A DNA stretch of 64,000 nt from Streptomyces roseirectus (GTDB lineage: Bacteria > Actinomycetota > Actinomycetes > Streptomycetales > Streptomycetaceae): NCBI RefSeq assembly GCF_014489635.1, contig NZ_CP060828.1, positions 3,820,001 through 3,884,000 of the forward strand, read 5' to 3'. Positions 1 through 64,000 of the stretch are shown here, piece after piece (the first letter of the stretch is position 1; each line of letters starts with the position of its first letter). The position numbers were made by a program, and so were the translations under genes. The notes below the pieces were generated by a model that saw nothing but the letters and a program-made list of their open reading frames with translations, was not told the DNA's origin and made no database searches.

Positions 1-167
1 GCGATGGCGCTGTCCAGCACCTTGCCGACGGGCTCGGAAGCGGCCTGCGGGGCGAATCGCAGGACCGCCTGAGCCTCCGTGGCGTCCATGCCACGGATAA
101 GGTCCACCACGCGGCGGGCCTTCATGGGCGTGACGCGGATGTACCGCGCCTGGGCCCTGGCTTCCAT
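1..167 (-). CDS. rplV: 50S ribosomal protein L22, N-terminal part (cut by window edge)
   Basis: This is the start of large-subunit protein L22, which lines the nascent-peptide exit tunnel and is a classic site of macrolide-resistance mutations. About 55 codons are visible. Translation from the ATG at 167 begins [20 protein letters not shown] and includes the conserved VDLIRG segment. The tunnel hairpin lies in the missing C-terminal part, so its resistance-relevant residues cannot be read here. It follows rpsS after about 43 bases and is the distal visible gene of the S10 operon. Confidence 0.95.
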
Positions 168-210
168 GGTTGTCCCTCTCAGTTACTTACGTGTCTGATG
201 CGATCCGCGC

Positions 211-492
211 TTAGCGGCGCTTCGACTTCCGGTCGTCCTTGACGTGACCCCGGAAGGTGCGCGTCGGCGAGAACTCGCCGAGCTTGTGGCCGACCATCGA
301 CTCGGTGACGAACACCGGGATGTGGGTCTTGCCGTTGTGCACCGCGATCGTGTGGCCCAGCATGCTGGGGACGATCATCGAGCGACGGGACCAGGTCTTG
401 ATGACGTTCTTGGAACCGGCTTCGTTCTGGGCGTCCACCTTCTTGATCAGGTGGTCGTCGACGAAGGGCCCCTTCTTGAGACTGCGCGGCAT
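211..492 (-). CDS. rpsS: 30S ribosomal protein S19
   Basis: Small-subunit head protein of 93 residues, the usual length. The N-terminus reads [19 protein letters not shown] and the centre has the conserved [11 protein letters not shown] and [10 protein letters not shown] segments; the basic C-terminus ends in KSKRR. It sits 12 bases after rplB and before rplV, the standard S10 operon order. Nothing is unusual. Confidence 0.98.
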
Positions 493-504
493 CTAAACCC
501 GCTC

Positions 505-1341
505 CTAGCGCTTCTTGTTCGTCTTGCGGCGGCGGACGATGTACTTGTTCGACGCCTTCTTGGGCGAACGAGTACGACCTTCCTTCTGACCCCACGGGCT
601 GACCGGGTGGCGACCACCGGAGGTCTTGCCCTCACCACCACCGTGCGGGTGGTCGACCGGGTTCATCGCCACACCACGCACGGTCGGGCGGACGCCCAAC
701 CAGCGCTTACGGCCGGCCTTGCCCCAGTTGATGTTCGACTGCTCGGCGTTGCCGACCTCGCCGACCGTGGCGCGGCAGCGCTGGTCGACCAGGCGGATCT
801 CCCCGGACGGCATGCGCAGGTGGGCCATCGAGCCCTCCTTCGCGAGCAGCTGCACGGAGGCACCGGCGGAGCGGGCGAACTTGGCGCCGCCACCGGGACG
901 GAGCTCGATCGCGTGGATCGTGGTACCGACCGGGATGTTGCGCAGCGCCAGGTTGTTGCCCGGCTTGATGTCGGCCCCGGGACCGTTCTCGACGCGGTCA
1001 CCCTGCTGCAGGTTGCGCGGGGCGAGGATGTAGCGCTTCTCGCCGTCCGCGTAGTGCAGCAGCGCGATGCGCGCGGTGCGGTTGGGGTCGTACTCGATGT
1101 GCGCGACCTTCGCCGGCACGCCGTCCTTGTCGTGGCGACGGAAGTCGATCACGCGGTAGGCGCGCTTGTGGCCGCCACCCTGGTGACGGACGGTCACACG
1201 CCCGGAGTTGTTACGACCGCCCTTGCTGTGCAGGGGGCGGACCAGCGACTTCTCCGGCGTGGACCGCGTGACCTCGACGAAGTCGGCGACGCTCGAGCCA
1301 CGACGGCCCGGCGTAGTCGGCTTGTACTTGCGGATTCCCAT
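505..1341 (-). CDS. rplB: 50S ribosomal protein L2
   Basis: Large-subunit protein near the peptidyl-transferase centre, 278 residues as expected. The start reads [20 protein letters not shown] and the C-terminal part has the signature [21 protein letters not shown], which includes the conserved histidine region. The basic tail ends in TNKKR. It lies between rplW and rpsS in the S10 operon, with about 40 bases separating it from rplW. Confidence 0.98.
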
Positions 1342-1381
1342 TTCTCAGTCCTCGTCCGATATCGGACGATCCGGACCGCCG

Positions 1382-1801
1382 TCAGGCGGTCGGACCGCCG
1401 AAGATGTCGATACGGTCGCCCTCGGCAAGAGTCACGATCGCGCGCTTGCTGTCGGCACGCTTGCCGAAGCCCGTGCGGGTCCGCTTGCGCTTGCCCTGAC
1501 GGTTGATCGTGTTGACGCCGGTGACCTTGACCGAGAAGACCGCCTGGACGGCCTGCTTGATCTGGGTCTTGTTGGCGCCCGGGTCCACGACGAACGTGTA
1601 CTTGTTCTCGTCGAGGAGCGCGTAGCTCTTCTCCGACACGACCGGCTTCAGCAGGATGTCACGGGGGTCCGTGTACGACTTGCTGAGCGGGGTGACGACG
1701 GTGTTCTTGCCCTCGGTGGCGTGGCGCTTCGCCTTGGCGACGCGCGCGGCCTTGGCGGCCTTGGCAGCCTTCGCGGCGATGGAGGGGTGACGGATGGCCA
1801 T
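1382..1801 (-). CDS. rplW: 50S ribosomal protein L23
   Basis: Exit-tunnel rim protein that docks trigger factor and signal recognition particle. It has 139 residues, longer than E. coli L23 because of an Ala/Lys-rich N-terminal extension ([18 protein letters not shown]) typical of Streptomyces. The core shows [13 protein letters not shown] and the extended-loop residues [11 protein letters not shown]. The ATG (1801-1799) shares one base with the rplD stop (TGATG), implying translational coupling to rplD. Confidence 0.97.
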
Positions 1802-2457
1802 CAGACCTCAGTCCCTTCGATGTCGTTGGCCTTCGGGCCGGCGACGAAGGACTCCAGCGCGGCCTGGGTGAAGACCACGTCGTCAGAGACGATCACGTCG
1901 TACGTGTTCAGCTGGCCCGGCTCCAGGATGTGGACCTGGGGCAGGTTGCGGGCGGACAGCCACGCGGCCTCGTCGGCGCGCTCGACGACCAGGAGCAGGT
2001 TCTTGCGCTCCGAGATCTTGCCGAACAGGCTCTTGGCGGCCTTCGTGGACGGGGTCTCGCCCGCGATCACGCCGGTGACGACGTGGATGCGGTTGTGGCG
2101 GGCCCGGTCGGTGAGGGCGTGGCGCAGGGCCGCGGCCTTCATCTTCTTGGGCGTGCGCTGCGAGTAGTCGCGCGGCTGGGGGCCGTGCACGACGCCACCG
2201 CCGGCGAACTGGGGCGCGCGGGTCGAGCCCTGACGGGCGCGGCCGGTGCCCTTCTGGCGGTAGGGCTTCTTGCCACCACCGCGGACTTCGCCACGGGTCT
2301 TGGTCTTGTGCGTGCCCTGGCGGGCAGCGGCGTTCTGCGCGACGACGACCTGGTGGATCAGCGGGATGCTGACCTTCTCCACGCCGAAGATCTCCGCGGG
2401 GAGCTCGACGCTACCGGTCTTCTCGCCGGCAGGCGAAAGGATGTCAACAGTGCTCAT
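1801..2457 (-). CDS. rplD: 50S ribosomal protein L4
   Basis: Large-subunit protein of 218 residues whose loop reaches the exit tunnel beside the macrolide site. The frame stays open upstream to 2559, but the ATG at 2457 ([16 protein letters not shown]) gives the normal L4 N-terminus and avoids overlapping the end of rplC. The tunnel loop ([20 protein letters not shown]) keeps the conserved QKGTGRAR core, so no target-modification resistance is evident although the gene sits beside a macrolide-type cluster. Its stop overlaps the rplW start by one base. Confidence 0.97.
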
Positions 2458-2464
2458 CGGTACC

Positions 2465-3109
2465 TCAGGCCCCCTTGGCCGCGGTGCGGACCAGGACGAG
2501 GCCGCCGTTCGGACCGGGGACAGCGCCCTTGATGAGCAGCAGACCCTTCTCCGCGTCAACGGCGTGGACGGTCAGGTTCTGGGTGGTGACACGCTCGTTG
2601 CCCATGCGACCCGCCATGCGGAGGCCCTTGAACACACGGCCCGGGGTGGCGCAGCCACCGATGGAACCGGGCGAGCGGTGCTTACGGTTCGTACCGTGCG
2701 AGCTGCCGAGGCCCTTGAAGTTGTGACGCTTCATGACACCGGCGAAGCCCTTGCCCTTGCTCTTGCCGGTGACGTCGACCTTCACGCCCGCCTCGAAGAC
2801 CTCAGCGGAGATCTCCTGGCCCAGCGTGTACTCGGAGGCGTCCGCGGTGCGGATCTCGACGAGGTGGCGTCGGGGCGTGACGTCGGCCTTGGCGAAGTGG
2901 CCCTTGAGGGGCTTGTTCACCTTGCGCGGGTCGATCTCGCCGAAGGCGATCTGGACCGACTCGTAGCCGTCGACGTCGTTGGTGCGGACCTGGGTGACGA
3001 CGTTGGGGCCGGCCTTGACGACGGTGACCGGAACAACACGGTTGTTCTCGTCCCACACCTGCGTCATGCCGAGCTTCTCGCCCAGGATGCCCTTGATCTG
3101 CTTAGCCAT
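2465..3109 (-). CDS. rplC: 50S ribosomal protein L3
   Basis: One of the early-assembly proteins of the 50S subunit, with 214 residues as usual. It begins [20 protein letters not shown]. The central loop that reaches the peptidyl-transferase centre carries [20 protein letters not shown] and [15 protein letters not shown], both conserved. It is the second gene of the S10 operon, 17 bases after rpsJ and 7 bases before rplD. Confidence 0.98.
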
Positions 3110-3126
3110 TCTCAGATCACCGTTCC

Positions 3127-3435
3127 CTAGAGCTTGATCTCGATGTCGACACCGGCCGGGAGGTCGAGTCGCATCAGAGAGTCAACGGTCTTGGGCGTGG
3201 GGTCGAGGATGTCGATCAGGCGCTTGTGCGTGCGCATCTCGAAGTGCTCGCGCGAGTCCTTGTACTTGTGCGGCGACTTGATGACGCAGTACACGTTCTT
3301 CTCAGTGGGCAGCGGCACCGGGCCCGCGACCGACGCACCAGTGCGGGTCACCGTCTCGACGATCTTCTTCGCCGAGGAGTCGATGACCTCGTGGTCGTAG
3401 GCCTTGAGCCGGATGCGGATCTTCTGTCCCGCCAT
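3127..3435 (-). CDS. rpsJ: 30S ribosomal protein S10 (first gene of the operon)
   Basis: S10 (NusE) has two roles: a small-subunit head protein and a partner of NusB in transcription antitermination. It has 102 residues, starts [20 protein letters not shown] and contains [20 protein letters not shown], both diagnostic. It is the promoter-proximal gene of the ribosomal operon. About 450 non-coding bases separate it from the divergent aldo-keto reductase, so the operon promoter and leader must lie there. Confidence 0.98.
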
Positions 3436-3888
3436 GGCTACTCAGTAGTCCTGTTCTCTGCTTACGCTCCGGGCCCGACGTCTTTCCTGTGCCCCACTCT
3501 CCGACCCACGCGGTCGGGCGTGTCACACCCTCGCCGACAAAAAGGTTCCCTAGAGGAACCATCCTGTTCACGAGGATTTCCGCCGAGCCCTGGCCGGTAC
3601 CGCGCCGCGCTTCCCGAAAGATTCCCGTACGTCCGCCCCAGCGCTGCCCCCAGGGGCAGTTAAGGCGACGAGTACTGTGGGACTCGCTTCCGGTCCTCCC
3701 GGCGGGAGGCGCACAGCATCAACACTCGACCGAGCAACCCCGCTAGTCTGCCATACGAGGTAGGCGCTCCGCCAATCGAGCCGGAGAGGATACCCCGAGG
3801 GTGACGCAGGTCAAACGCGACCGTAAGCACACACGACGAGACCCGTGATCGTTGGACTGCCGTAACCTCCGGCTCCGATAATTCCCGG
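3436..3888 (-). promoter_or_regulatory. Divergent intergenic region: rpsJ operon promoter and leader
   Basis: No gene is supported in these 453 bases. They must hold the leftward promoter and 5' leader of the S10 operon. Three inverted repeats could fold in a leftward transcript: GGTTCC/GGAACC (3544-3560, 5-base loop), CTGCCCC/GGGGCAG (3644-3659, very short loop) and CCTCCC/GGGAGG (3695-3709). A weak leftward promoter candidate has TTGGCG near 3770, but its -10 box is unclear, so I do not assign one. The hairpins may matter for leader control, but no L4-binding leader can be claimed by eye. Confidence 0.5.
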
Positions 3889-3889
3889 A
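3852..3889 (+). promoter_or_regulatory. Candidate promoter of the aldo-keto reductase, leaderless
   Basis: TTGGAC at 3852-3857 and GATAAT at 3877-3882 form a -35/-10 pair with a 19-base spacer, resembling the housekeeping (HrdB) consensus. A start point seven bases after the -10 box falls on or beside the ATG at 3889. No Shine-Dalgarno-like sequence precedes that ATG. Together these suggest a leaderless transcript, which is common in Streptomyces. The slightly long spacer is the main weakness. Confidence 0.5.
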
Positions 3890-4776
3890 TGGGAATCACG
3901 CGGGACGACCGAACGACGCACCGGAATCGGACCACCTTCGCGCTCGGTGGCGACCTTCCCGTCCACCGGCTGGGGTTCGGCGCCCTGCGGCTGACCGGCC
4001 CGGACTACTGGGGCCCGCCGCACGACCGGGACAAGGCCCTCGAGATAGCCAGGCTGGCCGTGGACCTCGGGGTGTCCTTCATCGACACGGCCGACTCCTA
4101 CGGCCTGGGAAGCAGCGAGGAAGTGCTCGCCGAGGCGCTGCGCCCCTACCCGGACGACCTGGTGATCGCGACCAAGGCGGGCCAGTGCCGGCCGCGCCCC
4201 GACCAGTGGGTGCCGCTGGGCCGTCCCGAGTACCTGCGCCAGCAGGCCGAGCTGAGCCTGCGCCGGCTCGGGCTCGACCGGATCGACCTCTTCCAGTTGC
4301 ACCGGATCGACCCGAAGGTGCCGGCGGCCGAGCAGTTCGGCGCGCTCGCCGAGTTGCAGAGCGAGGGCAAGATCCGGCACATCGGGCTGTCCAAGGTGAC
4401 CGTCGAGGAGCTGGAGGAGGCCCGCGAGCAGATCACCGTGGCCAGCGTGCAGAACCTCTACAACCTGACCGACCGGCACACCGACGACGTCCTGGACCAC
4501 TGCACGGAGCACGGGATCGCGTTCGTCGCGTGGCTGCCGATCGCCCGCGGTGAGCTGTCGGCCGAGGGGAGTCCGGTGGCCGCCATCGCCACCGAGCTGG
4601 GCGCCACCCCGTCCCAGGTGGCGCTGGCGTGGCTGCTGCACCGTTCCCCGGTGGTGATCCCCATTCCGGGCACCAGCTCGGCGACGCACCTGAAGGAGAA
4701 CATGGCGGCGTCGGAGATCGTGTTCAGCGAGGACCAGTTGGCGCGGCTCGACGCGCTCGGACGGCCGCTCGGATGA
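3889..4776 (+). CDS. Aldo/keto reductase
   Basis: Cytosolic NADPH-dependent oxidoreductase of 295 residues, the only plus-strand gene of the window. The AKR tetrad is visible: Asp and Tyr in FIDTADSYG, Lys in VIATKAGQ and His in LFQLHRID. The cofactor-phosphate segment near the C-terminus reads IPIPGTSSATHLKENM. FGALRLTG near the N-terminus resembles the bacterial pyridoxal-reductase-like branch, but the substrate cannot be read from sequence. It is divergent from rpsJ and convergent with the beta-glucosidase, with a terminator between, so it probably belongs to the chromosome flank, not to the polyketide cluster. A role as a ketoreductase in sugar or polyketide tailoring is possible but unsupported. 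Confidence 0.9.
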   Translation: MGITRDDRTTHRNRTTFALGGDLPVHRLGFGALRLTGPDYWGPPHDRDKALEIARLAVDLGVSFIDTADSYGLGSSEEVLAEALRPYPDDLVIATKAGQCRPRPDQWVPLGRPEYLRQQAELSLRRLGLDRIDLFQLHRIDPKVPAAEQFGALAELQSEGKIRHIGLSKVTVEELEEAREQITVASVQNLYNLTDRHTDDVLDHCTEHGIAFVAWLPIARGELSAEGSPVAAIATELGATPSQVALAWLLHRSPVVIPIPGTSSATHLKENMAASEIVFSEDQLARLDALGRPLG

Positions 4777-4780
4777 CGAA

Positions 4781-4818
4781 GAGCCCCGGGGAGGCGCCGT
4801 CGCGCTTCCCCGGGGCTC
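4781..4818. terminator. Bidirectional hairpin terminator between convergent genes
   Basis: Perfect 12-bp inverted repeat, arms GAGCCCCGGGGA (4781-4792) and TCCCCGGGGCTC (4807-4818) with a 14-base loop. It lies 5 bases after the aldo-keto reductase stop and 18 bases before the beta-glucosidase stop. There is no clear T-run on either side, which is usual for Streptomyces terminators. It is a natural left border for the biosynthetic cluster. Confidence 0.8.
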
Positions 4819-4836
4819 CCAGGTTCGGGCCGCCGG

Positions 4837-7293
4837 TCAGGAGGCGGGCACCACGACCCGCGTCTCCAGCGGGAGGTTCACCGACGACGAGCCGATGTGG
4901 ACCGACCTGGCGCCGGAGCCGGTGGACCAGCCGTGGGTGGTGCTGTTCCAGTACTTCAGCTGCTGTCCGTCGATGTGGACCGTCACCCGGCGGCTCTGGC
5001 CCGGGGCCAGTTCGACCTTGGTGTACCCGGCGAGCGCCTTGTCCGCCTGCGGGGCCCGCACGTCGGGGCTGGCGCCCAGGTACACCTGCGCGACCTCCTT
5101 GCCGGCGCGCTGACCGGTGTTGGTCAGGGTGAAGGCGACGTCGTAGCCGTCACCGGCCGGGGTCACCGACGGGTCCCGGTAGGCGAAGGACGTGTAGGAC
5201 AGGCCGTAGCCGAACGGGAACAGCGGGCGCACCTTGTTCTTGTCGTACCAGCGGTAGCCGACGTAGATGCCCTCGGAGTAGGTCTGTTCGCCGTTCACCC
5301 CCGGGTAGCGCTGAGGGTCGCCCGCGACCGGGGTGCTGTCGATGGAGGCCGGGAACGTCTGGGTGAGCCTGCCGCTGGGGTTGGCGTCACCGAAGAGCAG
5401 CGACGTCGTCGCCTCCGCGCCGGACTGGCCCGGGTACCACATGTCGAGGACCGCGGCGGTGGAGTCGAGCCAGGGCATCGTCAGCGACGATCCGGTGTTG
5501 AGGACGACCACCGTGTTCGGGTTGGCCTGCGCGACCCGGGAGATCAGCTGCTCCTGGCGGCCGGGCAGGGCCAGCGAGGTGCGGTCGGCGCCCTCGGCCC
5601 CGTCGTCGTAGGCGAACACGACGGCGGTGCGGGCCGCCTTGGCGGCGGTGACCGCCTGGTCGATGGCGGCCTCGGCGGCCTGCGGCGTCACCCAGCTCAG
5701 GTCGAGGGTGAGCGGCTTGGTGCCGGTGGTCTGGCCGGTGATGGACAGCTTGTGCTGCCCGGCCGTGAGGCGCAGCGGCACGCTGCTGACCTTGCCGTAC
5801 GCGACCCCGGCCGGGATCGCGGGCGCCCCGTCGAGCTGCACGGACGCGGCGCCGCCGGTCACGCGGACGGCGAGCCGGTAGTCGCCGTCCTCGGGCACGG
5901 TGAGGACGCCGTTGTAGATGCTGCCGATCGTGCCGGGCTCCAGTACCTCGCCGCCCGCGAAGGCGGGGGTGAGGGCGTCGGCCGGGAGGGGGCTGCCGAC
6001 CAGTTCCTCGCCGGTGGAGTAGGTCACCGTGCTGTCGGCGCCGGCGCGGGCGCGGATGGTGTCGAGCGGGGCGGCGGCCGAGTCGGGCACCACGTGGGCG
6101 CTGCCGAGGCCGGCGACCTTCGGTTCCTTGGCCGTGGGGCCGATCACCGCGATGCTCTTCGCGGCGGCACCGGTCAGCGGCAGTGCCTGGTCCTGGTTGC
6201 GCAGCAGGACCGCGCCCTGCTCGGCGACCCGCTGGGCGACCTGCGCCGCGCCCGCGATGTCGCGTGCGGGGCGTGCGGGCGGGTTGGCGCCCACCAGGCC
6301 GAACCGCTGGAGCTGGGTGACGATCCGGCTCACCGCGGTGTCCAGGGCGGCCACCGGGATGCGGCCCTCCTGGACCGCCGCCTTCAGCGGCTCGCCGAAG
6401 TACTTGCCGCCGGGGATCGAGCCGTTGACGCTGTCGGCCCAGTCGATCCCGAGTTCCTGGTCCAGGCCCTTGGTGAGCGAGTCGGTGCTGTGGGTCGCCA
6501 TCCAGTCCGACATCACCCAGCCGCCGAAGTCCCACTGGGTCCGCAGGACGTCGTTGAGGAGTTCCGCGTTGCCGCAGGACGGGGTGCCGTTGACCTTGTT
6601 GTAGGCGCACATGAAGGAGCTGACGCCGGCCTTGGCCGCGCTGCGGAACGCCGGCAGCTCGATCTCGTGGAGCGTCTGCTCGTCGACGTTGACGTCGATG
6701 TTCTCCCGGTTGTTCTCCTGGTTGTTCTCCGCGAAGTGCTTGGCGGTGGCCATCAGGCCCTGGCCCTGGATGCCCTGGATCTCGGCGGCGGCGGTGCGGG
6801 CGGAGACCAGCGGGTCCTCGCTGAACGTCTCGTAGTTCCGGCCGGCCTGCGGGACCCGGATGATGTTCATCATGGGGCCCATGACCAGGTCCTGGCCCAG
6901 TGCACGGCCGTCGCGGCCCATGGTCGCGCCGTAGGACTTCGCCAGCTCGTCGTCGAAGCTGGAGGCCAGCGCGACGGGGGCGGGCAGGGCCGCGGCCGTG
7001 CCCTCGTTGAGGCGGATGCCGGCCGGGCCGTCGGCGGCCCTGATCTCGGGGATGCCGAGCCGGGGGACGCCCGGCAGGTAGCCGACGCTGAACGGGCCGG
7101 AGAGGGTCACCGTCCAGTGCACGAAGGACAGCTTCTCGTCCAGGGTCATCTGGGCGACCAGCGGGTTCAGCGCCTGGTCGGTCCCGGCTCGTTCGTCCGC
7201 GGCGGCCACCCCGCCGGTCAACAGCGTGGTGGCCGCGAGGAGGCCCAGCAGCCGGGTCGCCACCGACCGGCTTCCGGCGACTTGTAGGGGCAC
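4837..7293 (-). CDS. desR: Secreted GH3 beta-glucosidase with PA14 domain (DesR type)
   Basis: Extracellular beta-glucosidase of about 818 residues, matching DesR of the pikromycin cluster, which removes a 2'-glucose from the desosamine of an inactivated macrolide outside the cell. I chose the GTG at 7293: it has GGAAG eight bases upstream and gives a signal peptide (basic start, then LLGLLAATTLLTGGVAAA). The frame is open further upstream to 8508, but that part is antisense to coding content of the P450 gene. The GH3 domain shows ATAKHF and the nucleophile Asp in VMSDWMATH (about residue 262). A PA14 insertion covers about residues 440-560, followed by the second GH3 domain and a fibronectin III-like C-terminus. 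The context implies self-resistance. The partner glucosyltransferase that would add the glucose is not in the window. Confidence 0.9.
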   Translation of the reverse strand: MPLQVAGSRSVATRLLGLLAATTLLTGGVAAADERAGTDQALNPLVAQMTLDEKLSFVHWTVTLSGPFSVGYLPGVPRLGIPEIRAADGPAGIRLNEGTAAALPAPVALASSFDDELAKSYGATMGRDGRALGQDLVMGPMMNIIRVPQAGRNYETFSEDPLVSARTAAAEIQGIQGQGLMATAKHFAENNQENNRENIDVNVDEQTLHEIELPAFRSAAKAGVSSFMCAYNKVNGTPSCGNAELLNDVLRTQWDFGGWVMSDWMATHSTDSLTKGLDQELGIDWADSVNGSIPGGKYFGEPLKAAVQEGRIPVAALDTAVSRIVTQLQRFGLVGANPPARPARDIAGAAQVAQRVAEQGAVLLRNQDQALPLTGAAAKSIAVIGPTAKEPKVAGLGSAHVVPDSAAAPLDTIRARAGADSTVTYSTGEELVGSPLPADALTPAFAGGEVLEPGTIGSIYNGVLTVPEDGDYRLAVRVTGGAASVQLDGAPAIPAGVAYGKVSSVPLRLTAGQHKLSITGQTTGTKPLTLDLSWVTPQAAEAAIDQAVTAAKAARTAVVFAYDDGAEGADRTSLALPGRQEQLISRVAQANPNTVVVLNTGSSLTMPWLDSTAAVLDMWYPGQSGAEATTSLLFGDANPSGRLTQTFPASIDSTPVAGDPQRYPGVNGEQTYSEGIYVGYRWYDKNKVRPLFPFGYGLSYTSFAYRDPSVTPAGDGYDVAFTLTNTGQRAGKEVAQVYLGASPDVRAPQADKALAGYTKVELAPGQSRRVTVHIDGQQLKYWNSTTHGWSTGSGARSVHIGSSSVNLPLETRVVVPAS

Positions 7294-7355
7294 GGCGTGC
7301 TCTTCCGTTCTGTAGGTCTGTGGAGGCTCTGTATCGGTGGGGGCGGTGGACGCGG

Positions 7356-8576
7356 TCAGGGGCGGGTGAAGGTGACCGGCAGCCCGTAGAGGCCGAAGAG
7401 CGTCGCGTCGTGCTTGAAGGGCAGGTCGTCCAGTTCGGCGGCGGGGACGACGTCGGGGATCCGGTCGAACAGCGTGCGGAACGCGATCTCCAGCTCCGCC
7501 TTGGCCAGGTGCTGGCCGATGCACTGGTGCGGGCCGTAGCCGAAGGCGAGGTGGTGGCGTTCCGTGCGGTGGATGTCGAACTCGTCCGGGTTCTCGAAGT
7601 GCTCGTCCCGGTTGGCCGAGGCGGCGAGGCCGATCACGCTGTCGCCCGCCTTGATGAGGGTGCCGTCGATCTCGATGTCCTCCTTGGCGGCCCGGCGCAG
7701 CCAGTCCGCGCTGGAGTGGTAGCGCAGGAGTTCGTCGACGGCGGCGGACCACAGCTCGGGGTCGGCCTTCAGCTCGGCCACCACGTCCGGGCGGCGCATC
7801 AGCGTCAGGGCGCCGAGGCCGATCATGTTGGCGCTCGTCTCGTGCCCGACGATGAGCAGCAGCACGGAGGTGTTGACCAGTTCCTCGTGGGTCAGCGCGC
7901 CGGAGCGCAGCTGGTCGACGACCAGGCGGCTGATGATGCCCTCGTCGGGCTCTGCCTCCTTCGCCCGGACCAGCTTGTCCAGGTACTGGTAGAGGTCCAT
8001 GAACGCGGCCATGGTCTCCTCGGCGGTGCTGCTCTGGATCGCCACCGCGGACCGGCTGTGGAAGAACTCCCGGTCGTCGTAGGGGACGCCGAGCAGTTCG
8101 CAGATCACCGCGGTCGCCAGCGGCATCGCCAGCGCCTCGACCAGGTCGACGGGGCCTTCGGTGGCCGCGATCCGGTCCAGCAGCTCGTCGGCGGTCCGCT
8201 GGATCGCCGGGCGCATCGACTGCACGCGCTTGACGGTGAAGTACGAGGTCAGCATCCGGCGGTACACGCCGTGCTCCGGCGGGTCCATCCCGACGAACGT
8301 GCGGAAGTTCGTGCTCTGGCCGTCCTCGCTCGCGGCGAGCGTGGCCAGCCGGGGCGGCTCGGAGCTGATCCTCGGGTCCTGGAGGAGCTTGCGCACCGTG
8401 TCGTAGCGGGTGACCAGCCAGGTCTCCTTGCCGTTCCACAAGGTGGCCTTGACCAGCGGTCCCTGGGCGCGCAGCTCGGTGTACCGCTCCGGCGGGGAGA
8501 ACGGGCACGTGCGTGCCATCGGGAAGGCGGGCAACTCCTGCGCCTGCACAGGCGGGGAGTCGGGTGTCTGCGTCAC
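7356..8576 (-). CDS. Cytochrome P450, CYP105-like (first of two)
   Basis: Heme monooxygenase of 406 residues, likely to hydroxylate or epoxidise the macrolide. The heme motif is FGYGPHQCIG with the Cys ligand, the K-helix ExxR lies in ELLRY, and the I-helix reads VGHETSAN, keeping the acid-Thr pair. GQHLAKAELEI after the Cys and PYDDREFF earlier are CYP105-like, unlike PikC (CYP107). The GTG at 8576 is preceded by AAGGAG at 8 bases. It lies 41 bases after the second P450, so both are probably co-transcribed. No ferredoxin gene is adjacent, so electrons must come from elsewhere. The site of oxidation cannot be deduced. Confidence 0.9.
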   Translation of the reverse strand: MTQTPDSPPVQAQELPAFPMARTCPFSPPERYTELRAQGPLVKATLWNGKETWLVTRYDTVRKLLQDPRISSEPPRLATLAASEDGQSTNFRTFVGMDPPEHGVYRRMLTSYFTVKRVQSMRPAIQRTADELLDRIAATEGPVDLVEALAMPLATAVICELLGVPYDDREFFHSRSAVAIQSSTAEETMAAFMDLYQYLDKLVRAKEAEPDEGIISRLVVDQLRSGALTHEELVNTSVLLLIVGHETSANMIGLGALTLMRRPDVVAELKADPELWSAAVDELLRYHSSADWLRRAAKEDIEIDGTLIKAGDSVIGLAASANRDEHFENPDEFDIHRTERHHLAFGYGPHQCIGQHLAKAELEIAFRTLFDRIPDVVPAAELDDLPFKHDATLFGLYGLPVTFTRP

Positions 8577-8617
8577 GATTCCTGCTCCTTACTCACTGCT
8601 CATCGACTGCTCATGTG

Positions 8618-9853
8618 CTACTCACCGGCTGCTCCGGCGGGCACCGGCTGCTTCGACCAGGACACGGGCAGCGCGTACACGCCGTACATGACCCGGTCGT
8701 CGAGGGTTTTGACGGACTCCGGCGACACCGCGAGGCGGAGGTCCGGGAAGCGCCGGAACAGCTCCCGGTAGCCGACCCGCAGCACGAGCCTGGCCAGTTG
8801 CTGGCCGAGGCAGAGGTGCGGTCCGTGGCCGAACGCCAGGTGCGAGGGGCGCTCGCGGGTGACGTCCAGCCGGTCGGGGTCGGTGTAGTAGCGCGGGTCC
8901 CGGTTGGCGGCGGCGAGCGCGCCCACCACGATCTCGCCCTTGCGGACCAGCTTGCCGCCGAGTTCGAGGTCTTCCTTGGCGCCCCGGATCGTGCCGAGGT
9001 GCACCGTGGTCAGGTAGCGCAGCAGCTCTTCCACCAGGTTGTCCTGGGCCGCCTGGTCGTCGCCGCGCAGGGGCTCCAGCTGGTCGGGGTTCAGCAGCAG
9101 CGCCAGGGTGCCGAGGCCGAGCATGTTGGCGGTGGCGTCGTAGCCGGCGAGCAGCAACAGCACCGCCATCCCGACGACTTCCTCGTCGGTGAGCCCGTTG
9201 TCCCCGGTGACCAGGCCGCTGATGATGTCGTCGGCGGGCTGGGCGCTCTTGGCCCGCACCACGTCCAGCAGGTAGCTGTAGAGGCCGCCGGCCACGACGG
9301 CGATCTCCGTGGTGGGCAGCTCGGCGCTCATGATGACCTCGGAGACCTCTTGGAGGTATTCCCGGTCGTCGTAGGAGACGCCGAGGAGTTCGCAGATGAC
9401 CAGGGCGGCGACCGGGTGCGCGAACTCCTTGACGAGGTCGACGTTCTCGCCGGCCTGTTCCATCGCGTCGAGGCGGCCCTTGGTGATCTCCTCGATGCGC
9501 GGCGTCAGTTGGCGCATGCGGCGGACGGTGAACAGTCCCGTGAGCATCCGCCGGTAGTGGGCGTGCTCGGGGCCGTCCAGGGAGGTGAAGGTGCCGGGCG
9601 GGAGTTCGCCGCGCTCCTCCGGCGGGGTCGCCCGGACCGGCGAGGAGTGCCGGGCGAGGTAGGTGCTGAACCGGGGGTCGGACAGCACCGCCCGGACGTC
9701 CTCCTGCCGGGTCGCCAGCCAGCCCAGCGTGCCGTCGGGGAAGCTGAGCCGGGTCATCGGGTCCGTCTCCCGCAGCCGCTTGTACTCCGCCGGCGGGTCG
9801 AAGAGGTGGGTCCGTTCCGTCGGCAGAGTCATGGGGCATCGGTTGTCGGCCAT
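8618..9853 (-). CDS. Cytochrome P450, CYP105-like (second), I-helix Thr replaced by Ala
   Basis: P450 of 411 residues with heme motif FGHGPHLCLG and ELLRY as ExxR. The I-helix reads AGYDATAN: Asp is kept, but the usual oxygen-activating Thr is Ala (codon 9134-9136, about residue 240). EryF, the erythronolide C-6 hydroxylase, has the same replacement (AGFEAS) and uses substrate-assisted proton delivery, so this enzyme may bind its substrate hydroxyl in the same way. The ATG at 9853 has AAAGG nine bases upstream; a second Met seven codons in lacks a ribosome site. It lies between the DesII homologue and the other P450 and is probably a macrolide tailoring enzyme. The target carbon is unknown. 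Confidence 0.9.
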   Translation of the reverse strand: MADNRCPMTLPTERTHLFDPPAEYKRLRETDPMTRLSFPDGTLGWLATRQEDVRAVLSDPRFSTYLARHSSPVRATPPEERGELPPGTFTSLDGPEHAHYRRMLTGLFTVRRMRQLTPRIEEITKGRLDAMEQAGENVDLVKEFAHPVAALVICELLGVSYDDREYLQEVSEVIMSAELPTTEIAVVAGGLYSYLLDVVRAKSAQPADDIISGLVTGDNGLTDEEVVGMAVLLLLAGYDATANMLGLGTLALLLNPDQLEPLRGDDQAAQDNLVEELLRYLTTVHLGTIRGAKEDLELGGKLVRKGEIVVGALAAANRDPRYYTDPDRLDVTRERPSHLAFGHGPHLCLGQQLARLVLRVGYRELFRRFPDLRLAVSPESVKTLDDRVMYGVYALPVSWSKQPVPAGAAGE

Positions 9854-9907
9854 GATCTGAACCTTTGTGTGAGGGGATGGTGTGGGGGGGATGTGGGGGT
9901 GTGGGGG

Positions 9908-11371
9908 TCAGCGCAGGAAGCCGCGGACGTCCGCCCAGCCGGCGGCCACGTCCGCCGTCATCTGGTTGAGGCGGGCGTTGATCACCTGGTCGTAGCCGTC
10001 CAGGAAGTACTCGTCGCCGGGCATCGGCTCGACCGCGCGGCGTTCGGTGACGAACCGTTCGACGACCTCGGCCAGGCTGGTGTCGGGGGTGACCCGGCCG
10101 GCGATGTAGCGGTCGGCGCCCTTCAGGTCGGGGAAGCCGGCCTCGCGGTAGAGGTAGACGTCGCCCAGCAGGTCGACCTGGACGGCGACCTGCGGGTGCG
10201 CGGTGGGGCGCATGGTCTCCGGGCGGATCCGCAGCAGCTCCGCGTCGACGCCCATCCGCTGGCTCTCCAGCGCGTAGCCGTAGTCGACGTACAGCGTCGG
10301 GGTGAGGGCGCGGACCTTCTCGTCGAAGGCGGCCAGCGCCTCCTGCATCTGGGCGCGTTCCGCCGCCGGGAGTTTGCCGTCGGGGCGTCCGCTGTAGTCC
10401 TCGCGCAGTGTCAGGAACTCCAGCGGCCGGTCGGGGGCGGCGGCGTTCAGCTCGGCGATGTGGTCGACGAGGTCGAGGAGCCGGTGGGCGCGGCCGGGCA
10501 GGATGATGTAGCTGAAGCCGAGGCGGGGCGCGTCCGGTCGTTCCTGGCGCAGTTCCTGGAACCGCAGCAGGTTCTTCTTGACCCGGCTGAAGGCGGCCCG
10601 CTTGGTCGTGGTCGCCTGGTACTCCTCGTCGTTGAGGCCGTACAGCGAGGTGCGGATCGCGTGGACGTCCCAGATGCCGGGCTGGCGGGCCAGGGTCTGC
10701 TCGGTGAGCGCGAACGAGTTGGTGTAGAGGGTGAGTTTCAGTCCGCGCCGGGCCGCGCGGGTGATCAGTTCGCCGAGGCCCGGGTTGGTCAGCGGTTCGA
10801 GGCCGCCGGACAGGTACATCAGCTGGGGGTTGTCGAGGGGGACCTCGTCGATGATCGAGGCGAACATCTCGTTGCCGCCGGCCACCGAGGACGCCTCGTA
10901 CTTCGCGCCGGTCACCCGGACGCAGAAGTGGCAGCGGAACATGCAGGTCGGCCCGGGGTAGAGGCCCACGCTGTTGGGGAACGCCGGTTTTCCGTTCAGC
11001 GCGGCGTCGAGCGCACCGGTGCGCTCGACGGGCAGGACGGTGTTGGTCCAGTACTTGCCGGCCGGGCCCCGCTCCACCGCCGTGCGCAGTTGCGGGATGC
11101 GCCCGAACGCGTCGAGGAGCCTGCGGAACTCCGGGCGCTCGACGCCGAGCCCGTGCCGGGCCGCTTCCAGGGGGGTGAAGGGTTCGGTGCTGTAGGTGCG
11201 GGCCAGCGAGACCAGGTGTGCCGCGAGCCGTTCGGCGTCGGCTTCGCCGGCCCCGGCCGCTTCGCCGACCAGGGGCCGCAGCGCCGCGATCGCCGCCGCG
11301 GGGTCGGCGCCCGGCAGGGTGCACAGCTCGATGACGTTCGGCTCGGATTGCAGTTCCACCGCGCTGCTCAT
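9908..11371 (-). CDS. desII: Radical SAM deaminase for TDP-desosamine (DesII/EryCV type)
   Basis: Radical S-adenosylmethionine enzyme of 487 residues. DesII deaminates TDP-4-amino-4,6-dideoxy-D-glucose to the 3-keto-4,6-dideoxy sugar, the committing C4-deoxygenation step of desosamine. The iron-sulfur motif is CMFRCHFC (CxxxCxxC), preceded by GLYPGPT, and MYLSGGLEPLTNP follows as the SAM-binding GGE-like segment. Length and motif spacing fit DesII as I remember it. It lies 39 bases after the glycosyltransferase in the same direction. It is the most specific sugar marker in the window and makes desosamine, not mycaminose, the likely amino sugar. The DesI, DesIII, DesIV, DesV and DesVI functions are not present here. 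Confidence 0.92.
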   Translation of the reverse strand: MSSAVELQSEPNVIELCTLPGADPAAAIAALRPLVGEAAGAGEADAERLAAHLVSLARTYSTEPFTPLEAARHGLGVERPEFRRLLDAFGRIPQLRTAVERGPAGKYWTNTVLPVERTGALDAALNGKPAFPNSVGLYPGPTCMFRCHFCVRVTGAKYEASSVAGGNEMFASIIDEVPLDNPQLMYLSGGLEPLTNPGLGELITRAARRGLKLTLYTNSFALTEQTLARQPGIWDVHAIRTSLYGLNDEEYQATTTKRAAFSRVKKNLLRFQELRQERPDAPRLGFSYIILPGRAHRLLDLVDHIAELNAAAPDRPLEFLTLREDYSGRPDGKLPAAERAQMQEALAAFDEKVRALTPTLYVDYGYALESQRMGVDAELLRIRPETMRPTAHPQVAVQVDLLGDVYLYREAGFPDLKGADRYIAGRVTPDTSLAEVVERFVTERRAVEPMPGDEYFLDGYDQVINARLNQMTADVAAGWADVRGFLR

Positions 11372-11410
11372 GGCTTCAGATGCCTCTCGTCGGTGCTTGG
11401 TGTGGTGTGC

Positions 11411-12685
11411 TCAGCCAACGGGCACCTCCCGGCGGGTGCGGTGCTCGGCGGTCAGCTGTTCCAGCGCGGTCACGAGTTCGCCGGGGGACGGCTCCGCGAG
11501 TACTTCCTGGCGGAGGCGTTCGGCGGCGGCCTTGAAGGAGGGTTCCTCCAGGACCCGCGTGAGCGCGTCGCGCAGTCCTTGCGGGGTCAGCGTGTTGGGG
11601 CGGATGAAGACTCCGGCGCCCAGTTCCTCGATCCGCTCGGCCTTCAGCACGGTGTCGTACTGCTCGGCGAGCATGATGTGCGGGACGCCGGCGAGCATCG
11701 CGGTCGACCAGGTGCCCGCGCCGCCGTGGTAGATGATCGCGGAGCAGGTCGGCAGCAGGACGTGCATCGGGACGAAGTCGACGATGCGGGTGTTGTCCGG
11801 TACCGGTCCCAGTTCCTCGCGCTGCGAGGCGTCGAGGGTGGCCACGAGTTCGATGTCCAGGTCGGCGGTGGCCTCGATCAGATCGCCGATGGAGACGGCG
11901 TCACCGCCGAGCACTTCGCGGGCGCTCACGCCGAGCGTCAGGCACACGCGGGGGCGCATGGGCGGCTCGCGCAGCCAGTCCGGGACGACGGAGGTGCCGT
12001 TGTAGGGGACGTAGCGCATCGGGACGACGTGCTGGTCGAGCTGGAGCCGGGTGCTCGCCGGGGTGGAGTCGATGGTCCACTGGCCGGTGATCACCTCTTC
12101 GTCGAAGGGGACGCCGTAGCGGTCCAGCGTCCAGGTCAGCCACTCGGCGAGCGGGTCGTCGCGGTGCTCGGGCGGCTGCTCGGCCTGGCGCTGGAGGAAC
12201 AGTCGCCTGGCCCGGAGCTGTACGTCCGGTCCCCACAGCAGGCGGGCGTGGGCCGCGCCGGTCACCCGGGCGGCGACGGCTCCCGCGTAGGTGAAGGGCT
12301 CCCAGACCACCAGGTCGGGCTGCCACTGGCGGGCGAACTCCACGAGGTCGTCGACCATGGTGTCGTTGACCTTGGCGTACATCAGCGGGGTCATCATCGA
12401 CTGCAGGCCGAGCGCGTAGTCCCAGGTCACGATCTCCGGCCGGTCCTCGGCGAAGTTGATCTCCGGGTGTTCGCTGTTGCGGTTGCTCTGGCGCTGCTCG
12501 AAGTCCTGGACGGCGTGGTCCACGCCGACCGGCACCGCGGGCAGTCCGGCCTGCGTGATCGTGTCGGTCAGCGAGGGCTGGCTGGCGACCCGGACTTCGT
12601 GGCCGGCGGCGCGGAACGCCCAGGCCAGCGGGGCCAGCGTGTAGAAGTGCGTGTTGTGTGCGAACGAGGTGAACAGCACGCGCAC
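11411..12685 (-). CDS. desVII: Macrolide desosaminyltransferase (DesVII/EryCIII type)
   Basis: Inverting GT-B glycosyltransferase of 424 residues that would transfer TDP-D-desosamine to a macrolactone hydroxyl, by analogy at C5. I chose the GTG at 12685: AAGGAG sits just upstream (GGAG seven bases before the codon) and the protein begins with the family start RVLFTSFAHNTHFYTLAPLA. The frame extends upstream only as antisense noise to 13963. The donor-binding motif reads YHGGAGTWSTAMLAGVPHI near residue 320. Family members need a P450-like helper, and exactly that gene lies directly upstream (12760-13908). Acceptor and site are inferred. Confidence 0.93.
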   Translation of the reverse strand: MRVLFTSFAHNTHFYTLAPLAWAFRAAGHEVRVASQPSLTDTITQAGLPAVPVGVDHAVQDFEQRQSNRNSEHPEINFAEDRPEIVTWDYALGLQSMMTPLMYAKVNDTMVDDLVEFARQWQPDLVVWEPFTYAGAVAARVTGAAHARLLWGPDVQLRARRLFLQRQAEQPPEHRDDPLAEWLTWTLDRYGVPFDEEVITGQWTIDSTPASTRLQLDQHVVPMRYVPYNGTSVVPDWLREPPMRPRVCLTLGVSAREVLGGDAVSIGDLIEATADLDIELVATLDASQREELGPVPDNTRIVDFVPMHVLLPTCSAIIYHGGAGTWSTAMLAGVPHIMLAEQYDTVLKAERIEELGAGVFIRPNTLTPQGLRDALTRVLEEPSFKAAAERLRQEVLAEPSPGELVTALEQLTAEHRTRREVPVG

Positions 12686-12759
12686 CGGTTGTCTCCTTAG
12701 GCGTTCGGACGGGTGGGGGCCGCGAGGGGCGGTGTCCCCCGGGGTCGCTCGGGCGGCGG

Positions 12760-13908
12760 TCAGGCGGTCACCGGGAACCGCGCGATGGCGCGGCTGACCG
12801 GTGCCCTCCTGCGTCGCACGATCGGCCCGTCCTGCCGGAGCCGGGGCAGCCGGTCGAGGAGCAGGCGAAGCGCGGCTTCGGCCTGCGCCTTGGCCGGCGG
12901 GGCGACGAGTTCGTGGTGCGCGGTGCCCCGCAGGGCGGCGGGGCCGACGCGGTGCGGGTCGAAGCGGTCGGGGTCGGCGAAGACCTTGGGGTCCCGGTTG
13001 GCGGCGGCCAGCAGGACGACGACCTGGCTGTCCGCCGTGATGAGGTGCCCGTCGATCTCGACGTCCTCGCGGGCGACCAGGGGGCACAGGTGGACCGGCG
13101 GGTCGTGGCGCAGGGTCTCGTCGATCGCCTGGGGCAGCAGGCCGGGGTCGGCGCGGACCTCGTCGAGGAGCGCGGGGTCGGCCAGCAGGGCGAGGACCGC
13201 GTTGCTCACCAGGCTCGACGTGGCCTGGACGCCGATGACGGCTGCCAGCATCGCGGCGGTGAGCGCGTCCTCGTCCCGCGTCAGGGCGGCGAGTTGTTCG
13301 CGCAGCCGGCCTGCCGCGGTGATCAGGGCGCGGGCCGGGGCGAGTTGTTGCGGGCAGACCTCGGCGTCGAGCGCGTTGCCGAGGGCGGCGCAGTGGGCGG
13401 CGAAGTCCGGCCGGTCGGCGGGCGGGACGGCGAGGAGGTCGGCGAGGACGCCGGTGGCGAACGGGGTCGCGAAGTCGGCGGCGAGGTCGAAGCGGGTGCC
13501 GAGGGTGTCGAGGAGGTCGGCGCCCACGCGTTCGGCGATCTCCCGGTGGCGTTCGGCCGCCTCGGGCGCCTCGCGGATCCTGTCGTGCGCAGCGCGGTCC
13601 AGGCCGAGGAAGGTGTCGTCCAGGGCCAGCACGTGCTGCGGCGGGGTGCCGCCGTCGGCTGTGCGGGTGTCGAAGCGGGGGTCGGCCAGGATGCGGGCGG
13701 CCGGTTCGTAGCCGGCGCAGACCCAGCTGCCCAGCGGGTTCTGGTGGAGCGCCCCCTGTTCGCGGGCGAGTTCGTAGTGCGGGTGCGGGTCGTCCGTCTG
13801 GGCGCGCAGCAGCAGCGCGTAGGGGTCGCCGAACATGCCGACGTACCACTGGGTCCCGCGGACCAGCTGCATCATGCCGCCGAGTTCGCTGTCCGTCAGA
13901 TCTTTCAT
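12760..13908 (-). CDS. desVIII: Heme-less P450-like glycosyltransferase activator (DesVIII/EryCII type)
   Basis: Protein of 382 residues with a P450 fold but no heme site: where FGxGxHxCxG is expected (about residue 330) it reads GTAHHELVAPPAKAQAEAAL, with no Cys. Other P450 landmarks survive, such as the K-helix region DETLRHD and AAANRDPKVFADPDRFDPHR. DesVIII and EryCII are known to bind and activate DesVII/EryCIII without catalysing oxidation. The start ATG (13908-13906) overlaps the thioesterase stop by one base (TAATG), so translation is coupled. It lies directly upstream of the glycosyltransferase, its predicted partner. Confidence 0.92.
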   Translation of the reverse strand: MKDLTDSELGGMMQLVRGTQWYVGMFGDPYALLLRAQTDDPHPHYELAREQGALHQNPLGSWVCAGYEPAARILADPRFDTRTADGGTPPQHVLALDDTFLGLDRAAHDRIREAPEAAERHREIAERVGADLLDTLGTRFDLAADFATPFATGVLADLLAVPPADRPDFAAHCAALGNALDAEVCPQQLAPARALITAAGRLREQLAALTRDEDALTAAMLAAVIGVQATSSLVSNAVLALLADPALLDEVRADPGLLPQAIDETLRHDPPVHLCPLVAREDVEIDGHLITADSQVVVLLAAANRDPKVFADPDRFDPHRVGPAALRGTAHHELVAPPAKAQAEAALRLLLDRLPRLRQDGPIVRRRRAPVSRAIARFPVTA

Positions 13909-14684
13909 TACGCCCCCGGTCGCCGGGAATCCGCGGTGAGCAGCTTCCCGGAAATCTGGTCACATATCGCTTCGCGGTGTGTGTTCAAGTAGAAATGACC
14001 GCCGGTGAAAATCTTCATATCGAATTCACCGGAGGTGTGCTCGTGCCAGGCGCGGGCGTCCTCGACCGTCACTCTGGGATCCGCGTCCCCGATGAACGAG
14101 GTGATCGGGCAGGACAGCGGTGGACCCGGCCGGTACTCGTAGGTCTCGATCGCCCGGTAATCGCCGCGGATAGCGGGCAGCGCCATGCGCAGGATCTCCT
14201 CGTCGGCCAGGACCTGACTGTCCGTGCCGGAAAGGTGCCGCATTTCCTCGATGAGTCCGGCGTCGTCGCGCAGGTGCACCGTCTCCTGTCGCTGGATCGA
14301 CGGCGCGCGCCGGCCGGAGACGAAGAGGTGGGCGGGTGTGACACCGGCCTCCCGCTCCAGCAGCCGGGCGACCTCGAAGGCGACGACCGCTCCCATGCTG
14401 TGCCCGAACAGGGCGGGGCGGGCGCCCGCGACGGGGCGCAGCACCTCGAAGACCTGGCGCGCGAGCGTCAACAGGTCGGTCGCGCAAGGCTCCTTGCGCC
14501 GGTCCTGCCGCCCCGGGTACTGCACCGCCCGCACCGCGAGATCCGGCGTCAGCCGCTGGGAGAAGGAGAAGTAGGAGCTCGCCGAACCGCCCGCGTGCGG
14601 GAAGCAGGAGAGCGTGACAGCACCGGGCGACGCGGGATGGAACTCCCGCACCCAGAGATCTGTGAGCTCGTCGAAATTCGCCAT
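13908..14684 (-). CDS. Type II thioesterase (PikAV/TylO-like editing enzyme)
   Basis: Free-standing alpha/beta hydrolase of 258 residues that clears misprimed or decarboxylated acyl groups from ACPs of the polyketide synthase. The nucleophile motif is FGHSMGAVVAF, FPHAGGSA is the oxyanion region, SFIGDADPRV carries the Asp, and GGHFYLN has the catalytic His. I chose the ATG at 14684, which has GGGGGAG five bases upstream; the GTG one codon earlier is too close to that ribosome site. It follows the terminal PKS gene after 142 bases and overlaps the start of the P450-like helper, so it is probably in the same transcription unit. Confidence 0.92.
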   Translation of the reverse strand: MANFDELTDLWVREFHPASPGAVTLSCFPHAGGSASSYFSFSQRLTPDLAVRAVQYPGRQDRRKEPCATDLLTLARQVFEVLRPVAGARPALFGHSMGAVVAFEVARLLEREAGVTPAHLFVSGRRAPSIQRQETVHLRDDAGLIEEMRHLSGTDSQVLADEEILRMALPAIRGDYRAIETYEYRPGPPLSCPITSFIGDADPRVTVEDARAWHEHTSGEFDMKIFTGGHFYLNTHREAICDQISGKLLTADSRRPGA

Positions 14685-14826
14685 CACCGCTCCCCCGTTT
14701 CACTGTGGACCAGCCGCCCCAGCGGCTTGGGCGGGCCGGTCCCGGACATGCTCGCAAAGGACTCGGCGAGGCTGTCCGCAGAAATTTCGAATGATGCTGA
14801 ACAAATGGTCAGAAAGGGACGGGGCA
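14685..14826 (-). other. Gap between terminal PKS gene and thioesterase gene
   Basis: No gene is supported. The region contains a modest inverted repeat CCGCCC/GGGCGG (14714-14719 and 14729-14734, 9-base loop), too weak to call a terminator. It also holds the ribosome site of the thioesterase gene (GGGGGAG near 14690). A weak internal promoter cannot be excluded. Confidence 0.4.
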
Positions 14827-15480
14827 TCACAGAACCCCCGTCAACCAATGGTTTATCGACTCGGCAGTCACGCTAGCGTATTCCGCCATCATGGTGAAGT
14901 GGTTTCCGGGCACATCTACTGTCGTGTGAGCGAAATCCCAGGTCGACCGCCAGTCGCGCTCCCCGGACCATTCGGCCATCGGTTCGGTGGCTCGGACAAG
15001 CAGCGTCGGCGCCTTTGCCGGGAGCCGCTTCCCGGTGGCGAGGAATTGGTCGTAGGCGCCCATCGCGGTGAGCCGGAAGTCGTCCATCGGCACGTACATC
15101 GACTCCCGCTCGAACGTCCACCTCGCCAGGTCCTGCTGCCACTCCGTGAGGAGTTCCAGGTCGTCCGTCGAGTAGATGTCCGCCAGGACGACGGCGGCCG
15201 GGGCGGTGCCGGTCTCCTCCAGGTGGCAGGCGAGCGCGTTCGCCATGGTCGCCCCGCCGGAGTGCCCGAACAGCACGAACGGACGTCCCGCCGTGTGCGC
15301 GCGCACGGCCTCGGCCTGCACGCGCAGCGCGTCCTCCAGTTCGGCGGGCAGCGGCTCGTCCCTGAGGTAGCCGGGCAGCGGGAGCGCCGAGACGTCCCGC
15401 ACCCCGCGCATCGCCGAGGCGAGGCGGGCGAACTCGTGCGGCCCGGCGATGGCGGCGGTGCCGCTGCAGCAGATCAGCTC
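14827..15480 (-). other. Chain-terminating thioesterase domain
   Basis: C-terminal TE domain within the last PKS protein; boundaries are approximate. Ser lies in [16 protein letters not shown], Asp in VVLADIYS and His in VPGNHFTMM. The segment [22 protein letters not shown] matches macrolactone-forming TEs of the PikAIV/DEBS type. It should release the chain by lactonisation; the attacking hydroxyl cannot be read from sequence. Confidence 0.88.
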
Positions 15481-18400
15481 CGGCGCGGCGGGCCCCTCGG
15501 CCAGCCGCACCAGCGCCGGGGGACGGAGCTCCGTCGTCGCGTCGAACCTCGGCCGGAACCGGGCCGCGTCGGCGAGCAGCGTGACGAAGTCGGAGAGCGT
15601 GCCCTGCCGCACCGCCTGCCGGTACAGCGACCCCAGGAACCCGGACCCGGCGGCTTCCGGCGCCGGAGCCCCGGCGCCGGAGCCGGCCAGCTCGGCGTCC
15701 AGGAAACCGGCCAGCGCGCCGATGGTGGGATGGTCGAAGGTGAGGGTCGCGGGGAGGGTCAGGCCGGTGGCGGCGCCGATCCGGTTGCGGAGTTCGACCG
15801 CGGTGAGCGAGTCGAAGCCCAGCTCCAGGAACGCCTGCTCCGGCTGGACCCGGTCGGCCGACGGATAGCCGAGCACCGAGGCCACCTCGCCCCGCACCAA
15901 CTCCGTGAGGAACGCGCCCCGTTCGGCCTCGGGCAGCCGCGCCAGACGCTCGGCCGCCGACACCCCGTCCGCGACCGGCCCGGCGTCGGCCACCGGCCGG
16001 ACCGGCAGCACGGCGTCGAGCAGCGGGCTCGGCCGCAGCGCGGTGAACGCCGGACCGAACGCGGCCCAGTCGACGTCCGCGACGACGACCGCCGCAGCGC
16101 TCCGGCCCGCCGCCTCCCGCAGCGCGGCCAGCGCCAGGTGCGGAGCCATCGGAGGAAGACCGCCCCGGCGCAACCGCTCCTCGTGCGCGCCGTCCGCCGC
16201 CATGCCCGCCTCGGCCCAGGGCCCCCAGGCGATGGACGTGGCCGCCAGCCCGTCGGCCCGGCGCTGCTCGGCCAGGGCGTCCAAGTAGGCGTTCGCGGCG
16301 GCGTAGTTGCCCTGCCCGGCCGCGCCGATCGCGCCGGCGAACGACGAGAACAGCACGAACGCGGACAGCCCGAGGTCACGGGTCCGCTCGTGCAGGTTGC
16401 GGGTCGCGTCCACCTTGGGCCGCAGCACCCGGGCCGTCTGCTCGGCGGTGAGCGTGTCCAGCAGCCCCGGCTCCAGCACCCCCGCCGCGTGCACGACCGC
16501 GGTCAACGGCGGACCGGCCAGCCCGGCGAGGAGCGCGTCCAGCGCCGCCGGATCCGCCACGTCACAGGCCGCGACGGTGACCTCGACACCGAGCCCGGTC
16601 AACTCCTCGACCAGACCGGCCGCACCGGGCGCCTCCCGGCCCTGACGGCTGGTCAGCACCAGGTGCTCGGCCCCGTTCCCGGCCAGCCAGTGCGCGACCT
16701 GCGCCCCCAGCGCACCGGTCCCACCGGTGACCAGCACAGTCCCGCTCGGCCGCCACTCCCCCGCCGACCCCGAGACGGCACGCCGCAACCGGCGCGCGAA
16801 CACCCCGGACGGCCGGATCGCCAACTGATCCTCACCGGTCCCGGCCAGCACGGCGACCAGCCGGTCCACCGCCCGCCCGTCCAGAGCCCCGGGCAGATCC
16901 ACCAGACCACCCCAACGCTGCGGATGCTCCAACGCGGCCACCCGGCCGAGCCCCCACACCTGCGCCTGCTCCGGCGCTTCCGGCCGCTCCGAGGCACCGA
17001 CCGCGACGGCACCCCGGGTCAGGCACCACAGCGGCGCCTCCCACTCGTTGTCACCGAGCGCCTGGACCAGCGTCAGGCTGGGCCGCACCGTCCCGGTCGC
17101 CGCCAGCAGCGACAGCACCCCGGCCGGAACGCCGTCCCCCACCGCCGCCCGCAACCGCTCCGCGAGCCGCGCCCGGTCGCCGTCGACCCCGGTGAGCTCC
17201 ACACGGACGGCGTCGACGCCACGCGCGGTGAGCGCGTCGGCGACCTCCTCCGCCCAGGCGGCGCCGGTCGGGAGCACCACCAGCCAGCGACCGGCGAGCG
17301 GCGCGGACGCCGCCGCGTCCACCGGCTGCCAGGTGACCTCGTACCGCCAGGAGTCCACGGTCGACTTCTCCCGCCGGCTCCTGCGCCACGCGGACATCGC
17401 GGGCAACGCCTCGCTGAGCGGAGTCTCCGGATCGACGGCCAGCGCCTCGGCCAGGCTCTCCTGCTCCACGGCGGCCCAGAACCCGTCGTCCGCCGAGTCG
17501 ACACGCACCTCGTCGGGCATCGCCGGGACCTCGGGCCAGTAGCGCTCGCGCTGGAAGGCGTAGGTGGGGAGGTCCACGCGACGGGCGCGGCCTTCGAAGA
17601 GCGCGGTCCAGTCGACGGACGCGCCTCGCGTGTGGGCGGTGGCCAGGGCGGTCAGCAGGGACTGAGCCTCGTCACGGTCCTTACGCAACACCGGCACAGC
17701 CGCCAGACCCTCGCCGGTCCAGCACTCCTGGGCCAACGCGCTCAGTGCGCCATCGGGGCCGAGTTCGACGAACGTCGTGACGCCCTTCGCCTCCAGTGCC
17801 CGGACGCCGTCCAGGAACCGGACGGCCTCGCGGACGTGGCGGACCCAGTACTCGGCGTCCGGTGTCACTTCGGTGCCGGTGAGGGTGGACACGATCGGGA
17901 TGCGGGGGGCCTCGTAGGTGAGCCCGGCCGCGACCTCGCGGAAGGCGTCGAGCATGCCGTCCATGTGCGAGGAGTGGAAGGCGTGGCTGACGGTGAGCCG
18001 CTTGGTCTTACGCCCCTCGAAGCTGGCTACCAGCTCCAGCACTTGGGCCTCGTCGCCCGCGACCACCACCGACGACGGCCCGTTGACCGCCGCGATACTC
18101 ACGCCGTCGACCAGCAGCGGCGCCACCTCGTCCTCGGACGCCTGGACCGCCACCATCGCCCCGCCGCCCGGCAGTTCCTGCATCAGGCGGCCACGGGCAG
18201 CCACCAGCGCACACGCATCCGCCAGGGACAACACCCCCGCCACGTGCGCAGCCGCCAGCTCGCCGATCGAATGCCCGGCCACGAAGTCAGGCGTGAGCCC
18301 CCACGACTCCACCAGCCGGAACAACGCCACCTCGACCGCGAACAACGCCGGCTGGGTGTAGGCGGTCTGCCCCAGAAGCTCACCCTCCCCGAACACCACG

Positions 18401-21400
18401 TCCTTCAGCGGACGCCCGAGTTCGGAGTCGAAGCGGGCGCACACCGCGTCGAACGCGTCCGCGAAGACGGGGTGGGAGCCGTACAGCTCACGCCCCATCC
18501 CCACCCGCTGCGACCCCTGGCCGCTGAAGAGGAACGCCAACCGCCCCTCGGAGACGGTGTCCCGCACCACGCCGGACGCCGACGTGCCCGAGGCCAGCGC
18601 TCCAAGGCCCTCGCGGAATCCCGCCGCGTCACCGGCCAGCACCACGGCGCGGTGGCCCAGTGCGGCGCGGCCGGCGGCCAGGGAGAACGCGACGTCGACG
18701 GGGTTCAGCTCGGGCGTGGAGTCGACGAACGACGAGAGCCGGGCGGCCTGCGCGCGCAGCGCCGCCTCGGACTTGCCCGACAGGACCCACGGCACCACGC
18801 CCACCGGCTCGGCGGAAGGGACCGGCTCCTCAACCGGTGCCTGCTCGATGATGACGTGCGCGTTGGTACCGCTGATGCCGAACGACGAGACCCCGGCCCG
18901 GCGGGGTTCCTCGGTGACCGGCCAGGGGGTCGCCTCGGTGACGAGGGAGACCCCGCCCGACGACCAGTCGACTTCAGGCGTGGGCCGGTCCACGTGCAGG
19001 GTCTGGGGAACCAGGCCGTGGCGCATCGCCTGGACCATCTTGATGACGCCCGCGACACCGGCGGCGGCCTGGGTGTGGCCGATGTTGGACTTCAACGCCC
19101 CGAGCAGCAGGGGCCGTTCGGCGGGCCGGTCCTGGCCGTAGGTGGCGAGCAGGGCCTGGGCCTCGATGGGGTCGCCGAGGACCGTGCCGGTGCCGTGGGC
19201 CTCGACGACGTCGACCTGGTCGGCGGAGAGGCGGGCGCTGCTCAGGGCCTGGCGGATGACCCGCTGCTGGGAGGGGCCGTTGGGGGCGGTGAGACCGTTG
19301 GAGGCGCCGTCCTGGTTGACCGCGCTGCCGCGCACCACCGCGAGCACGGGGTGGCCGTTGCGGCGGGCGTCGGAGAGGCGTTCCACCACGAGGACGCCGA
19401 CGCCCTCGGCCCAGCTGGTGCCGTCGGCGGCGGCGGAGAAGGACTTGCAGCGGCCGTCGGCGGCGAGGCCGCGCTGGCGGCTGAACTCGACGAACATGCT
19501 GGGCGTCGACATGACCGTCACGCCGCCGGCCAGCGCGAGCGTGGACTCGCCCTGTCGCAGCGACTGCGCCGCGAGGTGCAGCGCGACCAGCGACGAGGAG
19601 CACGCGGTGTCGACGGTCACGGCGGGGCCTTCGAGGCCGAAGGTGTAGGAGATGCGGCCGGAGACGACACTGCCCGCGTTGCCGGTGAGGAGGTAGCCGT
19701 CGGCGGCGTCGGGGGTGGACATGAGCAGGGCCGCGTAGTCCTGGCCGTTGGCGCCGGCGAAGACGCCGGTGCGGCTGCCGCGCAGGGTGGACGGGTCGAT
19801 GCCCGCGCGCTCGAACGCCTCCCAGGAGGCTTCGAGGAGGAGCCGGTGCTGCGGGTCCATGGACAGCGCCTCGCGCGGCGAGATCCCGAAGAACGTCGGG
19901 TCGAACTCGGCCACGTCGTAGAGGAACCCGCCCTCGCGGGTGTAGGAGGTGCCCGCCTCGCCGTCGTCGCCGAAGAGGCCGTCGATGTCCCAGCCCCGGT
20001 CGGTCGGCACCGGGGAGATCGCGTCGCCGCCGTCGGCGACGAGCCGCCACAGGTCCTCCGGGGAGGAGACACCGCCGGGGAAGCGGCAGGCCATGCCGAC
20101 GATGACGATGGGTTCGTCGTCGACGGATGTGGTGGCGGGCAGCGCGGCCGACGGCGTGGCGGCGGTCTCGGAGACCTCGGCGAGCAGGAAGTCGGCGAGG
20201 ACCGACGGGCTCGGGTAGTCGAAGACGAGCGTCGTCGGGAGCTTGAGTCCGGTCGCGGACGCGAGCCGGTTGCGCAGGTCGACCGCGGTGAGCGAGTCGA
20301 AGCCCAGCTCGCGGAAGGCGCGGTCGGCCTCGACCTGTTCGTCGGGTCCGTGCCCGAGCACGGCGGCGACATGGCCGCGCACCAGCGACAGCACGGCGCG
20401 GCGCCGTTCGGCCTCGGACATGCCGGACAGCCGGGCGTGCAGGGCCGAATCACCGGTGCCGGTCTCCGCCGGCGCCTCGCGCAGGGCGCGGACCTCGGGA
20501 AGGTCACCGATGAGCGGGCTGGTGCGGGCGGCGGTGAAGCCGGGCGCGAACTTCGCCCAGTCGACGTCGGCGACGGCGAGCAGCGTCTCGTCGTGGTCCA
20601 GGGCCTGGCGCAGGGCGGCGATCGCCATGGCGGGCTTGAGCACCGGAAGCCCGCCACGCCGCAGACGGGCGCCGACGGCGGCGTCGTCGGCCATGCCGCC
20701 GTCCGCCCAGGGCCCCCAGGCGATCGCGGTGGCCGGCAGTCCGGCGGCGCGGCGACGCTGGGCGAGCGCTTCGAGGACCGCGTTGGCGGCGGCGTAGTTG
20801 CCCTGCCCCGCCGCACCGAGCGTGGCGGCGAAGGAGGAGAAGAGCACGAAGGCGTCGAGTTCGCGGTCGGCGGTCAGCTCGTCGAGGTGGAGCGCGGCCT
20901 GGGCCTTGGGCCGCAGGACGGCGTCCAGCCGCTCGGGGGTGAGCGCTTCGAGAAGCCCCGCGTCCAGCACACCGGCCGCGTGCACCACGGCACGCACCGG
21001 CGCGACCTCGTCGGCGACCCGCAGCACTTCGGCGAGCGCCGCCTTGTCGGTGACGTCACAGCTCTCGACGGTGACCCGGGCGCCGAGCCCGATCAGCTCG
21101 GCCTCCAGCTCCGCCGCGCCCTCGGCGTCACGGCCACGGCGGCTCAGCAGCACCAGGTGCTCGGCACCGGCACCGGCCAGCCAGCGCGCGACGTGCCCGC
21201 CCAACGCCCCGGTGCCACCGGTGACGACGGTCGTACCGCGCGGCTTCCAGGTCCCGCCGCCCCCGGCCGCCTCGGCACGCGCGCGCACCAGACGGCGCAC
21301 GAACACGCCGGACCCACGGACGGCGAGCTGATCCTCGTCCCCGGCACCGGCCAGCACCCCGGCCAGCCGACCGAGCGCGCGCTCGTCGAGCACGTCGGGC

Positions 21401-24400
21401 AGATCGACCAGACCACCCCAACGCCCGGGGTGTTCGAGGGCGGCCACCCGGCCGAGCCCCCATATCGCGGCCTGCTCGGGGCTGGTCAGCCGGTCGGCGG
21501 CACCGGTGGAGACCGCGCCCCGGGTGGCACACCACAGGGGCGCCTCGATGTCGGCGTCGCCGAGCGCCTGAACCAGGGCGAGGACCTGGTCCGGGCGCTC
21601 GGGGGACAGCGCCAGCACTCCGGCGAGCGCTGCGGTCGGCGTTCCCGCCTGGCCCGCTTGGCCCGCTTGAGTGATCGTCCGCAGCCGCTCGGCCAGCGCC
21701 GTGCGGTCGGCCCCCTCGTCCAGCGTCAGCGGCACGACCGTCGCGCCGTGCCCGGTCAGGGCGTCCGCCACGGCGGCCACGAGTTCGTCCACGGCGGTCA
21801 CGAGTTCGCCCATGGCCGGTACGACCAGCAGCCAGGTGCCGTCCAGCCGCTGCTTCAGCGGGTCGGTCAGCGGCTGCCAACTCGGGTGGTAGCGCCAGGA
21901 GTCCACGGTGGACTGGTCCCGACGGCTCCGACGCCACGCCGACATGGCGGGCAGCACCTCGCTCAGCGGGGCATCACCGTCCACGTCGAGCGCGTCGGCC
22001 AGCGCCTCCAGGTTCTCCCGCTCGACGGCGTCCCAGAACTGCGCGTCCACCGGGTCCACTGAGGCCCCGGCCTCCGGAGCAGCCGCCTCCAGCCAGTAGC
22101 GCTGGCGTTGGAAGGGGTAGGTGGGGAGGTCGGTGAGACGGCCGCCGGGGAAGACGGCCGACCAGTCGACGTCGGCGCCGTGGACGTGGGCCTCGGCGAG
22201 GGACAACAGGAAGCGGTCGAGGCCGCCCTCGTCACGACGGAGGGAACCGATCGCGGTGATCTCCTCGGAGGTCTCCTGAACGGCCATGGCCAGGACCGGG
22301 TGGGCGCTGGACTCGACGAAGAGACGGTGTCCCTGGTCGGCCAGGAGGCGGACGGTCTCCTCGAAGCGGACGGTCTGGCGGAGGTTGCGGTACCAGTAGT
22401 CGGCGTCCATCACGCTGGTGTCGATCTGCTCGACGGTGACGGTGGAGTAGAAGGGGACCTGCGAGGGACGGGGGGTGATGCCGGACAGGACCTTCGCCAA
22501 CTCGCCCTCGATCTCCTCGACATGGGCGGAGTGCGAGGCGTAGTCCACCGGGATACGCCGCGCACGGAACCCGTCCGCCTCGGCCTGGGCCAGCAGTTCG
22601 TCGAGCGCGTCGACGTCACCGGAGACGACGATCGAACCCGGGCCGTTCACGGCGGCGATCGAGACACGACCGCCCCAACGCGCCAGCCGTTCCTCCACGG
22701 CATCCACCGGCAGCGAAACGGACACCATCCCGCCCCGCCCGGACAGAGCCAGCAACGCCTTGCTCCGCAACGCCACCACCCGCGCCGCATCTTCCAGCGA
22801 GAGCGCACCCGCCACGGCCGCAGCCGCGATCTCACCCTGCGAGTGCCCGATGACCGCAGCAGGCTCGACACCGTACGAGCGCCACAGCGCGGCCAGCGAC
22901 ACCATCACGGAGAACAACACGGGCTGCACGACGTCGACCCGCTCCAACGCGGCGGCGTCACCCAGCACATCCAGCAGAGACCACTCCACATGCGGCTCAA
23001 GCGCCTCCGCACAAGCCCGCATCGACTCGGCGAACACCGGCGACGAACCCAGCAGCTCCACCGCCATCCCCACCCACTGCGCCCCCTGCCCAGGGAACAC
23101 GAAGACGACCTTGCGACCGCCCACAACCCCCTGCACCAGACCAGGAGCCGACGTCCCCTCCGCAAGCGCCACCAAACCCGCACGACGGCTAACCACATCA
23201 CCCCCCACCACCGCCGCCCGATGCTCAAAAACACCACGACCGGCCGTCAGCGAAAACCCCACATCAACCGCACTCACACCAGGCGTCGCGTCGAGGAACG
23301 CCACCAACCTCTCCGCCTGAGCCCGCAACGCAACCTCAGTCTTGGCCGACAACACCCACGGCACGGCCCCCACCGGCTCAACCGCGGGAACCTCCTCAAC
23401 CGGCGGCGCCTGCTCAAGAATCGCGTGCGCGTTGGTCCCACTCACCCCGAACGACGAGACTCCCGCCCGCCGAGGCTCACCGGTCTCCGGCCATTCCGTG
23501 GCCTCCGTCAGCAAGGACACCGCCCCCGCCGCCCAGTCAACCTGCCGCGACGGCTGATCCACATGCAGCGTCTTCGGCACCACCCCATGCCGCATCGCAT
23601 GCACCATCTTGATGACACCCGCCACACCGGCAGCAGCCTGCGTATGCCCGATGTTGGACTTGACCGCCCCGAGCAGCAACGGCCGATCAGCAGGCCGATC
23701 CTGCCCGTAGGTCGCAAGAATCGCCTGCGCCTCGATCGGATCCCCGAGCCGAGTACCCGTCCCGTGCGCCTCGACGACGTCAACCTGATCAGCGGTGAGC
23801 TGCGCGTTCAGCAACGCCTGACGGATGACCCGCTGCTGGGCGGGCCCATTGGGCGCGGTGAGCCCACTACTCGCCCCGTCCTGGTTGACGGCAGTACCCC
23901 GCACCACGGCCAACACCCGATGCCCATTGCGCAGCGCATCGGACAGCCGCTCGACGAGCAGCATCCCCACCCCCTCCCCCCACCCGGTCCCGTCCGCCGC
24001 GTCCGCGAACGCCTTGCACCGCCCGTCCGCCGCAAGTCCCCGCTGACGGCTGAACTCCACGAAGATCGCCGGCGTGGCCATGATGGTCGCGCCACCGGCC
24101 AACGCGAGGGTGCACTCGCCCTTCCGGAGCGATTCACAGGCCAGATGAAGAGCTACCAGCGAGGAGGAGCAGGCGGTGTCGATGGTGACGGCAGGCCCTT
24201 CGAGGCCAAGGGTGTAGGCGATGCGACCGGAGGCGACGCTGCCGGAGTTACCGGTGCCGATGTACCCCTCGACGCCTTCCGGAAGGTCGACCAGGCGAGT
24301 CGCGTAGTCGTGGTAGATGACCCCGGCGAAGACACCGGTACGGCTACCGCGCACGGCGGCGGGGTCGATGCCCGCGCGCTCGAAGGTCTCCCAGCTCGCT

Positions 24401-24786
24401 TCGAGAAGAAGCCGCTGCTGGGGATCCATGGCGAGCGCTTCACGCGGGGAGATCTCGAAGAACGCGGGATCGAACCGGCTGGCGTCCTGGAGGAACCCGC
24501 CCTTGCTGGTGTAGGACTTGCCGGCGCTGTCGGGGTCGGCGTCGTAGAGGTCGTCGACGTCCCAGCCACGATCGGGCGGGAACGAGGAGATGGCGTCGCC
24601 GCCCTCGGCCACCAACTGCCACAGATCCTCGGGGGAGTTGACCCCGCCGGGGTACCGGCAGCTCATGCCGATGATCGCGATCGGCTCGGCGGCCGCGTCC
24701 TCGACCTCTTGGAGACGCTGCTTGGTCTGCCGGAGTTCGGCGGTCATCTGCTTGAGGTAGTGACGGAGTTTGTCCTCATTGGACAT
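14827..24786 (-). CDS. Type I PKS, modules n+8 and n+9 with terminal thioesterase
   Basis: Final assembly-line protein, about 3319 residues. Order with key-residue positions: N-terminal coiled-coil docking (1-33); KS (active Cys about 207, TACSSS); AT with GHSQG (about 648) and YASH (about 750), so methylmalonyl; KR (TGGTGALG about 1190, LDA in place of LDD, Ser-Tyr-Asn-Lys kept); ACP (LGFDSL about 1497); KS (Cys about 1728); AT with GHSIG and HAFH (about 2272), so malonyl; KR (about 2690, intact); ACP (about 2990); TE (GHSGG about 3176, Asp in VLADIYS, His in GNHFTMM). This gives C5-OH/C4-methyl, then C3-OH/unsubstituted C2, then cyclisation. I chose the ATG at 24786 (AAAGGA upstream) over a TTG at 24831. 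The TE resembles PikAIV TE. Confidence 0.93.
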
Positions 24787-24827
24787 GGGTGTTTCCTTTC
24801 TGGTGGCAGTTCCGGATTCGTAGGTGC

Positions 24828-27800
24828 TCAAGAAATCCCGAACTCCTTGCCAATGAGGTCGAACATCTCGTCGTCGGTGGCCGTGTCCAAGTCGGCCTCG
24901 GCTTCGGACTCGTCAGTGCCGGCCCAACCGGCCGTCAGCGACTTGAGGCGGACGGTGATCTGGCCCCGGGTCTCGTCGTCGGCGGCGGTGAACGCGGCCA
25001 ACTCCTTCTGCAGCCGGGCGAGTTCCGCGAGGAGCGGCGCGGCCGAGTTCGCGGTGTCCGGCACGATCTCCGAGGCCAGGTAGCCGGTGAGGGCGACCGG
25101 GGTCGGGTAGTCGAAGATCAGCGTCGCGGGCAGCCGCAGTCCGGTCGCCGTGTTCAGCCGGTTGCGCAGCTCGACGGCGGTCAGCGAGTCCAGACCGAGT
25201 TCGAGGAAGCCGCGTCCGGTGTCGATGGCGTCCGGTGAGGCGTGGCCCAGCACGGCGGCCAGTTGGCCGCGCACGAGGTCGGTCAGCACGCGGTCGCGTT
25301 CGGCTTCCGCGAGACCGCCGAGCCGCTGCCGCAGCGAGGTCGCGTCCGGCACGGAACCGGCGTCGACGGTCCGGCGGGCCGGGGTCCGGACAAGGCCGCG
25401 CAGCAGCGCGGGCACGACGTCGGTGGCGCGCAGGGCCGCCGGGGTCAGCCGCACCGGCACGAGGACGGCGTCGTCCAGGCCGATGGCGGCGTCGAAGAGG
25501 GCCAGGCCCTCGGCGGTGGGCAGGGCGGCCATGCCGCCGCGTTCGAGGCGGCCGAGTTGGTCGTCGCCGAGGTGGGCGGTCATCCCGCTGCGGTGCGCCC
25601 ACAGGCCCCAGGCGAGCGAGCTGGCGGCCAGTCCGCCGGCCCGGCGGCGCTGGGCGAGCGCGTCGAGGAAGGCGTTGGCCGCCGCGTAGTTGCCCTGTCC
25701 GGGGCCGCCGAAGGTGGAGGCCGCCGAGGAGAACACGACGAACGCGGCGAGGTCCGCGTCCTGGGTCAGCTCGTGCAGGTGCAGCGCCGCGTCCACCTTC
25801 GGCCGGAGCACGGCGTCGACGCGCTCCGGGGTCAGGGACTCGATGACACCGTCGTCCAGCACACCGGCGGCATGCACAACAGCGGTCAGCGGATGCTCCG
25901 CCGGAATACCGGCGAGGAGCGCGGCGACCTGCTCCCGGTCGGCCACGTCGCAGGCGGCCATGATGACCGTCGCGCCCAACTCGGTGAGTTCGGCGTGCAG
26001 TTCGGGCGCGCCGGGCGCGTCCATGCCCCGACGTCCGGCCAGCACCAGACGCCGGACGCCGTGCTCGGTGACGAGATGCCGGGCGACGAGCCCGCCGAGC
26101 GCACCGGTGGCGCCGGTGACGAGGGCGGTGCCGGACGGGTCCAGCGCGCGCGGTGTCCCCTCCGCCGCGACGGCCCTGGCCAGCCGGGGGGCGAGCAGGG
26201 TGCCCTCGCGCACCGCGAGCCGGGGCTCGTCGGCGCCGAGTGCGGCCGGGAGCGCCTGGTAGGAGGCGTCGTGCTCGTCCAGGTCCAGCAGCGTCAGCCG
26301 GTCGGGGTGCTCGGCCTGCGCGGACCGGACCAGGCCCCAGACGGCGGCGTGCGCGAGGTCGGACACGTCCTCACCGAGCCGCGTGGCCACGGCGCCACGG
26401 GTGACCAGCACCAGGCGGGACGCCGTGAACCGCTCGTCGGCGAGCCACCCCTGGACCAGCTCCAGCACCCGGTGCGTGGCCAGGCGCACGGCGGACGCCA
26501 GGTCGGCGGCGTCCGCGACGGAGTCGACGGTGCACGGCGCGAGCACCACGGACGGCACCGACGCCGCGTCGAGCGCGGACAGCTCGGCACACCCGTCGAC
26601 GGGAAGCCCGGCGGCCCGCAGAGCGGCGGCGAACTTCTCCTGATCCGCACCCAGAACGAACCAGCGTTCCGGGCCGGCCGAGGGCAACGCCGGAACCGAA
26701 GCCCAGTCGACCCGGAACAGCGAGTCGTGCCGAACCTCCCGCGCGGCACGCAGTTGCTCGGCGGTCACCGGCCGCAGCACCAGCGAGTCCACCTCCGCCA
26801 CGGCCCGCCCGTGCGCGTCCATGACGGCGAGCGACACCGAGTCCTGGCCGTGAGGCGAGATCCGCACCCGCAGCGCGCTCGCACCGACGGCCCGCAACGT
26901 CACCCCGCCCCACAGGAACGGCAACCTGCTCTGCCCGGAGTCACCGAGGAACCCCCCAAGACCGACCGCCTGCACGGCGGCGTCCAGCAGAGCCGGATGC
27001 ACCCCGAACCTGGCGGCGTCGGAGCGACGCTCCCCGGACAGGGCGACATCGGCGAAGACCTCGTCACCGTGCCGCCAAGCCGCACGCAGCCCCTGGAACG
27101 ACGGACCGTAGTGGTACCCGGTGGCGGCCAACCGCTCGTACAACTCACCCAGTTCGATCGCCACGGCACCGGCGGGCGGCCAGACACCCCCGAAGTCGGC
27201 GGGGGCGTCCGGCACCTCCGGGGCCAGCACACCACTGGCATGCCGCACCCACGCGCCACCGTCCTCGGACCGCGAGTGAATCCCCAACGTCCGCCGCCCG
27301 GACCCGTCCGCTTCACCGACGGTCAGCCGCAGCTGACGACCACCGCGCTCGGGCAGCACCAGGGGCGCTTCCAGGGTGAGTTCTTCGAGATGCCCGCAGT
27401 CGACCTGGTCCCCGGCACGGATCGCCAACTCCACGAAGGCGGTACCCGGCAACAACGTCGACCCCATCACCGCGTGATCGGCCAACCACGGCTGCGCCCC
27501 CAGGGACAACCTCCCCGTGAACACCAGCCCATCGGAGTCCGGCAACTCCACCGCCGCCCCCAACAACGGGTGATCCGCAGCACCGAGCCCCGCCGAGGCC
27601 ACGTCACTCGCCGTCGCGGGGGCGTCGAGCCAGTAGCGCTCGCGCTGGAAGGCGTAGGTGGGGAGGTCGGTTCGGCGGGCGCCGGGGAAGACGGCCGACC
27701 AGTCGATGGTGGCGCCGTGGACGTGGGCCTCGGAGAGGGAGAGGAGGAAGCGGTCGAGGCCGCCCTCGTCACGACGGAGGGAACCGATCGCGGTGATCTG

Positions 27801-30800
27801 CTCGGAGGTCTCCTGGACGGCCATGGCGAGCACGGGGTGGGCGCTGGACTCGACGAAGAGACGGTGTCCCTGGTCGGCCAGGAGGCGGACGGTCTCCTCG
27901 AAGCGGACGGTCTGGCGGAGGTTGCGGTACCAGTAGTCGGCGTCCATCACGCTGGTGTCGATCTGCTCGACGGTGACGGTGGAGTAGAAGGGGACCTGCG
28001 AGGGGCGGGGGGTGATGCCGGCGAGGACCTTCGCCAACTCGGCCTGGATCTCCTCGACATGGGCGGAGTGGGAGGCGTAGTCGACGGGGACACGGCGGGC
28101 ACGGAAGCCGTCCGTCTCGGCCTGAGCAAGCAACTCGTCGAGCGCATCGACGTCGCCGGAGACGACGATCGAACCCGGGCCGTTCACGGCGGCGACCGAG
28201 ACACGACCGTCCCAGCGAGCCAACCGCTCTGTGACCTCGTCCACCGGCAACGAGACAGACACCATCCCGCCCCGGCCCGACAGAGCCAGCAGCGCCTTAC
28301 TCCGCAACGCCACTACGCGCGCGGCATCTTCGAGCGAGAGCGCACCCGCCACGGCCGCAGCCGCGATCTCGCCCTGCGAGTGCCCGATGACCGCAGCAGG
28401 CTCCACGCCATAGGAGCGCCACAACGCGGCCAGCGACACCATCACGGAGAACAGCACCGGCTGAACAACGTCAACCCGCTCCAACTCGGCCGCGTCACCC
28501 AGCACATCCAGCAGAGACCACTCCACATGCGGCTCAAGCGCCTCCGCACAAGCCCGCATCGACTCCGCGAACACCGGCGACGAACCCAGAAGCTCCACCG
28601 CCATCCCCACCCACTGCGACCCCTGCCCCGGGAACACAAACACCACCCGGTCATCGGACCCGGCAACCCCCTGCACCAGCCCAGCAGCCGACCCCCCATC
28701 CGCAAGCGCCGCGAGACCCGCACGACGGCTGGCCAGCTCAGCCCCCACCACCGCCGCCCGATGCTCAAAACCAGCCCGACCAGCCGCCAGCGAAAACCCC
28801 ACATCAACCGGACTCAACCCAGACGCGGACCCGACGAACGACAACAGGTTCGCCGCCTGCGCCCGCAACCCGGCCTCGGTCTTGGCGGACAGCACCCACG
28901 GCACCGCACCCACAGGCTCAGCCGAGCTCTCGGGAGCCTCCTCAACCGCCGGCGCCTCCTCAAGGATCACGTGTGCGTTGGTCCCACTGATCCCGAACGA
29001 CGACACAGCGGCCCGCCGAGGCGCATCTCCCCGAGCCCACTCAGCCGCCTCGGTGAGCAACGACACCGCCCCCGCAGACCAATCGATCTGCGGCGAAGGC
29101 TCATCCACGTGCAGCGTCTTCGGCATGACCCCGTGCCGCATGGCCAGCACCATCTTCATCACGCCGGCCACACCGGCAGCAGCCTGCGTATGCCCGATGT
29201 TCGACTTCAACGACCCCAGCCACAACGGCCGTTCAGCGGGCCGACCCTGCCCATAAGTCGCAAGCAGCGCCTGAGCCTCGATCGGGTCACCAAGCGTCGT
29301 CCCGGTCCCGTGCGCCTCCACCACATCAACGTCCGACGTACCGAGCCCGGCGTTAGCGAGCGCCTGCCGAATCACCCGCTGCTGCGAGGGACCGTTGGGC
29401 GCGGTCAACCCATTCGAGGCACCGTCCTGATTCACCGCGCTGCCCCGCACCACCGCGAGCACGGGATGCCCATTCCTGCGCGCATCCGACAACCGCTCGA
29501 CCAGCAGCATCCCCACACCCTCAGCCAGCGCGAACCCATCCGCAGCCGCCGCGAACGCCTTGGACCGCCCATCAGCGGCCAACCCGCTCTGACGACTGAA
29601 CTCAAGGAACATGTCCGGCGTCGACATGATGGTGACCCCACCGGCGAGCGCCAGCTCACACTCCCCCTGCCGCAGAGCCTGCGCAGCAAGATGCAGCGCG
29701 ACCAGTGACGACGAACACGCCGTGTCCACCGTCACCGCAGGCCCCTCAAGCCCGAACGTGTACGAAACGCGCCCGGACAGCACACTCGCCCCGTTACCGG
29801 TGGCGAGATACCCGTCCAGGTTCTCCGGAGCCCCCTGGAGCAACGGCGCGTAGTGCTGCCCGTTGGTCCCCGCGAACACCCCGACCGGCCGCCCCCGCAG
29901 GGACCCGGGATCGATCCCGGCCCGCTCGAACGCCTCCCAGGTGGTTTCGAGGAGGAGCCGGTGCTGCGGATCCATCGCCAGCGCCTCGCGCGGGGAGATC
30001 CCGAAGAACGTCGGGTCGAACTCCGCCGCGTCGTGGAGGAACCCGCCGTGGCCGACGTAGGAGGTCCGGGAGCGTTCGCCGTCCTCGTCCACCAGTGCGT
30101 CGAGGTTCCAGCCCCGGTCGGTGGGGAACGCGGTGATGGCGTCCGTGCCTTCGGAGATCAGCTGCCACAGCTGCTCCTCGGAGGTGACCCCGCCGGGGAA
30201 GCGACAGCCCATGCCGACGATGGCGATGGGTTCGTCGTCGACCGGCGCCACGGTGGCAACGGCGGCGACGGCGGCCGGTGCGCCAAGGACCTCGGTCTTG
30301 AGGTACTGGGCGAGGGCAGTGGCCGTCGGGTAATCGAAGATCAGAGTGGCGGGCAGCTTGAGCCCGGTGGCCGCGTTGAGACGGTTGCGCAGATCGACCG
30401 CGGTCAGCGAGTCGAAGCCCAGCTCCAGGAAGGCGCGCCCGGCCTCGATGGCCTCGGGGGTGGCGTGCCCCAGCACAGCGGCGACTTGCCCGCGCACCAG
30501 CTCCAGCACGATCCGGTCGCTCTCGGCACCGGTCTTGCCGGCGAGCCGCTGGGCCAGTGCCGAGCCCCCGGCACCGGCCGTGTCGCCTTCCTCCTCCTGG
30601 AGGCGACGCACTTCGGGCAGCCCGGCGATCAGCGGGCTGGGCCGTACCGAGGTGAACCCGGCGACGAACCGGTCCCAGTCGACGTCGGCGAGCGCCACGA
30701 ACGTCTCGTCGTGGTCGAGGACCTGCTGGAGGGCGGTCATCGCCAGCTCGGGGTCGATGGCCCGCAGGCCACGGCGGCGCAGGAAGTCGAGGAAGTCGTC

Positions 30801-33800
30801 CTGGGTGTCGGCGCCACCGCCCCAGGGGCTCCAGGCCACGGAGGTGGCGGACAGCCCACGGGCGCGCCGGCGCTGGGCCAGCGCGTCGAGGTAGGCGTTA
30901 CCGGCCGCGTAGGCGCCCTGCCGTCCGCTGCCCCAGACACCGGCGACGGCGGAGAAGTGGACGACGGTGGCGTCGGGGGCGTACTGGTCGAGCAGTTCGT
31001 CGAGGTGGGCCGCCATGGCCGCCTTGGCGGCGACCACCGTGGCGAACTCGGCGGGCGTGGTGTCGGCGAGCGGAGCCTGGTCGAGGACGGTCGGCGCGTG
31101 CACGACCACGGTGGGCGGCGTCGCCAGCAGCTCTTCCAGCGCCGCACGGTCGTCGTGCGCGCAGGCCACGACGGTCACCCGGACGCCCGCACCGGTCAGC
31201 TCGGCCTCCAGTTCGGCCGCGCCTTCCTCGACCGGCCCCGCGAGGACGACGTGCTCAGCGCCGTTCCCCGCCAGCCACCGTGCGGCCTGGGCGGCCAGCG
31301 GCCCGGTGCCGCCGGTGACGAGGACGGTCCCGGACGGCCGCCACTGCCGAGCCGGGGCGCGGTCGGCCACGGGGGCGTGCTCCAGCCTGCGCCCGTACAC
31401 CCCGGAGGACCGGACGGCGAGCTGATCCTCGTCCCCGTGCCCGGCCAGCACGCCGACCAGCCGACGCCGCGCCGCTTCGTCCGCGTCCACCGGCAGATCG
31501 ACCAGACCACCCCAGCGCTGCGGGTGTTCGAGAGCGGCCACCCGCCCGAGCCCCCACACCTGGGCCTGCACCGGACTGTCCGGCCCCTCGGACGCGACAC
31601 CCACCGCGCCCCGGGTCGCACACCACAACGGCGCCTCGATCCCGGCGTCGCCGAGCGCCTGGAGCAGCGAGACGGTGTGCACCGCCCCCTCCGGGGCCCC
31701 GGTCAGCGCCAGCAACGAGAGCACACCGTCCGGGACGACCCCGTCGAGCAGTTCGGCAACGGCGTCGCGAGCGCACCCATCGGCGACCTCGACCGTGGTG
31801 ACCTCGGCGCCCGCGGCTTCCAGCGCCGCCACCGCAGCCGTACCCCACGGCCCGGCGTCACCCGCCGGGAGCGCCACCAGCCAGGTCCCGGACAACGTGC
31901 CGGACGCAGGTTCGGACAGCCGCTGCCAGCCGATCCGGTACCGCCAGGAATCCACCGTGCTCTTGTCACGCCGGGTACGACGCCACGCCGCCAGCACCGG
32001 GAGCACCGCTTCGAGCGCGGCCTCGTCATCCCCGCGCACATCGAGCGCGTCCGCCAGCCCCCGCAGGTCCTCGCCCTCGACGGCTTCCCAGAACCGCGCG
32101 TCGGCGGGGTCCATGGACACCTCGCCCGCCGGGGCGTCGGCGTCGAGCCAGTAGCGCTGGCGTTGGAAGGCGTAGGTGGGGAGGTCGGTTCGGCGGGCGC
32201 CGGGGAAGACGGTCGTCCAGTCGACGTCGGCGCCGTGGACGTGGGCCTCGGCGAGGGACAACAGGAAGCGGTCGAGGCCGCCCTCGTCACGACGGAGGGA
32301 ACCGATCGCGGTGATGTGCTCGGAGGTCTCCTGGAGGCCCATGGCGAGGACCGGGTGGGCACTGGACTCCACGAACAGCTTGTGTCCCTGGTCCACCAAC
32401 AGGCGGACGGTCTCCTCGAAGCGGACGGTCTGGCGGAGGTTGCGGTACCAGTAGTCGGCGTCCAGGACGCTGGTGTCGATCCGCTCGACGGTCACGGTCG
32501 AGTAGAAGGGGACCTGCGAGGGACGGGGGGTGATACCGGCGAGGACCTTCGCCAACTCGCCCTCGATCTCCTCGACATGGGCGGAGTGGGAGGCGTAGTC
32601 CACCGGGATACGCCGAGCCCGGAAGCCATCCGCCTCCGCTTCAGCAAGCAACTCGTCGAGAGCGTCGACGTCGCCGGAAACGACGATCGAACCCGGGCCG
32701 TTCACGGCCGCGACCGAGACACGACCGTCCCAACGCGCCAGACGCTCTGTGACCTCGTCGACCGGGAGGGACACGGAGACCATCCCGCCCCGACCGGACA
32801 ACGCCAGCAGGGCCTTGCTCCGCAACGCCACTACGCGCGCGGCATCTTCCAGCGAGAGCGCACCCGCCACAGCCGCAGCCGCGATCTCGCCCTGCGAGTG
32901 CCCGATGACCGCAGCAGGCTCCACACCGTACGAGCGCCACAGAGCCGCCAGCGACACCATCACGGAGAACAACACGGGCTGCACGACGTCAACCCGCTCC
33001 AACTCAGCGGCGTCACCCAGCGCATCCAGCAGAGACCACTCCACATGCGGCGCCAAAGCCTCCGCACATGCCCGCATCGACTCCGCGAACACCGGCGACG
33101 ACCCCAACAGCTCGACCGCCATCCCCACCCACTGCGACCCCTGCCCCGGGAACACGAAGACGACCTTGCGACCGCCCACAACCCCCTGCACCACCCCAGG
33201 AGCCGAACCCCCCTCCGCAAGCGCCACCAAACCCGCACGACGGCTGGCGACATCACCCCCCACCACCGCCGCCCGATGCTCAAAACCAGCCCGACCAGCA
33301 GCCAGCGAAAACCCCACATCAACCGAACTCAACCCAGACGCCGAGTCGAGGAACGCCAACAGATTCGCCGCCTGCGCCCGCAACGCCCCCTCGGTCTTCC
33401 CAGACAACACCCACGGCACGGCCCCCACCGGCTCAACCGCGGGAACCTCCTCAACCGGCGGCGCCTGCTCAAGGATCGTGTGCGCGTTGGTCCCACTCAC
33501 CCCGAACGACGACACAGCGGCCCGCCGAGGCTCCCCGGTCTCCGGCCACTCAACCTGCTCGGTCAGCAGGGACACAGCCCCCGCCGCCCAGTCGACCTCG
33601 GTCGTCGGCTCACTCACATGCAGCGTCTTAGGCATCACCCCATGCCGCAACGCCATCACCATCTTGATCACACCACCGACACCCGCAGCAGCCTGCGTAT
33701 GCCCGATGTTGGACTTCAACGACCCGAGCCACAACGGCCGTTCAGCAGGCCGATCCTGCCCGTACGTCGCGAGAATCGCCTGCGCCTCGATCGGATCCCC

Positions 33801-34868
33801 GAGACTGGTCCCGGTCCCATGCGCCTCGACGACGTCAACCTGCTCCGCAGACAGCCGAGCACTCTCCAGCGCCGCACGGATGACCCGCTGCTGCGAAGGC
33901 CCGTTGGGCGCGGTCAACCCATTCGACGCCCCGTCCTGATTCACGGCGGACCCGCGCACGAGGGCCAGCACGGGATGCCCATTCCGCTGAGCGTCGGACA
34001 GCCGCTCGACCAGCAGCATCCCGACGCCTTCACCCCACCCGGTGCCGTCCGCGTCGGTGGAGAACGCCTTGCAACGCCCGTCCGGGGAAAGCCCACGCTG
34101 ACGGCTGAACTCGATGAACGAGCCGGGGCTGGACATGACGGTGACACCGCCGGCCAGCGCCAGCTCGCACTCGCCCTTGCGCAGCGACTGCACGGCCAGA
34201 TGCAGGGTGACCAGGGAGGAGGAGCAGGCGGTGTCGACCGTCACCGCGGGCCCTTCAAGACCGAGCGTGTAGGAGACGCGGCCGGAGGCGATGCTGCCCG
34301 CGCTGCCGTTGCCGAGGTAGCCCTCAAGCCCCTGGGGCACGACGTTCAGCCGGGCAGCGTAGTCGTGGTACATCATCCCGGCGAACACGCCGGTACGGCT
34401 GCCGCGCACCGAGGCCGGATCGATGCCCGCCCGCTCGAACGCCTCCCAGGAGGTCTCCAGGAGCAGCCGGTGCTGCGGATCCATCGCCATGGCCTCGCGC
34501 GGGGAGATCCCGAAGAAGGCAGGGTCGAACTCGGCGGCGTCGTAGAGGAATCCGCTCTCCCGGACGTACGTGGTGCCGGGGTGGTCCGGGTCGGGGTGGT
34601 ACATGCCGTCCACGTCCCAGCCCCGGTTGTCGGGGAACGCCGAGATCGCGTCGGTGCCCGACGTCACGAGCCGCCACAGGTCCTCGGGCGAGCTGACGCC
34701 GCCGGGGTAGCGGCAGGCCATGCCGACGATCGCGATCGGCTCCTGTTCGCCCGCCTCGACCTCGGCCAGCCGGTCGCGGGTCTGCTGGAGATCGGCGATG
34801 GCGCGCTTGAGGTAGGCGCGGAGCTTGTCCTCGTTGGTCGGTGCCATGTCGCGGTTAGTCGGTGACAT
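24828..34868 (-). CDS. Type I PKS, modules n+6 (dead KR) and n+7 (DH-KR)
   Basis: Bimodular PKS of 3346 residues. Order with key-residue positions: docking coiled coil; KS (Cys about 215); AT (GHSQG about 658, YASH about 758, methylmalonyl); KR lacking its catalytic Ser (about residues 1187-1310); ACP (about 1487); KS (Cys about 1719); AT (YASH about 2265, methylmalonyl); DH ([11 protein letters not shown] about 2466, Asp in HPALLDAAV); KR (about 2922, LDD, intact); ACP (about 3228); C-terminal docking segment ending [11 protein letters not shown]. No ER lies between DH and KR. Predicted outcome: C9 ketone with C8-methyl from n+6, and C6=C7 with C6-methyl from n+7. The ATG at 34868 has AGGGGGAA upstream; an ATG 21 bases later lacks a ribosome site. 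The stop lies 41 bases before the next gene. Confidence 0.94.
30890..31330 (-). other. Redox-inactive ketoreductase domain of module n+6
   Basis: The catalytic half of this KR has lost its Ser: the segment reads [20 protein letters not shown], with Ala (codon 30948-30950) thirteen residues before the Tyr, where active KRs here have FSS. The nucleotide motif is TGGTGPLA in place of TGGTGxLG. Tyr, Asn and Lys remain. It should leave the ketone, as in module 3 of pikromycin and erythromycin synthases, and may still epimerise the alpha-methyl (inference). Confidence 0.8.
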
Positions 34869-34918
34869 TTCGTTCCCCCTGGTGCGTACTGAAATCCACG
34901 GTGGTTTGGAGGGCTTGC

Positions 34919-40386
<5,468 letters not shown>

Positions 40387-40387
<1 letters not shown>

Positions 40388-43300
40388 CATGAGCTCCACA
40401 GTTCGGCGGAATCGGCTTCACCCAGCGCCATCCGCAGCAAGTCGTCGTGGTCCATCGAGTCGATCGAGTCGATCCGGTCCCGGCTGTCCGGGCCCGGCGG
40501 GGCCTGGGTGGCGTCGGCCGCCCCGGCGAGGTCAAGGAGTGCGTCGAGAAGGCCGGCCGAGCGCAGTTCGGCCAGCGGGAGGGAGGCGAGCGCCTGCCGG
40601 ACGCGGGCCTCTTCCGGATCGTGGGGTTGCGCCAAGTCACCGTCGTCGGGGACAAGTTCGGCGCGCAGACGGTCCGCGAGCGCGGTGGCCGTCGGATGGT
40701 CGAACACGAGCGTGGCGGGCAGCTTCAACCCGGTGGCCGCGTTCAGCCGGTTCCGCAGCTCGACGGCGGTCAGCGAGTCGAACCCCATCTCGCGGAACGC
40801 CCTGCTGACCTCGACGGCGTCCGTCGAGGAGTGCCCGAGGACGGCGGCGACCTGGCCGCGCACCAACTCAAGCAGGTGCCGGACCTGTTCGCCGGACGGC
40901 AGCCCGGCCAGCCGCTCGCGCAGCGCCGCGCCGGCGTCGGTCCCCTCGGCCTCAGCCGAGACCGCGTCGCGCACCTCGGGCAGATCCTCGATCAGCGGAC
41001 GGGAACGCGCAGCGGTGAACCCGGGCACGAACCGAGCCCAGTCCACATCGGCCACGGCAACGAACGGCTCACTCTCACCGACCGCCTGACGCAGCGCCGT
41101 GACAGCCAACTCGGGCGCCATAGCCCGCAGTCCACGGCGACGCAGGAACTCCTCGTTGGACCCCTCGGCCATCCCGGCCCCGGCCCACAGCCCCCAGGCG
41201 ACGGAGGTGGCGGGCACTCCACGGTCACGACGCTGCTGGGCGAGCCCGTCGAGGAAGGCGTTGGCCGCCGCGTAGGCAGCGAGCCCGCCACTGCCCCAGA
41301 CACCGGCGTTCGACGAGAACAGCACGAAGGCGTCCAGAGCGTCATCGTCCAGCAGGGCATCCAGATGCGCCGCCCCGCCCGCCTTGGCGGCGAGCACGTC
41401 GGCGAACTCGGCGGCCGTGGTGCCGGCCAGCGGCGCGCCGTCGCCCACCCCCGCCGCGTGCACCACCGCCCGAACCGGCTCACCGTGCTCGGTCAGCCGT
41501 CGCAGCAGCGCCTCCGCAGACGACCGGTCGGCGACGTCACACGCCTCGACCAGCACCTCGGCCCCCAACGCGGCCAGCTCATCGCGCAGTTCAACCGCAC
41601 CGGGCGCGTCCAGACCACGGCGACTGGTCAACACCAGCCGCTCCGCACCAGCCCCGGCGAGCCACCGGGCGACATGCGCACCGAGCGCCCCGGTACCGCC
41701 GGTGACCAGCACCGTGCCGCGCGGCTGCCACTCGGGAGCGGCGCCGGCGCCGAGCGGCGCGTGCACCAGCCGGCGCGCGAGGACGCCCGAGGGACGAACG
41801 GCCACCTGATCCTCGTCCCCGATCCCGGCGAGCACCCCGGCCAGCCCGGCAGCCGTCCGCGCGTCACCCGCCTCCGGCAGATCGACCAGCCCGCCCCAAC
41901 GCTCCGGATGCTCCAGCCCGAAGACCCGCCCGAGCCCCCAGACCTGCGCCTGCACCGGATCAACCCGCTCCCCGGCACGGGTGGCAACGGCCCCCCGAGT
42001 CCCGATCCACAGCGGCGCCTCGACCCCGACGTCACCGAGCGCCTGAATCAGAGCCACGGTGACGGCAACCTGGGCAGGCAGCACCGGATACACCGGATGC
42101 GAAACATCACTCGGCCCGGGAAGCAGGAAAACCCCGCCGACCTCGACACCGTCCACCACCTCACGCACCCGCGCGGCAAGCCCCTCCCGCTCCACCCCGA
42201 CCGGATCGACCTCCAGCCGGACGACGTCAGCCCCGGCCCCCGAGAGCGCGTCAAGAATCTCGACGTCCCCGGCACCCCCGACCACCAGCCAGGTGCCGGA
42301 GAGCTTCGGCGACGAGGCCCCGCTGACCGGCTTCCAACCGACCCGGTAACGCCACGAGTCCACGGCACCCTTCTCCCGACGCGCCTTGCGCCAGGAGGAC
42401 ATGGCAGGCAACACCTCACTGAGCGGGGCATCCGCCCCCACCCTCAACTCAGCGGCCAACTCCGCCACATCCGCCCGCTCGACGACCGCCCAGAACTCGT
42501 CATCGTCCGAGTCCTCGGTGCCTGCGGACGCGCCCGCTTCGAGCCAGTAGCGCTGGCGTTGGAAGGCGTAGGTGGGGAGGTCGGTGAGACGGCCACCGGG
42601 GAAGACCGTCGGCCAGTCGACGTCGGCGCCGTGGACGTGAGCCTCGGCGAGGGACAACAGGAAGCGGTCGAGGCCGCCTTCGTCCCGACGCAGGGAACCG
42701 ATCGCGGCCAGTTCCTCGGACGTCTCCTGAACGGCCATGGCCAGCACCGGGTGGGCGCTGGACTCGACGAAGAGACGGTGCCCCTGCTCGACCAGGAGAC
42801 GGACGGTCTCCTCGAAGCGGACGGTCTGGCGCAGGTTGCGGTACCAGTACCCGGCGTCCAGCGCGCTGGTGTCGATCGCCTCGACGGTAACGGTCGAGTA
42901 GAAGGGGACCTGCGACGGACGCGGGGTGATGCTGGCCAGAACCTTCAGCAACTCGCCCTCGATCTCCTCCACATGCGCGGAGTGCGAGGCGTAGTCCACC
43001 GGAATGCGACGCGCGCGGAAGCCATCCGTCTCGGCCTGAGCCAGCAACTCGTCAAGCGCGTCGACGTCACCGGAAACAACGATCGAGCCGGGCCCGTTCA
43101 CGGCGGCGATCGAGACACGACCGTCCCAGCGAGCCAGCCGCTCCGTGACCTCGTCGACCGGAAGCGAGACGGAGACCATCCCGCCCCGACCGGACAACGC
43201 CAGCAACGCCTTGCTCCGCAACGCCACCACCCGCGCCGCGTCTTCCAGCGAGAGCGCCCCAGCAACAGCCGCAGCCGCGATCTCACCCTGCGAATGCCCG

Positions 43301-45243
43301 ATAACCGCAGCAGGCTCCACGCCATACGAGCGCCACAACGCAGCCAGCGACACCATCACCGAGAACAACACCGGCTGAACGACATCAACCCGCTCCAACG
43401 CAGCGGCATCGTCCAGCACATCCAGCAACGACCAGTCCACGTGCGGCTTTAGCGCCTCCGCACAAGCCTGCATCGACTCCGTGAACACCGGCGACGAGCC
43501 CAGAAGCTCGACCGCCATCCCCACCCACTGCGACCCCTGCCCCGGGAACACGAACACCACCCGGTCATCGGAACCAGCAACCCCCTGCACCACCCCAGCA
43601 GCCGACGCCCCCTCCGCCAGCGCCACCAAACCCGCACGACGGCTGACGGCATCACCCCCCACCACCGCCGCCCGATGCTCAAAACCAGCCCGACCAGCCG
43701 CCAGCGAAAACCCAACATCAACCGAACTCACCCCAGAATCCACAACCCCCAACAACCGCTCAGCCTGCGCCCGCAACGCAACCTCACTCTTGGCCGACAA
43801 CACCCACGGCACAACACCCACCGGCTCAACCGAGCCCCCAGAAACCGCCTCCTCCGGAGGAACCGGCGCCTCTTCAAGAATCACATGCGCATTGGTCCCA
43901 CTCATCCCGAACGACGACACAGCCGCCCGCCGAGGAGCCTCCCCCCGAGCCCACTCCACCTGCTCGGTCAACAACGACACAGCCCCCGCCGACCAGTCCA
44001 CCTTGGACGTCGGCTCCCCCACATGCAGCGTCTTCGGCAACACCCCATGCCGCATAGCCAGCACCATCTTCATCACACCAGCCACACCAGCAGCAGCCTG
44101 CGTATGCCCGATGTTCGACTTCAACGACCCCAACCACAACGGCCGTTCATCGGCCCGCTCCTGCCCGTACGTCGCGAGCAACGCCTGCGCCTCGATCGGA
44201 TCCCCAAGACTGGTCCCGGTCCCATGCGCCTCGACAACATCAACCTGCCGAGCAGACAACCGCGCATTGGCCAACGCCGCCCGAATCACCCGCATCTGCG
44301 AGGGCCCGTTAGGCGCCGTCAACCCGTTGGACGCCCCATCGGAGTTCACCGCCGAGCCCCGCACCACCGCGAGCACGGGATGCCCGTTACGCCGAGCATC
44401 CGACAACCGCTCCAGCACCAGCACCCCCGCCCCCTCGGCGGGCCCGAACCCATCGGCGTCGGCGGAGAACGCCTTGCACCGCCCGTCCCCGGCAACCCCA
44501 CCCTGCCGGCTGAACTCGACGAACGTGTCCGGCCCGGACATCACGGTGACCCCACCGCTCAGCGCAAGCGCACACTCCCCCTTGCGCAACGCCTGGGCGG
44601 CCAGATGAAGCGCGACCAGCGACGAGGAGCAGGCGGTGTCAACCGTGAAGGTGGGCCCTTCAAGACCGAGCACATACGCGATCCGCCCGGACACGAAGCT
44701 GCTGGCACCACCGGTGAGGAGAAACCCGTCGAGATCCTGTTCGGCTCGCCGAATGCCCTCGACATAGCCGGAGTACCAGGCACCGGCGAACACACCGACC
44801 TGGCTGCCGCGCAGGGAGGCGGGGTCGATCCCGGCCCGCTCGAACGCCTCCCACGAGGTCTCCAGCAGCAACCGCTGCTGCGGATCCATCGCCAACGCCT
44901 CCCGCGGCGAGATCCCGAAGAACGCCGCGTCGAACTCACCGGCGTCGTAGAGGAACCCACCCTCCCGGGTGAAGGAGGTGCCGCGGTCGGCGTCGTCCGC
45001 GTGCAGGGCGGCGAGGTCCCACCCCCGGTCGGTGGGGAAGGCCGAGATCGCGTCACCGCCGGAGGCGACCAGCTGCCAGAGGTCTTCCGGCGAGGTGACG
45101 CCGCCGGGGAACCGGCATGCCATGCCGACCACGGCGATCGGCTCGTGCTCCTTCTCCTTGGCTTCGCGGAGCCGTTCGGTGGCGTCGTCGAGGTCGGTCA
45201 CCACACGCTTGAGGTACGCCCGGAGCTTGTCTTCGGTCGCCAT
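40387..45243 (-). CDS. Type I PKS, module n+4 (methylmalonyl, KR)
   Basis: Single-module PKS of 1618 residues. Order with key-residue positions: coiled-coil docking; KS (Cys about 206); AT (GHSQG about 652, YASH about 753, methylmalonyl); KR (TGGTGALG about 1182); ACP (MGFDSL about 1490); C-terminal docking. The KR lacks LDD and has Trp in NAGVWGS, so it is predicted A-type, giving the opposite alcohol configuration to the LDD-type KRs nearby. It would leave C13-OH and C12-methyl. The C-terminus ([19 protein letters not shown]) differs from the FDLI-type tails of other subunits and should match the unusual head of n+5. Start and stop both overlap neighbours by one base (TGATG), so three PKS genes in a row are translationally coupled. 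The domain pattern equals PikAIII. Confidence 0.94.
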
Positions 45244-48200
45244 CAGAGCTCACGTCCCCACTTGCTGTCGATCAGGTCAAAGATCTCGTCGTCGGACGCG
45301 GACTCGATCTGTTCCGCGACTCCGCCGCCGGTCAGGTCGCCCCGCACGTCGTCCCACTGGGACAGCAGGGACTTCAGGCGCGCGGTGATCTCGGCGCGGG
45401 CCTGCTCGTCCGGCGCGATGGCGGACACGTCGTCCGGGACGATCGCGGCGAGCGTCGCCTCCAGCCGGTCCAGCTCGGTCAGCAGCGAACTGCCGCCGGC
45501 GGTGGCCTCGTCCCCCAGAAGCTCGGCACGCAGATGCTCGGCGAGCGCGGCCGGGGTGGGGTGGTCGAAGACGAGGGTCGGTGGCAGCCGCAGCCCGGTA
45601 GCCGCGTTGAGCCGGTTGCGCAGCTCGACCGCGGTGAGCGAGTCGAAGCCGACCTCCTGGAAGGCCCGAGCCGGCTCGATCGCCGACGCGGACGTATGCC
45701 CGAGCACGGTAGCGACATGGGTACGCACCAGGTCGAGAAGAACCCGCCCCCGATCCGCCTCAGGCGTCTCGGCAAGCCGCTGCGCGAGCGACGGCCCCTG
45801 CGCGACGGCGGCACGAGCCTCGACCACACGCCGGACCGGCCCTCGGGCGAGCCCACGCAAGGCGGGCGGCACATCGGCGGCACGCAGGTTCCGGGTGTCC
45901 AGGCTCATCGGAACGACCGTCGCCTCGGCCCGACCGATCGCCGCGTCGAACAGCGCCAGCCCTTCCCCGACCGACAACGCCCCCACACCCGCACGCGACA
46001 TCCGGCGCACATCGACACCGTCCAGATGCCCGGTCATCCCACTCGCCTCGGCCCAGAGCCCCCAGGCCAACGACACCCCCGGCAGCCCCAACGACCGCCG
46101 ATGCGCGGCAAGTCCGTCCAGGAACACGTTCGCCGCCGCGTAGTTCGCCTGCCCAGCACCACCCAAGGTCCCGGACACCGACGAGAACAGCACGAACAGC
46201 GCCAGATCAAGCCCTGCCGTCAACTCATGCAGGTGCCAGGCCGCATCCACCTTCGGACGCAACACCGCACCCAGCCGCTCCGGGGTCAACGACCCCACCA
46301 CACCGTCATCCAGCACACCGGCGGCATGCACCACCGCAGTCAACGGATGCTCCGCCGGAATACCGTCGATGAGCGCCGCCAGTTCGTCCCGGTCGGCCAC
46401 GTCACAAGCAGCCACCGTGACCGTCGCGCCCAACTCGCTTAGCTCGTCGCGCAGTTCAGCCGCACCGGGCGCGTCCAAGCCCCGACGGCCGGCCAGCACC
46501 AGATGCCGCACACCATGCTCGACGACCAGATGCCGGGCCACCACCCCACCCAGCACACCGGTAGCACCCGTCACCAGCGCCGTCCCGACCGGATCCAGCG
46601 CACGCGGCACCGTCAGCACCAGCTTCCCCACATGCCGCGCCTGACTCAGGAACCGCAACGCCTCCGGAGCCCGCCGCACATCCCACCCCCGCACCGGCAA
46701 CGGCCGCAACACACCAGACCCGAACAGCTCGACCAACTCACCCAGGATCTCGGCGATGCGGTCGGCCCCCGCGTCCATGAGGTCGAAGGCGCGGTAGGTG
46801 ACGCCGGGATGCTGGGCGGCGACCTGCCCGGCATCGCGGACGTCGGTCTTGCCCATCTCCACGAACCGCCCGCCGCGCGGGAGGAGCCGCAGGGAGGCGT
46901 CCACGAACTCGCGGGCGAGCGAGTCGAGGACGACGTCGACGCCACGGCCGTCCGTCACATCACGGAAGTTCTCCTCGAAGTCGAGGGTGCGGGACGAGGC
47001 GATGTGGTCGTCGTCGAAGCCGAGGGAGCGCAGCACGTCCCACTTGCCGGCACTCGCGGTGCCGAACACCTCGGCACCCCAGTGCCGCGCCAACTGCACG
47101 GCGGCCATCCCCACACCACCGGCGGCGGCGTGGATCAGCACGGACTCCCCCGCACGCAGCCCGGCGAGGTCCTTGAGCGCGTAGTAGGCGGTGAGGAACA
47201 CGACCGGCACGGAAGCGGCCTGGGTGAAGGACCAGCCCTGCGGCATCTTGGTGACCAGCCGGTGGTCGGTCACGCTGACCCGCCCGAGCGCGCCGGAGAG
47301 CAGACCCATCACGGCGTCGCCGGGGGCAAGCCCGGTGACGCCCGGCCCGACCTCCAGCACGACGCCCGCGCCTTCGCTGCCCATCAACGCGTCGTCCGGA
47401 TACATGCCGAGGGCGATGAGCACATCGCGGAAGTTCAGCCCGGCGGCCCGCACCTCGATCCGTACCTCGCCCTCGGCCAGGGGCGCGCTGTCGGCCGCGC
47501 AGGCGGTGAGGGCCAGGTTCTCCAGGGTGCCCTTCTCCGCGATGTCGAGCCGCCAGGCCGCGCTGTCCGGCGGCACGAGCGCGCCGTCGGAGGTGAGCCG
47601 GGCCAGGCGGGGCACGGACACCACACCGTCACGGACGGCGAGTTGAGGTTCGCCGGTCGCAAGGGCCGCCGGGACCGCCCGGTACGAGTCGTCGTGCCGG
47701 TCGAGGTCGAGCGCGACCAGCCGCTCGGGATTCTCCAGTTGCGCGGACCGAACGAGCCCCCACAGGGGAGCGTGCACGAGGTCAGCCACGTCCCGCTCGT
47801 CCCCGGCGGCAACGGCACCACGGGTGACCAGCACGAGCCGCGCCTCGCCGAACCGCTCGTCGGCCAGCCACGTCTGGACGGTGTCCAGCGCACGACGGGT
47901 GGCATCGTGCACGGCGTCGGGCGTAACCCCGGTGACGTCGGCCGGGAAGGTCACGAACACCAACTCCGGCACGGACCCCGCCGCACCGAGAGCGGCCAGA
48001 TCCTCATGCCCGTCAAGCACAACACCCGACGAGGCCAACGCCGCCTGAAGCCCCAGCTCATCCGCACCGACCAGAGCCCAGCGGACGTCGGACGGACTCT
48101 CCGGCACCGGAAGTTCCTCCCAGTCCAGCCGGAACAACGAGTCCGCCACCGCGGCCCCGCCCGCTTCCACCTGCCCCTCACTCACCGGCCGCAGCACCAA

Positions 48201-51200
48201 CGACGCCACCGACGCCACGGGCTCCCCGTCGACGTCGGCAACCTCAAGGGCCACCGCGTCCGCCCCGGCCGGGGCCACCCTGACCCGCAACGCGGCAGCA
48301 CCGGCCGCATGCAGGTGCACACCACTCCAGGCGAACGGCAGATAACCGCGCGCGGTGTCCGGCAGGAAGTCACCGAGACCAACCGCCTGCACGGCCGCGT
48401 CCAGCAACGCCGGATGCAACCCGAACCGGGCCGCCCCCTCCTGCTGCTCCTCCGCCAGGGCAACCTCGGCGAAGACCTCGTCACCACGCCGCCACACCGC
48501 ACGCAGCCCCTGGAACGCCGGCCCGTAGTCGTACCCCTGCGCGGCAAGCTGCTCGTAACGCCCGGACAACTCGACGGCGACGGCCCCGGCGGGCGGCCAG
48601 ACACCCCCGAAGTCGGCGGGGCCCACACTCCCCTTGTCGGCGGACAACGTGCCGATCGCATGCCGCGTCCACGCCCCGTCGTCCCCCTGCCGAGAGTGCA
48701 GGTGCAACGCCCGCCGCCCGGAGTCGTCCGCAGCGTCGACCACCAACTGCACGTAGACACCACCACGCTCGGGCAGCACCAGGGGCGCTTCCAGCGTCAG
48801 TTCCTCAAGGTGCCCACAGTCGACCTGGTCCCCGGCACGGATCGCCAACTCCACGAAGGCGGTACCCGGCAGCAACGTCGACCCCATCACCGCGTGATCG
48901 GCCAACCACGGATGAGTGGCCAGCGACAACCGCCCCGCGAACAGGAACCCATCCGCCCCGGCGAGCGGAACCGCAGCACCCAGCAGCGGGTGATCCGCGT
49001 TGTCCAGCCCGACAGCCGCGACATCCCCCACCCGACCCGCGACAACTTCCGGCCAGTAGCGCTGGCGTTGGAAGGGGTAGGTGGGGAGGTCGGTGAGACG
49101 GCCGCCGGGGAAGACGGCGGTCCAGTCGACGTCGGCGCCGTGGACGTGGGCTTCGGCGAGGGACAACAAGAACCGGTCGAGGCCGCCTTCGTCGCGACGG
49201 AGGGAACCGATCGCGGTGATCTGCTCGGAGGTCTCCTGGACGGCCATGGCGAGCACGGGGTGGGCGCTGGACTCGACGAAGAGGCGGTGCCCCTGCTCGA
49301 CCAGCAGCCGCACGGTCTCCTCGAAGCGGACCGTCTGGCGGAGGTTGCGGTACCAGTACCCGGCGTCCATCACGCTCGTGTCGATCCGCTCGACGGTGAC
49401 GGTCGAGTAGAAGGGGACCTGCGACGGACGGGGGGTGATACCGGCGAGGACCTTCGCCAACTCGCCCTCGATCTCCTCCACATGGGCGGAGTGCGAGGCG
49501 TAGTCCACCGGGATACGCCGAGCCCGGAAACCCTCTTCCTCGGCCCCGGCCAGCAGCTCGTCGAGAGCGTCGACGTCGCCGGAGACGACGATCGAGCCGG
49601 GCCCGTTCACGGCGGCGATCGAGACACGACCGTCCCAGCGAGCCAGCCGCTCCGTGACCTCATCCACCGGCAACGCGACGGAGACCATCCCGCCCCGCCC
49701 GGACAGAGCCAGCAGCGCCTTACTCCGCAACGCCACCACCCGCGCGGCGTCTTCGAGCGAGAGCCCGCCCGCCACGGCCGCAGCCGCGATCTCACCCTGC
49801 GAGTGCCCGATGACCGCAGCAGGCTCCACACCGTACGAGCGCCACAGCGCGGCCAGCGACACCATCACGGAGAACAACACGGGCTGCACGACGTCGACCC
49901 GCTCCAACGCGGCGGCGTCACCCAGCACATCCAGCAGCGACCAGTCCACGTGCGGCTCAAGCGCCTCCGCACAAGCCCGCATCGACTCCGCGAACACCGG
50001 CGACGAACCCAGCAACTCGACCGCCATCCCGACCCACTGCGACCCCTGCCCGGGGAACACGAAGACGACCTTGCGACCGCCCGCGACCCCCTGCACCAAC
50101 CCAGGGGCCGACGTCCCCTCCGCAAGCGCCACCAAACCCGCACGACGGGCAACCACATCACCCCCCACCACCGCCGCCCGATGCTCAAAAACACCACGCC
50201 CGGCCGTCAGCGAAAACCCAACATCAACCGCACTCAACCCAGAATCCACAACCTCCAACAACCGCTCAGCCTGCGCCCGCAACGCAACCTCACTCTTGGC
50301 GGACAGCACCCACGGCACAGCACCCACAGGCTCAGCGGCGGGAACCTCCTCAACCGCCGGCGCCTCCTCAAGGATCACGTGTGCGTTGGTCCCACTGATC
50401 CCGAACGACGACACAGCGGCCCGCCGAGGCACATCCCCCTGCGGCCACTCCGCCGCCTCCGTCAGCAACGACACCGCCCCCGCAGACCAGTCGATCTCCG
50501 GCGAAGGCTCATCCACATGCAGCGTCTTCGGCATGACCCCATGCCGCATGGCCAGCACCATCTTCATCACACCAGCCACACCGGCCGCAGCCTGCGTATG
50601 CCCGATGTTCGACTTCAACGACCCAAGCAGCAACGGCCGTTCAGCAGCCCGCCCCTGCCCATAAGTCGCGAGCAACGCCTGAGCCTCGATCGGATCCCCA
50701 AGCGTCGTCCCGGTCCCATGCGCCTCGACAACATCAACATCCGCAGCCCCCAGCCCGGCGTTCGCCAGCGCCTGCCGAATAACCCGCTGCTGCGAAGGCC
50801 CGTTAGGCGCGGTCAACCCATTCGACGCCCCGTCCTGATTCACCGCGCTGCCCCGCACCACCGCGAGCACGGGATGCCCATTCCTGCGCGCATCCGACAA
50901 CCGCTCGACCAGCAGCATCCCCACACCCTCGGCCAGCGCGAACCCATCCGCCGTAGCCGCGAACGCCTTGGACCGCCCATCCTCCGAAAGCCCGTTCTGA
51001 CGACTGAACTCAAAGAACATGTCCGGCGTGGACATGATGGTGACCCCACCGGCGAGCGCCAGCTCACACTCCCCCTGCCGCAGAGCCTGCGCAGCAAGAT
51101 GCAGCGCCACCAGCGACGACGAACACGCCGTGTCCACCGTCACCGCAGGCCCTTCAAGCCCGAACGTGTACGAAACCCGCCCCGAGAGCACACTCGCCCC

Positions 51201-54200
51201 ATTACCGGTAGCGAGATACCCGTCAAAGGTCCCCTGGTCATCCCCCTGCAACAGGGGCATGTAGTGCTGCCCATTGGTCCCCGCGAACACCCCGACCGGC
51301 TTGCCACGCATAGCCGCAGGATCAATCCCGGCCCGCTCGAACGCCTCCCACGAGGTCTCCAGCAGCAGCCGGTGCTGCGGATCCATCGCCAACGCCTCCC
51401 GCGGCGACAGCCCGAAGAACGCCGGATCGAACTCATCGGCGTCATGCAGGAACCCACCGTGACGAACGTAGGAGGTCCCGGGCCGCTGACGAGTGGGGTC
51501 ATAGAACGCGTCGACGTCCCACCCCCGGTTCTCCGGCAACGCGGACACCGCATCGCCCCCGCTCTCCACGAGACGCCACAACTCCTCGGGCGTCCGCACG
51601 TCACCGGGGAACCGGCAGCCCATACCAACAATGGCGATGGGCTCATCGTCCACAGGAGCCACAGTCGCGACGGCGGCAACCGCCTGCCCGACCCCGACGA
51701 GTTCACCGCGCAGGAACTCGGCGAGCGCGACCGGCGTCGGGTAGTCGAAGATCAGAGTCGCAGGCAGCTTGAGCCCGGTAGCGGTGTTGAGGCGATTACG
51801 CAGATCCACCGCGGTCAACGAGTCGAAGCCCAGCTCCCGGAAGGCGCGCTCAACCGCGACGGCGTCCGGGCTGGAGTGGTCAAGAACGGCCGCGAGATGA
51901 CCACGCACCAGATCGAGAACGACCCGCTGCTGCTCGGCCTCGGCCAGCCCGGTCAGGCTGCGCACAAGTTCGGAAGCGGTGGTAGACCGCTCCTCGCCAC
52001 CCTGCTCAGCGGCAGCCGCGAGCCGCTTGACCTCGGGCAGCTCGCCGAAGAACGGGCTGGGCCGCAGCGCGGTGAACCCCGGAAGGAACCGATCCCAGTC
52101 CACGTCCGCGACGGCGACGAACGGCTCGTCATGGTCGAGAACCTGTCGCAGCACGGTCAGCGCCAGCTCGGGCGCCAACGCCCGCACCCCGCGCTTGCGC
52201 AGAAACTCCGCGCCATCCTCGTCGAGAGCGGTAGCCGAGTTCTGCCACGGACTCCAGGCCACCGAGACGGCCCGGCCGCCGACCGCCCGACGCCGCGCGG
52301 CCAGGGCGTCGAGGAACGCGTTACCTGCCGCGTAGGCACCCTGCCGTCCGCTGCCCCAGACCCCGGCGACGGAGGAGAAGAAGACGACGGCGCGCAGCGA
52401 CTCGTGGTCGAGGAGTTCGTCGAGGTGCGCGGCGCCGGCGACCCGGGCGGCCAGCACCGCGGCGAAGTCGCCCAGCTCGGTCTCGGCGAGCGCGGACATC
52501 TCCGCCGTCGGCGAGGAGTGGGCCACCGCGGTGAGCGGATACTCGGCGGGAACCGACGCCAGCAGCCGCGCCACCGCGTCCCGGTCGGTCACATCGCAGA
52601 CGGCGACGGTGACCTTGGCACCGACCTCGGCCAGCTCGGCCTCAAGAGCGGCGGTGTCACGGGCCTCGGAACTGGTCAGCAGCAGATGTTCCGCCCCCTG
52701 CTCGGCCATCCACCGAGCGACCTGCGCACCCAGCGGCTCGGTACCGCCGGTGACGAGGACGGTGCCGGACGCCCGCCACTTGGCCGCACCGCGCTCGGGA
52801 GCCGGAGCGGCCTGGAGCCGCCGCACGAACACCCCGGCGGACCGCACCGCGACCTGGTCCTCCCCACCGGCCGAGGCGAGCACCCCGGCCAACCGGGTCA
52901 ACGCCCGATCGTCGACCACCTCGGGCAGATCCACGAGACCACCCCAACGCTCCGGGTGTTCGAGGGCGGCAACCCGGCCGAGCCCCCAGATCTGCGCCTG
53001 CACGGGACTGTGCACCTGATCCGACCCACCCACGGCCACCGCACCCCGGGTGACACACCACAACGGCGCCTCGACCCCGGCATCCCCCAGCGCCTGCACC
53101 AGCCCGACCGTCCCGGCCACACCAACAGACAGCACAGGGTGCAACGGATGCGGCGCGTCGACCGGCCCGAGCAGAGACAGCACACCGGCCAACTCGCCCC
53201 CGGACGGCAGCACGGACGCCAGGCTCGCCCTGTCGACGTCCGTGACCTCGACCTGAACAACCCGCGCACCATGCTCGGCGAGCGCCGCGACGACGGCGTC
53301 CGTCCACTCGTCCACCTGCCCGGCCCGCCGCACCACGAGCCAGTCCCCGGACAGCCGCCCGGCGGGCACCTCGGTCATCGCGTGCCAAGCAACCCCGTAC
53401 CGCCAGGAGTTCACCGTGGACAGCTCGGTACGAGCACGTCTCCAGGCGGACATCGCCGGCAGCACCTTGTTCAGCGGATCGGTGCCCTCGACGTTCAGCG
53501 TGTCCGCCACCCGCTCCAGGTCATGCGACTCCACCGCACGCCAGAACTCGACGTCGGCCGGATCCTCCCCGCCCGCCGGAGTCCCCGCGTCGAGCCAGTA
53601 CCGCTCGTGCTGGAAGGCGTAGGTGGGCAGGTCGGTGAGCCGGGCCCCGGGGAAGACGGCCGCCCAGTCGACGACGGCACCGTGCACATGAGCCTCGGCC
53701 AGCGACAACAGGAACCGCTCCAGGCCGCCCTCGTCGCGACGCAGGGAACCGATCGCGGTGATCTGCTCGGACGTCTCCTGGACGGCCATGGCCAGCACCG
53801 GGTGAGCGCTGGACTCGACGAAGAGACGGTGCCCCTGCTCGACCAGGAGACGGACGGTCTCCTCGAAGCGGACGGTCTGGCGCAGGTTCCGGTACCAGTA
53901 CCCGGCGTCCATGACGCTCGTGTCGATCCGCTCGACGGTGACGGTCGAGTAGAAGGGGACCTGCGACGGACGGGGGGTGATACCGGCGAGGACCTTCGCC
54001 AACTCGCCCTCGATCTCCTCCACATGCGCGGAGTGCGAGGCGTAGTCCACCGGGATACGCCGAGCCCGGAAACCCTCTTCCTCGGCCCCGGCCAGCAGCT
54101 CGTCGAGAGCGTCGACGTCGCCGGAGACGACGATCGAGCCGGGCCCGTTCACGGCGGCGATCGAGACACGACCGTCCCAGCGAGCCAGCCGCTCCGTGAC

Positions 54201-56288
54201 CTCATCCACCGGCAACGCGACGGAGACCATCCCGCCCCGCCCGGACAGAGCCAGCAACGCCTTGCTCCGCAACGCCACCACCCGCGCCGCGTCTTCCAGC
54301 GAGAGCGCACCCGCCACAGCCGCAGCCGCGATCTCACCCTGCGAATGCCCAATGACCGCAGCAGGCTCGACACCGTACGAGCGCCACAACGCAGCCAGCG
54401 ACACCATCACCGAGAACAGCACCGGCTGAACCACATCAACCCGCTCCAACGCGGCCTGATCGTCCAACACATCCAGCAACGACCAGTCCACGTGCGGCTT
54501 TAGCGCCTCCGCACAAGCCCGCATCGACTCAGCGAACACCGGCGACGAGCCCAGCAACTCCACCGCCATCCCCACCCACTGCGACCCCTGCCCCGGAAAC
54601 ACGAACACCACCCGGTCATCGGAACCAGCAACCCCCTGCACCAGCCCAGCAGCCGACGCCCCCTCCGCCAGCGCCACCAAACCCGCACGACGGCTGACGG
54701 CATCACCCCCCACCACCACCGCCGCCCGATGCTCAAAACCAGCCCGCCCAGCCGCCAGCGAAAACCCAACATCAACCGAACTCACACCAGGCGTCGCGTC
54801 GAGAAACGCCACCAACCGCTCAGCCTGAGCCCGCAACGCCCCCTCGGTCGCCCCGGACAACACCCACGGCACAACAACATCCGCATCCGCCTCACCCCGC
54901 ACCTCACCCACCGGCGCCTGCTCCAACACAACATGCGCGTTGGTCCCACTCACCCCGAACGACGACACCCCCGCCCGCCGAGGCTCCCCGCTCGCAGGCC
55001 ACTCCTCCGCCTCAGTCAGCAAGGACACCGCCCCCGCCGCCCAGTCCACCTTGGGCGTCGGCTCATCCACATGCAGCGTCTTCGGCATCACCCCATGCCG
55101 CATGGCCATGACCATCTTGATCACGCCACCGACACCGGCAGCAGCCTGCGAATGCCCGATGTTGGACTTCAACGACCCGAGCCGCAAAGGCCGTTCACGA
55201 TCCTGCCCATACGTGGCAAGAATCGCCTGAGCCTCGATCGGATCCCCAAGAGTCGTCCCGGTCCCATGCGCCTCGACGACATCAACCTGTCGAGGCGACA
55301 GCCCGGCACTCTCCAGCGCCGCCCGGATGACCCGCTGCTGAGCAGGCCCGTTGGGCGCGGTAAGCCCACTGCTCGCCCCGTCCTGATTGACCGCGGTCCC
55401 CCGCACGACGGCCAGCACCCGATGCCCGTTCCGCTCAGCATCCGACAGCCGCTCCACGAGCAGCATCCCGGCACCCTCGGACCAAGCGGTCCCGTCCGCC
55501 GCCCCGGCGAAGGACTTGCACCGGCCATCAGCCGCAAGCCCCCGCTGACGGCTGAACTCCACGAACGCGGCCGGGGTGGACATGACGGTGACACCGCCGG
55601 CCAGCGCGAGCGTGCACTCACCCTTGCGCAGCGACTGCACGGCCAGATGCAGGGCGACCAGCGACGAGGAGCAGGCCGTGTCGATGGTGACGGCGGGCCC
55701 TTCGAGCCCGAAGGTGTAGGCCACCCGCCCGGAGACGACACTGCCGGAGTTACCGGTCCCGAGGTACCCCTCGAAGCCGTCGGGCACTTCGTGCAGCCGG
55801 GTCGCGTAATCGTGGTACATCAGCCCGGCGAACACCCCGGTGCGGCTGCCGGCCAGCGCGGTCGGCGCGATCCCGGCCCGCTCGAACGCCTCCCAGGAGG
55901 TTTCGAGCAGCAGCCGTTGCTGCGGATCCATCGCCGCGGCCTCGCGCGGCGAGATCCCGAACAGCCCCGGGTCGAACTCCGCCGCGTCGTGGAGGAATCC
56001 GCTCTCGCGGACGTAGCTGGTGCCGGTGTGGTCGGGGTCCGGGTCGTAGAGCGAGGCGAGATCCCAGCCGCGGTCGGTCGGGAACGGCGAGATCGCGTCG
56101 CCGCCGTCGGCCACCAACTGCCACAGGTCGTCCGGGGAGTTGACCCCGCCCGGGTACCGGCAGCTCATGCCGATGATCGCGATGGGCTCCTGCTCCCCGG
56201 CCTCGAGCTCCTGTACCCGGCGACGGGCCTCTCCGAGGTCGACGGTGGCACGCCGGAGGTAGTCGAGCAGCTTCTCCTCGTTCGACAT
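45243..56288 (-). CDS. Type I PKS, modules n+2 (dead KR) and n+3 (DH-ER-KR)
   Basis: Largest protein of the window, 3681 residues. Order with key-residue positions: docking; KS (Cys about 206); AT (YASH about 752, methylmalonyl); defective KR (about 1185-1300); ACP (about 1489); KS (Cys about 1722); AT (YASH about 2265, methylmalonyl); DH (about 2467); ER ([11 protein letters not shown] about 3058); KR (about 3243, LDD, intact); ACP (about 3548); C-terminal docking. The architecture equals PikAII and EryAII. Outcome: C17 ketone with C16-methyl, then fully reduced C15 with C14-methyl. The ATG at 56288 has AAGGAG ten bases upstream. The two AT domains share a stretch that differs by about one base over 330, a sign of recent gene conversion. 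Confidence 0.95.
46605..47535 (-). other. Enoylreductase domain of module n+3
   Basis: The only ER in the window; boundaries are approximate. It begins near [17 protein letters not shown], contains [17 protein letters not shown], the NADPH site [20 protein letters not shown] and the end motif [13 protein letters not shown]. It should reduce the double bond made by DH/KR of n+3, giving a methylene at C15. The corresponding stretch is missing from the otherwise similar module n+7. Confidence 0.92.
49381..49710. repeat. Direct repeat, copy 1 (AT of module n+3)
   Basis: About 330 bases of methylmalonyl AT sequence matching 53923-54252 (AT of n+2 in the same gene) with one difference seen, in the codon before the YASH region (gggcgg against gcgcgg). 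An offset of 4,542 bases places both within one reading frame. Confidence 0.8.
52330..52770 (-). other. Redox-inactive ketoreductase domain of module n+2
   Basis: The NADPH-binding motif reads TGGTEPLG (Glu codon 52737-52739) in place of TGGTGxLG. The catalytic Lys position is Arg (ARVAGAAHL, codon 52443-52445), and the usual HAAGVLDD segment is HSSPTAEMS. Ser, Tyr and Asn are retained in [20 protein letters not shown]. Loss of cofactor binding and Lys predicts no reduction. Its VAWSPW and AAGN variants are shared with the dead KR of n+6, pointing to common origin. Confidence 0.8.
53923..54252. repeat. Direct repeat, copy 2 (AT of module n+2)
   Basis: Partner of 49381-49710. Both copies encode the same unusual [20 protein letters not shown] segment, which other ATs of the cluster have as LLAQAE or LLAEAE. 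This supports copying between these two modules specifically. Confidence 0.8.
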
Positions 56289-56334
56289 CTGGCGTCAGCT
56301 CCTTGCGGCGGTGGGGCGGGGTGCGGTGATCACG

Positions 56335-59300
56335 TCAGGACCTGCCGAACTGTCGGTCGAGTACGTCGAAGAGTTCTTCGGCGCTGGCGGACAGGAGGTC
56401 GTCGCTCGTCTGTTCCGGCTGCTCGCCGGGGTCGTTCCAGGTGGACAGCAGGCGCTGGAGCCGCGTGGTGATCGCGGTGCGCGCGTCGTCGTCCCCGGGA
56501 ACGGCCGCGAGGAGATCTTCCAGCCGGTCGATCTCGGCGAGCGCGGGTGCGGCGGGGGACTGTTCCGCCGGCGCCAGCTCCGCGCGCAGGTGGTCGCGGA
56601 GGGCGGTCGGCGTCGGGTAGTCGAAGAGCAGGGTGGCCGGCAGGCGCAGTCCGGTGACGGCGCTGAGGCCGTTGCGGAGTTCGACGGCGGTGAGCGAGTC
56701 GAAGCCGAGTTCCAGGAACCCGCGCCCGGCGTCGACGGCGTCGGCCGTGCTGTGGCCGAGGGCGGTGGCGGCGTGACCGCGCACCAGGTCGAGGAGGTGC
56801 CGGTCGCGTTCCGCCTCGGTGAGCCCGGCCAGCCGCTCCTGGAGGGAGGGCCCTTCGGAGGGACCGGCGGCCGGACGGACGGGACCTCGGATCAGCCCGC
56901 GCAGCAGGGCCGGTGGTGTGCCGGTCCGGTTGCGCAGGGCGGCCATGTCGAGCCGGATCGGCACCAGCACCGCGTCGTCGGCGGCCTGGGCCGCGTCCAG
57001 CAGGGCCAGCCCCTGGGGCACGGAGAGCGGCAGCATGCCGAGCCGTGTCATCCGGGCCCGGTCGGTCTCGTCCAGCCCGTCGGCCATCCCGCCGTCGGCC
57101 CAGGGCCCCCAGGCCAGCGCGACGGCGGGCAGGCCGAGCGCCCTGCGGTGGACGGCCAGCGCGTCGAGGAACGCGTTGGCGGCGGCGTAGTTGCCCTGCC
57201 CGGCGCTGCCGAAGGTGGCCGACGCCGAGGAGAACAGCACGAACGCGGCGAGGTCGAGATGACGGGTCAACTCGTGCAGGTTGAGCGCCGCGTCCGCCTT
57301 CGGCCGCAACACGGCGTCGACCCGCTCCGGCGTCAGCGACTCCGCGACCCCGTCGTCCAGAAGCCCCGCCGCGTGCACGACGCCGGTCAGCGGATGCGCT
57401 GCGGGCACCTCGGCGAGCAGGACGGCCAGCGCGTCACGATCGGCCACATCACAGGCGACCACCCGAGCATCAGCACCCAACTCGCCGAGTTCCTTGACGA
57501 GTTCGGCGGCACCCGGCGCAGCTTCACCCCGCCGGCTGGTGAGCAACAGATGCCGGACACCGTGCACGGCCACCAGATGCCGGGCGACATGCCCACCGAG
57601 CGCACCGGTGGCCCCGGTGATCAGCACGGTCCCCGAGGGATCCAGCGGCGCCCGGACGCCGTCCACGGACGGCACGGTCCTGGCCAACCGCGGGGCGTAC
57701 AGGGCGCCTTCGCGGACGGCGAGCTGCGGTTCGCCGGTGGCGACGGCGGCGGCGAGGGCCTGACGGGAGACGGCGTGATCGTCGGTGTCGACGAGCACGA
57801 ACCGGCCGGGATGCTCGGACTGCGCGGAACGAACCAGCCCCCACACGGCGGCACCGGCGAGGTCGGACAACTCGTCGTCGACGCCGGTGGCGACGGCGCC
57901 ACGGGTCACCAGGACCAGCCGGGACGAGGCGAACTTCTCCTCGGCGAGCCACTGCTGGACCAGGTCGAGTGCCCGGTGCGTCGCGGAGTGCACGTCCTCG
58001 CCGGGTGCACCGGAGACGAACACCAGGTCAGGCACGGTGTCGCCGGACGCCAGAGCAGCGAGGTCCGGATAGGGGGTCGCGTCGAGCCCGAGGCCATCGG
58101 CCCCGACGACGGCGAGACTGCCCGCCGTACCGTCCGGCGCCGGGACGGCCGTCCAGTCGACGCGGAACAACGCGTCGCGCGTCACCGCGTCGGCCGCGCG
58201 CACCTGCTCCACCGAGACCGGCCGCAACGCCAGCGACTCGACGAAGGCGACCGCCCGCCCCAGTTGATCCGCGACGGTCAGCGACACGGCGTCCCGCCCT
58301 GCGGGCGCGATCCGCACCCGCAGGGCACCGGCACCCTCGGTGTAGAGGCTCACGTCACGCCAGGAGAAGGGCAGCCGCGCCCCGTCGGAACCGTCGAAGA
58401 AGTCACCCAGCCGCACGGCGTGCAGCGCGGCGTCGAGCAACGCCGGGTGCAGCCCGAACCGCCCGGCGTCGGCCTGGTTCCGCTGCGGCAGGGCGACCTC
58501 GGCGAAGACGTCGTCCCCACGCCGCCACGCCGCCCGCAGCCCACGGAACGCGGGCCCGTAACCCAGCCCGGCCGAGGCGAGGTCGTCGTAGAGACCGTCC
58601 AGGTCGACGGCTTCCGCATCGACGGGCGGCCACGCGCCCAACTCGCCGGGCGCCGAGTGCGCCGACTGCGCCGCCTCGCCGAGCACGCCGGTCGCGTGCC
58701 GGGTCCAGGTGGTGGCGTCGCCTTCGAGACGGGAGTGGATGGCGAGCGAGCGCCTACCGGACTCGTCGGGTTCGGCGACGGTGACACGCAGTTGGACACC
58801 GCCGCGCTCGGGGAGAACCAACGGGGCCTCAAGCGTCAGCTCTTCCAAGGCACCGCATCCCACACGCGTCCCGGCGTGCACCGCCAGCTCGACGAAGGCC
58901 GTGCCGGGCAAGAGCACCGATCCCATCACGGCGTGATCGGCCAACCAGCCGTGGGAGGCGACCGACAGGCGGCCCGAGAACACCAGGCCCTCGGGCAGTT
59001 CCACCGCAGCGCCGAGCAGTGGGTGACCGGCCGAGACCAGACCCGCCGACTCCACCTCCGCCACATCCGCAGCGGAGTCCAGCCAGTACCGCTCACGCTG
59101 GAAGGCGTAGGTGGGCAGATCCACCCGACGGGCGCCGCTGAAGAACGCGGTCCAGTCGATCGTCACGCCCCGCGTGTGGGCGGTGGCCAGGGCTGTCACC
59201 AGGGACTGCGCTTCGTCGCGGTCCTTACGCAACACCGGCACAGCCGCCAGACCCTCGCCGGTCCAGCACTCCTGCGCGAGGGCGCTCAACGCACCATCCG

Positions 59301-61749
59301 GGCCCAGCTCGACGAACGTCGTGACGCCCTTCGCCTCCAGTGCCCGGACGCCGTCCAGGAACCGGACGGCCTCGCGGACGTGGCGGACCCAGTAGTCGGC
59401 ATCCGGCGTCACCTCGGCCCCGGTGAGAGTAGACACGATCGGGATGCGCGGAGCCTCATAGCTCAGACCCGCAGCCACCTCACGAAAAGCACTGAGCATT
59501 CCATCCATGTGCGAGGAGTGGAACGCATGACTGACGGCGAGCCGCTTGGTCTTACGCCCCTGCTGGGCAAAGCCGTCCGCGATCCCCAGGACCTTGTCCT
59601 CATCACCCGCCACCACCACCGACGACGGCCCGTTGACCGCAGCGATGCTCACACCGTCCACCAGCAGCGGCGCCACTTCCTCCTCGGACGCCTGCACCGC
59701 CACCATCGCCCCACCCCCCGGCAGCTCCTGCATCAACCGCCCCCGGGCAGCCACCAGCGCACACGCATCCCCCAGCGACAACACCCCCGCCACATGCGCA
59801 GCCGCCAACTCACCGATCGAATGCCCCGCCACGAAATCAGGAGCAAGCCCCCACGACTCCACCAGCCGGAACAACGCCACCTCAACCGCGAACAACGCCG
59901 GCTGGGTATAAGCGGTCTGATCCAGCAACTCCCCGCCGCCGAACACCACGTCCCTCAGCGGCAGTTCAAAGTGCCCACACACCTCATCAAACGCCGCAGC
60001 GAACACGGGATAGACGCCATACAACTCACGCCCCATCCCCACCCGCTGCGCCCCCTGCCCACTAAACAGAAACGCCACCCGCCCCTCAGACACGACACCC
60101 CGCACCACCCCAGGAGCCGAAGCCCCCTCCACCAGCCCCACCAAACCCGCACGACGGCTGGCGACATCACCCCCCACCACCACCGCCCGATGCTCAAAAC
60201 CAGCCCGACCAACAGCCAGCGAAAACCCAACATCAACCGCACTCACCCCAGAATCCACAACCCCCAACAACCGCTCAGCCTGCGCCCGCAAAGCGGCCTC
60301 GCTCTTGGCCGACAACACCCACGGCACAACACCCACCGCCTCAGCAGCGGGAGCCTCCTCAACCGCCGGCGCCTCTTCAAGAATCACGTGCGCATTAGTC
60401 CCGCTCACCCCAAACGCAGAAACCGCCCCCCGACGCGGCGCACCAGTCTCCGGCCAGGCAATCCGCTCAGTAAGCAGCGACACCGCCCCCGCAGCCCAGT
60501 CCACATGCGACGACGGCTCATCCACATGCAGCGTCTTAGGCAACACCCCATGCCGCAACGCCTGAACCATCTTGATCACACCGGAAACCCCGGCCGCAGC
60601 CTGCGTATGCCCGATGTTCGACTTGACGGACCCAAGCCACAACGGCCGTTCAGCAGCCCGATCCTGCCCATACGTCGCCAACAACGCCTGCGCCTCGATC
60701 GGATCCCCAAGCCTGGTCCCGGTCCCATGCGCCTCAACGGCATCCACATCAGCCGGACCAAGCCCCGCATTGGCAAGCGCAGCCCGAATCACCCGCTGCT
60801 GAGCCGGCCCACTGGGCGCGGTCAGCCCATTGGAAGCCCCGTCCTGATTGATGGCCGTCCCCCGAACCACGGCGAGCACGGGATGCCCATTCCGCTGAGC
60901 ATCGGAAAGCCGCTCGACGAGCAGCATGCCGACCCCCTCACCCCACCCAGTCCCATCCGCCGCCTCCGCAAAGGACTTGCACCGCCCATCCCGAGCAAGC
61001 CCGCCCTGACGACTGAACTCGGTGAAGACGGTGGGCGTGGGCATCACGGTGACCCCACCGACGAGCGCCAGCCCGCACTCTCCCTGCCGCAACACCTGAG
61101 CGGCCTGATGCAGTGCGACGAGCGAGGACGAACACGCGGTGTCGAGCGTCACGGCGGGCCCTTCGAACCCGAAGGTGTAGGCGATCCGCCCGGACGCGAC
61201 ACTCGTCACGTTCCCGGCAAGCAGATGCCCCTCGGTGCCACCCGGCGCCCGATGCATGCTCGCCCCGTACCCGGAGAAGGAAACCCCGAGAAAAACCCCG
61301 GTCCGACTACCGCGCACCGACGCCGGATCGATCCCGGCCCGCTCAAGCACCTGCCAGGCCGCTTCGAGAAGGAGCCGCTGCTGCGGGTCCATCGCCAACG
61401 CCTCACGCGGCGAGATCCCGAAGAACTCGGCGTCGAAGTCCGCGACACCGGTGACGAAGCCACCCTCACGCGCATACGTAGTGCGGGGCCGCTGATTGTC
61501 AGGGTCGTAGAGGGCATCAACGTCCCACCCACGATCGTCCGGGAACCCGGTGATCGCGTCCCGGCCCTCGTCGACGAGTCGCCACAGATCCTCCGGCGAC
61601 TCGACGTCGCCGGGGTACCGGCAGCTCATGGCGACGATCGCCAGAGGCTCCTGTTCCTTCGACTCCAGCTCGCGCAGACGCTGGCGGGTCGAGTGCAGTT
61701 CGGTGGTGACTTCCTTGAGGAAGTGCCGCAGCTTGTCTTCGTTCGCCAT
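56335..61749 (-). CDS. Type I PKS, module n+1 (malonyl, DH-KR)
   Basis: Single-module PKS of 1804 residues. Order with key-residue positions: coiled-coil docking ([18 protein letters not shown]); KS (Cys about 208); AT (GHSIG about 645, HAFH about 742, malonyl); DH ([11 protein letters not shown] about 940, Asp in [10 protein letters not shown]); KR (ITGATGALG about 1382, LDD, intact); ACP (about 1687); C-terminal docking ending [11 protein letters not shown]. It should form the C18=C19 double bond next to the C17 ketone. The architecture equals pikromycin module 2. The ATG at 61749 follows GAGGG. Parts of its AT-DH and KR regions are nearly identical in DNA to module n+5, 21 kb away. Confidence 0.95.
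58991..59339. repeat. Direct repeat, copy 2 (AT tail to DH start, module n+1)
   Basis: Partner of 37611-37959. The next base downstream differs in each direction (37610 t against 58990 c; 37960 a against 59340 g), which fixes the ends of exact identity. Confidence 0.85.
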
Positions 61750-61787
61750 TTACGCCAGCCCTCTGAAGAATTCGTTTCGCTGTCCGG

Positions 61788-64000
61788 TCACGAGATGCCG
61801 AACTCCTCACCGAGGAAGTCGAAGATCTCCTCGTCGCTCGCCGACTTGATCCGCTGCCCGACCTCGTCCGTCTCGACGGGGACGTCCCACTTGGCGAGCA
61901 GCGTGCGCAGCCGGTCGGTGATCTCCGCCCGCGCGGTGTCGTCGTCGGCCACGGTGTTCAGTGCCGCCTCAAGCCGATCGAGTTCGGCGAGCCCGGGAGC
62001 ACCGGCGTCATCGACGGCCCCCAGTTCGGCCCGCAGATGCTCGGCCAGCGCGACCGGCGTCGCGTGGTCGAAGACCAACGTGGCCGGCAGCTTCAGCCCG
62101 GTAGCCGCGAAGAGGCGGTTGCGCAGCTCCACGGCGGTGAGCGAGTCGAAGCCGAGCTCCTTGAACGCGCGATCGGCCTCCACGGCCCCGGACCGAGCAT
62201 GGCCAAGAACGTTCGCGGCCTCCTCCCGCACCAGCTCAAGCAGCAGACGCGGATGCTCGCTCGCCGGCAACTCCCGAAGCCGCCGCACCACTTCCGGCTC
62301 CCCGGAATCCAACTCCGCCACCACCGGCGCCGCCTCGGGCAACTCGGCGAACAGCGAACTCGCCCTGGCAACGGTGAACCCGGGCAGGAACAGCTCCCAG
62401 TCGACGTCCGCAACGGCAACAACCTCGTCCCGCCGCCGCAGCGCCTCGCCCAACGCGGTGATCGCGACGTCCGGCGCCATGGCGGGCAACCCGCGCCGAC
62501 GAAGCTGCGCCTCGATGTCACCCGCCGCAGCCATCCCGCCCCCGGCCCACGGCCCCCACGCCACCGAGGTGGCGACGAGACCGTCCGCCCGACGCTGCTG
62601 GGCCAGGGCGTCCAGGTAGGCGTTGGCCGCCGCATAGGCGGCCTGCCCGCCACTGCCCCAGACGGCCGCGATGGACGAGAACAGCACGAAGGCGTCGAGG
62701 GGTTCGCCGCCCAACAGGGCATGCAGATTCGCCGCACCGCCGACCTTGGCCGAGACGACCGCGTCCAGCTCGTCCGAGGTCAGCTCGGTCAACGGAACAC
62801 CGGAATGCGGCACCCCTGCGGTATGCACCACCGCCCGAACCGGCGCGCCCTCATCGGCCAGTTGCCGCAGCAGCTCCGCCAGAGCATCACGGTCGGCCAC
62901 ATCACAGGCGGCAACGGTCACCTTGGCGCCGCCCGCGAGCAGTTCGGCCTCCAACTCCGCCGCACCGTCCGCGTCACGCCCCTGACGACTGGTGAGCACC
63001 AGATGCTCGGCCCCATTCCCGGCGAGCCACCGGGCGACATGCGCCCCGAGCGCCCCGGTCCCCCCGGTGACCAGCACAGTGCCACGCGGACGCCACTCCG
63101 GGAACGACGTCCCGTCGACCGCCCCACGCTCCACCCGGCGCAGATACACACCGGAGCCCCGCACCGCCACCTGGTCCTCACCGGTGCCCTGAAGCACACC
63201 CACCAGCAGCTCGCCCACCCGCGCGTCCACCACATCCGGCAGATCGACCAGACCACCCCACCGATCGGCATGCTCCAGCGCGGCCACCCGCCCGAGCCCC
63301 CACACCTGCGCCTGCGCCGGACTACCCAGCCGATCCCCGGCCCCGGTGGACACCGCCCCCCGAGTCAGACACCACAACGGCGCGACCACCCCGGCATCAC
63401 CAAGCGCCTGCACCAGCGACACCACCGGCAGAGGAGCCCCGTCCGCCCCCACCAACGACACCACCCCGACGACCGGCTCCCCCTCACCGGCGGCCGCGCC
63501 CCTCAACCGCTCCACGAGCACCGCACGGTCCCCCGCACCCAGCTCGACAACGACGGTCTTGGCACCCCGCTCGCCCAAGGCACGCACCACCGAAGCCCCG
63601 AACTCCCCTTCCCCCTCCGGCAACACCACCAGCCAGCGCCCGGACAACGTCGCGCCCGTCACCCCGGCAGTGGCCTTCCACGTGACCTGGTACCGCCAGG
63701 ACTCCGCAGTGGCCCTCCGAGCCGCGTCAGCACTCACCCGAACCTCGGGCCAGTACCGCTCACGCTGGAAGGCGTAGGTGGGCAGATCCACGCGACGGGC
63801 ACCGGCGAAGAACGCGGACCAGTCGACCGTCACGCCCCGCGTATGAACCGAACCAAGGGCGGTCACCAGGGACTGCACCTCGTCACGGTCCTTACGCAAC
63901 ACCGGCACAGCCGCCAGGCCGTTGCCGGTCCAGCACTCCTGCGCGAGGGCGCTCAACGCACCATCCGGCCCCAGCTCGACGAACGTCGTGACGCCCTTCG
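61788..64000 (-). CDS. Type I PKS, C-terminal part of module n (KR-ACP), continues beyond window
   Basis: The last roughly 737 codons of a PKS that begins outside the window. Visible: the tail of an AT ([20 protein letters not shown]), KR (TGGTGALG near 63060, Ser-Tyr-Asn-Lys present, no LDD, Trp in AAVWGS, so predicted A-type and active), ACP (LGFDSL near 62145) and a C-terminal docking segment ending FDFLGEEFGIS. No DH is present. The AT tail matches the malonyl-specific ATs of this cluster and not the methylmalonyl ones ([13 protein letters not shown]), so malonyl is likely, but the specificity motif itself is not visible. A C21 hydroxyl is predicted. It ends 38 bases before the next PKS gene. 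Confidence 0.92.
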   Translation of the reverse strand, partial: KGVTTFVELGPDGALSALAQECWTGNGLAAVPVLRKDRDEVQSLVTALGSVHTRGVTVDWSAFFAGARRVDLPTYAFQRERYWPEVRVSADAARRATAESWRYQVTWKATAGVTGATLSGRWLVVLPEGEGEFGASVVRALGERGAKTVVVELGAGDRAVLVERLRGAAAGEGEPVVGVVSLVGADGAPLPVVSLVQALGDAGVVAPLWCLTRGAVSTGAGDRLGSPAQAQVWGLGRVAALEHADRWGGLVDLPDVVDARVGELLVGVLQGTGEDQVAVRGSGVYLRRVERGAVDGTSFPEWRPRGTVLVTGGTGALGAHVARWLAGNGAEHLVLTSRQGRDADGAAELEAELLAGGAKVTVAACDVADRDALAELLRQLADEGAPVRAVVHTAGVPHSGVPLTELTSDELDAVVSAKVGGAANLHALLGGEPLDAFVLFSSIAAVWGSGGQAAYAAANAYLDALAQQRRADGLVATSVAWGPWAGGGMAAAGDIEAQLRRRGLPAMAPDVAITALGEALRRRDEVVAVADVDWELFLPGFTVARASSLFAELPEAAPVVAELDSGEPEVVRRLRELPASEHPRLLLELVREEAANVLGHARSGAVEADRAFKELGFDSLTAVELRNRLFAATGLKLPATLVFDHATPVALAEHLRAELGAVDDAGAPGLAELDRLEAALNTVADDDTARAEITDRLRTLLAKWDVPVETDEVGQRIKSASDEEIFDFLGEEFGIS

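Follow-up and report, generated by a model that had tools for sequence, protein, structure and literature searches.

The locus described here, from Streptomyces roseirectus, raises the question of which macrolide would be produced by an unusually long modular polyketide synthase (PKS) that is flanked by genes resembling those for the sugar desosamine. The window, i.e. the whole stretch of DNA analyzed, comprises 64,000 nucleotides and corresponds to positions 3,820,001-3,884,000 of a 9.95-Mb genome that is present as a single contig. A first-pass annotation had read it as coding for a desosaminyl macrolide. Our analysis demonstrates that the locus holds a real and complete macrolide cluster that is conserved, belongs to a known type and is longer than its nearest relatives. 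On balance, we favor as its product a neutral macrolide glycoside in which a 14-membered ring with a long tail would carry chalcose. If this reading of the sequence is right, three genomes would encode a concrete macrolide, testable by mass spectrometry, that combines a 14-membered ring of the ribosome type with an unusually long tail.

The cluster spans about 79-80 kb, from the aldo-keto reductase gene at window coordinate 3889 to an O-methyltransferase gene ending at 82768, and extends partly beyond the window. It is inserted between rpsJ of the S10 operon and tuf, which together with fusA, rpsG and rpsL forms the right end of the region, past the window. The gap between tuf and rpsJ amounts to 88 kb in the host, while both genes lie on one contig at a distance of 0.4 to 24 kb (median 7.3 kb) in 21 of 24 genomes of the same genus; in the remaining three they are far apart, on different contigs, or without a match to rpsJ (one genome each). 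The boundary, sugar and tailoring genes are the following.

3127..3435, minus strand: rpsJ (S10 operon), left chromosomal boundary; protein read
3889..4776, plus strand: aldo-keto reductase (AKR), proposed TDP-3-keto-4,6-dideoxyglucose 3-ketoreductase; PRK10376 family, 276 bits against a cut-off of 280
4837..about 7290, minus strand: beta-glucosidase of family GH3, DesR-type (inferred start); GH3 N and C domains (Pfam) and an Fn3-like domain
7356..8576, minus strand: cytochrome P450, tailoring; PF00067, 87-88% in both orthologous clusters
8618..9853, minus strand: cytochrome P450, tailoring; PF00067, 76-79% in both orthologous clusters
9908..11371, minus strand: DesII, radical SAM TDP-4-amino-4,6-dideoxyglucose ammonia-lyase; TIGR04426, 820.8 bits against a cut-off of 450
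11411..12700, minus strand: DesVII-type activator-dependent glycosyltransferase, start inferred; TIGR04516 over cut-off, 64% to the DesVII of locus L034
12760..13908, minus strand: DesVIII-type P450-derived glycosyltransferase activator; TIGR04515 over cut-off
13908..14687, minus strand: type II (editing) thioesterase; PF00975
80327-81574, beyond the window: DesI; TIGR04427 over cut-off
81908-82768, beyond the window: TylF-type O-methyltransferase
91253-92446 in window coordinates, outside the window: tuf, right boundary

The DesII-, DesVII- and DesVIII-type genes recognized in the first-pass annotation all pass the NCBIfam cut-offs, and its DesR-type glucosidase is indeed a GH3 enzyme, 65% identical to DesR of the Streptomyces gardneri cluster L034. 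We take this cluster, and the one of a further genome, G270, to be of the pikromycin/narbomycin type. The score of the AKR is just under the cut-off of PRK10376, a generic oxidoreductase family. Two listed open reading frames are over-long: the one at 4837-8508 overlaps the second P450 gene (7356-8576), which had not been separated before, and the one at 11411-13963 overlaps DesVIII.

Orthologous, uncharacterized clusters are present in S. noursei A-2-1 and Streptantibioticus rubrisoli DSM 42083. They possess the same eight PKS genes, 12 modules and positions of inactive ketoreductases (KR0), and their accessory genes are 72-93% identical to those of S. roseirectus. They differ in that, as judged by eye, DesIII- and DesIV-like genes are attached next to TylF in both, which is not the case here, and in that they reside at other chromosomal places than between tuf and rpsJ. 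Given these other locations in both relatives, the function of the cluster does not involve its ribosomal surroundings. Six of 392 genomes of the genus, including the host itself, have DesII at E below 1e-100, and one of 150 relatives, again the host, has TylF at E below 1e-120. A DNA-level plasmid search with positions 12000-20000 returned only PKS matches; these reach up to 80-90% across segments of the query, and not one of them spans 80% of it.

The PKS consists of eight head-to-tail genes in one direction that code for a KSQ loading module, 12 extension modules (M1 to M12) and a terminal thioesterase (TE). With an acyltransferase (AT) in every module, a KSQ loading module and a terminal TE, it is a cis-AT modular type I PKS.

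70964-80326, beyond the window: PKS gene 1, KSQ loading module (malonyl-type AT, HAFH) and M1 (DH-ER-KR)
61788-70919, minus strand, of which the window holds 61788..64000 (3' part, M3): PKS gene 2, M2 (methylmalonyl, KR) and M3 (malonyl, KR)
56335..61749, minus strand: PKS gene 3, M4 (malonyl, DH-KR)
45243..56288, minus strand: PKS gene 4, M5 (methylmalonyl, degenerate KR) and M6 (methylmalonyl, DH-ER-KR)
40387..45243, minus strand: PKS gene 5, M7 (methylmalonyl, KR), predicted to set the ring-closing C13 hydroxyl
34919..40399, minus strand: PKS gene 6, M8 (malonyl, DH-KR)
24828..34868, minus strand: PKS gene 7, M9 (methylmalonyl, degenerate KR) and M10 (methylmalonyl, DH-KR)
14827..24831, minus strand: PKS gene 8, M11 (methylmalonyl, KR), M12 (malonyl, KR), ACP and TE

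The window contains nine whole modules (M4-M12) and part of M3, which is truncated at position 64000, in agreement with the earlier count of at least ten visible modules with more possible to the right. Extension of the sequence in that direction, as had been proposed, yielded the remainder of M3, M2, M1 with a methylmalonyl-type extender and DH-ER-KR, the KSQ loading module, DesI and the TylF-type O-methyltransferase. With 12 extension modules, the line is longer than those of the known desosamine macrolides, which have six or seven, as had also been noted. The KR domains of M5 and M9 are degenerate, with the motifs GGTEPLG and GGTGPLA, respectively, and both have the same short deletion behind the cofactor loop. 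All three clusters agree in the numbers of genes and modules, in AT types and in the broken KR motifs of M5 and M9. The DH of M1 retains the histidine but not the glycine of HxxxGxxxxP in all three, so that C25 may keep a hydroxyl. The docking ends, inspected by eye, do not fix the order of the genes, as most interfaces look alike. A TE does end the gene at 14827-24831; its earlier description as PikAIV-like is loose, because the nearest solved relatives, the TE of entry 9cel ('Type I PKS module 7') and those of DEBS and tylactone, rank ahead of the PikAIV TE.

Reading of the modules gives a chain of 26 carbons with eight methyl branches, which would have the structure CH3CH2-CH(Me)-CHOH-CH(Me)-CHOH-CH2-CH=CH-CO-CH(Me)-CH2-CH(Me)-CH(O)-CH(Me)-CH=CH-CO-CH(Me)-CH=C(Me)-CHOH-CH(Me)-CHOH-CH2-CO-. 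Under this reading C11 belongs to an alkene and C15 is a methylene carbon, and as only C13 among these three positions bears oxygen, only C13 could close a ring of 12 to 16 members. The TE would thus be expected to close the chain on the C13 oxygen set by M7, giving a 14-membered ring with a 3-hydroxyl, the sugar at C5 and an enone at C9, and a side chain of 13 carbons; one or two P450 oxidations might follow glycosylation. Judging from domain order and the relatives of the TE, the ring is probably 14-membered and formed via C13. The first-pass annotation had left the choice between a large ring and one of 14 members that carries a very long side chain; the second option fits the domains best, while the large ring is less favored. 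Sekothrixide, a 14-membered macrolide from Saccharothrix, also carries a long side chain and would be alike in general shape.

The likeness to the pikromycin-type PKS of G270 lies in the order of AT and reductive domains. By motif, its M1-M5 comprise a methylmalonyl module with KR, a malonyl module with DH-KR, a methylmalonyl module without KR motif, a methylmalonyl module with DH-ER-KR and a methylmalonyl module with KR (three stray matches to the DH pattern, located in modules without a DH, were ascribed to chance), and M7-M11 match these in AT type and reduction, except for the missing ER in M10. The two systems also differ in that the pikromycin PKS has six modules instead of twelve and that the last module here is of the malonyl type with a KR. 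A comparison of module order and KS phylogeny had been suggested; against the pikromycin type, the order of M7-M11 agrees, bar one ER, and the KS domains do not pair.

The strongest competitor, which we regard as unlikely, is that the same line makes a 22- or 24-membered chalcosyl macrolide by closure on the C21 or C23 hydroxyl. The KR motifs of M3 and M2 are intact, so that both hydroxyls are expected, and a ring closed in this way would use all 12 modules. Three observations nevertheless speak for the smaller ring: among solved structures, the TE has its closest relatives in 14- and 16-membered macrolide systems, the order of M7-M11 is a copy of that in pikromycin, and the DesVII-type glycosyltransferase is 64% identical to one from a pikromycin-type cluster.

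The second question concerns the sugar of the predicted 14-membered product. The pikromycin-type cluster of G270 possesses DesI, DesII, DesV, DesVI, DesVII, DesVIII and a GH3 enzyme, and the type shares with our cluster DesI, DesII, DesVII, DesVIII (40%) and DesR; in contrast, DesV and DesVI are lacking here, and a TylF-type O-methyltransferase and the AKR are present instead. With DesV and DesVI of L034 as queries, only DesI itself matched DesV (34%) and nothing matched DesVI in the 164 kb examined. Both orthologous clusters, searched over their whole length, likewise lack a match to DesVI at E 1e-5, and the DesV query finds only their DesI genes (34-36%); TylF and the AKR are conserved in both. 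Thus, the earlier assignment to the desosaminyl macrolides did not hold: neither the cluster nor its two orthologues have DesV or DesVI, and DesVI is missing from the whole genome, where the best match (34% over 101 residues) is no real homologue.

A survey of DesII loci (29 loci from 28 records, i.e. 26 loci and three plasmid regions, the latter being those of seven records that contain desII, with L025 and L039 from the same plasmid) separated the two gene sets. Of the 29 loci, 13 have a DesV of at least 47%, a DesVI of at least 55%, or both, and none of these gave a match to TylF or the AKR (E 1e-15). Four loci besides our own carry both TylF and AKR at 80% or more (L030 and L031, counted together with their flanking stretches L064/L065 and L066/L067, respectively, L050 and L053; AKR 80-86%), and no true DesV or DesVI was found there within the stretches examined (21 kb for L050, 14 kb for L053). 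The DesI proteins of these four are 85-88% identical to ours, compared to at most 69.3% for the other loci. In the other 12 loci both sets are missing, but for a TylF match of 32% in L032. Among the best 120 of 665 listed, the relatives of TylF include a distinct set of 11 proteins (69-96% identity), below which identity drops to 61%. If the reading given here is right, DesII, DesVII and DesVIII would not mark desosamine, and the genes that decide would be DesV and DesVI versus TylF and AKR.

DesI and DesII yield TDP-3-keto-4,6-dideoxyglucose, from which ketoreduction and 3-O-methylation give D-chalcose. The set of DesI, DesII, AKR and TylF in this cluster fits TDP-D-chalcose, and the sugar is most likely chalcose rather than desosamine. 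In the proposed pathway DesI and DesII would provide TDP-3-keto-4,6-dideoxyglucose, the AKR and the TylF-type O-methyltransferase would convert it to D-chalcose, and the DesVII/DesVIII pair would attach this sugar at C5. According to a review, DesVII/DesVIII combined with genes for TDP-3-O-demethyl-D-chalcose gave 3-O-demethyl-D-chalcosyl derivatives of tylactone and narbomycin (PMC6693128). The GH3 enzyme probably acts like DesR and takes off a glucose that is attached to the sugar while the product is exported; a search for a macrolide-inactivating glucosyltransferase with the enzyme from the lankamycin plasmid described below gave a best match of only 35% over 137 residues. As the gene set points to chalcose, the desosamine fragment at m/z 158 (158.118) that had been suggested should be absent and one at m/z 145 (145.086) present. 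The computed masses are 592.398 for the predicted aglycone, C34H56O8, and 736.476 for its chalcoside, C41H68O11 ([M+Na]+ 759.465), to which each P450 oxidation would add 15.995.

Two further systems bear on this assignment. Locus L050 of S. goshikiensis, which from its gene content we take to be a chalcomycin-type cluster, resembles ours in DesI (87%), TylF and AKR (81% each), DesII (66%) and GH3 (60%), and has neither DesV nor DesVI in its 21-kb stretch. Judged by eye, it additionally carries DesIII- and DesIV-like genes and, in contrast to our cluster, an epimerase-like gene; the latter and a second TylF-type gene (54%), again in contrast to our cluster, appear mycinose-like. The comparison covers its sugar locus, outside of which its PKS lies. 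The plasmid pSGRIFU1 of S. griseofuscus presumably carries the lankamycin cluster and shares with ours DesI (61%), DesII (65%, again without DesV or DesVI), GH3 (60%) and a glycosyltransferase (50%), but it differs by having six KS domains with the motif searched for, an AKR of only 31%, no TylF match and a second sugar. The AKR/TylF route is therefore not the only one to chalcose. Lankamycin is described as a 14-membered macrolide with D-chalcose at C5 (PMC10094535).

Another 4,6-dideoxyhexose, either 3-epi-chalcose or an unmethylated sugar with the methyl group placed on the aglycone, appears quite improbable. The facial selectivity of the AKR would leave an epimer open and TylF-family enzymes methylate several sugar positions, but the same AKR/TylF/DesI set occurs at 80-87% in the presumably chalcomycin-type locus L050. 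We consider it very improbable that the sugar is desosamine, with DesV and DesVI acting in trans. Homologues of DesI, DesII, DesVII, DesVIII and DesR are all present, and the best DesV-like aminotransferase of the genome (43%, at 1.915 Mb) comes near the 47% of DesV from two Nocardiopsis loci; however, it sits beside IspH, a second aminotransferase and, by eye, a polyprenyl-synthase-like gene, the complete genome holds no match to DesVI in the range of true DesVI proteins in DesII loci (55-100%), and both orthologous clusters have kept TylF and AKR. The best DesIV in the genome (62%) is located at 6.37 Mb. That the sugar genes form a separate neighboring cluster unconnected to the PKS, as the first-pass annotation had considered, is hardly credible: DesI and DesII do lie at opposite ends of the PKS, but three genomes have kept this set of eight PKS genes with sugar genes on either side of it, although its chromosomal location differs.

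A literature search, with most subscription journals and MIBiG outside its scope, matched no described product to the cluster, which is weak evidence of novelty. Sequanamycin was considered and rejected, as it carries other sugars (PMC9994261).

As to how the chalcosyl product would have come by its long tail, it might be speculated, if with considerable doubt, that a pikromycin-like PKS underwent tandem duplication of a block of four modules (M3-M6 to M7-M10). The second copy would then account for the greater part of the ring and the first for a side chain that echoes the ring, and the product might belong to a class undescribed for sequenced clusters. Such a duplication would lead to an eight-carbon period, with a ketone at each of C9 and C17, an enone at each of C10-C11 and C18-C19 and a tail of about ring length, a pattern that is suggestive only. 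It would be a natural example of an assembly line doubling while functional and of use to PKS engineering. The domain order of M3-M6 recurs in M7-M10 with two exceptions, the extender (M3/M7) and the ER (M6). In a tree of the three clusters, KS4 groups with KS8 (100/100), KS6 with KS10 (100/100), KR5 with KR9 (100/97) and KR4 with KR8 (84/84), but KS5 joins KS11 (91/81) before KS9. Addition of outside PKSs left KS6 and KS10 together at 100/100, lowered KS4 with KS8 to 85/67 and raised KS5 with KS11 to 97/91. In the S. rubrisoli line, the one of the three on which this count was made (AT domains were left out as homogenized), nine of 20 reciprocal-best domain pairs lie at an offset of four modules, a count that was reached in 22 of 5000 label shuffles at offset four and in 308 of 5000 at some offset. 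Together, these results hint at a four-module duplication but fall short of proof. In a KS tree with pikromycin- and lankamycin-type PKSs, M7-M12 show no module-by-module grouping of their KS domains with those of pikromycin; as pikromycin KSs 1, 3, 4 and 5 group together, this tree gives no support for a descent of M7-M11 from pikromycin modules. Concerted evolution is strong in this PKS, a process that has been described for PKSs in general (PMC4256081). Fragments of KR1 and KR6 are identical to each other within S. noursei and within S. rubrisoli, and different between the two. The DH-bearing modules pair partly by type.

The interval between tuf and rpsJ is a variable spot, and in S. roseirectus it has taken up an entire biosynthetic gene cluster. 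Here the two genes lie 88 kb apart (window position 3435 to window coordinate 91253), the corresponding distance in genomes of the same genus being 0.4-24 kb (measurable in 21 of 24). S. roseirectus carries two further EF-Tu genes, at 8.478 Mb and 7.868 Mb of the genome, which share 88% and 63% identity, respectively, with the EF-Tu adjoining the cluster. Between the cluster and tuf, to the right of the window, are located:

within window coordinates 83290-87170 (L009/L010): an extracellular solute-binding-like protein, recognized by eye
within the same coordinates: an 834-aa protein with a sub-cut-off match to the EACC1-associated caspase family (117 bits, cut-off 140) and, by eye, a VWA-like part

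These genes beside tuf are possibly a small conflict-type set without relation to the macrolide.

Within the assembly line, the ketoreductase domains KR1 and KR6 belong to the following modules:

beyond the window: PKS module M1
window 45246-51749: PKS module M6

KR1 and KR6 are identical to each other inside S. noursei and likewise inside S. rubrisoli, while the sequences differ between the species; in S. roseirectus the two share 97% identity. Sameness within and difference between species mark gene conversion that recurred inside each cluster.

Elsewhere in the genome we noted:

L099 1498-2274, genome 2.10 Mb: gene for a 23S rRNA methyltransferase of the Erm type, scoring above the cut-off of the ErmE/H/O/R family
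L027 12796-19213, genome 1.913-1.919 Mb: a pair of neighbouring DegT-type aminotransferases, together with a methyltransferase, IspH and, by eye, UbiA-like and polyprenyl-synthase-like genes

The Erm-type gene, which is distant from the macrolide cluster, could serve in self-protection of the producer. The aminotransferase locus resembles an amino-sugar or meroterpenoid cluster.
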